64,000 nucleotides of DNA from Arcicella aurantiaca (GTDB taxonomy: Bacteria; Bacteroidota; Bacteroidia; Cytophagales; Spirosomataceae). Made by a program: the position numbers and the translations under genes. Positions 1 through 64,000 of the stretch are shown here, piece by piece (position 1 is the first letter of the stretch; the number at the start of each line of letters is the position of its first letter). Under the pieces are notes generated by a model. The model ran no database searches. It was not told the origin of the DNA and saw only the letters and a list, made by a program, of their open reading frames with translations. The stretch is taken from contig NZ_QGGO01000013.1 of NCBI RefSeq assembly GCF_003148625.1, forward strand, positions 62,001 through 126,000. The letters are read 5' to 3'.

Positions 1-311
1 TTGGTATCAATGTACGTATCGGGCGAATGATAACTGTAAGGAATTGCAATAAGTGCGGCCAAATGGAAAACTACTTCGATGCCTTTCATGGCATTTTTCA
101 CCCCATGTGGGTCACGAATATCTCCCGTGATGACTTCGATTTTCTGTAAAGTTTCCTTCGGGAGGGAATCTAACCAACCCCATGAATTGAAAGAATTATA
201 ATACACAAAAGCAGTTACTTGACAACCTTCTTCTATGAGTTTTTCAACCAAATGACTACCGATGAACCCATCAGCACCCGTTACTAACACTTTTTTATTT
301 TGTAAATCCAT
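1..311 (-). CDS. NAD-dependent nucleotide-sugar 4,6-dehydratase, LegB-like (partial)
   Basis: Only the first 103 residues are in the window; the gene runs off the left edge. The start is the ATG at 309-311. The product begins with a Rossmann fold: the glycine motif TGADGFIGS lies at residues 11-19, an acidic DIRDP stretch near residue 63 and HLAAL near residue 88, as in extended short-chain dehydrogenases acting on nucleotide sugars. The segment YNSFNSWGWLD at residues 38-48 is, from memory, characteristic of the LegB group, which makes the 4-keto-6-deoxy sugar nucleotide of legionaminic acid synthesis. The family (extended SDR) is secure. The LegB assignment is an inference from that one motif and from the surface-glycan genes next door. 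Related GDP-mannose or UDP-GlcNAc dehydratases remain possible. Confidence 0.8.
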   Translation of the reverse strand, partial: MDLQNKKVLVTGADGFIGSHLVEKLIEEGCQVTAFVYYNSFNSWGWLDSLPKETLQKIEVITGDIRDPHGVKNAMKGIEVVFHLAALIAIPYSYHSPDTYIDT

Positions 312-328
312 TATTTATGTCCAGTGTT

Positions 329-467
329 TAATTCTACGTTAGGACTTTAAAGAAATAGACCAAATTTGACTTGGAAGAACTTCCCGAAAGTTTTAAACTT
401 TCGGGAAGTTGAACGGTAAATACCCAAATCCCCATCTATATTTCTTTAAAGTGCCAAAGTAGAATTA
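329..467. repeat. Nested palindromic element, copy 1
   Basis: Outer arms at 329-357 and 439-467 are 29 nt long and complementary at 26 positions. Inside lies a perfect hairpin at 378-410: the 15-nt arm AACTTCCCGAAAGTT, a 3-nt loop, and its exact complement. The same inner hairpin recurs at 55055-55087, but the outer arms there differ. It fills most of the gap between two minus-strand glycan genes. It could be a small non-autonomous mobile element, a terminator, or both; there is no T-tract typical of an intrinsic terminator. Confidence 0.75.
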
Positions 468-502
468 ATAAGTATTCTAAATGATTTTATCCTAACCCCT
501 AT

Positions 503-1357
503 TTAAAATAATTTAATTTTCTCAAAAACATCAATATAGCTACGCTTGCTGGCATTTAAAACCTTTGTTCCTCGATATTGAGCATATCTCGCCAAGACTT
601 CATAACCTTTAAATGCTTTGTGTAAAGACAAAAATTGACGTGCCATGTAAGACTCTTCTTGACTAACTAACTGATTTATTTGGTAGGTTTTATTACCATA
701 AAAATGAGAATCATCGGCAATAATTTCGTTATTTTCATCCAACCTTATCGACTCGTGCCAAGTGTGGTCAGCTCCCAAAAGATAGATGTTTTTGTATCCT
801 AAATTGATACATCTAAAAACAGAAGCAATCAAAACATTCTGACTTTGAGGCATTCCCAAATCTTTTTTATATATCCAAAAACGAAGCCAATCGAACCCGC
901 CAAAGATAACATAATTGAAATAAACAGGCTGAATAAATTGATTTTTCGAGAATTTATCTTGAAAGTAAGCCGATTTCTTGAATTTATAAGGAATAAAAAC
1001 GTTGATTTTCCAAGCCGTATCTTTTACTAAATGTTCAATAGCTTGGCTTGCTCTTTCATGATTTGGATTAATAAATGCTTCATCTAACAATAAATAATTA
1101 TTCGGCTTTAGTTGCGTGTAATAATCGGAAATAGCAAAAAGATTAACACAGAAAATATCCGACTGAAGAATAAAATCTTTATGATTATCCATAGAATCTT
1201 TCAATGAAGGACCATTTCCAAGAATAACACAATTTTCAGATTGAACTGGCGGATGAGATACACTAAATTTCGACCAAACAATGACCTTTAATATTGAAAA
1301 AATACTATCAAATAATTGCTCAAAAAAGCGTTGAATATTAAGAATACGTTGAATCAA
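503..1357 (-). CDS. Glycan-locus protein, DUF115/MptE-like or GT42-like
   Basis: A 284-residue protein. Near residue 46 it has ILGNGPSLKDS, the phosphate-binding-like N-terminal motif shared by DUF115 (MptE-like) proteins and by GT42 sialyltransferases. A later block, IYLLGADHTWHESI near residue 193, is followed by a region rich in His and Tyr. There is no signal peptide and no strong membrane segment. It is on the same strand as the LegB-like dehydratase and downstream of it in transcription order after the palindrome is excluded, so a role in adding or handling a nonulosonic-acid-type sugar is plausible. I cannot separate a transferase from a non-enzymatic DUF115 protein by eye. Confidence 0.6.
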   Translation of the reverse strand: MIQRILNIQRFFEQLFDSIFSILKVIVWSKFSVSHPPVQSENCVILGNGPSLKDSMDNHKDFILQSDIFCVNLFAISDYYTQLKPNNYLLLDEAFINPNHERASQAIEHLVKDTAWKINVFIPYKFKKSAYFQDKFSKNQFIQPVYFNYVIFGGFDWLRFWIYKKDLGMPQSQNVLIASVFRCINLGYKNIYLLGADHTWHESIRLDENNEIIADDSHFYGNKTYQINQLVSQEESYMARQFLSLHKAFKGYEVLARYAQYRGTKVLNASKRSYIDVFEKIKLF

Positions 1358-1509
1358 GGGATTAGCGGATTAATGTTTAGTGAAGCTTTCCAAGCATAAA
1401 ATTACCTATTATTATACCAATTTGCCAAACTCAACCTAATTTTGTAGAAATAACAACGGAATTCATCGCAAGACAAATCTTAAATAATTCCGAATAACAA
1501 AATCACTGA

Positions 1510-3006
1510 ATGGGAATTATTATTAAACAAACCATAAAAAGTTCTATTTACGCTTACATTGGCATTGCTTTAGGCTTTATCACTACGGCATTTTTAATGC
1601 CTAAAGTATTGACAGAGGCGGAAGTTGGCTTAGTTAGATTATTGGTTTCTGTGATGGTGTTGTTGGCTCAAGTTTCCAATCTGGGATTTAATGCCGCAGG
1701 CGGACGACTATTCCCCTATTTTAGAAACTCCGAACGGCAACATAATGGTTATTTATTTTGGGCTTGTGTGGTTTCCTTTGTGGGTTTGTGCATCACGCTT
1801 GGCACATTTGCCATTAATTACGAGTTTGTTCTAAATTTACTCAATGTAAAAGCCTCTCCTTTACTTCGAGAATACCTGTTTTGGATATTTCCACTTACCA
1901 TCTTTGGCGTTTTCTTTTTAGTATTTGACAATTATGCCAGAGTGCTTTATGATACTGTTTCAGGAACGTTTTTAAGAGAATTTGGGCAACGAGTTTTTCT
2001 ATTCATTGCTATTATTCTGTATCTCTTCAAAATCGTTGATTTTAAAGGCTTTGTAGCAGCATATTGCATTGGCTTATGCTTGCCTACGGTTTTTATGGCA
2101 TTGAGAGTATGGCAACAAGGCAACTTTTTCTTTAAGCCCATTAAAGGTTTTTGGACTAATAAAATCAGAAAGGAATTTATTAGTCTAAGCAGTTTAACAT
2201 TTCTATCTGGATTTACGTCACAAGTAGTTATTTACCTCGACCAACTCCAAGTAACTTCCATCATAAATCTTGATGCCAATGGGATTTATTCAACTATGAT
2301 GATGTTTGGAACGGTCATTTTCACGCCTACAACGCATATTTCAAGAATTGGCGGTGCTGTAATTGCCGAAGCATGGAAAAATAATGATTTAAAAACTATC
2401 AAAGATGTTTATGAAAAAAGCTGCTTGACTTTACTCATCATCGGTAGTTTTTTATTCATTGGTATTGTAACAAATTTGCACAATGTTTTTGAAATTTTAC
2501 CTGCATACGAAGCTGGGAAATGGGTCGTAATTTGGATTGGTTTAGGCAAACTTTTCGATATGGCTACGGGTTTGAATGGGCTTATTCTTCAAACATCAAA
2601 ATATTATTTCTATGATGTTATTTTTATGGTTTTTCTCATCGTTGGCACTTGGTTGATGAATCAATGGCTTATTCCTATTTACGGAATTACGGGAAGTGCC
2701 ATTGCTACGGCTTCTATTATTCTCATTTTTAATATTTTCCGAACCTTTTTTGTTTGGATTGCCTTCGGGATGTTTCCATTTTCTTTGAAAAACATTGGCG
2801 TTATCATCATATCTGCATTGGTTTTTGGACTAACGATGATGATTCCAACTTTCCCTGCCATTGGTAGTATTCCAAGTTTTATGATTGATACGCCTATTCG
2901 TTCATTCATTGTGTCAATACTCTTCGGAAGTGCTATTTATTTTACAAAAATCTCGTCGGATGTAAACCAAATAGTAGATGGATTGCTCAAAAAAGTTATT
3001 CGATGA
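1510..3006 (+). CDS. Polysaccharide flippase (Wzx/MATE-type, oligosaccharide exporter)
   Basis: A 498-residue integral membrane protein with about 12 to 14 hydrophobic segments spread over the whole length. It begins with IIKQTIKSSIYAYIGIALGF, the usual start of the polysaccharide biosynthesis/flippase family of the MOP superfamily. Such proteins move undecaprenyl-linked repeat units across the inner membrane before polymerisation. The length is normal for the family. Its stop codon overlaps the next gene's start (ATGA at 3003-3006), so flippase and acyltransferase are translationally coupled. Confidence 0.88.
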   Translation: MGIIIKQTIKSSIYAYIGIALGFITTAFLMPKVLTEAEVGLVRLLVSVMVLLAQVSNLGFNAAGGRLFPYFRNSERQHNGYLFWACVVSFVGLCITLGTFAINYEFVLNLLNVKASPLLREYLFWIFPLTIFGVFFLVFDNYARVLYDTVSGTFLREFGQRVFLFIAIILYLFKIVDFKGFVAAYCIGLCLPTVFMALRVWQQGNFFFKPIKGFWTNKIRKEFISLSSLTFLSGFTSQVVIYLDQLQVTSIINLDANGIYSTMMMFGTVIFTPTTHISRIGGAVIAEAWKNNDLKTIKDVYEKSCLTLLIIGSFLFIGIVTNLHNVFEILPAYEAGKWVVIWIGLGKLFDMATGLNGLILQTSKYYFYDVIFMVFLIVGTWLMNQWLIPIYGITGSAIATASIILIFNIFRTFFVWIAFGMFPFSLKNIGVIIISALVFGLTMMIPTFPAIGSIPSFMIDTPIRSFIVSILFGSAIYFTKISSDVNQIVDGLLKKVIR

Positions 3007-4034
3007 ACAGACTAAAATCTTTAGATATTCTTCGAGGCTTAACGGCTTTTGCCATTATGTTCTATCATTTTTCGATATGGACAAATAAGGGTGAAGCTCA
3101 CACAGCTGACTCATTTTTGGGACGTATTGGTCTTTATGGCGTTTCTATATTTTTTGTTTTGAGTGGATTAACGATGTATTTGGTCTATCATCACAAAATG
3201 CAAGATTCAAAAGCCATCAAATCATTTTTCATCAAACGAATATTTCGTATTTATCCACTTTATTGGCTGGCTTGTCTGGGTAGTATTTTCTTTTTAGAGA
3301 CTCCCGCCACAAACATGGATATTCTTTGGAATATTACAGGTTTATTTGCCTTTATTAACACTAAATCATTAACTACTGGCGGTTGGTCAATCGGTAATGA
3401 ATTGGTATTTTACGCCTTTTTTCCTTTGTTGATTTGGCTTTCAAAAGATAGAAAGCACTTTTTTTTAACCGTAATTTGGAGTGTTTCTATTGGCATTTTC
3501 TTCGCTTTTTCCTTGTTAAATAATACTTCAAGCATGACTGCCCAATGGCTGACTTATACCAATCCATTCAATCAGCTTTTCTTTTTTGTGGCAGGGATTA
3601 GTCTGGGCAAAATGTCTGATTCAACGCTTTTTTTCAAGCAACATAAAACGTTAAATTTTATCATTCTTTTTTTGATGATTAGCTTATTTGTGTTTTATCC
3701 TACGGTCGGGCAACAAACAAATTTAATTTCAGGGATTAATCGAATCGTTTTCTCAGTTCTGTCGATTGCTATTTGCTATTTCATTTTTACATCAGAAGTA
3801 GAACTACCAATAATTATCGAAAAACCTTTGACTACTTTAGGAGAAATTTCTTACGGAGTTTATCTTATTCATCCGATTATTTTTTTAGAACTTCGTCAAT
3901 TTTTGGCTAATTATATTGAAATTCCTCCGCAGACATTCTTTGTTATTGCCCTTTTTGTTACCGTTTTCATTAGCTTTTTAATATATTCATGGCTTGAAAA
4001 ACCGTTAATTCGTCTGGGGAAAAAAATTAAATAA
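3003..4034 (+). CDS. Acyltransferase 3 family protein (OafA/YrhL-like)
   Basis: A 343-residue membrane protein beginning RLKSLDILRGLTAFAIMFYH, the typical first helix of the acyltransferase 3 family, with its conserved arginine and the downstream His of the YHF motif. About ten transmembrane segments follow, and the last part contains the SYGVYLIHPI motif typical of these enzymes. They transfer O-acetyl or other acyl groups to surface sugars from the cytoplasmic side. It overlaps the flippase gene by 4 nt. The acyl group and the sugar acceptor cannot be told from the sequence. Confidence 0.9.
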   Translation: MNRLKSLDILRGLTAFAIMFYHFSIWTNKGEAHTADSFLGRIGLYGVSIFFVLSGLTMYLVYHHKMQDSKAIKSFFIKRIFRIYPLYWLACLGSIFFLETPATNMDILWNITGLFAFINTKSLTTGGWSIGNELVFYAFFPLLIWLSKDRKHFFLTVIWSVSIGIFFAFSLLNNTSSMTAQWLTYTNPFNQLFFFVAGISLGKMSDSTLFFKQHKTLNFIILFLMISLFVFYPTVGQQTNLISGINRIVFSVLSIAICYFIFTSEVELPIIIEKPLTTLGEISYGVYLIHPIIFLELRQFLANYIEIPPQTFFVIALFVTVFISFLIYSWLEKPLIRLGKKIK

Positions 4035-4054
4035 TGTTAATCAGGTATGGGCTT

Positions 4055-4186
4055 ATGCGATACCAATGCTGTCAATTTAAAGTGTTTTTAATTGTTCCAA
4101 AATTCCAATTTCAACGCTGTCAGGGTTTTGAACCCTGACAGCGTTAGGCGGATAAATTCATTAAATTGACAGCATTAGTATTGCAT
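4055..4186. repeat. Nested palindromic element, copy 2
   Basis: Outer arms at 4055-4079 and 4162-4186 are imperfectly complementary; the core TACCAATGCTGTCAATTTA on the left has one mismatch with the complement of the right arm. The inner perfect hairpin at 4113-4145 has 15-nt arms (AACGCTGTCAGGGTT) and loop TTG. It separates the acyltransferase and GT2 genes. Its end motif TACYAAT is shared with the element at 9268-9367. Confidence 0.75.
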
Positions 4187-4212
4187 ACGTCTCTACAAAA
4201 TATCAAATACTT

Positions 4213-5217
4213 ATGCCCAAAGTGTCCGTCTTGATGCCCATGTTTAATTCTGAGAAATACATCAGAAAAGCTATTGAGAGCATTTTAAATCAAACTTTTC
4301 AAGACTTTGAGTTAGTTATTCTCAATGATGGTTCTATCGACGAGAGCGTTAATATCGTGCATTCTTACCAAGACAAACGTATTCGATTAGTCCATAACGA
4401 ACAAAATCAAGGACTTGCCAAAACTCGAAACAGATTGATTGCTGAGGCAAAAGGTGAGTTTATTGCTTGGCTTGATTCAGACGATATTGCCCATACCGAA
4501 AGACTGAAAATACAAGTTGATTTTTTGGAAAAACACCCAAAACACGCCTTTGTGGCTTCATGGGCAAGGCTCGTAGATAATGACGGGAATCCAACGGGTG
4601 GTTTTATTAAATCTTATATTCCCGACACGCATTTATCTGCTCTATTATTATTCGTAAATTACATCGTTCAGTCGAGTGTTTTACTCAGAAAATCACTATT
4701 ACCCACACAGCATTATAATCTTGATTATCCTCCGACGGAAGATTATGAACTTTGGGTGAGAATTGCACAAAATCATCCTATTGCCATTTTAAAAGATATT
4801 TTGGTGGATTATCGGGTGCATGATACCAATATTAGTTTTACCCAAAACGACAAAGCGATGCGTACCGTAAAACTAAATCATGAAGGGCAATTGAGGAAAT
4901 TAGGTATTGAACCAAGTCTCGAAGAACTCAATTTACACTATCAATTGGGTTTTGAACACGGAGAAAAGACAGATAAAGAGTTTATTAAAAAGGCTGAAAA
5001 TTGGTTATTGAAACTTGAACAACATAATCAAAAAAATAAGATTTATGACATAGAAGCCCTAAAATACATTTTGGCTCATCGTTGGACTAAAATTTGTACT
5101 TCAAATCCCGAATTGGGTTTGAGTGTTTTAGGTCTTTATTTTAAATCCAAAATACTTAAACTAACTTTACAAAACAGTTTCATTATTGGTCAGTATTTAA
5201 CAAAAGCCTTATTATAG
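4213..5217 (+). CDS. Glycosyltransferase family 2 protein
   Basis: A 334-residue cytoplasmic GT-A fold enzyme. The N-terminus is VSVLMPMFNSEKYIRKAIES, the standard GT2 nucleotide-binding start. The acidic motif WLDSDD near residue 93 supplies the metal-binding DxD. The segment PPTEDYELWVRI near residue 175 is the family's acceptor-side ED motif. The C-terminal 100 residues are helical and unassigned. It should add a sugar from a nucleotide donor to the lipid-linked repeat unit; donor and linkage are unknown. Confidence 0.9.
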   Translation: MPKVSVLMPMFNSEKYIRKAIESILNQTFQDFELVILNDGSIDESVNIVHSYQDKRIRLVHNEQNQGLAKTRNRLIAEAKGEFIAWLDSDDIAHTERLKIQVDFLEKHPKHAFVASWARLVDNDGNPTGGFIKSYIPDTHLSALLLFVNYIVQSSVLLRKSLLPTQHYNLDYPPTEDYELWVRIAQNHPIAILKDILVDYRVHDTNISFTQNDKAMRTVKLNHEGQLRKLGIEPSLEELNLHYQLGFEHGEKTDKEFIKKAENWLLKLEQHNQKNKIYDIEALKYILAHRWTKICTSNPELGLSVLGLYFKSKILKLTLQNSFIIGQYLTKALL

Positions 5218-5230
5218 GTAATAATTTCTA

Positions 5231-6052
5231 ATGAATATATTTTTTGAACTATTTATCGCTATTTTAAAAGTAAGAAAACTTCCATTAAGCTTTTCTCAAA
5301 AATTTGAACTGGATTGGGTTTTATTCAAATTAGCCTTTTTAAAAATTTTCAGTAAAAACCAGACAAATGTTACAATTCAACTTTTTGGATTAATAATTGA
5401 AAACTATAATTACAGACTTTTAGATTACTTAATCAAAGAGGTTTTTGTAGCTAATGAATACTATTTCCAAACTGAAAATAAGGCACCTATTATTGTTGAC
5501 TGTGGTGCAAATATTGGTATGGCTACACTATTTTTCAAATGGTTACAACCTAATGCAACAATATATTCTTTTGAACCTCAAAAATCTACTTTTGATATTT
5601 TAGAAAGAAATATTAAGAGAAATAATCTTCAGAATGTCCATTACTTTAATTTAGCATTATCTGATAGTAATGGGACTATTGATTTTTTTGGAGAAGATAG
5701 TTCAAATCTTATGTCAAGTGTATTACAGGAGCGTTCTACAGGGAAAAAAGTAACGGTTGAGTGTAGAAAACTTTCAGATTTCGTTTCTATCATTTCAGAA
5801 CCAATAGATTTATTAAAAATAGATGTTGAAGGAGCTGAAACTTTTATCCTTAAAGATTTGATTGATACAAATAAACTTGACAAAAGTGTTTTCAAGCAAA
5901 TTATTATGGAATATCATCATAAAATAGAAAATCAGTCTTCAAAAATGGGAGAGTTTTTATTACCATTTGAAAAACAAGGTTATGAGTACCAAGTAAGAGC
6001 TGATTTTAAACAACTAAGTACCTTTCAGGATATGTTACTACATTTTTTTTAA
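5231..6052 (+). CDS. FkbM family methyltransferase
   Basis: A 273-residue protein with a class I SAM-dependent methyltransferase core. Motif I is IVDCGANIGMATLFF near residue 87, the acidic ribose-binding motif is YSFEPQ near residue 113, and LLKIDVEGAETFILK near residue 195 is the FkbM (Methyltransf_21) signature. The N-terminal 80 residues are typical of the glycan-locus branch. It starts 13 nt after the GT2 stop, so they are probably cotranscribed. The likely role is O-methylation of a surface sugar. Confidence 0.88.
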   Translation: MNIFFELFIAILKVRKLPLSFSQKFELDWVLFKLAFLKIFSKNQTNVTIQLFGLIIENYNYRLLDYLIKEVFVANEYYFQTENKAPIIVDCGANIGMATLFFKWLQPNATIYSFEPQKSTFDILERNIKRNNLQNVHYFNLALSDSNGTIDFFGEDSSNLMSSVLQERSTGKKVTVECRKLSDFVSIISEPIDLLKIDVEGAETFILKDLIDTNKLDKSVFKQIIMEYHHKIENQSSKMGEFLLPFEKQGYEYQVRADFKQLSTFQDMLLHFF

Positions 6053-6069
6053 ATATAAATTCAACTCAC

Positions 6070-6732
6070 ATGAAAAAAATCATCGCTACAATCATTTTAA
6101 ATTTATCCGTTTTTCATCTTATTATTTCACAGTCTTTACCTTCTGGGACAACGGCTGTTAAACCCTATCTGACAAGTAATAAAGTGAGTATTGGAAGTAA
6201 TCCTGCTACACTTAATAAGTTGTACATTGAGGATAATTCTACAAACACATACCCCGTAGATGAAAGAGATTTCATTAAACTTAACAATACAGATGTCACT
6301 ACCAACTCAGCCGTTACCCATGTGATGACTGCTGGTACAAGTGGAGCAAGATTAGAACTTGGAATATTTGGCTCAAATTATGGCAATTCCTCTTATTTGA
6401 ATAGCACTTTTGCCAATCGAGGAACGCTCATTGCAAGAGGTGGAAGTGGGCTTGTTATTCGCTCCTCTCCAGATGCAAATGGATATTATGTTTTTGATGG
6501 AATTACTTTTCAAGTTGGAGCAAATACCCCAGAACGTATGCGAATCACAGGAGACGGCAACGTAGGTATCGGCACAACTGCCCCAAATGCTAAACTGCAA
6601 GTAACCAACGGTGATGTTTATGTAGAAAATCCATCGAGAGGTATTATTTTAAAATCTCCAAATGGTACTTGTTGGCGTGTAACTATTGACGATACGGGCA
6701 ATTTTGTCCGAAATCAAATCACTTGTCCTTAA
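6070..6732 (+). CDS. Secreted protein with GNVGIGT tail-fibre-like motif
   Basis: A 220-residue protein with a signal peptide (KKIIATIILNLSVFHLIISQ) and then a Ser/Thr/Asn-rich mature part. The motif GDGNVGIGTTAPNAKLQV near residue 160 occurs widely in Bacteroidota cell-surface and phage-tail-fibre-like proteins, just before a coiled or intramolecular-chaperone region. Here the protein ends about 40 residues after it, so no peptidase S74-type domain is present. It lies 17 nt after the methyltransferase gene and its end overlaps the upstream candidate start of the next gene. Function unknown; a surface protein is an inference. Confidence 0.65.
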   Translation: MKKIIATIILNLSVFHLIISQSLPSGTTAVKPYLTSNKVSIGSNPATLNKLYIEDNSTNTYPVDERDFIKLNNTDVTTNSAVTHVMTAGTSGARLELGIFGSNYGNSSYLNSTFANRGTLIARGGSGLVIRSSPDANGYYVFDGITFQVGANTPERMRITGDGNVGIGTTAPNAKLQVTNGDVYVENPSRGIILKSPNGTCWRVTIDDTGNFVRNQITCP

Positions 6733-8060
6733 TAAAACCATTGAAAATTCTCCTACTAAATACAGACGATTTTACGGGCGGAGCAGCCATTGCTTGTCGC
6801 CGTTTGCTCAAAGCCTTACGTACTCATACGGGTGTAAATGCACAGATGTTGGTGCAAGAAAGTAAATCTGGACAAGAAGGAGTTGTTCAATTAAATAATT
6901 CGTGGTTTTCAAAGAAAAAAGCTTTTTTGCGATTCGTGGCAGAAAGGCTTTATTTTTTCTTTTTTGAGAAGTCTAAAGAAGTTCGCTTTCTCTTTAATCC
7001 CGCCAAATTTGGCATGGATATTTCTAAAAATCAAGACATTACAAATTCTGATATTATTCATTTACATTGGATAAACTTTGGTTTTCTTTCTATTAGTTCT
7101 CTTCAAAAACTCTTCAAAACCCAAAAACCTATCGTCTGGACTTTGCACGATATGTGGGCATTTACGGGAGGTTGTCATCACTCAGGTGAATGCGAAAATT
7201 ATCAAAAATCTTGTGGTAATTGCGATAAATTCTTAAAAACCCCTTCTGATAATGACCTTTCAAACCAAATTTGGAAAGATAAAACAAAAGCATTTGAAGG
7301 AGCAAATCTTACGGTTATTACGTGTAGCCAATGGCTTGGGAATCGGGCAAAACAAAGTTCATTATTCAAAAATGTTCGGGTAGAATCTATTCCAAATCCA
7401 ATTGATATTGATGTTTTTCATCCGATTGATAAAGCAAAAGCTCGTCAAAAGTTCGGACTTTCGGAAGACAAACAATATATTCTTTTTGCTGCCATGCGAG
7501 TGGATGCAGTAGGCAAAGGATTTGCTTATTTTGCAGAGGCACTTTCAATTTTAAATGCTCGTTTATTGAATCTCGAAGCGGAACGCCGCCCGAATCGAAC
7601 ATCGAACCGAAGCGTCGGTCGCATCGAAATTATCGTTTTTGGTCAAGCGGAGGCTTCTGATTTTGATTCGCTTCCATTTAAAGTTAATATTCTCGGACGA
7701 CTTTCTGATTTATCAACAATTGCCCACGCCTATTCTGCGGCTTCTGTTTTTGTGATTCCGTCTTTGGAAGAAAATTTACCCAATACCATCATGGAATCTA
7801 TGGCTTGCGGAACGCCTGCCGTGGGTTTTAATGTAGGCGGAATTCCAGAAATGATTGAACATGAAACAAGCGGAGTGCCACCCACAGGCTATTTAGCCAA
7901 GTATAAATCTGCTGAAGACCTCGCCAAAGGTATTTATTGGACTTTATTTGAATCTGATTATCAATCACTTGCCCATAATTCACGACAAAAAGTATTAGAT
8001 AATTATTCTGAAAAAGTAGTCGCCGAAAAGTATAAAAGAGTTTATGTGTCTATGAGTTAA
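6723..8060 (+). CDS. Glycosyltransferase family 4 protein
   Basis: A GT-B enzyme of up to 445 residues. There is no ATG near the start; TTG at 6723 overlaps the upstream gene by 10 nt, while TTG at 6741 gives the more family-like start MKILLLNTDDFTGGA and no overlap. The C-terminal half has the retaining GT4 signature ENLPNTIMESMACGTPAVGF (E-x7-E) near residue 355, followed by NVGGIPEMI. A Cys-rich loop (CHHSGECENYQKSCGNC) near residue 150 is common in this GT4 subgroup. The stretch encoding ERRPNRTSNRSVGR near residues 287-300 is GC-rich compared with the rest and looks like an in-frame insertion. Confidence 0.9.
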   Translation: MSLIKPLKILLLNTDDFTGGAAIACRRLLKALRTHTGVNAQMLVQESKSGQEGVVQLNNSWFSKKKAFLRFVAERLYFFFFEKSKEVRFLFNPAKFGMDISKNQDITNSDIIHLHWINFGFLSISSLQKLFKTQKPIVWTLHDMWAFTGGCHHSGECENYQKSCGNCDKFLKTPSDNDLSNQIWKDKTKAFEGANLTVITCSQWLGNRAKQSSLFKNVRVESIPNPIDIDVFHPIDKAKARQKFGLSEDKQYILFAAMRVDAVGKGFAYFAEALSILNARLLNLEAERRPNRTSNRSVGRIEIIVFGQAEASDFDSLPFKVNILGRLSDLSTIAHAYSAASVFVIPSLEENLPNTIMESMACGTPAVGFNVGGIPEMIEHETSGVPPTGYLAKYKSAEDLAKGIYWTLFESDYQSLAHNSRQKVLDNYSEKVVAEKYKRVYVSMS

Positions 8061-8284
8061 GAGTTTATGAGTATCGCTCTCCCAATGTCATTGGGTTAAG
8101 AAATAAATCAGCGTTTATAACAAAAGTAATAAAGAATGAAGAAGTAAAATACCCCTGTAAAACTTCTAAAATCTACATTTCTGATTCAGAATTCTTAATT
8201 CAAAACCCTTAACTTAATGACATTGGTTGCCCTCCTACACTCATAACCTTTTAACTCATAAACTCTCAACCCAATAGCCATTCC
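8057..8284. repeat. Word-repeat quasi-palindrome between two glycosyltransferase genes
   Basis: The left part contains GAGTTTATGAGT and CCCAATGTCATTGGGTTAAG. The right part contains the complements: CTTAACTTAATGACATTGG and ACTCATAACC...ACTCATAAACTC. The 227-nt gap can therefore fold into one long imperfect hairpin. It codes for nothing convincing. Confidence 0.6.
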
Positions 8285-9040
8285 ATGCAAATTTCAATCA
8301 TTACCATAACATACAACGCTGAGCAATTTTTAGAACGTACTATCCAAAGTATTTTGGCACAAACTAACCAAGATTTTGAATACATTATCATTGACGGAAA
8401 GTCAAAAGATGGGACATTAGCAATTGCAGAGAAATACAAAAATCGGGTTGATATACTAATTTCTGAACGTGACAAAGGGCTTTACGACGCCATGAATAAA
8501 GGCTTAAAAACCGCTTCGGGTGATTTTGTTTGGTTTATGAATGCAGGTGATGAAATCAACGACAACCGAGCGATTGAGCATATTTACAAAGCCATTTCTG
8601 ATAATACAGACGTACTTTACGGGGATACTTATTTTGTAGATAATAACGGTAATATTCAAGGTTTACGTTCTGAAATTACCCCGCATCGTTTACCTAAAAA
8701 TCTGAAATGGCAAGATATGAAACTCGGAATGTTGGTTTGTCATCAAGCATTTATTGCTCGAAAATCAGTTGCTCCTTTTTACATGGAAAATAATTTGAGT
8801 GCCGATGTTGATTGGGAAATTGAATGTTTGAAACGTGCCAAAAAGATTCAATATTTAGATTTTGTCGTGGCAAAATACTTGACAGGCGGAGTATCAAACC
8901 AACAACTAAAACGCTCTTTATTAGACCGTTATGAAGTATTGAAAAAACATTTTGGTTTATCAGGTGCAATAACGGCACATTTACAAATTTTATTCAGAGG
9001 GGTAAATTTGATTATTAAAAAACGTGGTAAATATTGGTAG
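8285..9040 (+). CDS. Glycosyltransferase family 2 protein
   Basis: A 251-residue GT-A enzyme starting MQISIITITYNAEQFLERTI. IIIDGKSKDGT near residue 35 and GLYDAMNKGLKTASGDFVWF near residue 62, followed by MNAGDE, are hallmarks of the short WcaA/Bacteroidota colanic-acid-type GT2 branch. The length is normal. It is the last gene of the glycan cluster. Its stop codon TAG forms part of the GTAG foot of the first unit in the repeat array that follows. Confidence 0.9.
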   Translation: MQISIITITYNAEQFLERTIQSILAQTNQDFEYIIIDGKSKDGTLAIAEKYKNRVDILISERDKGLYDAMNKGLKTASGDFVWFMNAGDEINDNRAIEHIYKAISDNTDVLYGDTYFVDNNGNIQGLRSEITPHRLPKNLKWQDMKLGMLVCHQAFIARKSVAPFYMENNLSADVDWEIECLKRAKKIQYLDFVVAKYLTGGVSNQQLKRSLLDRYEVLKKHFGLSGAITAHLQILFRGVNLIIKKRGKYW

Positions 9041-9400
9041 AGACGTTGCCTGCAACGTCTTGAATTTAACATTATAGATATAGCAATAGGATGGAAAAAT
9101 ATTAGTAGAAATGTTGCCTGCAACGTCTTGAATTTAACATTAGAGATATAGCAATAGGATGGAAAAATATTGGTAGAAATGTTGCCTGCAACGTCTTGAA
9201 TTTAACATTATACATATAGCAATAGGATGGAAAAATATTAGTAGAAATGTTGCCTGCAACGTCTTGATACTAATTTAAAAAAGTTATTGCGTATCTGACT
9301 CTCAACGGAAGTCGTCGTTCAAAACGACGACTTCCGTAAAGTACGCATCAAATTATTAAAATTGGTATGAATTTAACATTATACATATAGCAATAGGAAT
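9037..9400. repeat. 68-bp tandem repeat carrying a REP palindrome, four copies
   Basis: The dyad GTTGCCTGCAACGTCT starts at 9045, 9113, 9181 and 9249, an exact 68-nt period. Each unit starts with GTAG followed by the dyad AGACGTTGCCTGCAACGTCT (or a one-arm variant beginning AAATG) and then an A+T-rich spacer containing TAGCAATAGGATGG. The fourth copy is split by a nested element at 9268-9367 and resumes at 9371. The GTAG plus hairpin layout is that of REP sequences used by RAYT transposases. Confidence 0.85.
9268..9367. repeat. Nested palindromic element, copy 3, inserted into the 68-bp repeat
   Basis: Outer arms of 26 nt at 9268-9293 and 9342-9367 begin with TACTAATTTAA and end with the near complement TTAAAATTGGTA. 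The inner perfect hairpin at 9305-9337 has 15-nt arms (ACGGAAGTCGTCGTT) and loop CAA. TGA is present on both sides (9265-9267 and 9368-9370), and removing the element plus one TGA restores the repeat unit seen in copies 1 to 3. This is direct evidence of an insertion. Confidence 0.85.
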
Positions 9401-9434
9401 AAAAAAAGCGTTGAAAATTTCAACGCTTTTTTTG
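9401..9434. terminator. Bidirectional intrinsic terminator
   Basis: A-tract, stem AGCGTTGAA, loop AAT, stem TTCAACGCT and T-tract; it can serve the plus-strand glycan cluster and the minus-strand isomerase gene. Confidence 0.85.
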
Positions 9435-9453
9435 TTTGATTTTTGGGAATTAT

Positions 9454-9478
9454 TAGACGTTGCAGGCAACGTCTCTAC
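9454..9478 (-). repeat. REP palindrome, AGACGTTGC family, single copy
   Basis: AGACGTTGCAGGCAACGTCT followed by CTAC. On the minus strand this is a GTAG-footed copy of the palindrome found in the 68-bp array. It lies directly downstream of the isomerase gene's stop codon. Confidence 0.75.
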
Positions 9479-9482
9479 AATT

Positions 9483-10541
9483 TTACAAACCTAAAATTCT
9501 TTTATTCAATTCAATATCAGCACCACCACCTGCAAAATCATCAAATATTTTTGATGTTGCTTGAATAATGTGAGAAGCAATAAATGGTGCTCCTTCTTCT
9601 GCTCCTTGAACGGGGTCTTTAATAGCACATTCCCATTCCATAACTGCCCAACCGTCGAAACCGTATTGCGTTAATTTTGAGAAAATCGAAGCAAAATCTA
9701 CTTGACCATCGCCCAATGAACGGAAACGTCCAGCACGATTTACCCACGACTGATACCCTCCATAAACACCTTGTTTTCCTGTTGCATTAAATTCTGCATC
9801 TTTTACGTGGAAAGCACGGATTCTTTCGTGATAAAAATCTATATATTGCAGATAATCAAGACATTGTAATACAAAGTGAGATGGGTCGTACAACAAACAA
9901 GCACGTGAATGATTGTTTACTTTTTCCAAAAACATCTCATACGTTTCGCCATCGTGCAAGTCTTCTCCTGGGTGAATTTCGTAACAAACGTCCACGCCAT
10001 GTTCGTCAAAATGGTTCAAAATTGGTAACCAACGATTCGCCAATTCTGTAAAACCCATATCTACCAAACCTTGTGGTCTTTGAGGCCAAGGGTACATGGT
10101 GTGCCAAAGTAAAGAACCCGAAAATGTTGCGTGCGATTTCAACCCTAAATTTTGAGAAGCCTGTGCTGCCCATTTCAATTGTTGAATCGCCCACTCAGTA
10201 CGAGCTTTAGGATTTCCTTTTACTGAATCTGGAGCAAAACCGTCAAAACCCGCATCGTAAGCAGGATTTACTGCTACTAATTGTCCTTGTAAATGGGTCG
10301 ATAACTCGGTAATTTGCAAACCTTTATCAGCTAACTTTCCTGTAAGTTCATCACAGTAAGTTTTAGAAGTTGCCGCTTTTTCAAGGTCGATGGCACGTGA
10401 ATCCCAAGTCGGAATTTGGATACCTTTATAACCTAAACCCGAAACCCAATCCGTAATAGAATCAAGTGAATTAAATGGTTCTTTATCGTCTAAAAATTGG
10501 GCTAAAAATATAGCAGGTCCTTTGATTGTTTTCATAATCAA
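9483..10541 (-). CDS. Sugar phosphate isomerase/epimerase (xylose isomerase-like TIM barrel)
   Basis: A protein of 350 to 352 residues, without a signal peptide. The start is either ATG at 10539-10541 or, more family-like (MKTIKGPAIFLAQF), the ATG at 10533-10535. Metal-binding residues of the AP-endonuclease-2-type barrel are visible: CYEIHPGED (Glu, His) near residue 190, LLYDPSHF near residue 220, FHVKDAEF near residue 248 and a late Glu in VMEWE near residue 302. Together with the Gfo/Idh/MocA gene upstream in the same direction, this suggests conversion of a keto or deoxy sugar or inositol. The substrate cannot be read from the sequence. Confidence 0.88.
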   Translation of the reverse strand: MIMKTIKGPAIFLAQFLDDKEPFNSLDSITDWVSGLGYKGIQIPTWDSRAIDLEKAATSKTYCDELTGKLADKGLQITELSTHLQGQLVAVNPAYDAGFDGFAPDSVKGNPKARTEWAIQQLKWAAQASQNLGLKSHATFSGSLLWHTMYPWPQRPQGLVDMGFTELANRWLPILNHFDEHGVDVCYEIHPGEDLHDGETYEMFLEKVNNHSRACLLYDPSHFVLQCLDYLQYIDFYHERIRAFHVKDAEFNATGKQGVYGGYQSWVNRAGRFRSLGDGQVDFASIFSKLTQYGFDGWAVMEWECAIKDPVQGAEEGAPFIASHIIQATSKIFDDFAGGGADIELNKRILGL

Positions 10542-10590
10542 TTGTGAATTAGTGAATTAGTGATTTGTGAATATATACTACCACAAAACT
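10541..10590. repeat. Word repeat (GTGAATTA), left bracket of the four-helix-bundle gene
   Basis: Words of the type TTGTGAATTAGTGAATTAGTG. Their complements (CACAATTCACAACTCACTAAA) lie on the other side of the gene at 11077-11098. Confidence 0.55.
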
Positions 10591-10591
10591 C

Positions 10592-11005
10592 CTAATCAGG
10601 TAAATTATTTTTCCGTTGAAGTGCATCTCCAACTGTTTTTCTTGATTTTGAGAGTATTTTTAAAATTTCACTGCCTTCATCAATTAAATTTTTCAATTTG
10701 GATTCTTGATGAAAATTTGCATCAATTGAGTATTCTAACCAGAATAAACTCTCGTCTAATTCTTCGATTACAATACTTAATTTCGCAAAAAACTCTTTAC
10801 TACTTCTTGACCTTCTGGCAGCACGATAATTTGCGACAGAAGATGCAGAAGAACGAACGAGTTGTCCTGCAATATTTTTAGCAGAAAGACTTTTCTGAAA
10901 TAAATTATCACAAACAGGAATACACCTCAAACCAAAGGATTTTATTCTTTGAAATAGCATTTCAGCAAACTCGTCTTGAGTTTTTGACGGAGTAGAATCA
11001 TTCAT
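10592..11005 (-). CDS. Four-helix-bundle protein (23S rRNA intervening-sequence family)
   Basis: A 137-residue, mostly helical protein. It contains FAEMLFQRIKSFGLRCI, then AGQLVRSSASSVANYRAARR near residue 46, then FFAKLSIVIEELDESLFWLE, the signature of the S23/four-helix-bundle family first seen inside rRNA intervening sequences. Members form oligomers; their function is unknown. It lies between two sugar-metabolism genes and is bracketed by inverted word-repeat sequences (10541-10590 and 11030-11100), which suggests it arrived as a cassette. It has no obvious connection with its neighbours. Confidence 0.88.
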   Translation of the reverse strand: MNDSTPSKTQDEFAEMLFQRIKSFGLRCIPVCDNLFQKSLSAKNIAGQLVRSSASSVANYRAARRSRSSKEFFAKLSIVIEELDESLFWLEYSIDANFHQESKLKNLIDEGSEILKILSKSRKTVGDALQRKNNLPD

Positions 11006-11029
11006 TTTAATAGTTTTGTAGATAAATAC

Positions 11030-11100
11030 ATTGATGAGTTGTGAACTGAGATTAGCACTTTATAACTACTCACAATTCACAACTCACTAAATCACAATTA
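11030..11100. repeat. Word repeat, right bracket of the four-helix-bundle gene
   Basis: Contains GAGTTGTGAACTGAG and, after a short spacer, CACAATTCACAACTCACTAA, so it is itself a quasi-palindrome as well as the complement of 10541-10590. Confidence 0.55.
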
Positions 11101-11105
11101 AAAAA

Positions 11106-12251
11106 CTAAACCTTCACCCAGCCTTGGCTTCTGTGCGAATCTAAGATTCTTTCGCAGATTAATAATTCACGGTAACCATCTGCAAATGTTGGGAATGGAG
11201 CGTTTTCTGGCATTTTTCCTGCTGCTACGGCTGCGTAAACTTCTTTGAAAAGCTGCTTTGATGTATCTGGGAAACCTTCGTTGTGTCCACCTGGGAAAGT
11301 CATTAATGCACCTGCTTCTGGGTATGCCAATGATGGGTCACGCATTAATACTTGGTTGTAGCTATCACGATTACCAATCCAAAGTTCGTTTGGTGCTTCT
11401 GAATTGAAAGCAAACGTTTTATTTGAACCTGAAATCTCTAATTTCAACTGATTTTTACGTCCTGCCGAAACTTGAGAAACCGTTACTAAACCTTTATTTC
11501 CGTTGTCAAAACGCAATAAAACGTTAGCCGTATCTTCCGTATTGATATTTACATCAGCATAATCTTCTGGTTGTAACATTTTTCCAGAATACGTTTCAAC
11601 TGGCTTCAATGGCTTTTTACGAGTTTTATGAACGGTGTTAAAATCAGCCATAACTTCTACCGTTTTTAAGCCTGTGATGTATTCGATTACGTCCATCAAG
11701 TGTGAGCCAATATCTGCAATAGCACGAGAATCTCCCGATTTGTCTGGTTCTAAACGCCAGTTATAATCTGTATTGAAGAACAACCAATCTTGTAAATAAG
11801 ACCCGATGATTGAATAAACATCACCTAAATCGCCTTTTTCACGCATGGTTTTCATCTGACGAACCAATGGATAATATCTCAAGTTGAAGTGAACCGCATT
11901 TACTAAACCTGTTTCTTTAGCAAGAACCACTAATTCCTCTGCTTCGTGCAAGTCTTTCGCCAATGGTTTTTCACAAACAACGTGTTTCCCAGCTAATAAA
12001 GCCGCTTTTGACTGTGAATAATGCAAGAAATTAGGCGTACAAATATGCACACACTGAATATCTTCCATCGCTAATAATTGGTCAAACGTACATGGACGTT
12101 CGATACCCAATTGAGCCGCTTTGGCAGTGGCTAATTCAATATTTACTTCACAAAGAGCAGTAACTTCAATATTTGGAAGACGACGAAGAGCTTCAATATG
12201 AGCTGGTCCGATAAATCCTGTGCCTACGACACCTACTTTAATTTTTGACAT
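11106..12251 (-). CDS. Gfo/Idh/MocA family NAD(P)-dependent oxidoreductase
   Basis: A 381-residue two-domain oxidoreductase. The N-terminal Rossmann fold starts KVGVVGTGFIGPAHIEAL (GxGxxG at residues 10-15). The catalytic-lysine motif CEKPLAKDL lies near residue 93, and IADIGSHLMDVIEYI near residue 178 provides the conserved His of the C-terminal domain. The closest general type is the sugar or inositol dehydrogenase-like group of Bacteroidota. No signal peptide is present, so it is cytoplasmic. It is probably cotranscribed toward the isomerase-like gene unless the cassette between them interferes. Substrate unknown. Confidence 0.9.
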   Translation of the reverse strand: MSKIKVGVVGTGFIGPAHIEALRRLPNIEVTALCEVNIELATAKAAQLGIERPCTFDQLLAMEDIQCVHICTPNFLHYSQSKAALLAGKHVVCEKPLAKDLHEAEELVVLAKETGLVNAVHFNLRYYPLVRQMKTMREKGDLGDVYSIIGSYLQDWLFFNTDYNWRLEPDKSGDSRAIADIGSHLMDVIEYITGLKTVEVMADFNTVHKTRKKPLKPVETYSGKMLQPEDYADVNINTEDTANVLLRFDNGNKGLVTVSQVSAGRKNQLKLEISGSNKTFAFNSEAPNELWIGNRDSYNQVLMRDPSLAYPEAGALMTFPGGHNEGFPDTSKQLFKEVYAAVAAGKMPENAPFPTFADGYRELLICERILDSHRSQGWVKV

Positions 12252-12373
12252 TTTTTGGTTGAATTTATTTTGGGGGTAAGATTGTTTAATTTCTACTTAA
12301 CTTAATCCTTTTTTATTGGGTTTTCCTCAATTATCTGATAACAAAAATACAATTTAAAATCCTTTAAGAACAA

Positions 12374-13405
12374 TTACTTTTCAATTCCTCCACCCAAAAT
12401 CTTCCGAATTTCTACATGATGCTTGAAGGTGTCTTTAAAATTATCGGCATCCCATGCGATATTTTCTAAAATGATGAGGTTTGTTTGGGTTTCGGGATAA
12501 TAAAAATTGGCAGAGGCAAAACCTGTTGCATAGCCACTGTGACCAATTTCTAAGGTTTTTCCTTTACGGTCAATTTGTAATCCGTAGCCATAATCTACTT
12601 TTCCGAAAATAAAATGGTCTCTTGAAGATGAAGCGGTGGTCATTAAATTGTAGCTTTTCTTAGAAAGTAGCTTCCCTCCGTGCAGATTTTTATTCCATAA
12701 TAACAAATCTTTTGCCGTCGAAATCATTCCTCCCGATGGAATTCTCAAATCAAGCAAAAGTCCTTCTACGATTTTCACTTTGCCCGTCGAATCTTCTACG
12801 TAACTGTTGACTAATTTTTTATGTTGGTTTAGGGCTGGACTCATCGAGTTTTTAATTCCACACGTTTTAAAGATTTCACTCATTAAAACCGCATAAGATT
12901 TTCCCGAAACTTTCTCCGCAATTTTTGCCAATAATTCGTAGCCAATATTTGAATACGAAAAACCTGTTGACGGCTTAAATTTCAAAGGTTTATTCCAATC
13001 CGTTACGCCTGAAGTATGATTCAATAACTGATGAACAGTGATGGAATCTAACCAAGTTTGGGGCATTTCTGGCAAATATTTTCGTACAGGAACGTGAAGT
13101 TCAATTTTTCCTTTTTCAAATTCTCGCAAAACCGCAACGGCTGTCATTTGCTTACTAATTGAACCAATAATAAATTGATTATCAAGCACCAAAGGCTTTT
13201 TTTTCTCTAAATTTGAATAACCTTGCACTTTGGAATAAAACACTTTTCCATTTTTAGAAATCAGGATAACACCGTTAAAAGGGCGTTTTATTTGTGTTTT
13301 CAGAAAGGAATCTATTTTGGCAGCAAGAGCAGTTTGTGAAAATATTTTTCCCGGAGAAATTAGAATAACAAATAATAAAACAAATAGAAATTTAGGGGTC
13401 ATCAT
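12374..13405 (-). CDS. Serine hydrolase of the beta-lactamase class C/esterase family
   Basis: A 343-residue exported protein with a signal peptide ending near residue 24 (ISPGKIFSQ). The catalytic tetrad motif S82-I-S-K85 (SxxK), Y151-S-N153 (YxN) and the third box HSGYATGF near residue 288 (HxG instead of KTG) are all present. The HxG box points to a peptidase or esterase of the class C-like group rather than a drug-inactivating beta-lactamase. Likely periplasmic. The start ATG at 13405 could also be the next Met one codon on. Confidence 0.88.
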   Translation of the reverse strand: MMTPKFLFVLLFVILISPGKIFSQTALAAKIDSFLKTQIKRPFNGVILISKNGKVFYSKVQGYSNLEKKKPLVLDNQFIIGSISKQMTAVAVLREFEKGKIELHVPVRKYLPEMPQTWLDSITVHQLLNHTSGVTDWNKPLKFKPSTGFSYSNIGYELLAKIAEKVSGKSYAVLMSEIFKTCGIKNSMSPALNQHKKLVNSYVEDSTGKVKIVEGLLLDLRIPSGGMISTAKDLLLWNKNLHGGKLLSKKSYNLMTTASSSRDHFIFGKVDYGYGLQIDRKGKTLEIGHSGYATGFASANFYYPETQTNLIILENIAWDADNFKDTFKHHVEIRKILGGGIEK

Positions 13406-13428
13406 TTAAGTTAGATTTAAAATACTTC

Positions 13429-13483
13429 GTAACCAGTAACCAGTAACCAGTAACCAGTAACCAGTAACCAGTAACCAGTAACC
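13429..13483. repeat. 7-bp tandem repeat GTAACCA, eight copies
   Basis: Eight perfect head-to-tail copies of GTAACCA (the last lacks one base) occupy almost all of the gap between the serine hydrolase start and the subtilase stop. No complementary arm is present, unlike the other word repeats of this window. Copy number is likely to vary between strains. Confidence 0.9.
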
Positions 13484-13486
13484 GTT

Positions 13487-15841
13487 TTATTCAACGGCTA
13501 ATTTACCCGAAGCCATAATTTTCTTGTCTTTCAAAATTACGTAAAAATATAGTCCCGAAGGCAAATTTATTGGCTCAATTTCATCTGTATTTGCTAATTC
13601 TTTTTGCAAAATCAACGCTCCTCTCCCATCGTACAATTGCCAAATTTCATTCGTTGGATTTTTGAGCTTAAATTTCAAATCATCGTACTTTCTAATCGGA
13701 TTTGGATACAAAATATATTGATTTTCGGCGAAGAAAAAGACGGTTTCATGATTAGAAAAGCCCTCCGTTCCATTTTGGAAAACTACTTTCAAACGATACG
13801 TATTTTCACCTTGCAACAACAGGTTTGCGTACTGATATTTCAAACGATTTTGGTTTGGAATTAAACTGTATAAATCCTTAAAATCTGTTCCGTCTAATTT
13901 CTGAAAAATAACATATTTAACCTGACTCAATGTTGAGAGTTCTGCACTTAACTGAGCATTTTTATCGTCTAAATTATCCACATTAAAAGTCTTCAAAAAA
14001 CATCCTACTCCTTGATTGTCAATGGCTATGGCATTACTTCTACGTCCTAATTTTCCGTTTTCTAAAATCGGAGCAACGGCAAAATATTTAGCTCCATATT
14101 TCTTTTTATTGATAACATTTGACGAACGATTAGTCTGAATTATTGGCTCTAAATATTGATTTCCTAATTGATAAACTACATAACGATTGACAAATTCGGG
14201 CGTATTCCAAAATAGCAAAAGTGAATCTGGACAATTGTAGCCCAACTTAATTTCTAAAGGTTTTGAAACGCTAAAAGTATCACTCAAAAATGCTTTATTG
14301 GCAACGCTCATACGCAAACGGGCAGGCGTGTAAAACAAATTTGGCACTTTCCAACGATATGAACCTTTCGACAAATCAATGTCGCCCACTCGTTGCCAAG
14401 AACGCCCTGCATTGGGCGAATATTCCAAAATCCCTTTTGTGTCTGAAAACGTTGATTTCCAACGAATTAAATTATTTTCATTGGGCGTTAAATTATCCTG
14501 ACTTTGTGGAAATTGCCATTGAAATTCATCGCCTAATTCCCAATCATATACCACTGAAAAAAATTGACTTCCTTTGGGAATTTTATAACCCGAAATCACC
14601 ACTGAATATTTGCCCGAAGAAGGATTTTCAAGCGTAATTTGTTCCACATTGTTTAACCCATCTCTACGACGAACGGGCAGTTTTTTCAAAGAATCAGCAT
14701 TCGGAAAGTTACTCAAAACCCAAGGCAAAATACGCTGTCCTTCGGGAGAAACTACAGATAAATCAAGGTCATTTACCAAAGCAATGGTAGCTTTTTCGGT
14801 AGCGGGTAAATCATTCCAAACTAAGGTAATTTTCAAGTTTTTTACGTTTGAAGGGATAGAAATAGAGTATGTTTGACTAACTCCATTGGTAATTTCTCCC
14901 GTAAAAAATCGCCCCGAATTAAGTGTTTGAACCGCTGCATAGGCATTTACATTTCCATAACCACTCTGATAATCAACACCTTTTGAACCAACATCTTCGG
15001 CACTATTTATCAAAAGGGCTTTTACCAAATGCGAAGGTGGTTTTACGTTATTTCTATTTCGTGCAAATTGTTGTTGCAAAAGCGTAGCCACACCCGAAAC
15101 TAAAGCCGCTGCCCCCGAACTTCCATCTTGTCCAAAAGCTACTAATTCGGGTTTGAGTCGCCCGTCATACGTGGGACCACGAGAGCTACGAGTTTCTATT
15201 TTCCCGACAGAATCTACCGCCCCAACCGTTATGATATTTTTAGCTTGCTTGAAACTGCCTGTAAGATTTGAATAATTGGCAATACCTTTAAAGTTGCCAT
15301 CAGTTGGCGTAATGTTTCCCGAATTTCCCGAAGAAAAAACGTGCAAAACATCATTCAGGCGGTTTATTGAAGCATCATAAGCAATAGCATTTGTACTATA
15401 AACATTCTGAATATCTGTGCCGTAGGAATGGTTTTCGAGAAAGATTTGATTTTTTCTATAAAAGTCATCCGATTCTGGGAGAAGATTGGCGAAAGAAATT
15501 GACATGATTTTGGCTTTCCATGCGATGCCTTTTCTGGAAACCGAATTATTCCCCGCCCCAGCCATAATTGTTGCCATGTCCGCCGCATGATTCGAAAATG
15601 AACTTGACGTTAAATTCGACCGAACTAAACGTCCTTGAAAATCAATATCTAAGGAATCTATTTTGTTTTCTTTAATAGCAATGGTAAAACCTTCGCCCAT
15701 CAAAACAGGGAAAAAACGATGTACGAGATTGATTTTATTCAAACTCAATTCCATTTCAGCAACGTTACTTTCGGGTAAAATAGTTTGAGCAAAAGTCGCT
15801 GAGGTTAAACACAATAAGAGAATCAAAGTGATTTTATTCAA
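13487..15841 (-). CDS. Subtilisin-like serine peptidase (S8) with type IX sorting domain
   Basis: A 784-residue secreted protein with a signal peptide (residues 1-19). The S8 domain runs from about residue 50 to 290: the His motif is SNHAADMATIMAG (H85), the oxyanion Asn lies in SSGNSGN (N173), and the nucleophile is S242 in GSSGAAALVSG. The usual catalytic-Asp segment reads GFTIAIKENKID, with Glu58 at the normal Asp place by my alignment; Asp62 is nearby. A beta-sandwich region follows. The last 75 residues (YPNP near residue 712, then LYDGRGALIL and LPSGLYFYVI) form a type A type IX secretion sorting signal. It is predicted to be exported and anchored or released by T9SS. Confidence 0.9.
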   Translation of the reverse strand: MNKITLILLLCLTSATFAQTILPESNVAEMELSLNKINLVHRFFPVLMGEGFTIAIKENKIDSLDIDFQGRLVRSNLTSSSFSNHAADMATIMAGAGNNSVSRKGIAWKAKIMSISFANLLPESDDFYRKNQIFLENHSYGTDIQNVYSTNAIAYDASINRLNDVLHVFSSGNSGNITPTDGNFKGIANYSNLTGSFKQAKNIITVGAVDSVGKIETRSSRGPTYDGRLKPELVAFGQDGSSGAAALVSGVATLLQQQFARNRNNVKPPSHLVKALLINSAEDVGSKGVDYQSGYGNVNAYAAVQTLNSGRFFTGEITNGVSQTYSISIPSNVKNLKITLVWNDLPATEKATIALVNDLDLSVVSPEGQRILPWVLSNFPNADSLKKLPVRRRDGLNNVEQITLENPSSGKYSVVISGYKIPKGSQFFSVVYDWELGDEFQWQFPQSQDNLTPNENNLIRWKSTFSDTKGILEYSPNAGRSWQRVGDIDLSKGSYRWKVPNLFYTPARLRMSVANKAFLSDTFSVSKPLEIKLGYNCPDSLLLFWNTPEFVNRYVVYQLGNQYLEPIIQTNRSSNVINKKKYGAKYFAVAPILENGKLGRRSNAIAIDNQGVGCFLKTFNVDNLDDKNAQLSAELSTLSQVKYVIFQKLDGTDFKDLYSLIPNQNRLKYQYANLLLQGENTYRLKVVFQNGTEGFSNHETVFFFAENQYILYPNPIRKYDDLKFKLKNPTNEIWQLYDGRGALILQKELANTDEIEPINLPSGLYFYVILKDKKIMASGKLAVE

Positions 15842-15869
15842 TGTAATGGCGGTTTAAATGTAAATTTCT

Positions 15870-15995
15870 GCCACAAAGACACTAATACACGAAGATATAA
15901 AACCTAAAACTCTCTTAACTATAATTGTAAATATCAAGAAACAAATATATTCTTAAAATACTATTAAAATCTTTGAGGCTTAGTGTCTTGGCGAC
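15870..15995. repeat. Word-repeat quasi-palindrome (AAAGACACTAA)
   Basis: GCCACAAAGACACTAATAC at 15870 and the near complement CTTAGTGTCTTGGCGAC ending at 15995 enclose an A+T-rich centre. It lies between the divergent subtilase and PAP2 genes and may therefore include their promoters. Confidence 0.65.
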
Positions 15996-16049
15996 AAAGT
16001 AAATCTATCTTGATTTTGAATAAACATATTCCGTTCCGAACTTTGTGGA

Positions 16050-16703
16050 ATGAAGCAAATTTTCAAAAAAAATCTAACTTTTTTCGTTCCGACCATCATT
16101 ATTTGGCTTGTAGTTTTGGCGTGCGTGCTTACCACTTCTAAGTTTGACCAAATGCAGTTTATCAATTCACATAATGATTTGTGGGCTGATTATTTCTTTG
16201 TGGGAGCTACACAGTTGGGAGAAGGCTGGTTTTGGGCGGCAATTATTTTGCTTTTTTTGTTTGTGAGTTACAATAGAGCATTGATTTTCACGGCTTCTTT
16301 GGTATTGAGTACCCTTCTTTCAACTTCTTTAAAATTCTTTTTTGATACTTTACGTCCCATCGCTTTTTTTAGAAATATAAAAGCAAATTGGCATTTAGTG
16401 GAAGGTATAGATATTAATGTTCACCTCAGTTTTCCGTCGGGGCATACCACTACGGCTTTTGCCATTTTTACCATGCTTACGCTTTTTTCTAAGAATAAAA
16501 ATTGGGGTTTTGTCTTCGTAATGTTGGCTTGGTTAACAGGTTATTCAAGATGTTATTTATTCCAACACTTCCCCGAAGATGTTCTTGGTGGAGTTATAAT
16601 TGGCGTTTTTAGTAGCATAATCGTTTATATTTGGCTCATGAATTTGCATACTAAAAATCCTAAGGCTTGGCATAAAAAACGTCTTTTAGGTAGTGGCGAA
16701 TAG
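16050..16703 (+). CDS. PAP2 family membrane phosphatase
   Basis: A 217-residue protein with about six hydrophobic segments. The three PAP2 motifs are complete: K94...R102-P103, P129-S-G-H132, and S166-R167...H173...D177. The family dephosphorylates lipid phosphates such as undecaprenyl diphosphate, phosphatidic acid or phosphatidylglycerophosphate at the membrane. It stands alone between divergent and convergent neighbours. Which lipid it uses is not visible; recycling of undecaprenyl diphosphate for glycan export would fit the locus upstream but is a guess. Confidence 0.9.
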   Translation: MKQIFKKNLTFFVPTIIIWLVVLACVLTTSKFDQMQFINSHNDLWADYFFVGATQLGEGWFWAAIILLFLFVSYNRALIFTASLVLSTLLSTSLKFFFDTLRPIAFFRNIKANWHLVEGIDINVHLSFPSGHTTTAFAIFTMLTLFSKNKNWGFVFVMLAWLTGYSRCYLFQHFPEDVLGGVIIGVFSSIIVYIWLMNLHTKNPKAWHKKRLLGSGE

Positions 16704-16721
16704 CATTTTTAATTTCTAACA

Positions 16722-16767
16722 TGATGCTTCTGCATCGGTGTCACTGTCCGATGCAGAAGCATCGGGT
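16722..16767. repeat. REP palindrome pair, CGATGCTTC family
   Basis: GATGCTTCTGCATCGG and its exact complement CCGATGCAGAAGCATC are separated by 9 nt and followed by GGGTTAC (GTAACCC on the other strand). A related copy lies at 59408-59465. It sits between the convergent PAP2 and metX genes. Confidence 0.8.
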
Positions 16768-17852
16768 TACACTACCAATTCTTTTTTCTTCTCCAATCCC
16801 TTAAAGAAATCGTACATCGGATTTACATCAAATTTGACAAATTTTTGCCACAGCTTTATCGCTTTGGTAATCAATTGACTTTCAATCAAAAAGCCATCGT
16901 GTCCGTACAAAGAATCTAATGCTTGGAAAGTTGCTCCAGGAATATGTTTTGCCAAAAACTCCTGTTCATTTATCGGGAACAAAGCATCTGACTCAATTCC
17001 CATTACCAAAGTTTTCGATTTTATTTGTGATAATGCTTGAATTGCTCCACCACGTCCACGCCCTACATCCTGCGAATCCATCACTTGCGAGAGTACATAA
17101 TACGAAAACGCATTGAAACGCTGTGCCAATTTCTCACCCTGATAACGCTGATAAGTCATCGCACGGTGAGGCTTGTTTAAAGGTTCATCTTTTCGAGCTT
17201 GCGTAATTCCATAAGTTTCATAATTTCGGTAAGAAATCAACGCCGTTGCTCTTGCCGCCATCATCCCTTTTATACCTGCTTGCGGGTGGCTTTCTTGCCA
17301 AGTTGGGTCAACTTCTATCGACATTCTCTGCGACTCATTAAAGGCAATTCCCCACGGAGAATGTTGTGCATTTGTAGCAATTAGTATCAGATTTTCAATC
17401 AAATCAGGTTGAGAAATTGCCCATTCTACCGACTGTTGACCGCCCAAAGAACCACCAATACAAGTATTAATTTGATGAATTCCCAAATGTTCACGCAGTA
17501 AATCAAATGAATTAACAATATCCCGAATCGTGATTAAAGGGAAATTATGGAAATACGGCTCACCCGTTTCTGGATTTACAGAAAGTGGTCCTGTACTTCC
17601 ATAATGCGACCCCAAAACGTTGACACAAATGATAAAATGTTTATCAGGGTCAAATAACTTGCCACGACCCACTAAGCCTTGCCACCAATCCTCCACATCC
17701 TGAGAACCCGTGAAGGCATGGCATACCCACACAACGTTTGAGCAATCGTCATTAATTTCTCCCAATGCCTGATATGCCAGTTCAATTTCTGGCAAAATAC
17801 CTCCTGCTTCTAATTGGAAGGGTTTATTGTATTTGAAAGTAGTCGTTTTCAA
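16767..17852 (-). CDS. metX: Homoserine O-acetyltransferase
   Basis: A 361-residue alpha/beta hydrolase-fold acyltransferase that acetylates homoserine in methionine synthesis. The nucleophile elbow is GGSLGGQQ with Ser135; the other triad members are Asp289 (GIESDALFP) and His318 (YGHDGFL). CHAFTGS near residue 44 and NVLGSHYGSTGP near residue 78 are typical MetX blocks that form the oxyanion region. The length is normal. It is the second gene after a SAM-I riboswitch on the same strand, so SAM-dependent control is expected. Homoserine succinyltransferase activity in some MetX-like enzymes cannot be excluded. Confidence 0.95.
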   Translation of the reverse strand: MKTTTFKYNKPFQLEAGGILPEIELAYQALGEINDDCSNVVWVCHAFTGSQDVEDWWQGLVGRGKLFDPDKHFIICVNVLGSHYGSTGPLSVNPETGEPYFHNFPLITIRDIVNSFDLLREHLGIHQINTCIGGSLGGQQSVEWAISQPDLIENLILIATNAQHSPWGIAFNESQRMSIEVDPTWQESHPQAGIKGMMAARATALISYRNYETYGITQARKDEPLNKPHRAMTYQRYQGEKLAQRFNAFSYYVLSQVMDSQDVGRGRGGAIQALSQIKSKTLVMGIESDALFPINEQEFLAKHIPGATFQALDSLYGHDGFLIESQLITKAIKLWQKFVKFDVNPMYDFFKGLEKKKELVV

Positions 17853-17937
17853 TTTTATTAATAATAAAAGGTAGCAAAATAAACCTAATCATGGATTATA
17901 ATTTGAGTTCATTTTTTGTAGCCTAAAGCTATTGAGC

Positions 17938-17983
17938 GTCGTAAAAAATTCACTAAATCACTAATTCACAAATCACTAAATAG
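17938..17983. repeat. Word repeat (CACTAAATCACTAATTCAC)
   Basis: Three to four variants of the word TCACTAA lie at the end of the DinB-like gene, between it and metX. It has no full complementary arm nearby. Confidence 0.5.
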
Positions 17984-18506
17984 AAAATCCCAACGCAATC
18001 AAAATATGCCCATAATGGTGTCTTGAATGCCAAACGGTCATATCCAGAGCTTGCGGAACAGTTACGTTAATTTGTCGGAATGGATGATAATAGGTACGTC
18101 CGTAATCACTTGCTGGAATATTTGAAAATACGTAGGCGTAACGTTTGTGCGTACTTTCAATCATCTGCAAAGAGTCTTCAATCGGAGCTTTTTGTGTATC
18201 TGGCAAAACCGCCAAAGCATTTACGTTTCCAAAAACGCCTGCGGGATTTTCTTCCGTCAAAGCCTGTTTAATTCTGATAAAATGCCACAAATGCGTATCC
18301 GCTACGTGATGAATCACCTGACGAATCGTCCAAGAACCTTCACGGTACGTTTTTTCTAAATCTTCTTCCGATAGATTTTGGGTTAATTCTTTGAACTTCG
18401 TGGCATACGCCAAAACCTCCGCAATATTTGCTTGAATTTCCTCTGAAGAATAGTTCTCCTTTGCAGCCCATTTTCCAACGGGATACTGTAATTGTTCTAA
18501 TGTCAT
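17976..18506 (-). CDS. DinB/YfiT-family putative metal-dependent hydrolase or thiol S-transferase
   Basis: A 176-residue protein of the DinB four-helix fold. The metal-ligand histidines are H67 (QVIHHVADTH) and H160 and H164 (WHSRHHYGH). The N-terminus LEQLQYPVGKW is typical of the YfiT/BstA branch; BstA transfers bacillithiol to electrophiles. It is the first gene downstream of the SAM-I riboswitch and is followed by metX after 123 nt, which suggests a sulfur-related job. A paralogue with the same histidine pattern lies at 47970-48512. The exact reaction is unknown. Confidence 0.88.
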   Translation of the reverse strand: MTLEQLQYPVGKWAAKENYSSEEIQANIAEVLAYATKFKELTQNLSEEDLEKTYREGSWTIRQVIHHVADTHLWHFIRIKQALTEENPAGVFGNVNALAVLPDTQKAPIEDSLQMIESTHKRYAYVFSNIPASDYGRTYYHPFRQINVTVPQALDMTVWHSRHHYGHILIALGFSI

Positions 18507-18669
18507 TTTTTTACGTGTTTAGATGTTAGATTTTCGTTATTCGATATTTGGAATACAAACATCAAGCATCGAAATGACTAAAATCGAATAATAAATAATT
18601 AAACCTGACGAATAATTTACAGCAAAAAATTAAAGGCTGGAATTGAATCGTAATTGGTTTATATTTCCC

Positions 18670-18750
18670 GAAATAGTGATTGGTGATTGGTGATTGGTGA
18701 TTGGTTCAGGCTGAAACCTAATCACTAATAACTAATAACTAATAACCAAA
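18670..18750 (-). repeat. Word-repeat quasi-palindrome following the SAM-I aptamer
   Basis: In plus-strand order there are four copies of GTGATTG, a centre TTCAGGCTGAA, then CTAATCACTAATAACTAATAA. In the minus-strand transcript this lies just after the aptamer and can fold as GUGAUU...GGUU/AACC...AAUCAC. It could act as, or have replaced, the riboswitch's expression platform. No T-tract follows the stem. Confidence 0.55.
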
Positions 18751-18856
18751 ACAGGTAGGAATTAGCACCTTGCCTTTACGAGTCGGTAGGTTGCCAGAAG
18801 TTCATAGAGCCTATTCTCTCCCTTCTTCTTTATAAATCAACTACCTGATGAGAAGA
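18751..18856 (-). ncRNA. SAM-I (S-box) riboswitch aptamer
   Basis: Read on the minus strand, the sequence has the S-box order: P1 5' strand CAGGTAG, the AGGGAG block, GGCTCTATGAAC, the invariant GGCAACC, then AAGGTGCTAATTCC, and the P1 3' strand CTACCTG. P1 is a 7-bp perfect pair. It precedes the DinB-like and metX genes on that strand by about 245 nt. The order and spacing match SAM-I aptamers known before methionine genes. Binding of S-adenosylmethionine would be expected to lower metX expression. Confidence 0.88.
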
Positions 18857-18885
18857 AACTCTCGAAGGATATTGATTTGATGATG

Positions 18886-18917
18886 CAAAGTAAATCTCAG
18901 AATGCCGAAAATGCAAA
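18886..18917 (-). promoter_or_regulatory. Bacteroidota-type promoter for the SAM-I/DinB/metX transcript
   Basis: On the minus strand, TTTG (18914-18917) is followed by 20 nt and TTACTTTG (18886-18893), close to the TTTG/TAnnTTTG consensus. It puts the transcript start a short distance upstream of the aptamer. Confidence 0.6.
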
Positions 18918-19038
18918 TTTTCTTTGTTCCATAAGCTAAAAATTCGTTATTTCGTATTCCATTCCGCTCCGTTTTTTCCCGCCCGAAAAACCACCAAACT
19001 ACCAATCATAAGCCTCAATTTAAATTATTGTGTATCTG

Positions 19039-21618
19039 ATGAACCACGAAAGTCGTCGAAATTTCCTTAAAGCTACCTCTCTAATCTCTGGAATAGGCTT
19101 CTCAAGCTTTGCCCAAAACCCAACCGTCATATTCCCAATTGAAAGCCAAAATGGTAAATTATTTATTACCTCTCACGAAAAAGGGCAAGTTATCAAACCC
19201 CTTGATGTAGTGACCATTACTACTACCGAAGCAGGTTATTTTTTCATCCGAGATGGGCGTTTTAGAATGTACAGAAAAGGTGAAGGCAAAGTAAATAGTA
19301 TAACTTTTAGGGCGGGTGGAGCATTAGGAAATCATTTTTGTGAAATTAGAAACAGCAACGGCGACCGTATTGACTCAATCTATTTCTCGGTAAATTGCCA
19401 GACTGAAATTGTTGATAGTAGTGGAATTTATAAAGAATTATTACAGACACTTCACTGGTCGATGATTGGCGAATTTGGCGAAATGTCTGCCTATCGTCTC
19501 AATGGACGTATTTATAAAGTTTTTGTAGGATGGCTTCGTGACCATACACATACGATGAAGGCAATGAAATATTTCAATCCAAATCTCAAAGACGGATTTG
19601 ATTTATATGCCAATAATCAACGAGAAGATGGTATGATTTGGGACAATATCTATCCCAGAACAAAAGAACCTAATTGGTGGGACTCCGTTTTGACAAAAGA
19701 TAATTTCATCAAAAAAGTAGAAAACGGCACGTATGAATTGAAACGCCAACCTGTTGAAGCAGATGTGGAATACTTATTTGTTCAATGTCTTTACGAAGCT
19801 TGGAAAGCCACAGGCGACAACGCTTGGATGCGTGAAAACCTCGATTTTGCCATTAAAGCCTTAAAATATTTAACAACTGATACCTACCGTTGGTCGCAAA
19901 AATACCAATTAGTCAAACGAGCCTTTACCATTGATACGTGGAACTTTAAGCACGAATTTGACACCAAAGCCACCAATGATGCCAATATGTTGATTAACGA
20001 AAAAACGGATTTCGGCATTATGTTTGGCGACAATAATGGCTTGATTTCAGCATACAGAATGTTAGCTGAAATGCTTTTGGTGAGTGGCAGAAAAGACGAA
20101 GCAAATTATTTCAAACAAGAAGCAAAAAATATTCAAGACCGTTTGGATAAATTGGCTTGGAATGGTCAGCACTATGTCCATTTCGTTCCCGAAGACCCAC
20201 AGTTTTTTCAAAAACGAAATATTGGTAAAACCAAACCTAACGAACAACTTTCACTTTCCAATGCTTATGCCCTCAATCGTGGCATAACCCATTTGCAAGC
20301 ACTTGGCATTTTGAATGAATATCAAAAATTAAGAGGCGAAATGCCCAAAACTTCAGTGGCTGAATGGTACAACATTTATCCTCCGTTTGAACAGGGTTTT
20401 CAAAAAGACGCTGAAAAATGGGAATATATGAACGGTGGCGTAAGTACCGTCGTGGCGGGAGAATTGGCTCATGGAGCATTTCAACATGGTTATGAAAGTT
20501 ATGGCGTAGATATTTTAAATAGAACTTTAACGCTCGCTCGTAAACACAACGATTATCTTCATGCTACCTACAAAGGAGCAATCACAGAATCTCCAATTGG
20601 CAATTTTACGCCTATTAGTTTGGCAAAATCTGCCAATGCTAACTTTTCTGGAAAAAATAATCAAGGAGTTCCGGGTTGGAATGGTGATGGAGAAGAAAAC
20701 GACGCCTCAAATATTCCTTTAGGGCAACATTTATTTTTAGGAATTCCCTTTCAAATAACTGACTCTTTGGATAATTCAGATAAAGGATGTATTGTTCTTT
20801 CTGATGATATTGAGCAAGATTATCAAATCTCAACCGCCTTGTTAGTGAGTAAAAAAGCAACAACAATTTATATCCTCCACGCACAGTCGAAAGGAGATAT
20901 GATTGGAATGCTCACGATACGATACGGAGATGGTTCAACTTTTACAGACTATATTTTTGGTGATAAAATCGGGAATTGGTGGTTTCCGCAAGACAAAGAT
21001 AATTTCAAAGTTGCATGGTTTGGCAAAAACAAAAAATCACCATTTGTGGGTTTAGGAATCACGCAAATTGTCAATCCCAATCCTGATAAAATGATTCTTT
21101 CAATAGAGTTTTTTGGGATGAAAAATTCAAAATCTCGGTGGATGATTGCAGGCGTAACTTTGGGAGACTCTGTTATTGAACTAAAAGGTAAGGATACGTC
21201 AAAAGATGATTTATCTTTTGGCATTCCAGACCGTTGGGGAGCTTCAGCCGTAACTTATGCACTTTTGGAGGGCTTAGCTGGGGTAAAAGATGCCGCCACC
21301 ATGTTTGAACGTGTAAAGCTATCACCACGTTGGGAAGCCACTGGAGAAAAAGAAGTTTCCGTAACTGTAAAATACGAAGCATCAGGAGGTTATATTACTT
21401 ATCAATATAAATACTCCGACAATAAAATGGTAATTTTTTATACAAGCACAGGCACATTGGCAGATTTAGAGATTTTATTACCGCAAAATAAAAAACCTAA
21501 TACTTTACGAGTAAATGGAAACTCGAAATCTTTTCTGATTAATAAAATAGAAAAATCAGAGTACCTAACTTTTTCAGTTGACAGCTTAGGTGTAAATAAA
21601 ATTGATATTGATTTTTAA
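19039..21618 (+). CDS. Tat-exported six-hairpin glycosidase-like enzyme
   Basis: An 859-residue protein from the ATG at 19039; a GTG three codons earlier is possible but less likely. The N-terminus carries a twin-arginine signal, SRRNFLKATSLISGIGFSSFA. The central region, including GEMSAYRLNGRIYKVFVGWL, REDGMIWDNIYPR, WYNIYPPFEQGF and YMNGGVSTVVAGELAHGAF, resembles (alpha/alpha)6-barrel six-hairpin glycosidases. The first 100 and last 200 residues look like beta domains. I could not assign a GH family, a substrate or the catalytic acids. It stands alone with no SusCD pair nearby. Confidence 0.75.
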   Translation: MNHESRRNFLKATSLISGIGFSSFAQNPTVIFPIESQNGKLFITSHEKGQVIKPLDVVTITTTEAGYFFIRDGRFRMYRKGEGKVNSITFRAGGALGNHFCEIRNSNGDRIDSIYFSVNCQTEIVDSSGIYKELLQTLHWSMIGEFGEMSAYRLNGRIYKVFVGWLRDHTHTMKAMKYFNPNLKDGFDLYANNQREDGMIWDNIYPRTKEPNWWDSVLTKDNFIKKVENGTYELKRQPVEADVEYLFVQCLYEAWKATGDNAWMRENLDFAIKALKYLTTDTYRWSQKYQLVKRAFTIDTWNFKHEFDTKATNDANMLINEKTDFGIMFGDNNGLISAYRMLAEMLLVSGRKDEANYFKQEAKNIQDRLDKLAWNGQHYVHFVPEDPQFFQKRNIGKTKPNEQLSLSNAYALNRGITHLQALGILNEYQKLRGEMPKTSVAEWYNIYPPFEQGFQKDAEKWEYMNGGVSTVVAGELAHGAFQHGYESYGVDILNRTLTLARKHNDYLHATYKGAITESPIGNFTPISLAKSANANFSGKNNQGVPGWNGDGEENDASNIPLGQHLFLGIPFQITDSLDNSDKGCIVLSDDIEQDYQISTALLVSKKATTIYILHAQSKGDMIGMLTIRYGDGSTFTDYIFGDKIGNWWFPQDKDNFKVAWFGKNKKSPFVGLGITQIVNPNPDKMILSIEFFGMKNSKSRWMIAGVTLGDSVIELKGKDTSKDDLSFGIPDRWGASAVTYALLEGLAGVKDAATMFERVKLSPRWEATGEKEVSVTVKYEASGGYITYQYKYSDNKMVIFYTSTGTLADLEILLPQNKKPNTLRVNGNSKSFLINKIEKSEYLTFSVDSLGVNKIDIDF

Positions 21619-21694
21619 TAGGGATTAGGATTTAGATGTTGGGATTTAGTGCTACAACTCGCTATTTATTAAGGCTAAATTCCAAACCCTAAGT
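21619..21694. repeat. Word-repeat quasi-palindrome (GGGATTAGGATTTAG)
   Basis: TAGGGATTAGGATTTAG...GGGATTTAG is followed by GGCTAAATTCCAAACCCTAAG, its approximate complement. It begins immediately after the stop codon of the glycosidase-like gene. Confidence 0.55.
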
Positions 21695-21816
21695 AATGAG
21701 ACAAAATAAAACGCTATTTTAAAATATCACAAACCATTGATAATTAAGCTTATGATAATCGTAAATCGTAATTCTTAAATCGTCCTTATACTTACTTACC
21801 AATGTCCCAATAAAAA

Positions 21817-21871
21817 GAAATGCTTGAAATAATAAAATCTAAATATTAGTTTTTACTATTTCAAGCATTTT
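21817..21871. terminator. Bidirectional terminator-like hairpin
   Basis: Stem AAATGCTTGAAATA paired with TATTTCAAGCATTT around a 24-nt A+T-rich loop, between the convergent glycosidase-like and lipoprotein genes. Confidence 0.6.
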
Positions 21872-21916
21872 ACTATATCAAGCGAACCCCTAAAAGCCTC
21901 CGCCGACAATCCTAAA

Positions 21917-22390
21917 TTATAATTTCAAAGCAGCTGGTAATGCAACTTTCGCACGCTTTACTTTTCCCTTTTTCAAACCCGCTTTACGAGAAGCCATTGC
22001 CGCATTAGCAATTTGTAATTCTGTAATTTTTTGTTCGTAACTTGCAATTAATGAGGCACTTTCAGATTTTTTAGCTTCTAAATCAACCGTCATTTTCTTC
22101 ATTTGTTCATCCAGCACATTAAACTTCGCTCCCATCTCATCCGTCTGACGTTTGAAAATATTTACTTGTTGTTCAAGTTTGGTAATTTCTACGTTTTTAG
22201 CCTTAATTTGGTCTTCTAAGGTAAGCTTTACCTCTTTCAATTCTCGAATCTCTTTATGAGCTCTTTCAACATTTACATCCAGACGGTCTTTGTCTTTTGC
22301 TAACTCTGTGTATTGCTTTTGGCTCACACACGAGCTAACCATAATCGCTAACGCAAGAACTACACTTTCTTTACGGAGAACATTAATCAT
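21917..22390 (-). CDS. Coiled-coil lipoprotein, OmpA-like N-terminus without the OmpA domain
   Basis: A 157-residue predicted lipoprotein. The signal peptide ends in the lipobox VSSC (Cys near residue 21). Residues 25-130 are a continuous charged heptad-type coiled coil, and the C-terminus is Lys/Ala-rich (SRKAGLKKGKVKRAKV). The start of the mature part (CVSQKQYTELAKDKDRLD) is like that of Bacteroidota OmpA-family lipoproteins, but the peptidoglycan-binding OmpA domain is missing. The basic tail could bind the wall or anionic polymers; this is inference. Confidence 0.75.
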   Translation of the reverse strand: MINVLRKESVVLALAIMVSSCVSQKQYTELAKDKDRLDVNVERAHKEIRELKEVKLTLEDQIKAKNVEITKLEQQVNIFKRQTDEMGAKFNVLDEQMKKMTVDLEAKKSESASLIASYEQKITELQIANAAMASRKAGLKKGKVKRAKVALPAALKL

Positions 22391-22571
22391 GATTTTAGGG
22401 GGGTTATGGTTTATTTTAATTTCAAATACCTAAAAATCAACATTAAATATTTGAATATTCATAAATTTTAATTTATATTAGTATAAGAATTTGACAAAAG
22501 TCTCATATATTTTAAAACAGGTAATACAATTATCCAATTCGCAATCTCAACATTATTCTCTATAAATAATC

Positions 22572-23945
22572 ATGAAATTATTATGGCTAAAAATAATGGC
22601 ACTTACAATATTCCCTTTAGTAGTATATTGTAGCAAACAAGGTATCCAACCAGAAGACCAGCGAACAAATCTTGAAACAAAACAACGTTTAGGTTCTGAG
22701 AGACAAATATATTCAACTAAAGAGAAAAATTCAACCCAAGAAAAAGTAAAATTAAAGGCGGTTTCTGATGAAAAATTTGGTTTTCAACTCATTAAAAAGC
22801 GGAAGATAACGAGAATTCCATTTGAATTTCAAGCAAATTTAGTGATAGTACCCGTAAAAGTCAATAACTCAGACACATTGCGTTTCATTTTAGACACAGG
22901 CGTTAGTTCAATTATTCTAACAGATGCAAATATTGTGAAACAACAACACATGAAGTTTATCAGAAATGTGAGTATTGCAGGTGTTGGAGAAGGAAATAAT
23001 ATCGAAGCAGGCATTGTTTTGGAAAATACCATAACGATGGGCGATATGATTGGTTACCGTCAGAATTTGGTTGTTATTAAAGACGATGTACTCAAACTGA
23101 GTGAATTTGTGGGCAGACCAATTCATGGAATTATTGGCTATGAAATTTTTAATCGTTTTGCGGTTACGATTGATTTTTCAACAAATGAATTAATCCTACA
23201 AAACCCGGAAAGCTACAAATACAAACCCAACAAGGGCGAACGGTTTCCAATTACAATTGAAGAAAACAAACCTTATCTAAGTACTATTGAGTTAGTGAAT
23301 GATAATCAAAACTTACCCCTCAAAGTTATTTTAGACACAGGGGCAGGTCATGCCATTTCATTGGACGCTAACCAGAAAAACAGCATTCCAATGCCCGAAA
23401 AAATCGTGAAGGCACAATTAGGGCGTGGACTTAGTGGCATTATCAATGGAAACTTAGGCAGAATCCCCATGTTGAAAATTGGAAAATTTGAGATAAAAAA
23501 CTTAGTTGCCTCTTTCCCTGATAGTGCTTCATACCGAATCAGAGGAATTGATATTACTGAACGCCAAGGTAATATCGGTTGTGAATTTTTGAGACGCTTT
23601 AAAGTTACCTTCAATTATCGTGACCAATACATCGTTTTGAAGCCCATTAATCGTAGAATGAAAGAACCTTTTGAACATAATATGAGTGGCATTGAACTCA
23701 TGGCAAGAGGTGAAGATTATCACGAATTCATGGTTGATAGAGTGATTGAAAATTCTCCCGCCGAGTTAGCAGGTTTACAACAAGGTGACAGAGTAATTTT
23801 CATTAATAACAAATCCTCAAAAGACGTAACCATTAGTGAAATCTATAAAATATTTCAAAAAGGAGAAGGCAAGCCCATCAATCTAATGGTAAAAAGAGGA
23901 AATGAAATTTTCTTTACAACGGTAAACTTGAGACGATTAATTTAA
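22572..23945 (+). CDS. Retropepsin-like aspartyl protease with PDZ domain
   Basis: A 457-residue exported protein with a hydrophobic N-terminus; Cys20 in VVYCSKQ could be lipidated, but Tyr at -1 is unusual. There are two pepsin/retropepsin-like repeats: FILDTGVSSIILT near residue 106 and VILDTGAGHAISL near residue 254, each with a catalytic-type DTG. A C-terminal PDZ domain (near residue 385 onward, SPAELAGLQQGDRVIFINN) follows. This two-aspartyl-repeat plus PDZ layout is common in Bacteroidota envelope proteins. The targets are unknown. Confidence 0.85.
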   Translation: MKLLWLKIMALTIFPLVVYCSKQGIQPEDQRTNLETKQRLGSERQIYSTKEKNSTQEKVKLKAVSDEKFGFQLIKKRKITRIPFEFQANLVIVPVKVNNSDTLRFILDTGVSSIILTDANIVKQQHMKFIRNVSIAGVGEGNNIEAGIVLENTITMGDMIGYRQNLVVIKDDVLKLSEFVGRPIHGIIGYEIFNRFAVTIDFSTNELILQNPESYKYKPNKGERFPITIEENKPYLSTIELVNDNQNLPLKVILDTGAGHAISLDANQKNSIPMPEKIVKAQLGRGLSGIINGNLGRIPMLKIGKFEIKNLVASFPDSASYRIRGIDITERQGNIGCEFLRRFKVTFNYRDQYIVLKPINRRMKEPFEHNMSGIELMARGEDYHEFMVDRVIENSPAELAGLQQGDRVIFINNKSSKDVTISEIYKIFQKGEGKPINLMVKRGNEIFFTTVNLRRLI

Positions 23946-24081
23946 CATCACAGTTTTTATAAAGCTATGTGCAGATAAACCAATAATGATATAAGTTCAT
24001 CAAAAAATATCATTTCAAAGAAATAATTTCAGCAATCTAATATAAATCAAGGTTTTATCTTCAAGACAGACGTAAAAACAC

Positions 24082-24112
24082 TTGCTTTTTTATTAACAAT
24101 TCACTACTTTTG
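24082..24112 (+). promoter_or_regulatory. Promoter of the rimP-nusA-infB operon
   Basis: TTGC at 24082 and TACTTTTG at 24105-24112 are separated by 19 nt, an excellent match to the Bacteroidota -33/-7 pattern. Confidence 0.75.
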
Positions 24113-24127
24113 CGAAGAATTTAAAGA

Positions 24128-24163
24128 AAGAGGGGTCGATAATCCCTCTTTTTTGTTTTTTTG
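24128..24163 (+). terminator. Leader attenuator/terminator upstream of rimP
   Basis: AAAGAGGGGTCGATAATCCCTC followed by a long T-tract lies between the promoter at 24082 and rimP. A terminator inside the leader implies read-through or antitermination control of the operon. NusA, encoded downstream, is itself a termination factor, so autoregulation is possible. Confidence 0.65.
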
Positions 24164-24174
24164 ATAAGGCGTTC

Positions 24175-24234
24175 CGTAACACAGACTTTTAGTCTGTAAA
24201 TCGGACAAACGGACAGACTAAAGTCTGTGTTACA
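24175..24234. repeat. REP/BIME palindrome, ACAGACTTTAGTCTGT family, inverted pair
   Basis: GTAACACAGACTTTTAGTCTGT faces ACAGACTAAAGTCTGTGTTAC across about 16 nt. Each half is itself a small hairpin and the halves are complementary to each other. It lies between the attenuator and the rimP start codon. Relatives are at 30863-30919 and 42921-42942. Confidence 0.8.
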
Positions 24235-24242
24235 ATAATTGA

Positions 24243-24713
24243 ATGACAAAAGAAAAAATAATAGAATTACTTCAACCCTATTTAGAAGATGACAGAATCT
24301 TCATTGTTGATGTAACTGTAACAGCCAGTAAAATTCGTCAAAACATAACCATTTTGTTAGATACCGACGAAGGCATTAAAATTGAAGAATGTGCTTCGGT
24401 AAGTCGCAGATTAGCACATTTTATCGAAACCAACGAACTCATCGTAGATGCTTACAACTTAGAAGTATCATCACCCGGAATCGACCAACCATTAACCTTT
24501 CAACGCCAGTACGTAAAAAATATTGGTCGTAGCCTAAAAGTAAGTTTAGCCGAAGGAGAAATAGTAGGAGAATTAGAAGATGTAACCGAAGAAGGAATCG
24601 TTTTTAAAGAAGAAGTCAAGAAAACCAAGGGCAAAAAAGTTGAACCCAAAGAAAGTATTGTTATTCCGTTTGGAAATATTCAACAAGCCAAAGTACAAAT
24701 ATCGTTTAAATAA
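24243..24713 (+). CDS. rimP: Ribosome maturation factor RimP
   Basis: A 156-residue protein needed for 30S subunit maturation. The N-terminal domain has IKIEECASVSRRLAHFIE and LEVSSPGIDQPLTF near residues 46-90, the RimP signature; the C-terminal SH3-like domain is shorter (LEDVTEEGIVFKEE, then IPFGNIQQAKVQ). The length and its place directly before nusA and infB are the classic arrangement. The start ATG at 24243 follows a REP element. Confidence 0.95.
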   Translation: MTKEKIIELLQPYLEDDRIFIVDVTVTASKIRQNITILLDTDEGIKIEECASVSRRLAHFIETNELIVDAYNLEVSSPGIDQPLTFQRQYVKNIGRSLKVSLAEGEIVGELEDVTEEGIVFKEEVKKTKGKKVEPKESIVIPFGNIQQAKVQISFK

Positions 24714-24715
24714 TG

Positions 24716-24783
24716 AATTAGGGATTAGTTGTTAGGGGTTAGGGGTTAGTACAAACCCAAAACCAAAAACCTAAAAACCTTAC
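24716..24783. repeat. Word-repeat quasi-palindrome (GGGGTTAG/AACCTAAAAACC)
   Basis: Left arm words GGGATTAG, GTTAGGGGTTAGGGGTTAG; right arm words AACCCAAAACCAAAAACC and TAAAAACCTTA. It fills the rimP-nusA gap inside a conserved operon. Confidence 0.6.
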
Positions 24784-24805
24784 GTTCATTTAAAATTATG
24801 AAAAG

Positions 24806-26053
24806 ATGAATAGTGCAGAATTAATTTCGTCGTTTGCGGATTTTGCAAAAGAAAAAAACATTGACCGTCCGACGATGATAAAAGTGCTGGAAGACGTATT
24901 CCGCACGATGATTCGTAAGAGATATGGAACTGATGAAAACTTCGATGTTATCATCAACCCTGAAAGTGGCGACTTAGAAATGTGGCGTACTCGTGAAATC
25001 GTCGATGACAATTCAGAAGACATCTGGGATTATGATAAAATTCCATTGGAAGAGGCAAAGAAAATTGAACCTGACTTTGAAATTGGCGAAGAAGTAGCAG
25101 AATTAGTTAAATTAGAAGATTTCGGTCGTAGAATTGTACAAACCGCACGTCAAACACTTATTCAAAAAATCAAAGACTTAGAGAAGGAAGGACTTTTTGA
25201 CAAATATAAAGACTTAGTGGGAGAAATGGTTTCGGGAGATGTTTATCAGATTGTCGGAAAAGAACTTATCATCACTGACGGTGAAGGTAATGAATTGACG
25301 CTTCCAAAATCTGAAATGATTCAAAAAGACCGTTTCAAGAAAGGTGAACCCGTAAAAGCAGTTATCCACAAAGTGGACATGAATAATGGTACACCTAAAA
25401 TTATCTTGTCAAGAACATCGCCAGTTTTCTTGGAACGTTTATTTGAACAAGAAATTCCAGAAATTTACGATGGTCAAATCATGATTCGTAAAATTGTACG
25501 TGAACCAGGTGAGCGTGCAAAAGTAGCGGTAGAATCGTATGATGACCGTATCGACCCAGTAGGAGCTTGCGTAGGTATGAAAGGTTCTCGTATTCATGGA
25601 ATTGTTCGTGAATTACAGAACGAAAATATTGACGTAATCAATTACACAGAAAACCTTGAACTTTTAGTAGGCCGTGCATTAAGCCCTGCCAAAGTAAGTT
25701 CAATGAATATCGACAAAGAGAAAAAACGTATTGCGGTGTATTTACAACCCGACCAAGTATCATTGGCAATCGGTAAAGGTGGACAAAATATTAAGTTAGC
25801 AGGTAAATTAGTGGGTTACGAATTAGACGTTTATCGTGATATTAAAGAACACGAGATTGACGACGAAGACGTTGACTTATCAGAATTCTCTGATGAAATC
25901 GAAGACTGGGTAATTGCAGAATTACACAAAATCGGTTTGGATACAGCCAAGCAAGTTCTGGCTTTAAATAGCGACGAATTGATTCGTCGTACTGAACTCG
26001 AAGAAGAAACAGTAGAGGAAGTATTGTCAATCTTGCGTTCGGAGTTTGAGTAA
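24806..26053 (+). CDS. nusA: Transcription termination/antitermination factor NusA
   Basis: A 415-residue NusA. The N-terminal RNA-polymerase-binding domain starts NSAELISSFADFAKEKNIDR; the S1 domain covers about residues 135-200 (GEMVSGDVYQIVGKELIIT), and two KH domains follow with GACVGMKGSRIHGIVRELQN near residue 252 and SLAIGKGGQNIKLAGKLVGY near residue 322. An acidic tail with one helix-hairpin-helix-like element ends the protein; the AR repeats of enterobacterial NusA are absent, as is usual outside Proteobacteria. Second gene of the rimP operon. Confidence 0.96.
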   Translation: MNSAELISSFADFAKEKNIDRPTMIKVLEDVFRTMIRKRYGTDENFDVIINPESGDLEMWRTREIVDDNSEDIWDYDKIPLEEAKKIEPDFEIGEEVAELVKLEDFGRRIVQTARQTLIQKIKDLEKEGLFDKYKDLVGEMVSGDVYQIVGKELIITDGEGNELTLPKSEMIQKDRFKKGEPVKAVIHKVDMNNGTPKIILSRTSPVFLERLFEQEIPEIYDGQIMIRKIVREPGERAKVAVESYDDRIDPVGACVGMKGSRIHGIVRELQNENIDVINYTENLELLVGRALSPAKVSSMNIDKEKKRIAVYLQPDQVSLAIGKGGQNIKLAGKLVGYELDVYRDIKEHEIDDEDVDLSEFSDEIEDWVIAELHKIGLDTAKQVLALNSDELIRRTELEEETVEEVLSILRSEFE

Positions 26054-26055
26054 TG

Positions 26056-26215
26056 TAGCATGAGTAAGTGATAGAATGATAGAATAGTCGTTGTATTCAT
26101 TTCACTTACCCATCAAAGCTATTCTATCATTCAAAGCATTGAGTTTATGAGGTTAGAGCCAATCCGTTTAATAAAATAAACGGCATACTCATAAACCTTA
26201 AACTCATAAACTAAC
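26056..26215. repeat. Word-repeat quasi-palindromes in the nusA-infB gap
   Basis: Two adjacent units: GTGATAGAATGATAGAATAG with CTATTCTATCATTC, and GAGTTTATGAGGTT with AACCTTAAACTCATAAACT. The second also contains a short CCGTTTAATAAAATAAACGG hairpin. The word GAGTTTATGAG recurs at 8057-8284 and 51100-51610. Confidence 0.65.
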
Positions 26216-26260
26216 ATCACATAATCCAACATTATTATAGAAAAGTATCAATCAAAAAGT

Positions 26261-29200
26261 ATGGCAGAAGATAAAATGATGCGTTTGAGCCTTGTGGCAA
26301 AGCAAATTGGCGTAGGTACCTCAACCATCGTACAAAAGCTCTCTGTTCAAGGTCATCGGGTAGAAAATAACCCAAACGCCAAATTAAATTTTGAACAATT
26401 AAAAATCGTCGCAAAAGAATTCGGTGCCGAATATCTTTTAAAAGAATCTGCTCCAGCTCCTAAAGCAGCTGAAGAAGAAGTAGTAGTGGCTCCTCCTGTG
26501 AAGAGACAAGATGACGATTATTTGCCTTTATATTCTCGTGAAGGTGCTAAAAATCAGCCTGTTGCAACTACGCCAACAGAAACGCCAAAGGTTGAAGAAG
26601 TAGCTCCAGAGCCAGAAAAAATTGTTGCAAAAGCAGAGATTCAGCTTAAAGTAATTGGTAAAGTAGAATTGGACGCCAAAGGAAATGTAATTCCTCCAAA
26701 ACCAGTTGTAGAACCAAAACCTGAGCCGCAAATAGAAACACCAAAGGTTGAAGAAGTGAAACCAGTGGTAGTTGAAGTAGTAGAACAACCAAAAGCGGTT
26801 GAACCAGTAGTAGAAATACCAGTAAAAATAGAGGAAGCTCCAAAGCCAATCGTAGAAGAAGCGAAACCAGAGGTGATTGAAAAACCAGTTGTTGAAGCCC
26901 CAATCGTTGAAAAACCAGTAGCAGAAGTCGTGCAACCAGTAGTAGAAAAAACTCCAGTTGCGGAGGTTGTAGAACAACCTAAAGCTTCTGAACAACCAGT
27001 AACTCAGCCCAATAACCCAGTTATTGAGAATAAACCACAACAAGTGAGTGGAGGAAATAATCAAAACCCTCAAAACAAACCACAAGGTGGCTACAACCAA
27101 AACCCTCAGAATAAACAACAGGGTGGCGGTAACAATCAGAATTTCCAAAACCAAAACAGACAACAAGGTGGTAATGGAAATAATCAAAATCCTCAGAATA
27201 AGCAACAAGGTAGCGGGAATAACACGCCACAACAGCCTAAACCTCAGGATAATAACACTCAAAATCAAGCAAATAAGCCAATTCAACAACCTGACAATAA
27301 ACCTCAGAAATTAGGACGTAATGACGCCATTCCTGAAGATACATCAGCTATTGAATTGATTGAAGCAAAAGGAGAACAATTGCGAGGCTTGAAAGTATTG
27401 GGTAAAATTGAATTGCCAGTAGAGACAGGTCGTGGAGGAAATAACCGCAATAATAATAACAACAATAAGAAAAAACGTAAACGTATTGATAAGCCAGGTG
27501 GAGCGAAAGTAACTGAGGCTGAAATCCGTAACGAAAAAGGAGCCCCTCGTCCGAAAAAAGACGGAGCACCAGTTGACCCTAATGCTAAAAAACCAACAGG
27601 TGGAAACACTCAAGGAGGCGGACAAGGAAACAACAATAATAATAACAATAACGGCGGTAACAACAACAATAATAACAATAACAAGCGTAAAGGCAACAAC
27701 AATAATAACACTGGAGCTGCTAAACCGCAAGAAAAAGGAGAAGTTACTGACAAGCAAATTCAAGACCAAATCAAGGCAACAATGGCTCGTCTGCAAGGAC
27801 AGTCAAACAAGTCGAACTTTGGTGCGAAGGAACGTCGTGAAAAACGTAAATTCCGTGCAGATAGAAATGAACAACGTCAATTAGCAGAAGACGAAGAAGC
27901 AAAAATCTTAAAAGTAACTGAATTTATTTCAGCAAGTGAATTGGCTTCTTTGATGGATGTTTCGGTAAACGAAATTATCTCATCATGTATGAGCTTAGGA
28001 ATGTTCGTTTCAATCAACCAACGCCTTGAAGCTGACGTTATTGCTTTAATTACTGAAGAATTTGGATTTGAAGTACAATTTGTATCTGCTGAAGAAGAAA
28101 TTGAAGCAGCTATCCAAGAAGAAGAAGATTCACCAGAAGACTTAGAACCAAGAGCTCCAATCGTAACCATTATGGGTCACGTTGACCACGGTAAAACTTC
28201 ATTGCTTGACTACATTCGTCGTGCAAAAGTTGCCGCAGGTGAAGCAGGTGGTATTACTCAGCACATTGGTGCATATTCAGTAAAACAAGACGATGGTCGT
28301 AGAATTACCTTCTTAGATACACCTGGTCACGAGGCATTTACAGCCATGCGTGCAAGGGGTGCAAAATTAACAGACGTTGCCATTATCGTAATTGCGGCTG
28401 ACGATGCTGTGATGCCACAAACAGAAGAAGCAATCAACCACGCAATGGTTGCAGGCTTACCAATTGTGTTTGCATTCTCTAAAATTGATAAACCAGGAGC
28501 AAATACTGAAAAAATTCGTGAACAATTATCTATCAAAAATATCCTTGTAGAAGAATGGGGTGGTAAATACCAAACGCAAGAACTTTCTTCTAAATCAGGT
28601 ATGGGGGTAAATGAACTACTCGAAAAAGTATTGCTTGAGGCTGAAATGTTAGAATTGACAGCTAATGCAAACAAACGTGCCGTAGGTACAGTTGTAGAAG
28701 CTTCATTAGATAAAGGACGTGGTTATGTTGCCAATATCTTGGTTCAAGCAGGAACATTGAAAGTAGGTGACATGATGCTTGCAGGTGCTCACTACGGACG
28801 TGTAAAAGCGATGTTCGACTATCGTGGAAACAAGCTAAAAACAGCAGGTCCATCAACACCAGTACAAGTATTGGGTTTAAGTGGAGCTCCAGCAGCAGGT
28901 GATAAATTGAGCGTGATGGAAAATGAGCGTGATGCTCGTGAAATTGCTCACAAACGTGAACAAATCCTACGTGAACAATCATTACGTACTCGTAAGCACA
29001 TTACACTTGAAGAAATTGGTCGTCGTAAAGCAATTGGTACATTCAAAGAATTGAACGTAATTGTGAAAGGTGACGTGGACGGTTCAGTAGAAGCATTATC
29101 AGATTCATTATTGAAACTATCTACCGAAGAAGTACAAGTAAGAATTATCCATAAAGGGGTTGGACAAGTTTCAGAATCAGACGTATTGTTGGCTTCGGCT

Positions 29201-29656
29201 TCAGATGCGGTGATTGTGGCATTCCAAGTTCGTCCAAGTACAAACGCACGTCGTTTGGCAGAAAACGAACAAATCGAAATCCGTACATATTCAGTTATCT
29301 ACCAAGCAATTGATGATGTTCGTGATGCAATGGAAGGTTTATTAGCTCCAACATTCGAAGAAGTAATTACCGCAAACATTGAGGTTCGTGATGTATTCAA
29401 AATCTCAAAAGTTGGTACAGTTGCTGGTTCTTATGTATTGGACGGTACGGTTAAACGTTCTAACAAAATCCGTGTAATTCGTGACTTCGTAGTAATTCAT
29501 GAAGGTGAAATTTCTGCTCTGAAACGTTTCAAAGACGATGTTGCAGAAGTTAAGTTTGGCTACGAATGTGGTCTTTCTATCAAAAACTTCAATGACTTAG
29601 AAGTAAGTGACATTATTGAGTGTTACGAAATGAAAGAAGTGAAACGTACTTTATAA
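26261..29656 (+). CDS. infB: Translation initiation factor IF-2
   Basis: An 1131-residue IF-2. Residues 1-60 form the IF2_N-like start ([20 protein letters not shown]). Residues 65-260 are Pro/Glu/Val-rich, and 265-530 are very rich in Asn/Gln/Gly with long Asn runs. The GTPase core has G1 GHVDHGKTS near residue 638, G3 DTPGHE and G4 SKID, followed by the beta-barrel domain, the C1 domain and the fMet-tRNA-binding C2 domain, ending VKRTL. The core is canonical and essential. The N-terminal 530 residues are unusually long and low in complexity, probably disordered. Confidence 0.96.
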
Positions 29657-29684
29657 TCAATCGATTCGTTTCTATTAAGCATAT

Positions 29685-29726
29685 AAAACGGGTTTCTGCA
29701 AGTTTGTAGAAACCTGTTTTTATTTT
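29685..29726 (+). terminator. Intrinsic terminator of the rimP-nusA-infB operon
   Basis: Stem CGGGTTTCT paired with AGAAACCTG around a short loop, followed by TTTTTATTTT, 29 nt after the infB stop. Confidence 0.8.
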
Positions 29727-29836
29727 AGAAAGGACTGGTCGCATGAAAATGTTTTATGGTCGTTAAAAATTCATGCCATGTAAGGATTCTATTTCTCTGA
29801 TGCTTATGTTTTATTAGATTTGTAAAAAAACATACC

Positions 29837-30859
29837 ATGACCAAAACGCTTCCTAAATATCAAACTATATTTTTACACCTTGCTTTTTGGGCATTTGTGT
29901 TAGCATTACCATTTTTGTTAAAGTATTCAACTCCCCCAACAGGAATACATAAAAAGACAGTCATTCAGTCGTTCACAATGACTGAATTCTTCACAATTTT
30001 TGCCCTCATCAATGTTCCTTTCTTTTATTTGAATAGTGAAATCTTAATTCCAAAAATATTACATAAAAAAGGGATTTTAGTATATTTAATTTCAGCAATA
30101 GGATTAATTGTAGGAGTTTTTTTTCTGCATACATTAATTAAAGACATTTTTTTTCCCGGTCAATTTATTCCAAGAACAGGCTCATCTTTTCAGTTGCTTT
30201 TCTTTTTGGCAATAAGTGCTGCATACAGAATTATGTCCGATAATTTGCAATATGAACAAGAACAGAAAGAGCAAGAAACTGAAAAACTAAAATCTGAACT
30301 ATCATTTTTACGTTCACAGATTAGTCCGCACTTTATGTTTAATGTGCTAAATAGTATCGTTTCTTTATCACGAAGAAAACCAGAAAAGGTTGAACCTGTG
30401 GTAGTTAAACTTTCAGACTTGATGCGTTATATGCTTTACGAATCTGATGATGCCAAAGTTACATTGCAACGAGAAGCTCAATACCTTAGAGCCTATATAG
30501 AACTCCAACAATTACGTTTTGGTGATGACATTGAGATTAATTTTAATGCTGACAATCTAAACGGAAACAAAACTATTGAACCCATGTTATTGATTCCATT
30601 TGTTGAAAATGCCTTCAAACATGGCGTTGGTATGATTATAAATCCAACAATTGATATTGATTTACATACAACAGACAGTAAAATTACGTTTGAAGTAAAG
30701 AATAAAGTAAACAGACAATATAAAGAGGAAAAAGACGGAGCTTCGGGTATTGGTTTGGCTAACGTAAAAAGACGTTTGGAATTATTATATCCCGATAACC
30801 ATAGGCTAACGATTAAAGATGAAGACCAATTTTATGGTATTTATTTAGAAATTAGTTAA
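29837..30859 (+). CDS. LytS/YehU-type sensor histidine kinase
   Basis: A 340-residue membrane kinase. About four hydrophobic segments lie in residues 1-140, with no sensor domain of recognisable type. A short coiled coil (EQEQKEQETEKLKSEL) leads into the His_kinase box FLRSQISPHFMFNVLNSI near residue 155, where the His of SPHF is the phospho-acceptor. The ATPase part has LLIPFVENAFKHG near residue 250 and GIGLANVKRRLE near residue 305. It forms a pair with the LytTR regulator that starts 80 nt downstream. The stimulus is unknown. Confidence 0.93.
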   Translation: MTKTLPKYQTIFLHLAFWAFVLALPFLLKYSTPPTGIHKKTVIQSFTMTEFFTIFALINVPFFYLNSEILIPKILHKKGILVYLISAIGLIVGVFFLHTLIKDIFFPGQFIPRTGSSFQLLFFLAISAAYRIMSDNLQYEQEQKEQETEKLKSELSFLRSQISPHFMFNVLNSIVSLSRRKPEKVEPVVVKLSDLMRYMLYESDDAKVTLQREAQYLRAYIELQQLRFGDDIEINFNADNLNGNKTIEPMLLIPFVENAFKHGVGMIINPTIDIDLHTTDSKITFEVKNKVNRQYKEEKDGASGIGLANVKRRLELLYPDNHRLTIKDEDQFYGIYLEIS

Positions 30860-30862
30860 AAA

Positions 30863-30919
30863 TAGCACAGACTTTAGTCTGTAAATCAAATAGAAATTAC
30901 AGACTAAAGTCTGTGCTAC
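30863..30919. repeat. REP/BIME palindrome, ACAGACTTTAGTCTGT family, inverted pair
   Basis: TAGCACAGACTTTAGTCTGTAA and its exact complement TTACAGACTAAAGTCTGTGCTA, separated by about 12 nt. It sits between the histidine kinase and the response regulator genes, directly after the kinase stop codon. Confidence 0.85.
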
Positions 30920-30939
30920 TCTTTAAAACTCATAAAATT

Positions 30940-31656
30940 ATGCTAAACTGTATCGCCGTTGATGACGAAAATCTGGCACTTGACCTTATTGAAGATAATA
31001 TTCAGAAAATTCCATTTTTGAATCTTGTAAAAAGATGTAAAAATGCGTTTGAAGCAATGGAAATCCTCCAAAATCAAGAAATTGACTTACTATTTTTAGA
31101 TATTCAAATGCCTGGAATTACTGGCGTACAGTTTTTACAAAGTCTTCCAAATAGCCCAATGGTTATTTTTGTGACGGCTTACAAACAATATGCTTTGGAA
31201 GGTTTTAACTTAAATGTGATTGATTATTTATTAAAACCAATTGATTTTGAGCGTTTTCTAAAAGCAGTTAACAAAGCTTACGAACTTCATAATTTGAAAC
31301 AAAAATCAAACCTTGTTGAAAATGTTGTTGAACCTGCCAAACCTACTACCATTTTTGTCAATGCCGACTATTCTTTAGTGAAATTGAAAATAGATGAAAT
31401 CACGTATATTGAGGGTTTGAAAGACTACATCAAAATCCATCTAAATTCATCTACAAAACCGATTGTTACCCGAATGACGATGAAATCTATCGAAGAAAAA
31501 CTACCTTCTTTAGAATTCTTCCGTGTCCACAAATCCTTCATTGTATCTTTAGATAAAATTGAGTCTATCCGAAATTTAAAAATCAAAATCGGAAATGCAC
31601 AAATACCTGTAAGTGAAAGCTATTCTGAAGATTTTTTCAAATTGATTGGACAGTAA
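30940..31656 (+). CDS. LytTR-family response regulator
   Basis: A 238-residue regulator from the ATG at 30940; an upstream GTG lies inside the REP element and is unlikely. The receiver domain has AVDDENLALDL, the phospho-acceptor Asp in LLFLDIQMPGITG near residue 57, the Thr in VIFVTAY and the Lys in LLKPIDF. The LytTR DNA-binding domain starts near residue 138 (IFVNADYSLVKLKIDEITYI) and includes FFRVHKSFIVSLDKI. Cognate partner of the upstream kinase by position. Target genes are not evident. Confidence 0.94.
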   Translation: MLNCIAVDDENLALDLIEDNIQKIPFLNLVKRCKNAFEAMEILQNQEIDLLFLDIQMPGITGVQFLQSLPNSPMVIFVTAYKQYALEGFNLNVIDYLLKPIDFERFLKAVNKAYELHNLKQKSNLVENVVEPAKPTTIFVNADYSLVKLKIDEITYIEGLKDYIKIHLNSSTKPIVTRMTMKSIEEKLPSLEFFRVHKSFIVSLDKIESIRNLKIKIGNAQIPVSESYSEDFFKLIGQ

Positions 31657-32004
31657 GGAGATGAATTGGCTCGCCGAGTTGTACCCATAATTACGATTTA
31701 CGAATAACTCGATTTACGATTAAAGACCAATTCGTCAAGGTTACGCACCCCGTCTAAATCAAAGCAATCGTCAATAATTTAGGGGTTAGTGGCTGGCAAT
31801 AGCACTAAATCACAGAACGGCTTTATGTTTTGTAAACTCTATAATTACTATTTAACAAATTTTAACGTTACTTCTTCACAATATTTACCCAAAATTCGGT
31901 GTATTATTAGTAGAAAACCTTTCTCCAGTTCAGTATTACATAAGCAAATGGCAATTTCTTGATAAGATTGCCCTAACTTTGTATTCTTTTTAAAAAACAA
32001 GTAA
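31657..32004. other. Gene-free stretch before the TonB receptor gene
   Basis: No coding capacity is seen. It holds a quasi-palindrome (GATGAATTGGCTC at 31660 with GACCAATTCGTC at 31725, enclosing repeated ATTTACGA words). Near its end, TAACTTTG at 31974-31981 matches the Bacteroidota -7 element; a good -33 partner at the right distance is not evident. Confidence 0.5.
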
Positions 32005-34815
32005 ATGAAAAAACTTTTTCTATTAGCCACCTTTCTTATATGCTCATTGCAAGGATTCTCGCAGGTGACAACATCTACGGGAATTACCATCAAAGATGAA
32101 TTTTATAACAATCGACAGTTGGTTGAAATTTTAGGGGATTTAGAAGCTAAAACAGGAGCTAAATTCAAATACGAACCAAGCATTCTTAAAGGAGTTTATG
32201 CAAGTTATTGGTTTGATAATATGTCGTTGGAAATAGGAATGAAAGGGCTTTTGAAAGGCTCTGGACTAAAATTCTATGTAGATGATAACCAAGTGGTAAA
32301 CATCATTCCAAAGTCACAGAAAGTTTACGTAAAAAGTAGCTACAACAGTGGTACGTATTATGGAGGAAATGCAAGTGATGTACCAGCCATTGCAGCTCCA
32401 ACTGTGCCAAATACACCATCAACAGGTGTTGCTCCTATCCAAACGGAACGCCCTAAAATTGCGGTTATCAATAACAGACAAGTTGTAAAATCTCCGACAA
32501 AATACAACTTTACTTTTACAGGGCGTATTATTGATACACGTACTTCAGAACCTCTCCCTTTTGTTAATATCTCAATCAGAAGTAACAAATCTGGAACGCA
32601 AGGTAACGTAGATGGATATTTTACGTTATTGAAGGTGCCAACAGATACAACTACGTTAGTTTTGAGCTACATTGGATACATTACCACAACTATCAAACTT
32701 GTGCCTGATGCCCCTATCAATGGTGTAACTATTGAAATGGAACCTGATAATTCAGAGTTGGACGAAGTGGTAGTTAAAGGCGAAAAAACAGAAGTTTTAA
32801 AAGCAGCTGAAACAATCGGTATGTTTAAAATGACGCCTCGAAATATCGCTAAATTGCCAAATGTTGGAGAAAAAGATATTTTCCGTTCATTCCAATTAAT
32901 GCCAGGAGTTAGTGCTGCTAATCAGTCTTCATCTGGTTTATATGTGCGTGGTGGTACGCCTGACCAAAACTTGGTTCTTTATGATGGTTTTACGGTTTAT
33001 TACGTTGACCACTTATATGGTTTCTTCTCAGCTTTCAACTCAAACCCAATCAAAGACGTTCAACTTTACAAAGGTGGTTTTGATGCTAAGTTTGGCGGAC
33101 GTATTTCTTCCGTAGTAGAAATTACGAGTAAAGACGGTAACAAACGTGAAAGAAATTTTGGTGGTGACATCACCCTAATGAGTGCTAATATTTGGGCAGA
33201 AGGGCCTGTTAATAAAGATAAAAGATTGACTTTCTCGGTTGCTGGTAGACGCTCATGGGCTGGACCTCTTTACAACAAAATCTTTGATACTTTCAATAAT
33301 TCAACGGCACAAACAGGAGGAATTGGTTTCCGTCGTCAAACAACTAATTCACAAACTGCCAGCTCATATTTTTATGATTTGAATGGAAAATTAACTTTCA
33401 AGCCTTCCGAAAACGAAAATATTGCATTGAGCTTTTATAATGGTGACGACGTTTTGGATAACTCTCAAAGTATTACGTCTCCATTTGGTGGAACAGGTGG
33501 ATTTAGCAATACTGACCTTTCTAAATGGGGAAACACAGGGTCAAGTTTGAAATGGTCGAAACGTTGGAGCGATAAATTTTACACCAATGCACTGGTAAGT
33601 TATTCAAACTTCTTTAGTAACAGAGATAACACAAATTCTTCAACTTTTACTACTGCTACTGAAACTCGTACTGTAAAATTCGGAGCGTTAGAATCGAATA
33701 ACTTGACCGACTTCTCAGCAAAATTTGATGTAGAATATAAAACTTCTCCAACCAATAGCGTTCTGTTTGGTATTCAAGCCAACAAATTAGCGATTGATTA
33801 TTCTTATAGCCAAAACGATACTCTTGAAATTATTGGTAAGAGAGACAGAGGAAATCTAATTGCGGCATACATTCAAGATGAATTGAAATTAGGAAACTTA
33901 GCCTTAAAAGGTGGTTTAAGAATGTCATATTTTACTCCTACTTCAAAAACCTATTTTGAACCACGTTTATCTGCCTCTTATGCCGTTAACGACCGTTTAA
34001 AATTCAAAGGTGCATGGGGTATTTATAATCAATTTGCGAAACAAGTTGAACGTGAAGACATCACAAATGGTAGCCGTAATTTCTGGGTATTAGCCAATAA
34101 TTCTTATTTACCAGTGACTACTTCAACGCATTATATCTTTGGATTTAGTTATGAATTGAACGACTACCTTTTTGACGTAGAAGGTTATTATAAAGATATT
34201 CAAAACGATACTCGTTATACACTTCGTTTTGCTCCGCAAATTGGTCGTGGTTTATTAGCAAGCGAAACCTTCTTTAATGGTACAGGAAAAGTAAAAGGTA
34301 TTGACTTTTTGGTTCAGAAGAAATTTGGAGATTATACAGGTTGGGTTGGTTATACTTTAGCTCAGTCTGACAAAGTAATTACTCAATTTTCATCAGACCC
34401 ATTCCCTTCAAATTTTGATGTAAGACACGAATTTAAGTCTGTCAATATTTACAAATTAGGTCGTTGGGATTTAGGAGCTACTTGGATTTTTGCAACAGGT
34501 AAACCTTATACATCTATCGTTGGAGGTTATACCGTGAAATTATTAGATGGTTCAACAAAAGATTTTACAGACCCATCAATTACCAACGGAAACCGTTTAC
34601 CAGATTCGCACCGTTTAGATGTATCGGCTAACTATAATTATTCGCATGGTACAATCGGGTTATCAATTTACAATCTTTATGGTCGTACCAATGTTTGGTA
34701 CAAAAAATACCAAACTGTAACTGATGCCACCACAAACGAGCGTTATTTGTCAATTACAGATGTTAACTATCTTGGATTTACACCAAATATTACATTCACG
34801 TATAAATTTAGATAG
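32005..34815 (+). CDS. TonB-dependent receptor with STN and carboxypeptidase-like domains
   Basis: A 936-residue outer-membrane receptor. After a signal peptide (residues 1-20) come an STN-like domain (residues 25-110), a Ser/Pro/Thr linker, a carboxypeptidase regulatory-like domain (FTGRIIDTRTSEPLPFVNIS near residue 172), a plug with VRGGTPDQNLVLYDGFTVYY near residue 315 and a C-terminal beta-barrel ending FTYKFR. STN plus plug is the transducer-type layout, where an anti-sigma factor may be contacted, but no sigma/FecR pair is adjacent. The next gene is the usual DUF4249 partner. Ligand unknown. Confidence 0.93.
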   Translation: MKKLFLLATFLICSLQGFSQVTTSTGITIKDEFYNNRQLVEILGDLEAKTGAKFKYEPSILKGVYASYWFDNMSLEIGMKGLLKGSGLKFYVDDNQVVNIIPKSQKVYVKSSYNSGTYYGGNASDVPAIAAPTVPNTPSTGVAPIQTERPKIAVINNRQVVKSPTKYNFTFTGRIIDTRTSEPLPFVNISIRSNKSGTQGNVDGYFTLLKVPTDTTTLVLSYIGYITTTIKLVPDAPINGVTIEMEPDNSELDEVVVKGEKTEVLKAAETIGMFKMTPRNIAKLPNVGEKDIFRSFQLMPGVSAANQSSSGLYVRGGTPDQNLVLYDGFTVYYVDHLYGFFSAFNSNPIKDVQLYKGGFDAKFGGRISSVVEITSKDGNKRERNFGGDITLMSANIWAEGPVNKDKRLTFSVAGRRSWAGPLYNKIFDTFNNSTAQTGGIGFRRQTTNSQTASSYFYDLNGKLTFKPSENENIALSFYNGDDVLDNSQSITSPFGGTGGFSNTDLSKWGNTGSSLKWSKRWSDKFYTNALVSYSNFFSNRDNTNSSTFTTATETRTVKFGALESNNLTDFSAKFDVEYKTSPTNSVLFGIQANKLAIDYSYSQNDTLEIIGKRDRGNLIAAYIQDELKLGNLALKGGLRMSYFTPTSKTYFEPRLSASYAVNDRLKFKGAWGIYNQFAKQVEREDITNGSRNFWVLANNSYLPVTTSTHYIFGFSYELNDYLFDVEGYYKDIQNDTRYTLRFAPQIGRGLLASETFFNGTGKVKGIDFLVQKKFGDYTGWVGYTLAQSDKVITQFSSDPFPSNFDVRHEFKSVNIYKLGRWDLGATWIFATGKPYTSIVGGYTVKLLDGSTKDFTDPSITNGNRLPDSHRLDVSANYNYSHGTIGLSIYNLYGRTNVWYKKYQTVTDATTNERYLSITDVNYLGFTPNITFTYKFR

Positions 34816-34899
34816 TTTATCTTTAGAATAAATCTGAATTGGTTTACGGGATTTTATTCTAAATTCAAAAACCAAGCATAACTCATTGAAATACTAAAT

Positions 34900-35763
34900 A
34901 TGAAATCAAATTCAAAATATATAAAACTCATTGCCTCAACGTTTATTTGTGCGTTGGCAGTGGGGCTTTTAAGTGCTTGTGAAGAAGTATCAACTTCTAT
35001 TCCGGGAGGAGCAAAAGCAATTGTTGAAGCATATTTAATTCCAAATAAGCCCATAACCTTAAAAGTAAAAAAAGAAATTGCGTATAGCGAAGACTTAACT
35101 AACAAAGAGACATTTATTGCAGGTTTATCTATCAAGGTTACAGGCTCAGACGGAACATCTTATGCTTTGAAACCTTTCCAAGATACTTTGTACGTTTCAG
35201 AGAGCAACGTGAAACTAAAAGTTGGGGTAACGTATAATTTATCATTCGATTATAATGGCAAAAACGTTTCTGCAAGTACCATTATTCCTACTAAACCTGT
35301 GGGAATAGCTTCTGACGTAAAATCAATCGTGAGAACACGCCAAGTAATTACGACGACGGGAGGTTTTGGAAGAAATTTAGATGATAATGTTGACGTTAAT
35401 TTATCTTGGACGAACCCAAATAACGAATACCACTTTGTAGTTGCAGACAATATTGAGCCAAATCTTGATTTGGTGGTTACTTTGCCAACTTCAAGTTCTA
35501 CAACCGTTTCAGATTTTAATCGTCGTTTTAGAAGCCAACCCGTACAAGGAACAGCAACTCGTTTGCGTTCTCAAGAATTTCAATATTTTGGTAGATATAA
35601 TATTGTGGTTTTAAAGGTAAATCCAGATTATGCCGCACTTTATAATACCTCTGGGACGACTTCTCAAAATATCAGTACGCCACCAACCACCATCACCAAT
35701 GGACTTGGTATTTTTACAGGTGTAAATGCTGATACTTTATCATTTTTAGTAAAGGAAAGATAA
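34900..35763 (+). CDS. DUF4249 domain lipoprotein
   Basis: A 287-residue lipoprotein with lipobox LLSAC (Cys near residue 27). The mature protein starts with GAKAIVEAYLIPNKPITLKV, a layout like DUF4249 proteins, which regularly follow TonB receptors of this type in Cytophagales. It is mostly beta by pattern. It lies 84 nt after the receptor, likely in the same transcript, and ends at a strong terminator. The function in the pair is not known; a substrate-capturing surface lipoprotein is the usual suggestion. Confidence 0.8.
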   Translation: MKSNSKYIKLIASTFICALAVGLLSACEEVSTSIPGGAKAIVEAYLIPNKPITLKVKKEIAYSEDLTNKETFIAGLSIKVTGSDGTSYALKPFQDTLYVSESNVKLKVGVTYNLSFDYNGKNVSASTIIPTKPVGIASDVKSIVRTRQVITTTGGFGRNLDDNVDVNLSWTNPNNEYHFVVADNIEPNLDLVVTLPTSSSTTVSDFNRRFRSQPVQGTATRLRSQEFQYFGRYNIVVLKVNPDYAALYNTSGTTSQNISTPPTTITNGLGIFTGVNADTLSFLVKER

Positions 35764-35778
35764 AAAACAGAAATACAG

Positions 35779-35821
35779 AAGGGGATAAAAGGAAATGACA
35801 TTTCTTTTATCCCTTTTTTTG
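35779..35821 (+). terminator. Intrinsic terminator after the TonB receptor/DUF4249 genes
   Basis: Stem AAGGGGATAAAAGGAAAT paired with ATTTCTTTTATCCCTTTT, with a 3-nt loop and a T-tract. Confidence 0.88.
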
Positions 35822-35876
35822 TTTCTGACCATAATCAAATATGCTTGAAAGTAGCTAAGTTATTACAAAAAATACC

Positions 35877-36854
35877 ATGCAAAATTTCAGAACAACCTTC
35901 CAAATACCAGTATCAAAACATCAAATTTCGCTTGATTCGCAAATGCTAACGTTGGGTTCATGCTTTGCCGATGTAGTGGGTGGACAATTAAGAGAGAACA
36001 AATTAGATGTTTTAGTAAACCCGTTTGGAACACTTTTCAATCCACTTTCTATTTTTAAAATTCTTTCTCCCTCCTATCGTGAAGCCGACGAAAGATTATT
36101 TGTGGAAAATCAAAAACTATGGTTCAACTATGATTTTCATTCTCAGTTTGTGAGCAATTCAAAAGAGAATTTACAAGAGCAGGTTAATCAGACTATTTAT
36201 GCTATTAACACGCTCCTATCAACTACTACGCATTTAATTATTACCTTCGGAACGGCGTTTATTTACAAACTGCTCAATCCTCAAACATACATCTCCAACT
36301 GCCATAAAATGCCCAATAATTTGTTTGAAAAAAACTTATTGAGCGTAAAAGATATTTGTAAATCCTTTGCCATTTTATACAAAGAATTGAAAGAGGTAAA
36401 TCCAGATTTAAAAGTTATTCTAACGGTTTCTCCCGTAAGACATACGAAAGATGGTGTTCCTGAAAATCAACTTTCAAAGTCAATTCTTAGAGCTGCTTGT
36501 CATTACTTAACTACTGACTATGAAGACATTACGTATTTTCCATCTTACGAAATAATGATGGACGATTTGCGTGATTATCGTTTTTATAAGCCCGATTTGA
36601 TTCACCCCAACGAAGTGGCAGAGCAATACATTTTTGAGAAATTTGCAGAAACATATTTCGACGAAAATTTAAAATCTTTTATCGGAGAATGGCAACAAAT
36701 TCGCCGTGCTATCAATCATCGTCCATTCAATGAAAAGTCAGAAAGTCATCAGAAATTTTTGAAGAATTTATTGGAAGATTTAATAAAAATGTCGAAAAGA
36801 GTACGTGTTGATGAAGAAATTTATGATGTGCAAACAGCCTTGTCAAGATTCTAA
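35877..36854 (+). CDS. GSCFA domain protein
   Basis: A 325-residue protein with the defining motif LTLGSCFADVVGGQL near residue 25, then NPFGTLFNPLSI near residue 48, ITFGTAFIY near residue 120 and VSPVRHTKDG near residue 183. The Ser in GSCFA and the late His in DLIHPNEVAE near residue 241 fit the SGNH/GDSL-like hydrolase fold proposed for this family. No signal peptide, so cytoplasmic. The substrate is unknown. Confidence 0.92.
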   Translation: MQNFRTTFQIPVSKHQISLDSQMLTLGSCFADVVGGQLRENKLDVLVNPFGTLFNPLSIFKILSPSYREADERLFVENQKLWFNYDFHSQFVSNSKENLQEQVNQTIYAINTLLSTTTHLIITFGTAFIYKLLNPQTYISNCHKMPNNLFEKNLLSVKDICKSFAILYKELKEVNPDLKVILTVSPVRHTKDGVPENQLSKSILRAACHYLTTDYEDITYFPSYEIMMDDLRDYRFYKPDLIHPNEVAEQYIFEKFAETYFDENLKSFIGEWQQIRRAINHRPFNEKSESHQKFLKNLLEDLIKMSKRVRVDEEIYDVQTALSRF

Positions 36855-36982
36855 AACAAATTTCAAACTACGGACAAGGCTGTCCGTACTACATCAATAT
36901 CGAACAGAACTGTATCAAAAACGAACAGTTTTCAACACCTTTCTACTCTTCAAGCAACTCAAAATCAAACAATTAACTTATT

Positions 36983-37029
36983 GGCACAATCTTTACAATA
37001 TTTGAAGTATCATATTACTTCAAATATTG
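36983..37029 (+). promoter_or_regulatory. Dyad upstream of the ABC ATPase gene, possible operator
   Basis: AATATTTGAAGTA and TACTTCAAATATT form a near-perfect dyad at about 36997-37029, 24 nt before the gene. It lacks a T-tract, so a protein-binding site is more likely than a terminator. Confidence 0.4.
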
Positions 37030-37052
37030 AGATTCTTCAATTTTTCTAAACG

Positions 37053-37712
37053 ATGCTACAACTCAAAAACATTTTCCGTTGGTACAACTCAGGTGCAAAT
37101 CGTGCCTTCGTCTTGCGTGATGTGAGTCTCGAAATTCAAAAAGGTGAATTTGTTTCTATCATGGGGCCGTCGGGTTCGGGCAAGTCCACACTCCTACACG
37201 TGATGGGCATGATGGACGACCCAAACGAAGGCGAATATCTTTTTTTAGGCAATAGCGTACTCAATATCAAGGAAAAACAAAGAGCTGAACTTTATAAAAA
37301 ACACATCGGATTTGTTTTTCAAGCGTATCATTTAATTGATGAATTAACGGTTTATGAAAATATCGAAACACCTTTATTGTATCATGGTTTTGGTTCTTCG
37401 GAACGAAAAGCAATGGTGGCTGACGTTTTAGACCGTTTTAATATTGTAGGTAAAAAAGACCTTTTCCCTAATCAACTTTCGGGTGGGCAACAACAATTAG
37501 TTGGCATTGCCCGTGCCATTATTACCAAACCAGATTTGATTTTGGCAGATGAACCCACAGGAAACCTCAACTCAAAACAAGGCGAAGAAATCATGGAGTT
37601 ATTTCAAACCTTAAATCAAGAAGGCGTAACCATTGTGCAAGTGACGCATTCAGAAAAAAATGCCACTTACGGAAGTAGAATCGTGAATTTATTAGATGGT
37701 CGATTAGCCTAA
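37053..37712 (+). CDS. ABC transporter ATP-binding protein, LolD/MacB-like
   Basis: A 219-residue ATPase with Walker [10 protein letters not shown] near residue 38, Q-loop FVFQAYHL, signature [15 protein letters not shown] near residue 140, Walker [12 protein letters not shown] and H-loop VTHSEKNA. The [19 protein letters not shown] block is typical of the LolD/MacB/FtsE group, which works with FtsX-like permeases. No permease gene is adjacent, so its partner must be encoded elsewhere. Confidence 0.93.
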
Positions 37713-37796
37713 ATTTTATCAGTGATGCAACTATCTAATCAACAAAAGCATCTGTCTAAATAGATTTCAGATTTTATCAATAAAACCTTCAACAAT

Positions 37797-38828
37797 ATGA
37801 AAACGCTCAACACAATCCTCACAATCCTATTGGCAACTTTTGCGGTAATGGCTCAAAAAAATGGAGATAAACCTTACATGACAAAGACTTTCTCTGCAAA
37901 TGCCATTAAAAATTTAAAAATGACCACTTCGGGCGGTAGCTTAACTGTTACAGGTTCAAACGATACGGAAGCAAGAATAGAAGTATATGTTCGTGGCAAT
38001 AATTGGAATGATGAAATCAGCAAAGAAGAACTGGAAGAACGTTTACAAAACTATGAATTGACGGTTTCTCAAGATGGAAATACGTTAGTAGCTTTTTCAA
38101 AAAACAAAACCAATAATTGGGGCAAAAAATCACTTAGCATAGCCTTCAAAGCATTCGTTCCAGAAAATGTCACAACTGATTTAAGTACCAGCGGTGGAAG
38201 TATCAGCGTAAAAGATATTGCTGGAAACGCTGTTGGTAAAACTTCTGGTGGGAGTATTTCGGTAACAAATTGTAAAAATAAAATAGACTTAAAAACTTCT
38301 GGCGGGAGTATTTCTGCCACAAATTGTACAGGAGATATTGACCTTATTACTTCTGGCGGTAGTATTTCTGCTACGGATTTAGACGGAATAATCGACCTGA
38401 AAACATCAGGAGGAAGTATTTCTTTAGATAATTTAAGAGGAAAAACAAGTGCCATTACCTCAGGTGGAAGTATCAAAGCCACCGAATTAAGAGGCGAGTC
38501 TATCGTAAAAACATCAGGCGGTTCAATTGTACTTCGTGAAATTCGTGGAACTTTAGACGCCGCAACAAGTGCAGGAAGCATTGATGCTGAAATTTTAGAA
38601 TTAGGTAAATCTCTAAATTTAAGCGTATCATCAGGAAGTATGAACGTAAGAATGCCAATGGATAAAGGTGCAACTTTAGACTGGGCAGCTAACAAAATAA
38701 ATGTAAGTTCATTAAACCATTTTGAAGGAAATACTCAAAACAATACCGTCAGAGGGACACTCAACGGTGGTGGTATTCCCGTAAACTTCAAAGTGAGTTC
38801 TGGCAACCTTACCGTGAAGCCTTTATAA
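37797..38828 (+). CDS. DUF4097-type secreted beta-repeat protein
   Basis: A 343-residue exported protein (signal peptide to about residue 19). After a beta-sandwich-like N-terminal part it has about eight tandem 16- to 18-residue repeats centred on TSGGSI (residues about 123-255), each making one turn of a likely parallel beta-helix. The layout agrees with the DUF4097 family of putative adhesins. Repeats of both protein and DNA are regular, so repeat number may vary. It starts 84 nt after the ABC ATPase gene and ends at a terminator. Confidence 0.82.
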   Translation: MKTLNTILTILLATFAVMAQKNGDKPYMTKTFSANAIKNLKMTTSGGSLTVTGSNDTEARIEVYVRGNNWNDEISKEELEERLQNYELTVSQDGNTLVAFSKNKTNNWGKKSLSIAFKAFVPENVTTDLSTSGGSISVKDIAGNAVGKTSGGSISVTNCKNKIDLKTSGGSISATNCTGDIDLITSGGSISATDLDGIIDLKTSGGSISLDNLRGKTSAITSGGSIKATELRGESIVKTSGGSIVLREIRGTLDAATSAGSIDAEILELGKSLNLSVSSGSMNVRMPMDKGATLDWAANKINVSSLNHFEGNTQNNTVRGTLNGGGIPVNFKVSSGNLTVKPL

Positions 38829-38851
38829 TTAATTTAGTTTTGGTTAAGTAA

Positions 38852-38888
38852 TAGTCGCTCGTTGATTTTCAGCAAGCGACTTTTTTGT
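38852..38888 (+). terminator. Intrinsic terminator after the DUF4097 gene
   Basis: AGTCGCT...AGCGACT stem with a 16-nt loop and T-tract. The T-tract provides the TTTG of the fabI promoter. Confidence 0.75.
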
Positions 38889-38916
38889 TATTTCTTATAA
38901 AATCTATGTACTTTTG
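38884..38916 (+). promoter_or_regulatory. Promoter of fabI
   Basis: TTTG at 38884-38887, 21-nt spacer, TACTTTTG at 38909-38916. Confidence 0.68.
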
Positions 38917-38994
38917 TAACACAAAAGAATATACAAATCTAATTTTGGGAGACTTTTAAAATCCCAAATCAGAAATTAAAAATCCCAAATCAAA

Positions 38995-39807
38995 ATGTCA
39001 TACGGTCTTTTAAAAGGAAAAAGAGGTATTATCTCAGGAGCATTAGATGCTAACTCAATCGCTTGGAAAGTGGCTCAACGTGCCAAAGAAGAAGGTGCTA
39101 TCATTACGCTCACAAACGCACCATTAGCGATGCGTATGGGCGAAATCAATAAATTAGCAGAAGAATGTGAAGCAAAAATTATTCCTGCTGATGCAACTTC
39201 TGTGGAAGATTTAGAGAAACTTTATGAAGGTTCGATGGAGGCTCTTGGAGGTAAAATTGACTTCGTATTGCATTCAATCGGAATGAGTACAAATATCCGT
39301 AAAAACCGTCCTTACGGTGATTTGAACTATGAATGGTTTTTGAAATCCTTAGATGTTTCGGCTCTTTCATTCCACAAAATGTTACAAGTTGCGGATAAAA
39401 TGGACGCAATCAACAACAATGGTTCGGTAGTAGCTTTATCATATATTGCCGCTCAACGTTCATTCCCTGACTATACAGATATGGCACAAGCAAAAGCGAT
39501 GTTAGAGTCTATCGCTCGCTCTTATGGTTATGTATATGGCAAGAAAAACGGCACAAGAGTAAATACCGTTTCTCAGTCGCCAACTAAAACTTCGGCAGGA
39601 ACGGGTATTTCTGGTTTCAATGCCTTTTATGAATACGCAGAACAAATGTCTCCTTTAGGAAATGCTTCTGCTGACGAATGTGCTGACTACGTAATTACCT
39701 TATTCTCTGATTTAACGAAGAAAGTAACAATGCAAAATCTTTTCCATGACGGAGGATTTAGCGGTGTTGGTATTTCAGAAGAAATCGTTAATAAAATGGG
39801 TCAATAG
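38995..39807 (+). CDS. fabI: Enoyl-[acyl-carrier-protein] reductase (NADH)
   Basis: A 270-residue SDR enzyme for the last reduction step of fatty acid elongation. GLLKGKRGIISGALDANSIAW at the N-terminus is the FabI-type cofactor loop; the catalytic Tyr160, Met163 and Lys167 lie in DYTDMAQAKAMLES. The length is normal for FabI. It stands alone between a good promoter and a strong terminator. AcpP, its substrate carrier, is encoded at the far end of the window. Confidence 0.95.
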   Translation: MSYGLLKGKRGIISGALDANSIAWKVAQRAKEEGAIITLTNAPLAMRMGEINKLAEECEAKIIPADATSVEDLEKLYEGSMEALGGKIDFVLHSIGMSTNIRKNRPYGDLNYEWFLKSLDVSALSFHKMLQVADKMDAINNNGSVVALSYIAAQRSFPDYTDMAQAKAMLESIARSYGYVYGKKNGTRVNTVSQSPTKTSAGTGISGFNAFYEYAEQMSPLGNASADECADYVITLFSDLTKKVTMQNLFHDGGFSGVGISEEIVNKMGQ

Positions 39808-39827
39808 AATTTCAATATTTAATATAT

Positions 39828-39873
39828 AAAAAGGGAAGATTTTCATCTTGTGAAATCTTCCCTTTTTATATAT
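39828..39873. terminator. Strong intrinsic terminator after fabI
   Basis: AAAAAGGGAAGATTTTC paired with GTGAAATCTTCCCTTTTTAT around a 5-nt loop. Confidence 0.9.
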
Positions 39874-40080
39874 CGATTGGTAAACACTCAAGTAAAAATT
39901 GATTGATAGTCAGTTGCAAATATTAAATTGATTTTATAAAACAATCTAATATTTTTGTAATAGTATTCTACAATTATCTATATTTTCAGATAATATTCCC
40001 TCTATTTCTAAGTAAAAAATACCACCTTTTTACTCCTACGAATGATTCATATCATTTTTTTTTAAAACTTTGGAACATTC

Positions 40081-40112
40081 TTTGCTTATCAAAAGTACAA
40101 TAAGTACTTTCG
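40081..40112 (+). promoter_or_regulatory. Promoter before the 107-residue gene
   Basis: TTTG at 40081, 20-nt spacer, TACTTTCG at 40105-40112. The rest of the 359-nt gap after fabI is A+T-rich and shows nothing else. Confidence 0.5.
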
Positions 40113-40166
40113 TAACAAAACAAGTATCTGTTAATCAAGTATTTAATCGCTAATAATCTTAATAAA

Positions 40167-40490
40167 ATGAAACCCGTCACTGAAAAAGAATCTTTTTTTG
40201 CTTACTTAACTGTTTGTAAAAAAACACACCACACATCTGTATTTCCACTATTCTCGGTAATTTTAGCAGTTTTTTTATTTTTTTCGTTGAGTCCTTTTTC
40301 GGAAGTTGGGGCAACTAATTTTTCAGTCGCTCAACAACCAACCTCTGCGAAAACAAAAGCAAAACCTGTTAAAAAAGGAAAAGCGAAAACCAAAGGACGC
40401 AAACCCAATGCCATCCGAAAAGACACGCTTAGCGATATAGACCCAGCCAACACAAACTCGCCGCTGTATCAAAAAACAAATAATCGTTAA
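40167..40490 (+). CDS. Small membrane-anchored or secreted basic protein, unknown function
   Basis: A 107-residue protein with one hydrophobic segment (residues about 27-45, FPLFSVILAVFLFFSLSPFS) followed by a Lys-rich stretch (AKTKAKPVKKGKAKTKGRKP) and a short polar tail. I do not recognise a family. It lies 82 nt before the TPR plus Ppx/GppA-like gene, which has the same orientation, and may be cotranscribed with it. The basic tail would face the periplasm if the segment is a cleaved signal. Confidence 0.6.
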   Translation: MKPVTEKESFFAYLTVCKKTHHTSVFPLFSVILAVFLFFSLSPFSEVGATNFSVAQQPTSAKTKAKPVKKGKAKTKGRKPNAIRKDTLSDIDPANTNSPLYQKTNNR

Positions 40491-40571
40491 ACCTATTTTA
40501 CTGGTTTAGTTTTTATTGTTTAAAATCAATTATACTTTTTCAAATTAAATTATTCCTTATTAACCCAAATC

Positions 40572-41987
40572 ATGAGAAAATTAATCCTCACCCTTATTTT
40601 AGGAATGTGTGTGTGGGCTTCAGGCTTCGCTCAGACTACCTCAGACTTCAATTCAGCCCTCAAATATATCAAAGCTGGTAATACTTTACGTGAAGTAAAA
40701 CAATATGACCAAGCCGAAGAATACCTTAATAAAGCCCTAAATATTGTAAGAAATAAAGACAAATATTGGGAAGCTGCGGCTTATGAGAACTTAGGTTTTT
40801 TGTATCGTGACCAAGAAAATATACTTGAAGCATCTCGTAATTTCAGCAAAGCCATTGACATTTATCGTTCGCTTAAAATGGCAATGAGTGAAAAAGCTCT
40901 TATGCAATTGATGGCAGGTTTAAAAGATTCTGAAGAACTTTTTGCAGGTATCGATATTGGCTCAAAAGGCGTAAAATTAAGTATCATCGGTGTTTCGGTT
41001 TCTCCTAAAAAAGGATTGACGTACAACTTGAGAAAAAGTATGTCTATCAACACTGAACCAAGTGCATTATCGGCTGCATCAATCAAAGAAACGGCTGCTG
41101 CGGTTAGAGATTTAATTGACACGGCAACCGTAAAAAACTCAGTTGTGTCTGACCGTCTTTTTGTAGTTATGAGTAGTGGTTTAAAACAAGCAACTGATAA
41201 AGCTCCGGGAAAAGAAGCTGAATTGGTAGCTGCTATTAAAGAAGCTACAAGAAATCCAAATTTGAAAGTGGACGTAGTTTCGTTTGAAGATGAAGCAAAA
41301 TACGGTGCATTGGCAATGATTGTTCCAGAATTGCACTTATCATCATCAATCATGGATATTGGCGGTGGTAACGTAAAAGGTGGCTATTTATTGAACCGTT
41401 CAAAATTTGAAGCAGTTAACTTTCCTTATGGTACAAAAGCATTCGGTAAAATTGTAAAAACAAAATATCCAGATGCTGACATCAAAGGTTATATCGCAGG
41501 GGTTGATAACGAAATTGTAGCTGTTCGTGAAGAAATGGCTATCGAAATGAACCGTCGTGTTGGCTTGAAAAACCGTAAAAATGTGTATTTATTGGGCGGT
41601 ATCGCTTTTGTAATGAACACATTATTACACCCAGAACGTGCCGCAATTATTGGTCGTCCAGTAGAAGTTTCTTTAGATGATGTAAAAAAATTCCGTCAAA
41701 TGGCAGTGTCAAATTACGAAGAATTAATCAACCCTGATTATGGTAAAATTGCTGACCCAATCGTAAAACAAATTGCGGAAGAAGACGTAAAATTGATTAC
41801 CACTAAATTGTACAACAACCAAGATATTATTGCGGGAGCAACAATCTTAGAAACAGTAATGAAAGAATACGCTCGTGATGGTGTTCAGAAACGTTTTTAC
41901 TTCATCAAAGGTGGTGACGTAGCGTGGATTTCGGGATATATCTTCAAAATTATTTCTGACGATTACGCAGTGAAAAAAGAATTGTAA
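40572..41987 (+). CDS. Exported TPR protein fused to a Ppx/GppA-like actin-fold domain
   Basis: A 471-residue protein with a signal peptide (residues 1-20, ASGFAQ cleavage). Residues 22-110 form about two TPRs (KQYDQAEEYLNKALNI, EAAAYENLGFLYRDQENILE). From residue 118 on there is an ASKHA domain like exopolyphosphatase/pppGpp phosphohydrolase: the phosphate-1 loop GIDIGSKGVKLSI, then SIMDIGGGNVKGGYL (phosphate-2) near residue 260 and VYLLGGIAFV near residue 342. Export of such a domain would be unusual because ATP or pppGpp is cytoplasmic. Substrate unknown. Confidence 0.75.
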   Translation: MRKLILTLILGMCVWASGFAQTTSDFNSALKYIKAGNTLREVKQYDQAEEYLNKALNIVRNKDKYWEAAAYENLGFLYRDQENILEASRNFSKAIDIYRSLKMAMSEKALMQLMAGLKDSEELFAGIDIGSKGVKLSIIGVSVSPKKGLTYNLRKSMSINTEPSALSAASIKETAAAVRDLIDTATVKNSVVSDRLFVVMSSGLKQATDKAPGKEAELVAAIKEATRNPNLKVDVVSFEDEAKYGALAMIVPELHLSSSIMDIGGGNVKGGYLLNRSKFEAVNFPYGTKAFGKIVKTKYPDADIKGYIAGVDNEIVAVREEMAIEMNRRVGLKNRKNVYLLGGIAFVMNTLLHPERAAIIGRPVEVSLDDVKKFRQMAVSNYEELINPDYGKIADPIVKQIAEEDVKLITTKLYNNQDIIAGATILETVMKEYARDGVQKRFYFIKGGDVAWISGYIFKIISDDYAVKKEL

Positions 41988-42028
41988 TTTCGATGCTCGA
42001 TAATTGTAAATCGATGTTCGAAATATTG

Positions 42029-42071
42029 AAAAGCCTTGTGGAAATCACTTCTACAAGGCTTTTACTTTTTA
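42029..42071 (+). terminator. Intrinsic terminator after the TPR/Ppx-like gene
   Basis: AAAAGCCTTGTGG...CTACAAGGCTTTT stem-loop followed by TACTTTTT. Confidence 0.82.
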
Positions 42072-42106
42072 ACAACTACATCAGTTATCGAATTTTTCAA
42101 GATAGA

Positions 42107-42138
42107 TTCGGAATTAAAGATTGACATTCATAATTTTG
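42107..42138 (+). promoter_or_regulatory. Promoter of tpiA
   Basis: TTCG at 42107, 20-nt spacer, TAATTTTG at 42131-42138, one base off the -33 consensus. Confidence 0.5.
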
Positions 42139-42159
42139 CATAAATAAAACCAAAAAATA

Positions 42160-42921
42160 ATGAGAAAGAAAATTGTTGCAGGAAACTGGAAAATGAATAA
42201 ATCAATGGAAGAAGCCTTGATTTTAGCTTCTGAAGTGGTTCACATGGTTAAGGACGAAGTAAATACTGACGTTCAGGTGATTATTGCACCTCCTGCTTTG
42301 TATTTAACAACTTTACAAAAACATACAGAAGCAGTTGCCAACATGGGTATCGCTGCTCAAAACTGTTCAAATAAAGCTTCTGGTGCTTATACTGGTGAAA
42401 TTTCAGCTTCTATGTTGAAGTCAATCGGAGCAACTCACGTTATTTTGGGACACTCTGAGCGTCGTCAATATTTCAACGAAAGCAACGAAGTTTTGGCTGA
42501 AAAAGTAAACATCGTTTTAGAAAATGGTTTAACGCCTATTTTCTGTTGTGGTGAAACATTAGAACAACGTCAAGCAGAAGGTTTCCTTGAATTCGTAGCT
42601 TCTCAATTAACAGATAGTCTTTTCCATCTTTCTGCTGAAGAATTTGGTAAAGTAGTTATTGCTTACGAACCAATCTGGGCAATCGGTACAGGTTTGACGG
42701 CTTCTTCTCAACAAGCACAAGATATGCACGCTTATTTGAGAGGTCATATCGCTGGAAAATACGGTCAAGAAGTGGCAGATAATACTTCTATTTTATACGG
42801 TGGAAGTTGTAATGAGAAAAATGCAGAAGAACTTTTTGCTTGTCCAGATGTTGACGGTGGACTTATCGGTGGAGCTTCATTGAAATCTCGTGAGTTTACA
42901 AACATCGCAAAATCATTCTAA
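42160..42921 (+). CDS. tpiA: Triosephosphate isomerase
   Basis: A 253-residue TIM-barrel enzyme interconverting dihydroxyacetone phosphate and glyceraldehyde 3-phosphate. RKKIVAGNWKMNKS (Lys for substrate binding), VILGHSERR near residue 95 (electrophilic His), IAYEPIWAIGTG near residue 167 (base Glu, start of loop 6) and LYGGSCNEKN are all present. The length is normal and it is a single-gene unit. Confidence 0.97.
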   Translation: MRKKIVAGNWKMNKSMEEALILASEVVHMVKDEVNTDVQVIIAPPALYLTTLQKHTEAVANMGIAAQNCSNKASGAYTGEISASMLKSIGATHVILGHSERRQYFNESNEVLAEKVNIVLENGLTPIFCCGETLEQRQAEGFLEFVASQLTDSLFHLSAEEFGKVVIAYEPIWAIGTGLTASSQQAQDMHAYLRGHIAGKYGQEVADNTSILYGGSCNEKNAEELFACPDVDGGLIGGASLKSREFTNIAKSF

Positions 42922-42942
42922 GTAACACAGACTTTAGTCTGT
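42921..42942 (+). repeat. REP palindrome, ACAGACTTTAGTCTGT family, single half
   Basis: AGTAACACAGACTTTAGTCTGT right after the tpiA stop; unlike the two other loci it has no inverted partner. Confidence 0.75.
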
Positions 42943-42952
42943 AAAGTAAATT

Positions 42953-42999
42953 CAAAAAAAATAACTGTAATGAAAATCATTACAGTTATTTTTTTTGAA
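42953..42999. terminator. Bidirectional terminator after tpiA
   Basis: A-tract, stem ATAACTGTAATGA paired with TCATTACAGTTAT, T-tract. Confidence 0.88.
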
Positions 43000-43027
43000 T
43001 GATAAAGGGTTTGTCACAAGACAAACA

Positions 43028-43126
43028 ATAGACCACTGATTATACTGATTTAACAGATTTTCGCTGATTTTATCTGACTGCGTCCCAGTGTAAATCCGTA
43101 AAATCAGTTCAATCTGTGGTCTAAAT
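43028..43126. repeat. Word-repeat quasi-palindrome (CTGATTTTA words)
   Basis: TAGACCACTGATTATACTGATTT at the left pairs with AAATCAGTTCAATCTGTGGTCTA at the right. Inner words ACAGATTTTCGCTGATTTTA and GTAAATCCGTAAAATCAG are variants of each other. Located between convergent tpiA and fur-type genes. Confidence 0.7.
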
Positions 43127-43166
43127 AGTTTATAGTTTCGTTTTCTTTGACCGTATGCCTACTTTT

Positions 43167-43649
43167 CTAAGCAACTTCTCTTTGTTCAGCCAACATCGCT
43201 TTTTTGTGTTCACAATCCGTTTTGGTACATGAACCATAAAAAATCAATGAATGGTGCATCACATTAAATTGGAGCATCTCTCCTACCATATTTTGAATAC
43301 CTTGTACACGTGGGTCGCAAAATTCAGTAACATGATGACAATCGGTACAAATTAAATGGTCATGCTGACGACGACCGTATGATTTTTCATACTGAGCCTG
43401 ATTACGTCCAAATTGATGCTTCGTTACCAAATCACACTCAACCAATACATCAAGCGTATTATAGACCGTTGCACGTGAGACTTGATATTTCTTATTTTTC
43501 ATTGAAATATATAATTCCTCAACATCAAAGTGGTCATCACGTGAATATATTTCCTCCAAAATAGCAAAGCGTTCGGGGGTTTTACGAAGTCCTTTATTCT
43601 CAAGATACGCCGTAAATATTTTTTTAACAGAATCTGAATTTGATTGCAT
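43167..43649 (-). CDS. Fur family metalloregulator (Fur/PerR-like)
   Basis: A 160-residue repressor. The winged-helix DNA-binding domain is in residues 15-85 ([39 protein letters not shown]). The dimerisation domain has [18 protein letters not shown] near residue 95, with two Cys-x2-Cys-type ligands, and a last [11 protein letters not shown] that completes the structural zinc site. Metal-sensing ligands are His-rich as in Fur. Iron, peroxide or zinc sensing cannot be separated by eye. The VOC gene is divergent from it. Confidence 0.92.
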
Positions 43650-43916
43650 TCTTTGTGGTAATGTTAGCCCGACTCATCACTAATTTGGACTAATTCTATT
43701 TTGTATTACAAATTAAATCATTTTTTAATACATAGAGAAATTATTTACTTGAAATACAACAATCAAATCATTTTTCGAGTTCGTTGTTTGGCATCAAGAC
43801 ATACGTAAAATGCTATTGGAAGTAAATATTGAGAAGAATATTTAGAAAGTTGTCTATTTTTAAATTAGTATAAGAAAAGGTAGATTTGTAAAAAGAGAAA
43901 CCATAAAACAATCAAT

Positions 43917-44258
43917 ATGAAACATAAAGCTGTATCAATCAGACCATTTATTGGTGCTAAAAACTTTGAGATTTCACGAAATTTCTATCGGGATTTAGGC
44001 TTTGAAGAAGTGATTTTAGGACATAATATGTCTTATTTCAAAACAGAGGATTTGGGCTTTTACTTACAAGACGCTTATGTTAAAGATTGGATTGATAACT
44101 CTATGATTTTCTTGGAAGTTGACGATGTTGCTCGTTATTGGGAGGAAATTTCAGCTTTAAAATTAGTGGATAAATACGAAGATGTAAGAATAACGCCCAT
44201 CCAAAATTATGAGTGGGGACGGGAATGTTTTTTACACGACCCATCTGGAATTTTATAG
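43917..44258 (+). CDS. VOC (glyoxalase/bleomycin-resistance) superfamily protein
   Basis: A 113-residue protein with one betaalphabetabetabeta-type module pair: IRPFIGAKNFEISRNFYRDL at the start, EEVILGHNMSYFKTEDLGFY, FLEVDDVARYWEEI and GRECFLHDPSGIL. The metal-ligand positions usual in dioxygenases are not obvious; the end FLHDPSG is the common family ending. It is small and alone. Resistance or binding functions are both possible; nothing in the context decides. Confidence 0.82.
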   Translation: MKHKAVSIRPFIGAKNFEISRNFYRDLGFEEVILGHNMSYFKTEDLGFYLQDAYVKDWIDNSMIFLEVDDVARYWEEISALKLVDKYEDVRITPIQNYEWGRECFLHDPSGIL

Positions 44259-44287
44259 CATTTTGGAGAGTTTTATAAATAGTCGAA

Positions 44288-44347
44288 GTTCGTTTTTCGG
44301 AACTTGATGTCAGACAATTACCCAACATCAAGTTCCGAAAAACGAAC
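44288..44347. repeat. Perfect 23-bp inverted repeat with inner dyads
   Basis: GTTCGTTTTTCGGAACTTGATGT at 44288-44310 (given as one 23-nt arm whose first 16 nt, GTTCGTTTTTCGGAAC, are a small dyad) is complementary to 44325-44347. It lies between the convergent VOC and Rel genes. It could be a terminator for both or another REP family. Confidence 0.75.
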
Positions 44348-44356
44348 ATCAAATCA

Positions 44357-46615
44357 CTATCCTTCTCTTTCTACTTCAATAACACCTTCTACTTGTTCAA
44401 GTGAATTAACGAGCGTTTCTAAATGACTGGTATCGCTTACCATTAAAGCTATTTTACCTTCAAAAATACCCTCTTTTACACCAATTGAAAGGTTCTGAAT
44501 ATTTACTTTTAATTCTTGCGAAATAACCCGTGTAACATCACTCATTAAGCCCATACGGTCTGTTCCACGAATAACCAAATGAGCCACAAATGACATTTGC
44601 ACCTGACTCGTCCAGAAGGCTTTAATAACTCTATCTCCGTGACGAGACAATAATTCGGTAGCGTTTGGACAAGCCGTTCTGTGAATTTTGATACCTTCAT
44701 TGATTGTTACGAAACCAAAAACATCATCACCTGCAATCGGGTTACAACATTTTGCTAAGGTATAATCTACCTTATCCATGTCTTCGCCAATCAAGATTCC
44801 ATCTGCATTTTTCTTATCTCCATGCAGTTTTTTGAGTTCCTTTGTAACACTTTTGGTATCCATCAAAGGCTCTTTAATTGCCTTTGCTTCTTGCTTACGT
44901 TCGTGTGCTTCTCGGTCTGATTTCCAACGTTTTAACTCATCTAATTGCAAATATCCTTTGCCAAAGCGATAGAATAAATCGTTAGAATCTTTGGCATTAA
45001 AATAAGCTCTTAACTGATTGGTAACTTCTAAAGTCAATGGCGTAATGCCAAGCACTTTTAAGCGATGTTCAACCATATCACGCCCCATAATGACGTGTGA
45101 CTTATTGGCTTCTTTGATATAATCTTTGATACGTGACTTCGCTTTGGTAGTTACCACAAACTGCAACCAATCTTCCGACGGTTTTTGCTTTGGCGAAGTC
45201 ATACATTCAATAATATCACCCGTTTTGAGTTTATGGCTCAAGGGTACTAAACGGTTATTTACCTTTGCTCCGATACACCTTGCTCCTACTTCGGTATGAA
45301 TTTCAAAAGCAAAATCTAAAGCGGTTGCTCCGTCTTTCAGAACCACTAATTTACCTTTTGGCGTATAAACAAAAACCTCTTCGTTGTATAAACTACTGCG
45401 AATATCGTCCACCAAATCAACGGCAGATTGTGTTTTGTCAGAATTATCTAAAGCTTCTCTAATTTGACTCAACCACGACTCGAAAGCGGTGTTGGTTCGG
45501 GTATCATTACCTTTGTATTTCCAGTGAGCGGCAAAACCTTTCTCGGCAATTTCGTCCATTCGTGTACTCCGAATCTGAACTTCTACCCAACGTCCACGCT
45601 TTCCAGAACTCATTACAGTTGTGTGCAAGGACTCATAACCGTTTGATTTTGGATTAGAAATCCAGTCTTTCAGACGGTCAGGATTGGGCTTATAATGGTC
45701 AGTCACCATTGAATAAACCGCCCAACAAGCCGCTTTTTCCTGTTCAGCTGGTACATTCAAAATAACTCTTACGGCAAAAAGGTCATAAATTTCCTCGAAA
45801 GGCGTATTATTCTTTTTGAGTTTATTGTAAATCGAATAAATGGATTTTGGACGACCTTTCACAACGTGTTTAAATCCCATTTCATTCAAATCTTTTTCTA
45901 TTGGACGAATAAAGTTTTGAATAAATCCTTCACGAGAAGTTTTCGTTTCCTTTAATTTTCGAGCAATGTCTTTGTATGCTTCAGGTTCGGTGTATTTCAA
46001 ACACAAATCTTCTAATTCAGATTTGATAGCATGAAGACCCAAACGGTGAGCTAATGGAGCATACAAATAAAACGTTTCAGAAGCGATTTTGAGTTGTTTA
46101 TCTCTTGCCATACTGCCCAACGTCCGCATATTGTGAAGACGGTCGGCGAGTTTAATCAAAATCACTCGAATGTCATCAGAAAGCGTCAAGAGCATTTTAC
46201 GGAAATTCTCTGCTTGTTGCGAACTTCCATAGTCAAAAACCCCAGAAATTTTGGTGAGTCCGTCAATAATTTTAGCAACATTTTTCCCAAAATAACCTTC
46301 AATTTCACTCAATTCGATTTCTGTATCTTCTACCACATCATGCAATAAGGCACACATAATAGAAGTAGCACCCAAACCGATTTCCTCCACGCAAATTTGA
46401 GCGACGGCAATGGGATGGTAAATATAGGGTTCGCCAGATTTCCGCCTCATTTCTTTATGGGCATCAGCTGACATCAAAAAGGCTTTCTTTATTAATTTGG
46501 CATCATCATCCTGAAGATATGGACGAGCGGTATGAAGTAATTTTCTGTACCGTTTGAGGATTTCCTTTCTTTCCTGTTCTAAATCAATTGCTACGGGTTC
46601 CACGGTTTTTGACAT
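44357..46615 (-). CDS. rel: Bifunctional (p)ppGpp synthetase/hydrolase (RelA/SpoT family)
   Basis: A 752-residue Rel. The hydrolase domain has the HD motif CALLHDVVEDTE near residue 88; the synthetase domain has EEIYDLFAVRVI and NPKSNGYESLHTTV near residues 280-335; a TGS domain (VFVYTPKGKLVVLKDGATAL) starts near residue 415; a zinc-finger-like region contains LAKCCNPIAGDDVFGF; and an ACT domain ends the protein (VIRGTDRMGLMSDVTRVI). Both catalytic sites look intact, so it should make and degrade the stringent alarmone. The single full-length copy in the window is typical for Bacteroidota. Confidence 0.96.
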   Translation of the reverse strand: MSKTVEPVAIDLEQERKEILKRYRKLLHTARPYLQDDDAKLIKKAFLMSADAHKEMRRKSGEPYIYHPIAVAQICVEEIGLGATSIMCALLHDVVEDTEIELSEIEGYFGKNVAKIIDGLTKISGVFDYGSSQQAENFRKMLLTLSDDIRVILIKLADRLHNMRTLGSMARDKQLKIASETFYLYAPLAHRLGLHAIKSELEDLCLKYTEPEAYKDIARKLKETKTSREGFIQNFIRPIEKDLNEMGFKHVVKGRPKSIYSIYNKLKKNNTPFEEIYDLFAVRVILNVPAEQEKAACWAVYSMVTDHYKPNPDRLKDWISNPKSNGYESLHTTVMSSGKRGRWVEVQIRSTRMDEIAEKGFAAHWKYKGNDTRTNTAFESWLSQIREALDNSDKTQSAVDLVDDIRSSLYNEEVFVYTPKGKLVVLKDGATALDFAFEIHTEVGARCIGAKVNNRLVPLSHKLKTGDIIECMTSPKQKPSEDWLQFVVTTKAKSRIKDYIKEANKSHVIMGRDMVEHRLKVLGITPLTLEVTNQLRAYFNAKDSNDLFYRFGKGYLQLDELKRWKSDREAHERKQEAKAIKEPLMDTKSVTKELKKLHGDKKNADGILIGEDMDKVDYTLAKCCNPIAGDDVFGFVTINEGIKIHRTACPNATELLSRHGDRVIKAFWTSQVQMSFVAHLVIRGTDRMGLMSDVTRVISQELKVNIQNLSIGVKEGIFEGKIALMVSDTSHLETLVNSLEQVEGVIEVEREG

Positions 46616-46709
46616 TGCATATTATAAATGGTGATTAAACTAAATTAATAGAAACCAAGCACAATGACAAATTAGAATTGAGTTTTTTAAAGGAAAGAAA
46701 TGCGTAAAA

Positions 46710-46787
46710 AATCAATGATTTTAGAAACCTTCAACAAAACGCTTAGAATCAAGTGCTTAATTAAAGAGACTCCTAAAATCATTGATT
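46710..46787. repeat. 15-bp inverted repeat before rel
   Basis: AATCAATGATTTTAG at 46710-46724 and its exact complement at 46773-46787. It lies between the DUF6089 gene stop and the rel start, so it may be a terminator of the former; no T-tract is present. Confidence 0.55.
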
Positions 46788-46798
46788 CGAAGGATATT

Positions 46799-47890
46799 CT
46801 ATTTAATAACAGGACATTTTATACTTGGGGCAATATGATAAATAATTTTAAAACTCGTTAATAAATACATATCGTTGAGTTTTGAAGAACTATTTCTTAC
46901 GCCACCAATTGTTCCGTCCAATTCAGGAAAAGTATTCACAGGTGTTAGAGTTGGGTCATTATAAGCAGGATTGACTCTTGTACCATAATAATTACGAATA
47001 AATGCCTCACGATTTTTACCCGAATAGGCTGCAATCAACTCATTTTCACGATGTCCCATTGCTGCCGCTAAACTGCTAATAGTTAATAAGTCTGAAGATT
47101 TTGCAAAATACCCACCTACATCATCAAGATAGTCTGAAAAAGTATATCTCACGCCAACCTCAAATCCTAAATCAACATTTCTATTAATTTTATATCTAAC
47201 ACCTGCCCCAAACGGAATACTTACGTTTACTAAATTGTATGGTTGGTCGGTATAACCTGTCAATCCCTGACCTTCAGTATTGAGCGGTTGCAAACTTACC
47301 CATTCACCTGGATATGCTTCCGTACCTGCATAATCTGCTGGTGCTTTTGCCACAGGATTATGATGAAAAACGGCTATTCCAGTAAATAGATAAGGAATTA
47401 TTTGCGGACGATTACGATAACTGCGTGACTCTGCAATAATATTATAAATGCCCGAAAATGACAATTCTTTCACATCATTTCTAAAATGGGCATTACGCAT
47501 ATATAACTGTTCAAGTCCTGCGATGCCTTCAAATTTATTATCATCACCAGCAATTCTTGCCCATGTCAAGCCTAATCGACCACTAAAATGTGGACTAAAA
47601 TGACGAGTATATGCAAAGGCAACATTCCATCTTATATTTTGGATGGTTGATTGTATTGGACGATTATAAGGGGCAAGGTCGCCATAATAAGTTGATGTAC
47701 CTATCCCAAATGAAATATCCGAATGAGGTTCATATAAACTTTTTCGTTTTGTTCCGTCGCTATTAAATAACTTAGAAAAAAACGATTGTGAAAAACAAGG
47801 ATTGTAGAGAAAACAAAACATCACAAAGAATAACGGCAACAAACGCCGCCTTTTCTCTTTTATGTGTTTATGGTTTATGTATTTTTTCAT
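46799..47890 (-). CDS. DUF6089 family outer-membrane protein (PorG-like)
   Basis: A 363-residue exported beta-barrel-like protein. A basic N-terminus (KHIKEKRRRLL) precedes the signal segment LFFVMFCFLYNPCFSQ. The mature part starts DISFGIGTSTYYGDLAPY and continues with alternating beta patterns, including RWNVAFAYTRHFSPHFSGRL, the hallmark of DUF6089. The family includes PorG, an accessory of the type IX secretion outer-membrane complex, and a T9SS-dependent subtilase occurs in this window. Assignment to PorG itself is inference. Confidence 0.8.
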   Translation of the reverse strand: MKKYINHKHIKEKRRRLLPLFFVMFCFLYNPCFSQSFFSKLFNSDGTKRKSLYEPHSDISFGIGTSTYYGDLAPYNRPIQSTIQNIRWNVAFAYTRHFSPHFSGRLGLTWARIAGDDNKFEGIAGLEQLYMRNAHFRNDVKELSFSGIYNIIAESRSYRNRPQIIPYLFTGIAVFHHNPVAKAPADYAGTEAYPGEWVSLQPLNTEGQGLTGYTDQPYNLVNVSIPFGAGVRYKINRNVDLGFEVGVRYTFSDYLDDVGGYFAKSSDLLTISSLAAAMGHRENELIAAYSGKNREAFIRNYYGTRVNPAYNDPTLTPVNTFPELDGTIGGVRNSSSKLNDMYLLTSFKIIYHIAPSIKCPVIK

Positions 47891-47969
47891 TACTATTTTT
47901 ATGGGTTCTTATTTATAACGTATTGTGGTTAGGATTTATGTTTTTCAATGAGTAATCGGCAAAAATATT

Positions 47970-48512
47970 TTAGATTCCCATTCGTTTACGCAACTCTGTA
48001 ATATGAGCGGTATGATGTTTTCCATGCCACGAATACATTCCTGTTACAGTGCGTAAGGCATTCAAATGTTTGGTTTCGGGGTGCATAAATTGACATTCAA
48101 ATTGTGCGTCAGTCATTGATTTTAATAACATCACCCAACGTTTATGTAATACATCCAGCATCGTTAAAGACCACTCGATTGGGGCATTTTTACCATCTTC
48201 TAATTCTGCCCAAAGATGTTCTTCATAGGGTTTAATAGTTGGCGTGTTTTCAGTCAGAGCTAATTTAAAGCGAATAAAAGCATTGGCATGAGAATCCGCT
48301 ACGTGGTTAACCGTCTGACGAACCGTCCAACCATCTGGACGATATGGTAGCAATAATTGTTCTTCCGTCAAACCTTCTACGGCTTTGCTTAACAATACTG
48401 GCAGAGCTTCAATATCAGCAATCCATTGTTTTAATATTTCATTGGTGATAATTTCTGGTTTTTTGAATGTCCCGATTGGGTAGCGTAATTGCTCTAATGT
48501 TAGTTCTTGCAT
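47970..48512 (-). CDS. DinB/YfiT-family putative metal-dependent hydrolase, second copy
   Basis: A 180-residue paralogue of the gene at 17976-18506. The N-termini are alike (LEQLRYPIGTFKKPEI against LEQLQYPVGKW) and the histidine pattern is conserved (VNHVADSHANAFIRFKLALT, then SWHGKHHTAHITEL). It is not next to a riboswitch. A thiol-transferase or hydrolase activity is likely by family; the substrate is unknown. It follows the PorG-like gene's promoter region on the same strand and is its upstream neighbour. Confidence 0.88.
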   Translation of the reverse strand: MQELTLEQLRYPIGTFKKPEIITNEILKQWIADIEALPVLLSKAVEGLTEEQLLLPYRPDGWTVRQTVNHVADSHANAFIRFKLALTENTPTIKPYEEHLWAELEDGKNAPIEWSLTMLDVLHKRWVMLLKSMTDAQFECQFMHPETKHLNALRTVTGMYSWHGKHHTAHITELRKRMGI

Positions 48513-48759
48513 GGCTTATTTTTCAATTTTAATACTTATAAATGCTTCAATTTACTATTTTTCAATTCTTAATTTAATACAATTTAATATATATCAAAAA
48601 TAGACTTAATATTCTGAATTTGTTTTGAGTAAATATGCTCATAAATAACCCTGAGATTATTTTTACAATTTATTCCATGTTAAAAGAAACAAAAAACGAC
48701 TTTTCTACACAATTATACTTTTTATTAAAATAATACTACAAAACACACGTTGTTTTTGA

Positions 48760-48951
48760 ATGTTTTTAAGAAAAAATTGTATCCTCAAAAAATTTAACAA
48801 AAAAACATTTGGACTTATCATTTTATGTATTATTATCGAAGTATCATTTTTCATCAAGACACTAAAGTATTATCAATTCCAAGAGATTCAGAGCGGCTAC
48901 GCACTCTCTCATAAGTATAAGTTCTTAGTGAAATTAACACTTCTGAGTTAA
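48760..48951 (+). CDS. Possible small membrane protein (63 residues)
   Basis: Reading frame with a basic N-terminus (LRKNCILKKFNKKT) and one hydrophobic segment (FGLIILCIIIEVSFFI). No family recognised, and the local base composition alone can produce such a frame. A hairpin with a T-tract follows 60 nt after the stop. It may be spurious. Confidence 0.25.
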   Translation: MFLRKNCILKKFNKKTFGLIILCIIIEVSFFIKTLKYYQFQEIQSGYALSHKYKFLVKLTLLS

Positions 48952-49012
48952 TATTGAAATGTTCTCGTGAAAAATGACAACACAACTTCATCAACAAATA
49001 ATACCCATTGCA

Positions 49013-49042
49013 AAAGAATGATTTAAAACCATTCTTTTTTGT
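49013..49042 (+). terminator. Terminator-like hairpin 1 of the island
   Basis: AAAGAATG paired with CATTCTTT around a 9-nt loop, continuing into a T-tract. Confidence 0.55.
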
Positions 49043-49115
49043 TACTAACATTCATTAGTCTGAAAAGACTATCAAAATATTTAATTTTTTGAGATTGTTT
49101 TTGGATATTTCCATA

Positions 49116-49149
49116 AATCCTTTCTTCATTGGAGAAAGGATTTTTTCGT
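49116..49149 (+). terminator. Terminator-like hairpin 2 of the island
   Basis: AAATCCTTTCT paired with AGAAAGGATTT around TCATTGG and followed by T's. Confidence 0.75.
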
Positions 49150-49242
49150 TTAAGCAAATTTCTATGAAATTGGCCAATCAAAAAATAGCCATAAAGTGAA
49201 AAAAAAAGTCAAGAAAGTTATATTTTATTTGTGAAATAAAAT

Positions 49243-49437
49243 TATCTTTGTAGCATAATTATGAACAATATAAAAATTCTCATATTTTAAAGTTCAATAA
49301 TTATTCCAAAAACAATCCTGATTTTTATTTTAACTAAATATTTTTTGAATTTCTAAGTGCATTTACAACTCCTCTCATAATAACTATTTAACCATGATTA
49401 AGAAACCTCAACCACAAGTTGAGGTTTTCTTTTTTAT
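49243..49437 (+). ncRNA. Candidate small RNA or attenuated leader
   Basis: From the -7-like TATCTTTG (49243-49250) to the intrinsic terminator AACCTCAACCACAAGTTGAGGTT plus T-tract (49404-49437) there is a unit of about 180 nt with no good reading frame except a 9-codon one starting at 49261. It ends 82 nt before the DUF4377/META gene, so it may also be that gene's leader. No known RNA family was recognised. Confidence 0.35.
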
Positions 49438-49518
49438 TGCCATTCAGTAAACACAGGCATCATTTTTGCTCGTTTTGTGGGGTCACTAAGTAAGTTTTTA
49501 AAACCCATAAAAAATCGT

Positions 49519-50244
49519 ATGAAAGTCAAACTATTAATTTGTTTGAGTGCTATCTTCTTGTGCTTTACCCCAACGAAATCTCCTAAATTAAAAATCAAAT
49601 CTCCGTATAGAAAGCTATTTGTAGGTGCAAAAACCGTCGATTGTACAGGCGAAGGAAAAGGAAAATGTATGATGGTAAAAAACTCCCCAGAAAAGAATTG
49701 GGAATATTTTTACGACCAAATAGAAGGCTTCAAACACGAACAAGGCTATGAATATCAGCTACTTATCGAAATTGTGGACGTTCCAGAAGGTTTAGAAGAT
49801 GGCTCGTTTGTAAAGTATGTTTTGAAAAAAGTAATTAGTAAAAGAGCGATGGAGTCAAATAATATAGCAACCAGTATTATTCCAGTTACGCCAACGCCAC
49901 CAATTAATAAAAGCAGAGCCACAGAATGGGTTTTAACTGATTTTATTTACAAGAATAACGGTTTGGAAGCTAAAGATTTTGAAGCAACTTTAACGATGGA
50001 TTTCGCCCAAAAAAAAGTATTTGGTCAAGGTCCTTGCAATCGTTATTTTGGAACATTGAGAGATTTAGATAAAAATCGAGTGCGTTTTGAAAACATCGGT
50101 AGCACAAAATCAGCTTGTAATTTGACCGAGAAAGAAAAAGCATTTTTTGAGTTACTACCACTCACCCGAAACTACGTTATTGAGGGCAATAGAATGTTTG
50201 TTTATCATGGTTCTGAATTAATCTTGGCATTTAAAAGACGATAA
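49519..50244 (+). CDS. Exported DUF4377 plus META-domain protein
   Basis: A 241-residue protein from the ATG at 49519; an in-frame GTG 42 nt upstream lacks a signal-like start. The signal peptide is MKVKLLICLSAIFLCFTP. Residues about 30-105 fit DUF4377 (VGAKTVDCTGEGKGKCMMVK, then YEYQLLIEIV). Residues about 135-240 are a META/HslJ domain (WVLTDFIYKNN, QGPCNRYFG, STKSACNLTEKEKAFFELL). Such proteins occur in the envelope and are linked with stress or heat-labile functions, the role being uncertain. Confidence 0.85.
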   Translation: MKVKLLICLSAIFLCFTPTKSPKLKIKSPYRKLFVGAKTVDCTGEGKGKCMMVKNSPEKNWEYFYDQIEGFKHEQGYEYQLLIEIVDVPEGLEDGSFVKYVLKKVISKRAMESNNIATSIIPVTPTPPINKSRATEWVLTDFIYKNNGLEAKDFEATLTMDFAQKKVFGQGPCNRYFGTLRDLDKNRVRFENIGSTKSACNLTEKEKAFFELLPLTRNYVIEGNRMFVYHGSELILAFKRR

Positions 50245-50328
50245 GAAATAATCTTTTCTAAACATCAATCTGTAATTTATTGATTAAACTTACGTTGTTT
50301 TTTAATCGATAAACTTAATCAATCATTT

Positions 50329-51099
50329 ATGAAAAGATTTTCAGGAAAAGTAGCACTCGTTAGCGGTGGTGGACGTGGAATTGGACGAGCAATTTGTGTT
50401 CGTTTGGCTCAGGAAGGAGCAAATATTGTTTTCAATGGAAGAAAAAATGACGAAAATGTAGCAGAAACGATTCGCCAAGTAAGTGAAACGGGGGCTAAAG
50501 TTCATTTCATTCAGTCCGATATTTCAGAAGTTTCAGCAGTTTTTGCCATGGTCGAAGAAACACTTAAAGTGTTTGGTCAATTAGACATTTTAGTCAATAA
50601 TGCAGGAATTGAAATTAACGCTCCATTTTGGGAAGTAACTGAAAAAGATTACGATTCAGTAATGAATATCAATTTGAAAGGAATGTTTTTCTTAACGCAG
50701 GCATTTGTAAAGTACGTAAAGGAAAATAATCGTGCGGGCGTAGTGGTTAATAATAGCTCGGTGCATGAAGAATTGCCCTTCCCGAATTTTACGGCTTATT
50801 GTGCCAGCAAAGGCGGAATGCAAATGGTAATGAGAAACTTAGCGGTGGAATTAGCACCTTTGGGAATTAGAATCAACAATGTAGCTCCCGGTGCAATTAA
50901 AACGCCCATCAATGCTGACCTTCTGAGTAAACCAGAATTATTATCAACACTTCAAAACAATATTTCGTTGGGTCGTTTGGGAGAACCCGAAGACGTTGCC
51001 GCCGTAATAGCATTTTTAGCATCCGACGACGCAAAATATGTTACAGGCTCAACTTATTACGTAGATGGTGGCTTGACTTTTCATTATAAAGAGCAGTAG
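50329..51099 (+). CDS. Short-chain dehydrogenase/reductase
   Basis: A 256-residue classical SDR. Cofactor motif is VSGGGRGIGRAI at residues 11-22, NNAG at about 89, the catalytic Ser in VVNNSSVHEE and the Y-x3-K of FTAYCASKGGM near residue 153. The C-terminus GSTYYVDGGLTFHY is the usual end of glucose 1-dehydrogenase-like and 3-oxoacyl-ACP-reductase-like SDRs. Arg-containing NGRKN after beta2 suggests NADP. Substrate unknown. Confidence 0.92.
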   Translation: MKRFSGKVALVSGGGRGIGRAICVRLAQEGANIVFNGRKNDENVAETIRQVSETGAKVHFIQSDISEVSAVFAMVEETLKVFGQLDILVNNAGIEINAPFWEVTEKDYDSVMNINLKGMFFLTQAFVKYVKENNRAGVVVNNSSVHEELPFPNFTAYCASKGGMQMVMRNLAVELAPLGIRINNVAPGAIKTPINADLLSKPELLSTLQNNISLGRLGEPEDVAAVIAFLASDDAKYVTGSTYYVDGGLTFHYKEQ

Positions 51100-51612
51100 A
51101 GTCTTTAAGAGTTTATGAGTTGAGGGTTTATGAGTTTATGAAGATTTGAGGATTTGAGTCTATGAGGATTTGAGGATTTGAGTTGAGGATTTGAGGATTT
51201 GAGTCTATGAGGATTTGAGTTGAGGATTTGAGGATTTGAGTCTATGAGGATTTGAGTTGAGGATTTGAGGATTTGAGGATTTGAGTATCATTGGTAATTT
51301 ATTCAACTGTGTCAAGTATTTTTAAAAGTGGTCTCATTACCTTGAAATAAGCATTTTTGAAACCAAAAGTAAAAATTGACACAGTTCGATGAAAATACTC
51401 ATAAACTCAAATCTTCAAATCTTCAAATCCTCATAGACTCATAAACTCAAATCCTCAAATCCTCATAAACTCAAATCTTCAAATCCTCATAAACTCAAAT
51501 CCTCATAAACTCAAATCCTCATAAACTCAAATCCTCATAAACTCAAATCCTCAAATCTTCAAATCCTCATAAACTCAAATCTTCAAATCCTCATAAACTC
51601 AAATCCTCATAA
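51100..51612. repeat. 500-bp minisatellite quasi-palindrome
   Basis: The left half (51100-51290) is built of GAGTTTATGAG, TATGAGGATTTGAG and GAGGATTTGAG words. The right half (51400-51612) is built of their complements CTCATAAACTCAAATC and CTCAAATCTTCAAATC. In the middle, AACTGTGTCAAG...TTTTTAAAAG (51306) and AAAAATTGACACAGTT (51372) form a further inverted repeat. It occupies the whole gap between the convergent SDR and SPOR genes. Confidence 0.9.
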
Positions 51613-51615
51613 ACC

Positions 51616-52221
51616 CTACTTAACCATAATTCCTTTCTTAATTTCCACTCTATCGGGTAAAATCATGGCTGAGGGATACAATTCTTTTAAGTCGGCATAA
51701 TATCGCTCGGCATCCATTCTATTCAAAAAATCCCCAATCTTAACTTTATAAATCGGTTGTTGATAACTCAAATACGGGAATATTTCTGGATATTTTTGGT
51801 ATGTATAAATTTTGGCATCATCAGCCGCTTTTCTGTCATTTCCTACATAAATCTGTATTCTAAAACCATTCGTAAACTTGATGCTTTTATTACGCATCGC
51901 AATAGTATCCAAAATAGCATCCAATTTTTTATTTACGTGCAGAGGCATATCCGACAAAGGTGTTTTCGATGCCTGCACAGGTTGTGAAGAATTACTTTGT
52001 GAATTTGATTCAGTATCAGTTGAAGATTTAAACTTCGGACGGTATAATGATAAATCTTCATCCGTATTTTTCTTCGGAAAAGATGAGTTAGAAGATTGAC
52101 TTGTCGTCGAATTATCATTCGTGGTAGCCCCCGAACTATTACCTCCAGAAACTACTTTTGAACTACAAGCACTTGCCAATAGCCATAAAATCAATAAAAA
52201 AGCAGGATTATTACGTTGCAT
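51616..52221 (-). CDS. SPOR domain lipoprotein
   Basis: A 201-residue lipoprotein with lipobox LLASAC (Cys near residue 19), a Ser/Asn/Thr-rich low-complexity stretch (residues 22-90) and a C-terminal SPOR domain (residues about 122-195: GFRIQIYVGNDRKAADDAKI, then YKVKIGDFLNRMDAERYYAD). SPOR domains bind denuded septal peptidoglycan, so a role at division sites is likely. It stands next to murB, which is divergent. Confidence 0.9.
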   Translation of the reverse strand: MQRNNPAFLLILWLLASACSSKVVSGGNSSGATTNDNSTTSQSSNSSFPKKNTDEDLSLYRPKFKSSTDTESNSQSNSSQPVQASKTPLSDMPLHVNKKLDAILDTIAMRNKSIKFTNGFRIQIYVGNDRKAADDAKIYTYQKYPEIFPYLSYQQPIYKVKIGDFLNRMDAERYYADLKELYPSAMILPDRVEIKKGIMVK

Positions 52222-52314
52222 AAAATCTAACAGATGGTTATTCTTTCAAAGATACAATTTTTGTTAAAAACTTGAAATACCCTTCACTCATTGTAACTTT
52301 GTCCTTGTACATTT

Positions 52315-52385
52315 TGTGATTACATGAATTGTGATTGAGTGAATATTGGACGAAAATAATCACTCAATCACAATTCAAACAGTCA
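52315..52385. repeat. Word-repeat quasi-palindrome upstream of murB
   Basis: TGTGATTACATGAATTGTGA and TTGTGATTGAGTGA face TCACTCAATCACAATTC. The left arm GTGATTGAGTGA is exactly complementary to TCACTCAATCAC. It ends within a few nucleotides of the murB ATG. Confidence 0.65.
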
Positions 52386-52395
52386 CCATTAAATT

Positions 52396-53412
52396 ATGAC
52401 GATACTACAAAATATTTCCCTAAAACCTTATAATACTTTCGGATTGGACGCTACGGCTCAATTTTTCGTAGAAATCCAGTCGGTAGAAGAATTGGTGGAA
52501 GTGCTACAAAGTCCAGATTTTCAGTCTATCGAAAAGTTATTTTTGGGTGGCGGTAGTAATATGCTTTTGACACAAGATTTTGACGGTTTGGTTATCAAAA
52601 TTAACATCAAAGGTATTCATAAAAACTTTGAAGACAACACTCATATACACATACAAGCAGGTGCGGGCGAAGTTTGGCACGAATTAGTAATGTATTGTGT
52701 TGAGCATCAATACGCTGGCATGGAAAATCTTTCGCTAATTCCTGGAACCGTTGGGGCTGCCCCGATGCAAAATATTGGAGCGTATGGCGTAGAAATCAAA
52801 GATATTTTTGAAGAATTACAGGCGTTAAATTTAGAGACTTTAGCAATTGAAACCTTCAAATTAGCTGATTGTCATTTCGGCTACCGTGAAAGTGTTTTCA
52901 AGCATGAATTTAAAGGAAAATACGTTATTACATCGGTAACTTTCAAATTGATGAAAGAACCTGTTTTCAAAGTTGGATACGGTGATATTCAAAAAACTTT
53001 GGAAGAAATGGGAGTAGTCGAATTGAGTATCAAAGCGGTCAGCGATGCCGTTATCAGCATCCGTAAAAGCAAATTGCCAGACCCTGCTGAAATTGGAAAT
53101 TCGGGTAGTTTCTTCAAAAATCCAGAAATTCCAAAAACACAATACGATACGCTGAAAGCTCAATTTGAGAATATTCCGAGTTACCCAATCAATGAAAGCA
53201 CCGTGAAAGTACCCGCAGGTTGGCTTATTGAACAAGCAGGTTGGAAAGGTTTTAGAGACGGACAAATAGGCGTTCATGCACGTCAGGCGTTGGTTTTAGT
53301 CAATTATGGTGGCGGAACTGGCGAACAAATCAAAGCGTTATCTCAGAAAGTACAAGCATCTGTTTTTGAGAAATTTGGCATTAAATTATCGGTAGAAGTT
53401 AATTTTATATAG
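52396..53412 (+). CDS. murB: UDP-N-acetylenolpyruvoylglucosamine reductase
   Basis: A 338-residue FAD enzyme of peptidoglycan precursor synthesis. The FAD-binding motif is LFLGGGSNMLLTQDFDGLVI near residue 50; GMENLSLIPGTVGAAPMQNIG near residue 110 is the conserved PGTVGA block; FGYRESVFK near residue 160 includes the Tyr/Arg of the active site; and GNSGSFFKNP near residue 235 has the catalytic Ser. It is of the long type I class with the extra C-terminal segment. Alone on its strand apart from the antitoxin pair that follows. Confidence 0.96.
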   Translation: MTILQNISLKPYNTFGLDATAQFFVEIQSVEELVEVLQSPDFQSIEKLFLGGGSNMLLTQDFDGLVIKINIKGIHKNFEDNTHIHIQAGAGEVWHELVMYCVEHQYAGMENLSLIPGTVGAAPMQNIGAYGVEIKDIFEELQALNLETLAIETFKLADCHFGYRESVFKHEFKGKYVITSVTFKLMKEPVFKVGYGDIQKTLEEMGVVELSIKAVSDAVISIRKSKLPDPAEIGNSGSFFKNPEIPKTQYDTLKAQFENIPSYPINESTVKVPAGWLIEQAGWKGFRDGQIGVHARQALVLVNYGGGTGEQIKALSQKVQASVFEKFGIKLSVEVNFI

Positions 53413-53431
53413 AATATCAAATTTTACAATT

Positions 53432-53662
53432 ATGAGAAATACAATCAAAAATGTAGGATTAAATGATGTACAAATTGGTTTATTAAGAATGTTTAATAGA
53501 CCCATGAGTATCGAAGAATCTGTGGAAATTAGAGATTTATTGTCACAACATTATGCCAATAAATTGTTTGATGAAGTAGATAGAGTCGTTGCAGAAAAAG
53601 GTATTACGGAAGCGGATTATGAGAACTTGAGGAATGAACATCAACGTACCAAGATGAAATGA
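53432..53662 (+). CDS. Antitoxin-like small protein
   Basis: A 76-residue acidic helical protein. It reads NVGLNDVQIGLLRMFNRPMS and then ESVEIRDLLSQHYANKLFDE, followed by a basic C-terminal end HQRTKMK. I do not recognise a named family, but the size, the 4-nt ATGA overlap with the PIN gene and the position are those of a toxin-antitoxin antitoxin. It lies only 17 nt after murB. Confidence 0.7.
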   Translation: MRNTIKNVGLNDVQIGLLRMFNRPMSIEESVEIRDLLSQHYANKLFDEVDRVVAEKGITEADYENLRNEHQRTKMK

Positions 53663-54073
53663 GTAGAATCAGAGTCGTTATTGATACCAATGTATTACGA
53701 ACAACAAATAAACCGAAATAATTTTGAATTCTTCATTTACGAAGCATTCGCTTTGAAGCAATTTGATTGGGTAGTAAGTACAGAAATATTGGAAGAATAT
53801 GCTGAAAAATTATGTGAGTTTTATTCAGAACCTACGGCTGATTATGTCCTTGATATGCTCTGCAACGCCAATAATACAATTTTTGCTGAACCATATTATC
53901 AATGGGACTTGATAACAATTGACCAAGATGATAACAAATTTTCAAATTTAGCTTTATCAGTCAACGCTCATTGTTTGGTTACGTATGATAAACATTTTGA
54001 CATCTTCAAAACACTTGACTTTCCTAAACTCAATGTTTTGAACCCTAAACAATTTAAGAGACTTTTAGAATAA
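53659..54073 (+). pseudogene. PIN-domain toxin with a +1 frameshift
   Basis: The frame starting at the ATG of the ATGA overlap (53659) encodes MSRIRVVIDTNVLRTTNKPK, the first PIN motif with its catalytic Asp, and then stops at TAA 53719-53721. The remainder is in another frame (about 53717 to 54073): NNFEFFIYEAFALKQFDWVV, EILEEYAEKL (Glu), DNKFSNLALSVNAHCLVTYD (Asp) and LNPKQFKRLL. Together they make one ordinary PIN domain of about 138 residues. Sequencing error, a real mutation or programmed frameshifting at AAATAA are all possible. Confidence 0.8.
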
Positions 54074-54074
54074 T

Positions 54075-54160
54075 ATTAAGGTGTTAGGTGTTAGGATTTA
54101 GGCATTAGAAAGTTGGTCTTTCAATTCTTAATCCCTAATACCCAACGCCTAACCCCAAAA
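54075..54160. repeat. Word-repeat quasi-palindrome (GTTAGG/CCTAA)
   Basis: AAGGTGTTAGGTGTTAGGATTTAGG on the left; AATCCCTAATACCCAACGCCTAACC on the right. Fills the gap before kdsA and ends just at its start codon. Confidence 0.65.
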
Positions 54161-54161
54161 C

Positions 54162-54971
54162 ATGAACATCCCAAAATTAAAAAACTTAGACAAAAATAAT
54201 TTCTTCCTCATGGCAGGAAGTTGTGCGATTGAAAACCGTGATTTGGCTTTTGAAATTGCTGAAAAAATCAAAGGAATTACTGACCAATTTGGTATTCCAT
54301 ACATTTTTAAAGGTTCATATCGCAAGGCAAATCGTACAAAATTGGATTCTTTTACAGGAATTGGAGACATTACGGCTTTGGAAATCTTGAAAGAAGTGGG
54401 AGAATATTACGACTTACCAACAGTTACGGATATTCATGAGTCGCAAGAAGCGGCGATGGCAGCAAAATATGTTGATGTTTTACAAATTCCAGCGTTTTTA
54501 TGTCGTCAGACGGATTTATTGGCTGCCGCAGCTCAAACGGGGAAAGCTGTTAATATCAAAAAAGGACAATTTATGGCGGGTGTGTCGATGAAATTTGCCG
54601 TTGAAAAAGTCCTGCATGAAAACCCAAATGCTCAAGTTTTCTTAACGGATAGAGGAAATTCTTTCGGCTACGGAGATTTAGTAGTTGATTATCGTAACAT
54701 TCCAGAAATGCAAGCACACGGCGTACCTGTGGTGATGGACTGCACGCACTCGTTGCAAAGACCAAATCAGGGTTCAGGCGTGACGGGCGGAAATCCTCAA
54801 ATGATTGAAACCATTGCAAAAGCTGCCATTGCAGTTGGTGCGGAAGGTTTATTTATTGAAACTCACCCAAATCCTGCCATTGCAAAATCTGACGGAGCAA
54901 ATATGTTGCCTTTAGACCAATTGGAAGGACTTTTAGAGAAATTAGTAAAAATTCGTCAAGCAATTATTTAG
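54162..54971 (+). CDS. kdsA: 3-deoxy-8-phosphooctulonate (KDO-8-P) synthase
   Basis: A 269-residue aldolase making KDO 8-phosphate for lipopolysaccharide core. FFLMAGSCAIENRDLAFEIA, then PYIFKGSYRKANRTKLDSF near residue 45 and DRGNSFGYGDLVVDYRNIP near residue 160 are typical; the metal-site residues (Cys13-type in GSCAIE, His and Asp of MDCTHSLQRPNQ) indicate a metal-dependent-like form, though this needs alignment. Its stop codon TAG is the start of the following GTAG-footed REP. Confidence 0.95.
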   Translation: MNIPKLKNLDKNNFFLMAGSCAIENRDLAFEIAEKIKGITDQFGIPYIFKGSYRKANRTKLDSFTGIGDITALEILKEVGEYYDLPTVTDIHESQEAAMAAKYVDVLQIPAFLCRQTDLLAAAAQTGKAVNIKKGQFMAGVSMKFAVEKVLHENPNAQVFLTDRGNSFGYGDLVVDYRNIPEMQAHGVPVVMDCTHSLQRPNQGSGVTGGNPQMIETIAKAAIAVGAEGLFIETHPNPAIAKSDGANMLPLDQLEGLLEKLVKIRQAII

Positions 54972-55130
54972 TAGCACAGGTTTCCAACCTGTGTTTAAAA
55001 ACTAAAGATAGCTTGGAAACCAATGTCGTTTAGTTAAGAAATTTATTTGGTACAAACTTCCCGAAAGTTTAAAACTTTCGGGAAGTTAATCGGCTTAACT
55101 AAACGATATTGGGTTGGAAACCTGTCCTAC
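54971..55130. repeat. REP pair (CACAGGTTTCC family) split by nested palindromic element
   Basis: GTAGCACAGGTTTCCAACCTGTG (54971-54993, dyad of 8 bp arms) and TTGGAAACCTGTCCTAC (55114-55130) are an inverted pair. Between them, 55022-55113 is an inserted-looking nested element: outer arms AATGTCGTTTAGTTAAG and CTTAACTAAACGATATT, inner perfect hairpin 55055-55087 (arms AACTTCCCGAAAGTT, loop TAA). TTGGAAACC occurs on both sides (55013-55021, 55114-55122), as a possible duplication. Confidence 0.75.
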
Positions 55131-55180
55131 ATTAAACTAAAAATTCGTAAATTGCACGAAAATTCAAGCAAATAGTAAAA

Positions 55181-55756
55181 ATGATTTACCCCATAGTTGC
55201 CTACGGAGACCCCGTTTTAAGAAAAGTCGCTGTTGATATTGACAAATCTTTTGATGTAAAAAAACTTGCAGAAGATATGTTTGAAACCATGTACAATGCC
55301 AAAGGTGTTGGCTTGGCTGCCCCACAAATCGGACTAAATATTCGTATGTTCGTGGTGGATGGTCGTCCATTTAATGAAGGCGAAGATATGGAAGAACGTG
55401 ATAAAGACCCTTCATTAGTTGATTTCAAAAAGGTTTTTATCAACGCTGAAATCTTGGAAGAAGATGGTGACGATTGGGGTTTTGAAGAAGGTTGTTTGTC
55501 AATCCCAGATATTCGTGAAGACGTGTATCGTCCTGAATTTGTGACGATTAGATATTTTGACGAAGATTGGGTAGAACATACAGAAGAATACGAAGGACTT
55601 GCCGCTCGTATCATTCAACATGAATATGACCACATTGATGGAATTCTTTTCACTGACCACTTGAACCCGATAAAAAAGCGAATGTTGAAAAATAAACTCG
55701 CAAAAATCACAAAGGGACGAGTTGATGTGGATTATAAAATGAAATTTCCGAAGTAA
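55181..55756 (+). CDS. def: Peptide deformylase
   Basis: A 191-residue metalloenzyme that removes the N-formyl group from new proteins. All three motifs are intact: GVGLAAPQIG near residue 42, EGCLSIP near residue 108 with the metal-binding Cys, and QHEYDHIDG near residue 149 with the catalytic Glu and two His. The acidic insert FNEGEDMEERDKDPS (residues about 65-80) is seen in Bacteroidota versions. A terminator follows 5 nt after the stop. Confidence 0.96.
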   Translation: MIYPIVAYGDPVLRKVAVDIDKSFDVKKLAEDMFETMYNAKGVGLAAPQIGLNIRMFVVDGRPFNEGEDMEERDKDPSLVDFKKVFINAEILEEDGDDWGFEEGCLSIPDIREDVYRPEFVTIRYFDEDWVEHTEEYEGLAARIIQHEYDHIDGILFTDHLNPIKKRMLKNKLAKITKGRVDVDYKMKFPK

Positions 55757-55761
55757 ATTGT

Positions 55762-55792
55762 ACCACGAGTTTTAACGCTCGTGGTTTTTTTA
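55762..55792 (+). terminator. Intrinsic terminator after def, abutting the next start codon
   Basis: ACCACGAG paired with CTCGTGGT around TTTTAACG, then TTTTTTT; the last T is followed directly by the ATG of the transporter gene. Confidence 0.85.
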
Positions 55793-56667
55793 TGATAAAA
55801 AATTTAATTGCAGGTATTCTTTTTGCCATGTTGTGGGCATCGGCTTCGGCAGCTACAAAAATCGGATTATTATCAGCACAGCCATTTGTTATTGGAAATT
55901 TTCGTTTTTTCATTGCAGGAATCTTAATGCTCACTTATGCCTATATTTTCCAGAAAAATAGACTTCCGAAAGGTTCAGAATGGAAACAATTAACCATTTA
56001 CGGAATCTTAAACGTTAGTATTTATTTAGGCTGTTTTGTTTTAGCGATGAAACACGTTTCAGCGGGAATTGGCAGTTTATCAACTGCTACTAATCCATTA
56101 TTTATCAGCATTTTATCCGCATTTTGGTTGAGTCGCCCTGTCAAGAAAACAGAAATCTTAGGCTTAATTTTAGGAATTATTGGTGTTGGAACTGCTACAT
56201 ATCCATTGCTCAAAAACAGTTTTGCCGATGTGGAAGGTCTGATTATTTTGGCAATTAGTATGCTTTCATATTCTGTTGGAACGGTGTATTATTCTTCTCA
56301 AAAATGGGAACTTCCTATCGTCGTAATTAACGGCTGGCAAGTGCTTTTGGGTGGTTTTATATTACTTCCTGTTACTCTATTTTTTACCGATTGGTCAGCC
56401 AATACTTTCGATTTACGTTTTTGGGGTTCAGTCTTTTGGTTGGTAATTCCTGTATCAATTGGTGCAGTTCAATTATGGCTTTATTTATTAAAAATTGACC
56501 CTGTAAAAGCATCACTTTGGTTGTTTCTATGTCCTATTTTCGGGTTTATTTATGCTTCATTTATTCTGCACGAACCCATCACAACTTATACATACGTGGG
56601 GACTTTACTCGTGATTGCAGGTTTATATTTGGCACAAAGGGAAAAATTCAAAACTTCTTTAAAGTAA
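55792..56667 (+). CDS. EamA/DMT superfamily transporter
   Basis: A 291-residue membrane protein with about ten hydrophobic segments in two EamA repeats; the first repeat starts LIAGILFAMLWASASAATKI and the second repeat ends with LHEPITTYTYVGTLLVIAGL, the family's conserved end. Drug/metabolite exporters of this type move small molecules; the substrate is unknown. Its ATG lies directly after the U-tract of the def terminator, so it has no separate room for a promoter and ribosome-binding site. Confidence 0.9.
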   Translation: MIKNLIAGILFAMLWASASAATKIGLLSAQPFVIGNFRFFIAGILMLTYAYIFQKNRLPKGSEWKQLTIYGILNVSIYLGCFVLAMKHVSAGIGSLSTATNPLFISILSAFWLSRPVKKTEILGLILGIIGVGTATYPLLKNSFADVEGLIILAISMLSYSVGTVYYSSQKWELPIVVINGWQVLLGGFILLPVTLFFTDWSANTFDLRFWGSVFWLVIPVSIGAVQLWLYLLKIDPVKASLWLFLCPIFGFIYASFILHEPITTYTYVGTLLVIAGLYLAQREKFKTSLK

Positions 56668-56738
56668 TTTCAAATTATCTTTTCTCACCGTTTATTCCTA
56701 AATTCAAAATTCATTAGCTTTACGAACCACTATTTATA

Positions 56739-57842
56739 ATGCTCTTAACTACTTTACTTTTGAGAAATTTTTTCAAAATATCCCTAACTTGCCTTTCCCT
56801 TTGGGCTTGTAATTTAATTGAACGAACGAATAAATTATTCCACAATGACCTTACTTGGAAAGACTACGCTTGCGACACCACCCAGCGAGTAAGCGAACTG
56901 AGCATTCAAGATATTACCCAATCTTTTTATTTAGCTGATACTTTACTTAAACAGAATATTAAGCCTCAAAGAGTTTTTGTGGCAATTGCCAACAAACAAG
57001 GGCGATTAAAAATCAATGGCGTTACGGCACAAGGCGAAGACCGCCCGCAAATCATAGATTCGTCTGTTAATCAGTCGCTTACACTAACTTGGCAAGACCA
57101 AGAATACCTTTGGGCATTGGCAACTCAGCCTCGTTATTTGTACAATCGTTGGGAAAAACTATTAGCAGATGAGCGAATTTTATTTCTTGCTAAAAGAGAT
57201 TCTATTCATACTATTATGAAAAATTTGAATGGAACGGTTAAAGTTATTTCCGATTTGCGTTCAATGGCGAATCAGCAAAAATACCTTTCTAAAAATAAAA
57301 CCGCCTCTCCTATCTCGATGCACAATTTTGGTTTTGCAGCAGATTTTGCAGTTTTTCGACGTAACAGAATTTCTAATGATTTATCGCTTTATCGTCCTTT
57401 AAATGAACTTACGGCATTTCATGGCATGACTTGGGGCGGAAACTTCGTTGGATTCATTGACCCCGGACATATTCAATTATTCAAAAATGGAGCAGAAATG
57501 ATTAGAAAATATCCTGATTTAATTTTTGAATTTGAACCTTATCGCCCACAATATAATGCTTGGATGAATAAAATGATTACGGCAGGAAAAGAACAAAAAG
57601 CCAACGATACCAAAGAATTATTAATTGAACTTAATAATTACAAAAAAGATAAACCTTGCCCATGTTTAAAAGGGAAAGTCAAAGTGTCCGATACATTAAT
57701 TGCTTCTGTTCTAAATCAAGCAAAAAATAAAAACTATCAATCAGAAACCGACATACTTTTAATAGGAGATTTAGCTTCAAAAACAGTTTCACTCATTACT
57801 GCCAATGGAATAATTACATATCCATTGGGACTTTGGAAATAA
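56739..57842 (+). CDS. M15-like metallopeptidase with C-terminal extension
   Basis: A 367-residue protein, possibly exported (hydrophobic start LLTTLLLRNFFKISLTCLSL; Cys24-type residue in LWACNLI could be lipidated). The region SMHNFGFAADFAVF near residue 197, with His and Asp, and WGGNFVGFIDPGHIQLF near residue 229, with a second His, form the zinc site of M15 (VanY/L-alanyl-D-glutamate peptidase-like) enzymes. It should cut peptidoglycan peptides. The N-terminal 120 and C-terminal 80 residues, the latter with a Cys pair PCPCLKGK, are unassigned. Confidence 0.82.
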   Translation: MLLTTLLLRNFFKISLTCLSLWACNLIERTNKLFHNDLTWKDYACDTTQRVSELSIQDITQSFYLADTLLKQNIKPQRVFVAIANKQGRLKINGVTAQGEDRPQIIDSSVNQSLTLTWQDQEYLWALATQPRYLYNRWEKLLADERILFLAKRDSIHTIMKNLNGTVKVISDLRSMANQQKYLSKNKTASPISMHNFGFAADFAVFRRNRISNDLSLYRPLNELTAFHGMTWGGNFVGFIDPGHIQLFKNGAEMIRKYPDLIFEFEPYRPQYNAWMNKMITAGKEQKANDTKELLIELNNYKKDKPCPCLKGKVKVSDTLIASVLNQAKNKNYQSETDILLIGDLASKTVSLITANGIITYPLGLWK

Positions 57843-57963
57843 ATTACAATTAATATCAGCGATAGACTTTTTGAATAAAGTTAATTTTGAACTTAAAATA
57901 GATTTAATTAGTAGAGAATTGATAAAGTAAAGTAAAATCAAGCATTTTTCTTTTTAGATTGTT

Positions 57964-57971
57964 TATCTTTG
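57964..57971 (+). promoter_or_regulatory. -7 element of the purA promoter
   Basis: TATCTTTG, 79 nt before the purA ATG; a clear TTTG 19 to 21 nt upstream is lacking (the region is T-rich). Confidence 0.45.
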
Positions 57972-58049
57972 CAACTTTGAAAAAGCCCCCCAACCCTCAG
58001 AGGGGGAGACTTTTTAAACGTAAACTTGGGGGAACTTCTAAATAAAGAA

Positions 58050-59330
58050 ATGGCAGTAGATGTATTGTTAGGTTTGCAGTGGGGAGACGAAGGAAAGGGT
58101 AAAATTGTTGATGTTTTAGCCCCTAAATATCAAGTAGTTGCACGTTTTCAGGGTGGACCCAATGCTGGGCATACACTTGAGTTTGATGGTTTCAAGCACG
58201 TTTTGCATCAAATACCATCGGGTATTTTTCGTCAGGAAGTACAAAATATTATCGGAAATGGCGTTGTACTTGACCCGATTATTTTCAAAAAAGAAATTGA
58301 TGGTTTAGCAAAATACAACCTCAATATTCTCCAAAATTTAGAAGTTTCTAAAAAAGCTTCTATTATTCTTCCAACACACCGTTTGTTAGATGCCGCTTAC
58401 GAAAAAGCAAAAGGAGATGCTAAAATTGGTTCAACTTTAAAAGGAATTGGTCCAACTTATACCGACAAAATTTCTCGTCAAGGGTTGCGTGTTGGTGATA
58501 TGATTTCTCCGAATTTCAAAGCAAAATATGAAAAATTAGTAAATGCACACAAAGCAATTTTAGACGTTTATAAATTTGAATATGATTTAACTGCCGCAGA
58601 AACAGAATTTTTTGAAGCTGTTGAATTTATGAAAAAATTTAACTTAGTTGATTCTGAATATTCTGTAAACCAAGCTCTTAACGAAAACAAAACCATTTTA
58701 GCAGAAGGAGCTCAAGGTTCTTTATTAGACGTTGATTTTGGTTCATATCCGTTCGTTACTTCTTCAAATACCGTTACGGCTGGTGCTTGTACAGGTTTGG
58801 GCGTTGCTCCAAAAAATATCGGTGAAGTTTACGGAATTTTCAAGGCTTACGCAACACGTGTAGGTTCTGGCCCATTCCCGACAGAATTGATGGACGAAGT
58901 TGGCGAAAGAATGCGTCAAGAAGGTCGTGAATTTGGTTCAACAACAGGTCGCCCAAGACGTTGTGGTTGGATTGATTTACCAGCATTGAAATACGCTATG
59001 ATGATTAATGGCGTAACGCAATTGGTAATGATGAAGGCAGACGTTTTGAATATTTTTGAAGATATTCAAGTTTGTACGGCTTATCAATTACCTGACGGAA
59101 CTATTACGGAACAATTACCTTACGACATGACTGACACAACGGTTATTCCTGTTTATGAGACTTTGAAAGGGTGGAATTGTTCATTGGAAGGACTTCGTAA
59201 ATTTGAAGAATTACCTGCTGAGCTTTCAGCGTATATTGCATTCTTAGAAGAGAAATTAGCTTTACCAATCAACTTTATCTCAACTGGTCCAGACCGTGAT
59301 GAGTGTGTTTTGAGAGGTGGATTAGCATAA
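58050..59330 (+). CDS. purA: Adenylosuccinate synthetase
   Basis: A 426-residue enzyme that condenses IMP and aspartate using GTP in AMP synthesis. The ATG at 58050 gives the standard start AVDVLLGLQWGDEGKGKIVD with the P-loop; a TTG 24 nt earlier is less likely. Further motifs: GGPNAGHT near residue 35, STLKGIGPTYTDKISR near residue 128, AEGAQGSLLDVDFGSYPFVT near residue 222 and TTGRPRRCGWIDLPAL near residue 298. The length is normal. It ends in the terminator at 59350. Confidence 0.97.
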   Translation: MAVDVLLGLQWGDEGKGKIVDVLAPKYQVVARFQGGPNAGHTLEFDGFKHVLHQIPSGIFRQEVQNIIGNGVVLDPIIFKKEIDGLAKYNLNILQNLEVSKKASIILPTHRLLDAAYEKAKGDAKIGSTLKGIGPTYTDKISRQGLRVGDMISPNFKAKYEKLVNAHKAILDVYKFEYDLTAAETEFFEAVEFMKKFNLVDSEYSVNQALNENKTILAEGAQGSLLDVDFGSYPFVTSSNTVTAGACTGLGVAPKNIGEVYGIFKAYATRVGSGPFPTELMDEVGERMRQEGREFGSTTGRPRRCGWIDLPALKYAMMINGVTQLVMMKADVLNIFEDIQVCTAYQLPDGTITEQLPYDMTDTTVIPVYETLKGWNCSLEGLRKFEELPAELSAYIAFLEEKLALPINFISTGPDRDECVLRGGLA

Positions 59331-59349
59331 TCTGTAAGATAATATTTTC

Positions 59350-59391
59350 AAAAGGTTCGGCAGTTTTTTGTAAATTGTCGAACCTTTTTTA
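59350..59391 (+). terminator. Intrinsic terminator after purA
   Basis: AAAAGGTTCGGCA paired with TGTCGAACCTTTT around a loop, then T's. Confidence 0.85.
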
Positions 59392-59407
59392 TTTGAAGAA
59401 AAATGTA

Positions 59408-59465
59408 ACTCGGTGCTTTTGCATCGACAGGCTATATTTTCCGATGCGGAAGCATCGGGTTACAA
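59408..59465. repeat. REP palindrome pair, CGATGCTTC family
   Basis: GTAACTCGGTGCTTTTGCATCG opposite CGATGCGGAAGCATCGGGTTAC, imperfect inverted pair, a relative of 16722-16767. It ends 2 nt before the ATPase gene. Confidence 0.8.
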
Positions 59466-59467
59466 AC

Positions 59468-60646
59468 ATGGTAAAAGAAATTAAAATACAAAATTATAAA
59501 TCCGTACAAGACTTAACGCTTGAATTAGGACGTGTAAATGTCCTAATTGGTGCGAATGGTTGTGGGAAAAGTAATATTTTGGAAGCCATTGCTTTTGGTT
59601 CGGCTGCTGCGGATAATAAGTTAGATAAAGAGTTTCTGAGTGCGAGAGGAATTAGAGTTACTGAACCTGAAGCTATGCGAAGTGGATTTACTAAAAATTA
59701 TTATAGAGGAAATATTAAATTATTTTTGAAATCGACTTTGGATAGGGAATATCATCTAATTATAGGGAATGATGGAATGCCTTATTCAAAATGGGAAGCG
59801 GGTAACACTTTATATGCAAAAAAAATGGGGCTTTCTGATTTTGATGAAGGTTATAGAAAAATAATTTCAGAAGAGTTGCCAGAATTTGATATAACCAACT
59901 TAGAAAACTTCTCACAAGAAAAGCTGAACTATTTACGAATACTTCTTGCGGATGTTTTTAAAACAAGATTAGATAAAAATACGAACCTTTTGAGATTTCT
60001 AATCTACGCCCCCGAAAATACATTTCTTAGAAAATTTGAAGATGAAGAAAGAACTGACCCCTTAGGAATTCGTGGAGAAGGTTTATTTAAACTCTTATCA
60101 GAAATGAGCCAAGAAACGCACGAGGAATTTCAAGAAATCATTGAAAATTTAGAATTAATTGATTGGTTTGATGGCTTTGAAATTCCAAAAGATTTGGTAT
60201 TTACCGAAAGAAGAATCAGAATAAAAGACCGTTTTTTGGAAGAAGGCTTACAGTATTTCGACCAACGAAGTTCTAATGAAGGCTTTTTATTTTTGATGTT
60301 TTATTTTGCCTTATTTATTTCAAAATATACCCCAAAATTCTTCGCAATCGACAATATTGATGCTTCTTTGAATCCTAAATTATGTATTGAACTCATTAAA
60401 ATTCTGACACAACTTGCAAAAAAACATGATAAGCAGGTGATTTTCACCACCCATAATCCTGCTATTTTGGATGGTTTGAATTTGAATGATGATGAAGTGA
60501 GACTATTGGTGGTTTCAAGAAATAAAGATGGTCATACCAAAACTAAACGTATTAAACCTACGCCAGTTCCCGAAGGTGAAATCCCTGTGCGACTTTCTGA
60601 GCAATTTATGAGAGGTTATATTGGAGGCTTACCTAAAAACTTTTAA
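59468..60646 (+). CDS. AAA ATPase of the RecF/OLD (AAA_21-like) type
   Basis: A 392-residue ATPase from the ATG at 59468 (KEIKIQNYKSVQDLTLELG); frames upstream run through the REP and terminator and are not believable as coding. Walker A is LIGANGCGKSNILEA near residue 28. In the C-terminal part are the SMC-like LFKLLSEMSQ region, the Walker B-type FFAIDNIDASLNPKL near residue 295, where the usual Glu is Asn, and the H-switch VIFTTHNPAIL. It starts a two-gene unit with a TOPRIM-like partner (5-nt gap). Such pairs occur in phage-defence systems; this function is inferred only. Confidence 0.88.
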   Translation: MVKEIKIQNYKSVQDLTLELGRVNVLIGANGCGKSNILEAIAFGSAAADNKLDKEFLSARGIRVTEPEAMRSGFTKNYYRGNIKLFLKSTLDREYHLIIGNDGMPYSKWEAGNTLYAKKMGLSDFDEGYRKIISEELPEFDITNLENFSQEKLNYLRILLADVFKTRLDKNTNLLRFLIYAPENTFLRKFEDEERTDPLGIRGEGLFKLLSEMSQETHEEFQEIIENLELIDWFDGFEIPKDLVFTERRIRIKDRFLEEGLQYFDQRSSNEGFLFLMFYFALFISKYTPKFFAIDNIDASLNPKLCIELIKILTQLAKKHDKQVIFTTHNPAILDGLNLNDDEVRLLVVSRNKDGHTKTKRIKPTPVPEGEIPVRLSEQFMRGYIGGLPKNF

Positions 60647-60651
60647 AATCT

Positions 60652-61317
60652 ATGCCATTATTTGGACTCATTGCAGAAGGTCCTTCCGACCATGCGGTAT
60701 TGGAAAATATTCTTTTGGGCTTATTTGAAGATGATATTTCTGATGACATAACCACTTTACAACCTATTCGTGGAGCAACCGACGAAAATGCGATTAAAGC
60801 ATTTGGCGGTTGGTACAAAGTATTTGAATATTGTCGTTCAGAAGATTTCAAAGGTGCTTTTCAAAGTATTCAATATCTTGTCATCCAAATAGATACCGAT
60901 GTTTCTGAACAAATTCACTATAATATAAAGCAGACGGACGAAACAGGCAAAAAGTTTTCTCCCGAAATTTTAATAGAAAAGGTAAAAGAGAAATTTGAGC
61001 AAATTATCATCAATGAGTTTGGACAAGATTTTTGGGATAAATACCACCAAAGAATTCTATTTGCAATTTCTGTAAATGAAATCGAATGCTGGATATTACC
61101 ATTATATTACGCAGACAGAACTCAAGGAATTACTAACAATTGCGACTATAAACTCCATCAAAAAGCTGGGAAATTTGAAAAAGAATACAAGGACTATGAT
61201 AAAATATCTAAGGGATTTCGAAAAGCTAAAACACTTAAAAGTTCTTATCTTCAAAATCCAAGTTTAAAGATTTTTGTAGAATCTGTTATAGCTAAAAATA
61301 TTACATTAAGCGAATAG
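60652..61317 (+). CDS. TOPRIM-like (DUF4276/OLD nuclease-like) partner of the ATPase
   Basis: A 221-residue protein beginning PLFGLIAEGPSDHAVLENIL, where the Glu of AEGPSD matches the first acidic residue of TOPRIM-like folds (EGxTE). Then come VIQIDTDVSEQI near residue 82 (DxD) and ISVNEIECWILPLYY near residue 142 (the E-x-W block of DUF4276-type proteins). These suggest a metal-dependent nuclease-like fold. It starts 5 nt after the ATPase gene. The exact family was not settled by eye. An alternative is RloB-like or another TOPRIM branch. Confidence 0.7.
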   Translation: MPLFGLIAEGPSDHAVLENILLGLFEDDISDDITTLQPIRGATDENAIKAFGGWYKVFEYCRSEDFKGAFQSIQYLVIQIDTDVSEQIHYNIKQTDETGKKFSPEILIEKVKEKFEQIIINEFGQDFWDKYHQRILFAISVNEIECWILPLYYADRTQGITNNCDYKLHQKAGKFEKEYKDYDKISKGFRKAKTLKSSYLQNPSLKIFVESVIAKNITLSE

Positions 61318-62148
61318 TTACTTCCCCGAAAACCGCTCTAAAGCCTCTTTTTCACGTGCTGTAAGGCTATTTATACCTTTTAGTTGAATCTTATCTAAAA
61401 TCTCATCAATTTCTTCCTGTTTGGCAGCTTTACGTTCGTTAAATTCAGCATCAATGTCTTTGTAATCTGTTTGACGAAATGAAAATTTTTCGATAAATAA
61501 ATAATCGGGATGTTTGATTAGCAAAAAAATAAACGCCAAAGTTGGGGTAACAATCAAAACGATTGGCAAATAGTTTTCCTTCAAAACTTCTGGATATAAA
61601 GCAATCGCTGCTATCATGCCAAGCAATGCACCGCCCAAATGTGCTTCGTGTCCGATATTGCTACTTCTTGATTTTATACCATAAATCGTAATTAACACGA
61701 AAAGTAAACCGTACATCCAACTACTTATTGAGAAAGGAATTAAAAACATTCCGATTTGCATTTCGGGGAAAACAGCGATTGAGGCGAAAATTATTCCACA
61801 AACTGCTCCAGACGCACCAATCGAAGTGTATTCTCCTTCAAAACGATGAATTATTAAAGCTAAAACATTACCTCCAATTAAACTTGCGAAGAAAATAAGA
61901 AGAAAATTTACACTTCCAACGACCATTTCGAGGCTTTCCCCAAAAGAAAAAAAAGTATATAAATTAAAAATCAAGTGAAACCAAGAGCCATGCAGAAAGC
62001 CCGAAGAAATCATACGATGATATTCTTTAAACTTTAAAATTCCATCAATATTAAAAGCGTATTTATTAAAAAACCGCTGATTCTGGAATCCTTGAAAAGA
62101 AAATATAATAGTAATTATTGTTAAAAATAAGGTTATTGGAGTGTTCAT
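61318..62148 (-). CDS. Rhomboid family intramembrane serine protease
   Basis: A 276-residue membrane protein; the ATG at 62146-62148 gives the typical rhomboid start MNTPITLFLTIITIIFSFQG, and an in-frame ATG at 62175 would add nine atypical residues. The catalytic Ser lies in SIGASGAVCGI (GASG) and the His in GHEAHLGGALLG; HLIFNLYTFFSFG provides the L1-side motif. About six transmembrane segments are followed by a charged cytoplasmic tail (residues about 215-276). Its 3' end touches the end of the TOPRIM-like gene (convergent, no gap). Substrate unknown. Confidence 0.92.
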   Translation of the reverse strand: MNTPITLFLTIITIIFSFQGFQNQRFFNKYAFNIDGILKFKEYHRMISSGFLHGSWFHLIFNLYTFFSFGESLEMVVGSVNFLLIFFASLIGGNVLALIIHRFEGEYTSIGASGAVCGIIFASIAVFPEMQIGMFLIPFSISSWMYGLLFVLITIYGIKSRSSNIGHEAHLGGALLGMIAAIALYPEVLKENYLPIVLIVTPTLAFIFLLIKHPDYLFIEKFSFRQTDYKDIDAEFNERKAAKQEEIDEILDKIQLKGINSLTAREKEALERFSGK

Positions 62149-62255
62149 CATACGTAAAAAACAGTTTATTGACAAAAGTCATCACTAACATAATCATTTC
62201 TATTGAACTGTTTGTGTTAGTAATTGAGTAATTTTGAGGTATCAAACATCATTCC

Positions 62256-62762
62256 ATGATATATACAGAAGAAACCATCGACCAATTCAACGAAGAAAGT
62301 CGTTTAAAATATCCAGAAAATAGAAAATTTTTCGACCGAATAAAAAATAAAAAGCTCAAAAATTTAGACCAAGCTTTTCATCCTAAACATGATGAAGTTT
62401 TTGAAAAAATTGATTGTCTAAACTGTGGAAATTGCTGTAAAACAACCAGCCCTGTTTTTACAGATATTGACATCGACAGAATTGCAAAACACCTCAGAAT
62501 ACGCCCTGCGGAACTCGTAAAGCAACATTTACACCTCGACTCTGATGGAGATTTTGTCTTAAATTCATCACCTTGTACGTTTTTAGGTTCAGATAATTAT
62601 TGCTCAATTTATGATTATCGACCAAAAGCTTGTCGTGAATATCCTCATACAGACAGGAAAAATATTGCCAGTATTTTGCCTCTAACTTTAGAGAATACAA
62701 AAGTCTGTCCTGCTGTATTTGAAATCGTTGAGCAACTCAAAAGTGCAGGTCTTGGTAAATAA
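62256..62762 (+). CDS. YkgJ family cysteine cluster protein
   Basis: A 168-residue protein with the cysteine set CLNCGNCCKTTSPVF near residue 46, then SSPCTFLGSDNYCSIYDYRP near residue 106, KACREYPH and VCPAVFEIV, the pattern of the YkgJ (CxxCGxCC) family, thought to hold an Fe-S cluster or zinc. No signal peptide. Length is normal. Its function is not known. Confidence 0.92.
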   Translation: MIYTEETIDQFNEESRLKYPENRKFFDRIKNKKLKNLDQAFHPKHDEVFEKIDCLNCGNCCKTTSPVFTDIDIDRIAKHLRIRPAELVKQHLHLDSDGDFVLNSSPCTFLGSDNYCSIYDYRPKACREYPHTDRKNIASILPLTLENTKVCPAVFEIVEQLKSAGLGK

Positions 62763-62835
62763 TATAAAAATATACCGTAATTTTGAGCTCCCAAAAAACT
62801 ATATAAACATTAACTATTAAATATTTTCTGAATTA

Positions 62836-63747
62836 ATGGCGGCAATCGAGTATTTAGGTATTGATATTGGCGGAACAAACGTCAAAATGGGCATTGTAAA
62901 TGCTGAGACAGGACACATTTCTAATTTTTACAGCCACGATAGTGTTAGTTGGAGAAAATCAGGACATTTTGAAGAGCGTCTCGGAGAGGCTATTGCGTTA
63001 CAACTGATTGACCATAAACATATTAACAAAGTTGGCATAGGTTTACCAGGAATGATTGATTCATCACGGACTACGCCAGTTGAAATTACGGCAATTCCAG
63101 AATTAAATAACGTTCCATTAGTGGAAGTGCTAAAAAAACGTTTTCCAACGGTAGATTTCTTCTTAGAAAATGATGCTAATGCAGCAGCTTTAGGAGAATT
63201 TTATTTCGGAGAAGAAAGAATCGACGAAAGCTATATCTTTATTACGTTAGGAACTGGTGTTGGTGGAGCTGCAATTATCAATAAAAAAGTATTTACTGGC
63301 GGACGTGGAAATGCCATGGAACCTGGTCATACGCCTTCAGCGAATGGTAAAGTATTAGAGAGAAACATTGGTAAAAATGAATTATTAGACTTAGCAAACT
63401 CTATGCGTAAGAGTTTTATCGGAGAAACTCATTTACCTGATGATGAAACGATTACAACAACAGGATTAGTAGCTGCTGCTGGAGAAGGTGACGTTTTGGC
63501 TCTCCAAATTTTTGAGAGAGTTGGTGAATTATTAGGCGAAAGTCTTTGCCATTTAATCGCTATTCTTGACATCAATTTAATCTTAGTTGGTGGTGGTTTA
63601 TCGGCTTCGTTTGACTATATTCTTCCAGCCATAAACAAGACGTTTGGGCAATGGCTTACTAAATATCATGCCGAAGGATTGACCGTTACAAGAGCAACTT
63701 TAGGCAATGATGCAGGACTTTTAGGAGCTGCGTCATTATGTTTTTAG
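62836..63747 (+). CDS. ROK family sugar kinase (glucokinase-like) without the zinc motif
   Basis: A 303-residue ASKHA-fold protein. The ATP-binding start is YLGIDIGGTNVKMGIVN, the catalytic Asp is in FLENDANAAALGEF near residue 113, then ITLGTGVGGAAIIN, and a late LVGGGLSAS. The usual ROK zinc motif CxCGx2GCx2E after GH is missing: the sequence reads GHTPSANGKVLERNIGKNEL. The protein may still be a glucokinase or be a changed ROK member. Separate transcript, 73 nt after YkgJ-like gene. Confidence 0.85.
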   Translation: MAAIEYLGIDIGGTNVKMGIVNAETGHISNFYSHDSVSWRKSGHFEERLGEAIALQLIDHKHINKVGIGLPGMIDSSRTTPVEITAIPELNNVPLVEVLKKRFPTVDFFLENDANAAALGEFYFGEERIDESYIFITLGTGVGGAAIINKKVFTGGRGNAMEPGHTPSANGKVLERNIGKNELLDLANSMRKSFIGETHLPDDETITTTGLVAAAGEGDVLALQIFERVGELLGESLCHLIAILDINLILVGGGLSASFDYILPAINKTFGQWLTKYHAEGLTVTRATLGNDAGLLGAASLCF

Positions 63748-63806
63748 TAATATTCTTAGAAAAATTAAAATAAATCTTTCCATAGCAATACGGTTGTAAA
63801 AAATAG

Positions 63807-63837
63807 TTTGATAATCTAATTTTTATCATCATCTTTG
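63807..63837 (+). promoter_or_regulatory. Promoter of acpP
   Basis: TTTG at 63807-63810, 19-nt spacer, CATCTTTG at 63830-63837, one base away from TAnnTTTG. Confidence 0.65.
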
Positions 63838-63869
63838 CACCGTTTTTCTAACCAAAATTCGTTCTTAAA

Positions 63870-64000
63870 ATGGCAGACATTGCAGAAAAAGTAAAAGGCA
63901 TTATCGTCGAGAAATTAGGCGTTGACGCAGCAGAAGTTACAACAGAGGCTTCATTCACAAATGACTTGGGTGCAGACTCATTGGATACAGTAGAGTTAAT
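63870..64000 (+). CDS. acpP: Acyl carrier protein (partial)
   Basis: The first 43 residues of ACP, cut by the window end. [18 protein letters not shown] is the standard start, and [11 protein letters not shown] contains the Ser of the DSL motif that carries the 4'-phosphopantetheine arm for fatty acid synthesis. Its own promoter lies 33 nt upstream. The neighbouring fab genes, expected downstream, are outside the window. Confidence 0.93.

Follow-up and report, generated by a model that had tools for sequence, protein, structure and literature searches.

Nested palindromes in the window

The DNA analysed here (the window) is a 64,000 nt stretch of Arcicella aurantiaca (GCF_003148625.1, NZ_QGGO01000013.1, positions 62,001–126,000, forward strand). 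A preliminary description had reported four loci in which an imperfect outer inverted repeat encloses a short perfect hairpin. The four loci are real, as are the outer inverted repeats, and we define the features as follows, with no strand assigned to any.

378–410: inner REP-like hairpin type A, AACTTCCCGAAAGTT-TTA-AACTTTCGGGAAGTT, 33 nt
332–464: outer unit A1, MITE-like, TTCTAC...GTAGAA ends, inverted repeat of ~30 bp, enclosing 378–410
4113–4145: inner REP-like hairpin type B, AACGCTGTCAGGGTT-TTG-AACCCTGACAGCGTT, 33 nt
4060–4181: outer unit B, MITE-like, ends ATACCAATGCTGTCAATTTAA / ATACTAATGCTGTCAATTTAA, placed from the inverted repeat alone
9305–9337: inner REP-like hairpin type C, ACGGAAGTCGTCGTT-CAA-AACGACGACTTCCGT, 33 nt
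9267–9368: outer unit C, 102 bp, ends ATACTAATTT...AAATTGGTAT, within one copy of a 68-bp tandem repeat
55055–55087: inner REP-like hairpin type A, loop TAA, arms as in 378–410, 33 nt
55020–55112: outer unit A2, MITE-like, ends CCAATGTCGTTTAGTTAAG...CTTAACTAAACGATATTGG, enclosing 55055–55087
54971–55130: outermost of three layers, a dimer of GTAG-tagged repeats, GTAGCACAGGTTTCCAACC...GGTTGGAAACCTGTCCTAC, which received A2
8081–8227: A2-like palindrome without a central hairpin, CCAATGTCATTGGGTTAAG / CTTAACTTAATGACATTGG, an unoccupied frame

As first described, all four inner hairpins are perfect 15+3+15 structures with a GTT-NNN-AAC tip, the arms are identical at 378 and 55055, and three of the four loci have ACYAAT-like ends; the limits of A1, A2 and C had to be corrected to those given above. 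A T-A pair closes the loops of the hairpins at 378 and 55055, so that a 16+1 reading of these two is also possible. Each hairpin lies near the centre of its outer palindrome, and the four outer palindromes are mutually unrelated. No open reading frame of at least 100 codons overlaps the hairpins. The GTT/AAC tips bring to mind integron attC and IS200/605 ends.

Within the A. aurantiaca genome there are 33 copies of type A (at most one mismatch) and 6 of type B and 19 of type C (at most three mismatches), the many dispersed copies expected of a REP element. Some REP families reach hundreds of copies, more than any of the three types. The distribution of type A is patchy, with a hairpin in 2 of the 296 genomes of a phylum sample made up mostly of lineages that lack it.

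A fixed 15+3+15 geometry

Hairpins with a 3-nt loop and at most one mismatch, excluding low-complexity arms, were counted in the window and 40 sampled 20-kb stretches (864 kb in all). Arms of 13, 14, 15, 16 and 17 nt occurred 11, 3, 27, 1 and 6 times, respectively, and the GTT/AAC tip was present in 14 of the 27 arm-15 hairpins. Leaving out the window (800 kb), the counts were 10, 3, 22, 1 and 6, with the tip in 10 of 22. The preliminary description had held that its claim would fall if other stem lengths were equally common; they are not, with 22 hairpins of arm 15 against 3 of arm 14 and 1 of arm 16 in the 800 kb. Reading the same sequences with a 5-nt loop gives 35 hairpins of arm 14, comprising the same hairpins plus 13+7+13 variants. 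The 15+3+15 geometry is not due to chance.

Among 60 distinct arms, the first base was A in all 60, position 14 was C or T in 58 and the last base was T in 54. Judged from the sequences, the common build across RAYT lineages (see below) is A-N12-YT-NNN-AR-N12-T.

Association with a divergent RAYT clade

We collected 50 RAYT loci by protein similarity; several are near-identical and the loci are therefore not independent. A 15+3+15 hairpin (at most one mismatch) lay within 300 bp of the RAYT gene at 34 of the 50 loci, and on both sides at 23, compared to 54 of 2000 random windows. Outside the bacterial family of the window, a hairpin lay within 500 bp or in the gene at 22 of 29 loci, against a background of 135 of 2000. 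No qualifying hairpin was present at 16 of the 50 loci, or at 7 of the 29. For the helper transposase that the preliminary description proposed to test for, RAYT genes with nearby hairpins are likely candidates and, as in a REPtron, the cognate transposase gene is flanked by its repeat.

Hairpin identity covaries with RAYT identity (Mantel r 0.477, reached by none of 5000 permutations, 36 loci), which accounts for a single geometry with several sequences. Type-A hairpins are found at the RAYT genes L151, L153 and L258 and accompany one RAYT clade of nine rows from three bacterial families, with support (92/94) below the tool's mark for strong; within this clade, L151 and L153 were located via the hairpin. 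Hairpins related to type B, AACGCTGTCAAGGTT, are found at L268, L269, L271, L276 and L292. One related to type C, ACGGAAGTCGTCCTT, is at L301 in congener G005; none was found at a RAYT gene of the A. aurantiaca genome itself, where L256, the RAYT gene closest to type A, has longer-loop variants, AACTTTCCGAAAGT, on its flanks rather than exact type-A hairpins.

At the protein level, NF047646 was matched by all eight proteins searched (E ≤ 0.001), although the two scores shown (62.7 and 49.8) fall short of the curated cut-off, 80. A profile compared to the PDB gave TnpA-REP (4er8, E 9.5e-7) as the sole match up to 0.1. Conservation across 51 aligned rows (L285 excluded) is 94% and 96% for the two HUH histidines and 98% for the tyrosine; as in REPtrons, the transposase is an HUH-Y1 RAYT. 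The clade carries the motifs G-x-LF...F-x-R (from the printed segments and consensus) and YIHxNP.

Four of eight proteins gave weak matches to Pfam PF01797; L151 scored under its cut-off and L301 was unmatched. Searching the A. aurantiaca genome with PF01797 gave seven Y1 genes, and no 15+3+15 hairpin was seen around them (perfect arms of at least 9 nt and loops of 2–8 nt listed). The helper-clade genes of this genome surfaced solely in a protein search with L151. The Pfam Y1_Tnp model missed those at C35, C2 and C21 and scores L151 below cut-off; therefore, surveys by Pfam alone may overlook the clade.

Taken on sequence, the inner hairpins appear to be REP-like elements of a divergent HUH-Y1 RAYT clade in Bacteroidota. 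As they have no GTAG/CGTC foot, we claim membership as a REP-like variant only.

The outer palindromes

The window copy of A1 is flanked by a 4-bp target duplication, TTAA, at 328–331 and 465–468, and all six A1 copies with both ends found have exact 4-bp duplications (TTAA, CTAA or TTAG). For A2, the window copy has an 8-bp duplication, CTTGGAAA (55012–55019) and GTTGGAAA (55113–55120), identical at 7 of 8 positions; the duplications are exact for the paralogues L193 and L194 and ambiguous for L038, L191 and L223. The orthologous site in congener G005 has a GTAG dimer and no A2, and is thus an empty site. A1 and A2 therefore combine the terminal inverted repeats and target-site duplications of MITEs. 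The insertion site of unit C is known exactly, with a duplication of just 1 bp (G), and three unbroken repeat copies, CAACGTCTTGAATTTAACATT, at 9053, 9121 and 9189 represent its empty site. Unit B has many matches in congener G006; an orthologous region or empty site for 4060 was sought in the congeners and not found. When folded as single-stranded DNA, the four units are far more stable than shuffled sequences (z −8.8, −9.5, −8.6 and −9.2).

A1, A2 and C, three of the four outer palindromes, are shown by their target duplications or empty sites to be separate mobile units. Nesting therefore requires just one mobile palindrome entering another. The single family of nested palindromes originally proposed gives way to RAYT-associated hairpins and unrelated MITE-like frames with their own ends. 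Of the modular exchange suggested with it, the combinable modules sharing one inner geometry stand; exchange of arms is unnecessary, since two kinds of mobile unit combine.

Frequency and direction of nesting

With 150-bp flanks, an outer palindrome above the 99% control was found at 23 of 154 hairpin insertion sites; therefore, most hairpin copies are not nested. With 70-bp flanks, 24 of 58 type A, B and C sites of the A. aurantiaca genome passed the same control, as did 8 of 99 sites elsewhere; with 150-bp flanks these fell to 14 of 58 and stood at 9 of 96, respectively. The window site at 55055 passes with the shorter flanks and fails with the longer.

Nesting also runs in the other direction. 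At L327, the loop of hairpin C contains a MITE-like element flanked on either side by a copy of GTTTTGAA. Six copies (L327–L332) have this element in hairpin C, with junction direct repeats of 8–9 nt at L327–L329 and 7 nt at L332; they were looked for and not seen at L330 and L331. The six may represent a single event amplified together with the frame.

Hairpin tips or palindrome centres may be preferred targets. The alternative is that the central position reflects hitch-hiking only, whereby hairpins entered a few MITEs at random, without favouring tips, and these insertions were then amplified. This concerns nesting only, is compatible with the overall explanation given below, and has in our view not quite an even chance of being correct. 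It would fit the 131 of 154 insertions that are not in palindromes at the 99% criterion, and copies of one MITE, which multiply single events, are not independent. On the other hand, several distinct frames have a near-central hairpin (median asymmetry 0.05 for the 23 nested sites, compared to 0.14 for 28 control palindromes), one element went into hairpin C at its loop, and REPs in palindromes elsewhere are described in the available text of PMC3733652.

Insertions in genes

Nine RAYT genes contain an in-frame hairpin, in eight of them between the HUH and tyrosine motifs, a location also described for subclass 2.4. In Runella limosa hisC, the hairpin is an 11-codon insert, of 33 nt relative to 10 of 11 homologues; the remaining homologue differs by 44 nt. 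For the coding insertion L102, a clean 11-residue difference was sought and not obtained, and the exact boundary was not recovered. Across 139 hairpin insertions, no flanking direct repeat longer than 1 base exceeded expectation, and a 1-base match was in excess (61 compared to 37 expected). The flanking duplications that the preliminary description proposed to tabulate are therefore present for the outer units A1 and A2, whereas the hairpin itself has only this 1-base excess.

An alternative to transposition is that gene conversion or template switching between palindromes carried the hairpin sequences from frame to frame. Adjacent to the hairpin, a short sequence (cTTGGAgg...GAACGG, by inspection) is common to frames A1 and A5, and the exchanged block there may therefore exceed 33 nt. 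However, the insertions in hisC and other genes have no visible prior homology, and the cognate RAYT genes are flanked by hairpins; we consider this route unlikely.

Origin of the nested palindromes

We are confident, though short of certain, that the 33-nt hairpins are REP-like elements of the RAYT clade, that the outer arms are independent MITE-like palindromes and that repeated rounds of insertion gave the nesting. We base this on the observed geometry, RAYT association, covariation, in-frame insertions, the one 33-nt boundary (hisC) and the duplications or empty sites of three of the four outer units. Each RAYT lineage would have its own hairpin sequence with the build unchanged, and the hairpins, as folded single strands, would probably be mobilised by the RAYT itself. 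A hairpin would enter as 33 nt without target duplication, into intergenic DNA, reading frames (as 11 codons) or other mobile palindromes. The outer palindromes would be moved by other transposases and leave their own target duplications. A hairpin landing in a MITE would then be copied with it, MITEs would also land in hairpins, and successive rounds of both would produce nested palindromes.

It is very improbable that the whole nested unit is the sole mobile element, a composite MITE whose hairpin centre has no mobility of its own. Units A1, A2 and C do appear to move whole, but at least five unrelated frames of the A. aurantiaca genome hold the type-A hairpin (by inspection), which also occurs in many unrelated surroundings in other genomes, in RAYT and other genes, and as a 33-nt insert in hisC. 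A role in transcription termination or RNA stability, with the hairpins maintained by selection and their spread incidental, is hardly credible: the units are very stable and the four window copies avoid long reading frames, but none of the three hairpins in a scan of window positions 1–12000 was terminator-like, a separate terminator-like stem (9397–9437) adjoins one of them, other copies lie inside reading frames, and hairpin sequence tracks the RAYT gene.

Insertion of RAYT-associated hairpins into independent MITE-like frames thus remains the preferred reading. A wider form of it, which we put forward tentatively, is a class-wide strand-symmetric REP in Bacteroidia, guide-less, of fixed 33 nt (invariably 11 codons) and able to be read on both DNA strands. 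Its RAYTs would identify it by the A-T foot together with the YT-NNN-AR tip, and it would be delivered preferentially to the hairpin tips of other mobile palindromes and nested layer by layer.

For hairpins found repeatedly across Bacteroidota, genes included, these results point to a likely helper and supply a substrate that can be tested. RAYTs without a GTAG foot would require another choice of cleavage site, a new setting for testing REP recognition. The frame-preserving, strand-symmetric 33-nt design and the nesting in MITEs open target choice and in-frame tolerance to direct test.

Comparison with known systems

In the available text of PMC3733652 and PMC8266576, REPs and their RAYT/TnpA-REP genes (REPtrons, GTAG and CGTC families) resemble the present system in having short dispersed palindromes that flank the gene of an HUH-Y1 transposase, covary with that enzyme and occur as both intergenic and in-frame copies. 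The hairpins here differ in being 33-nt, strand-symmetric 15+3+15 structures with an A...T closing pair and a YT/AR tip; no GTAG/CGTC foot was seen in the hairpins listed at RAYT loci, whose arms are A followed by variable bases. The preliminary view that no named family has this build holds for the missing foot, whereas the inner part fits REP/RAYT, and REPs within palindromes appear in what PMC3733652 describes.

TnpA-Y1 subclass 2.6 (RAYT group 5), as far as the relevant parts of PMC6006769 describe it, is likewise found mostly in Bacteroidetes, with a YIH[QN]NP-type tyrosine motif and a guide-recognition region that is not conserved; we liken it by description. Its genes are flanked by 'atypical secondary structures' that are also present elsewhere in the genome and that those parts do not describe further; the flanking structures here have a fixed 15+3+15 build. 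The WQ listed for it in the table of that paper was not seen in our clade. Motif and host range therefore agree only in part with subclass 2.6. Subclass 2.4 (RAYT group 4) shares the in-frame REPs between HUH and tyrosine in tnpA-REP; in the same parts of PMC6006769, its REPs are canonical, with a long or double foot (GT[AG]G), and its protein has WQ and YIxNNP. Our clade shows neither the foot nor these motifs, having G-x-LF...F-x-R and YIHxNP.

In-frame palindromes in protein-coding genes are also known from the Rickettsia palindromic elements (Ogata/Claverie, as cited in PMC3733652), likened here by description; the present hairpins differ in their association with a RAYT clade and fixed 33-nt build. 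A literature text search for six arm sequences gave two papers, both unrelated as judged by title only. According to the text available from PMC3733652, REPs or REP dimers lie inside longer palindromes in Anabaena variabilis, Halothiobacillus neapolitanus and Thermomicrobium roseum, as GTAG/CGTC REPs with a single palindrome type per species. Here, by contrast, the hairpins are GTAG-less and occupy several kinds of MITE-like frame; target duplications were measured for two of these, and in places there are at least three layers. REPs, RAYTs and REPs inside palindromes are thus already known; what looks new is a strand-symmetric form of 33 nt that lacks the GTAG/CGTC foot and lies nested within several MITE-like frames.

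Inner hairpins share a 15-bp arm and a 3-nt loop

The preliminary description had placed four perfect 15+3+15 nt hairpins in the window, each inside an outer palindrome. All four were present exactly as described, and an inverted-repeat search with inspection showed an outer imperfect palindrome enclosing every one. Folded as single strands, the four nested units gave z-scores of −8.6 to −9.5. The units and a related palindrome are:

332-464, outer unit A1, with hairpin A at 378-410
4060-4181, outer unit B, with hairpin B at 4113-4145
8081-8227, A2-like palindrome without hairpin
9267-9368, outer unit C, with hairpin C at 9305-9337; inserted in a 68-bp tandem repeat, with exact ends and a 1-bp duplication
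55020-55112, outer unit A2, with hairpin A at 55055-55087

The over-representation of this arm length was borne out by counting hairpins with 3-nt loops and at most one mismatch over 864 kb (the window plus 40 sampled 20-kb stretches). There were 27 with 15-bp arms, against 3 with 14-bp and 1 with 16-bp arms, and 14 of the 27 had the GTT-NNN-AAC tip. With the window left out, 15-bp arms were still far commoner (22 against 3 and 1), with this tip in 10 of the 22. One of the 27 is a strong terminator-like stem, bidirectional and placed between convergent ORFs (window 9397-9437); its core is also 33 nt, and its sequence is unrelated to the hairpin family.

Hairpin A occurs 33 times in the source genome (at most one mismatch); at up to three mismatches, hairpin B occurs 6 times and hairpin C 19 times. 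Paired 13+7+13 variants of hairpin A, with starts spaced 46 bp, were also seen at L043:14863-14941 and 19296-19374; similar runs lie downstream of the RAYT (REP-associated tyrosine transposase) gene at locus L254.

Many RAYT genes adjoin such hairpins

A helper transposase had been proposed as a check, and the search yielded RAYT as the candidate. When the 99 loci found through exact hairpin A were searched with six Y1 proteins, two proved to have a RAYT gene: L151, with hairpins on both sides of the gene, and L153, with one hairpin in frame inside the gene and another behind it. The L151 protein had matches at E ≤0.001 in 80 of 121 genomes of the Spirosomataceae; these matches include weak ones that belong to other Y1 groups. 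Across 50 RAYT loci, some near-identical and one (L285) outside the clade, a 15+3+15 hairpin lay within 300 bp of the gene in 34, and on both sides in 23; the background was 54 of 2000 random windows. Among the 16 loci with no qualifying hairpin, L253-L255 and L297 have close type A variants with differing loop lengths. Outside the Spirosomataceae, a hairpin was located inside the gene or no more than 500 bp from it in 22 of 29 RAYT loci, against a background of 135 of 2000.

All eight sequences tried matched NCBIfam NF047646 (REP-associated tyrosine transposase), the two bit scores shown (62.7 and 49.8) being below the curated cut-off of 80. Searched against the PDB, a profile of these eight had TnpA-REP 4er8 as its sole match (E 9.5e-7). 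In an alignment of 51 rows, the HUH histidines and the tyrosine of YIHxNP were conserved in at least 94%; the WQ motif that marks typical RAYTs was not seen. The L151 protein scored below the Pfam Y1_Tnp cut-off and the L301 protein gave no match to it, in agreement with the first family search having missed the clade's members in the source genome, at C35, C2 and C21.

Hairpin identity covaried with RAYT identity (Mantel r 0.477, 0 of 5000 permutations) over 36 loci, which include L151 and L153, both discovered via the hairpin. Type A hairpins were associated with a single RAYT clade (support 92/94), type-B-like hairpins occurred at five RAYT loci (L268, L269, L271, L276 and L292) and type-C-like hairpins at L301, in a congener. 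The 60 distinct arms adjoining RAYT genes all began with A; position 14 was C or T in 58 of them, and 54 ended in T. In nine RAYT genes a hairpin lay in frame: eight of these hairpins separate the HUH motif from the Tyr motif, and the ninth (L382) follows Tyr.

Hairpin A recurs in other genomes, also inside genes

Exact hairpin A was found in at least 99 stretches of other genomes. Among the matches listed, the hosts included Runella, Spirosoma, Siphonobacter, Arcicella, Chryseolinea, Saprospiraceae and Chitinophagaceae, and the surroundings were mostly unrelated. The distribution is patchy (2 of 296 genomes in a phylum sample). As a raw count among the matches listed, 27 of 100 occurrences lay within an open frame of at least 150 codons, and some of these frames were, by eye, recognisable genes. 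The hisC gene of Runella limosa, which carries the hairpin, was exactly 33 nt longer than its homologue in 10 of the 11 comparisons made inside the Spirosomataceae, the difference in the other being 44 nt. Another coding occurrence, in an aldolase/dehydrogenase gene (L102), showed no exact insertion boundary against 12 relatives, the gaps being of other sizes. For direct repeats flanking 139 de-duplicated insertions, only a one-base match exceeded expectation.

Outer units and nesting

Unit A1 ends in TTCTAC/GTAGAA, and all six copies with both ends found had an exact 4-bp target duplication (TTAA, CTAA or TTAG). The motif YTAR is characteristic of some IS5-family elements. The A2 duplication is 8 bp, exact at L193 and L194 and matching at 7 of 8 positions in the window, with no clear duplication in three other copies; at the orthologous site, congener G005 carries a GTAG repeat dimer in which A2 is absent. 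The exact ends of unit C follow from three tandem-repeat copies that are uninterrupted at the insertion point. This 68-bp repeat (window 9029-9267, 3.5 copies, with the GTAG-like tagged small palindrome GTAGAAATGTTGCCTGCAACGTCT) was absent from the orthologous gap of congeners G003-G006. For unit B no empty site was found. Congener G006 had 53 matches to the unit B region, many spanning almost the whole unit, which suggests that it was amplified there. By inspection, at least five different frames carry hairpin A in the source genome.

Of 154 hairpin sites analysed with flanks of 150 bp, 23 exceeded the 99% control for an outer palindrome (14 of 58 sites in the source genome and 9 of 96 elsewhere, the underlying MITE copies being non-independent); nesting therefore exceeds chance, yet concerns a minority of sites. 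Window site 55055 was not among the 23. Median asymmetry was 0.05 at nested sites and 0.14 in 28 control palindromes. We infer that hairpin tips are preferred as targets; hitch-hiking, which would produce nesting with no preference for the tip, is a serious rival.

At six source-genome loci (L327-L332) a further palindromic element sits in the loop of hairpin C. At L327 the 8-base tip of the hairpin, GTTTTGAA, is repeated on either side of the element; the junction repeats are 9 nt at L328 and L329 and 7 nt at L332, with no direct repeats at the junctions of L330 and L331. Within the element at L330 lies a GTAG hairpin that bears a foot at either side. The composites of unit C, hairpin C and the second palindromic element, whose ends are GCTACGGTTTATACAC, measure ∼260–380 bp; the double-foot hairpin brings the L330 composite to four or more layers.

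Comparison with known REP systems

Other repeats were seen in the window and elsewhere in the source genome. Between two ORFs (window 30858-30923) lies a GTAG-like repeat pair formed by two inverted copies of TAGCACAGACTTTAGTCTGT. In the source genome, another RAYT (L051, at C19) has different palindromes close by, TGGTTCAAG...CTTGAACCA, perhaps its own repeat family; sequence similar to these, with GAGGACG (the complement of a CGTC tag), occurs near L020:15721. At L050 (C15), short palindromes, CAACGGATTTTAATCCGTTG and CGGTAGATTAAAATCTACCG, form arrays upstream of an IS200-like gene.

Earlier papers already describe REPs, RAYTs, in-frame REPs and REPs within palindromes (PMC3733652, PMC6006769, PMC8266576), and PMC6006769 reports 'atypical secondary structures' adjoining Bacteroidetes RAYTs of subclass 2.6; the symmetric 33-nt build may correspond to these structures. 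Loop aside, the hairpin reads the same on both strands, so a RAYT could act on either. Described REPs have a GTAG/CGTC foot as one defining feature, whereas the 33-nt hairpins have no such foot, and we therefore class them as a REP-like variant.
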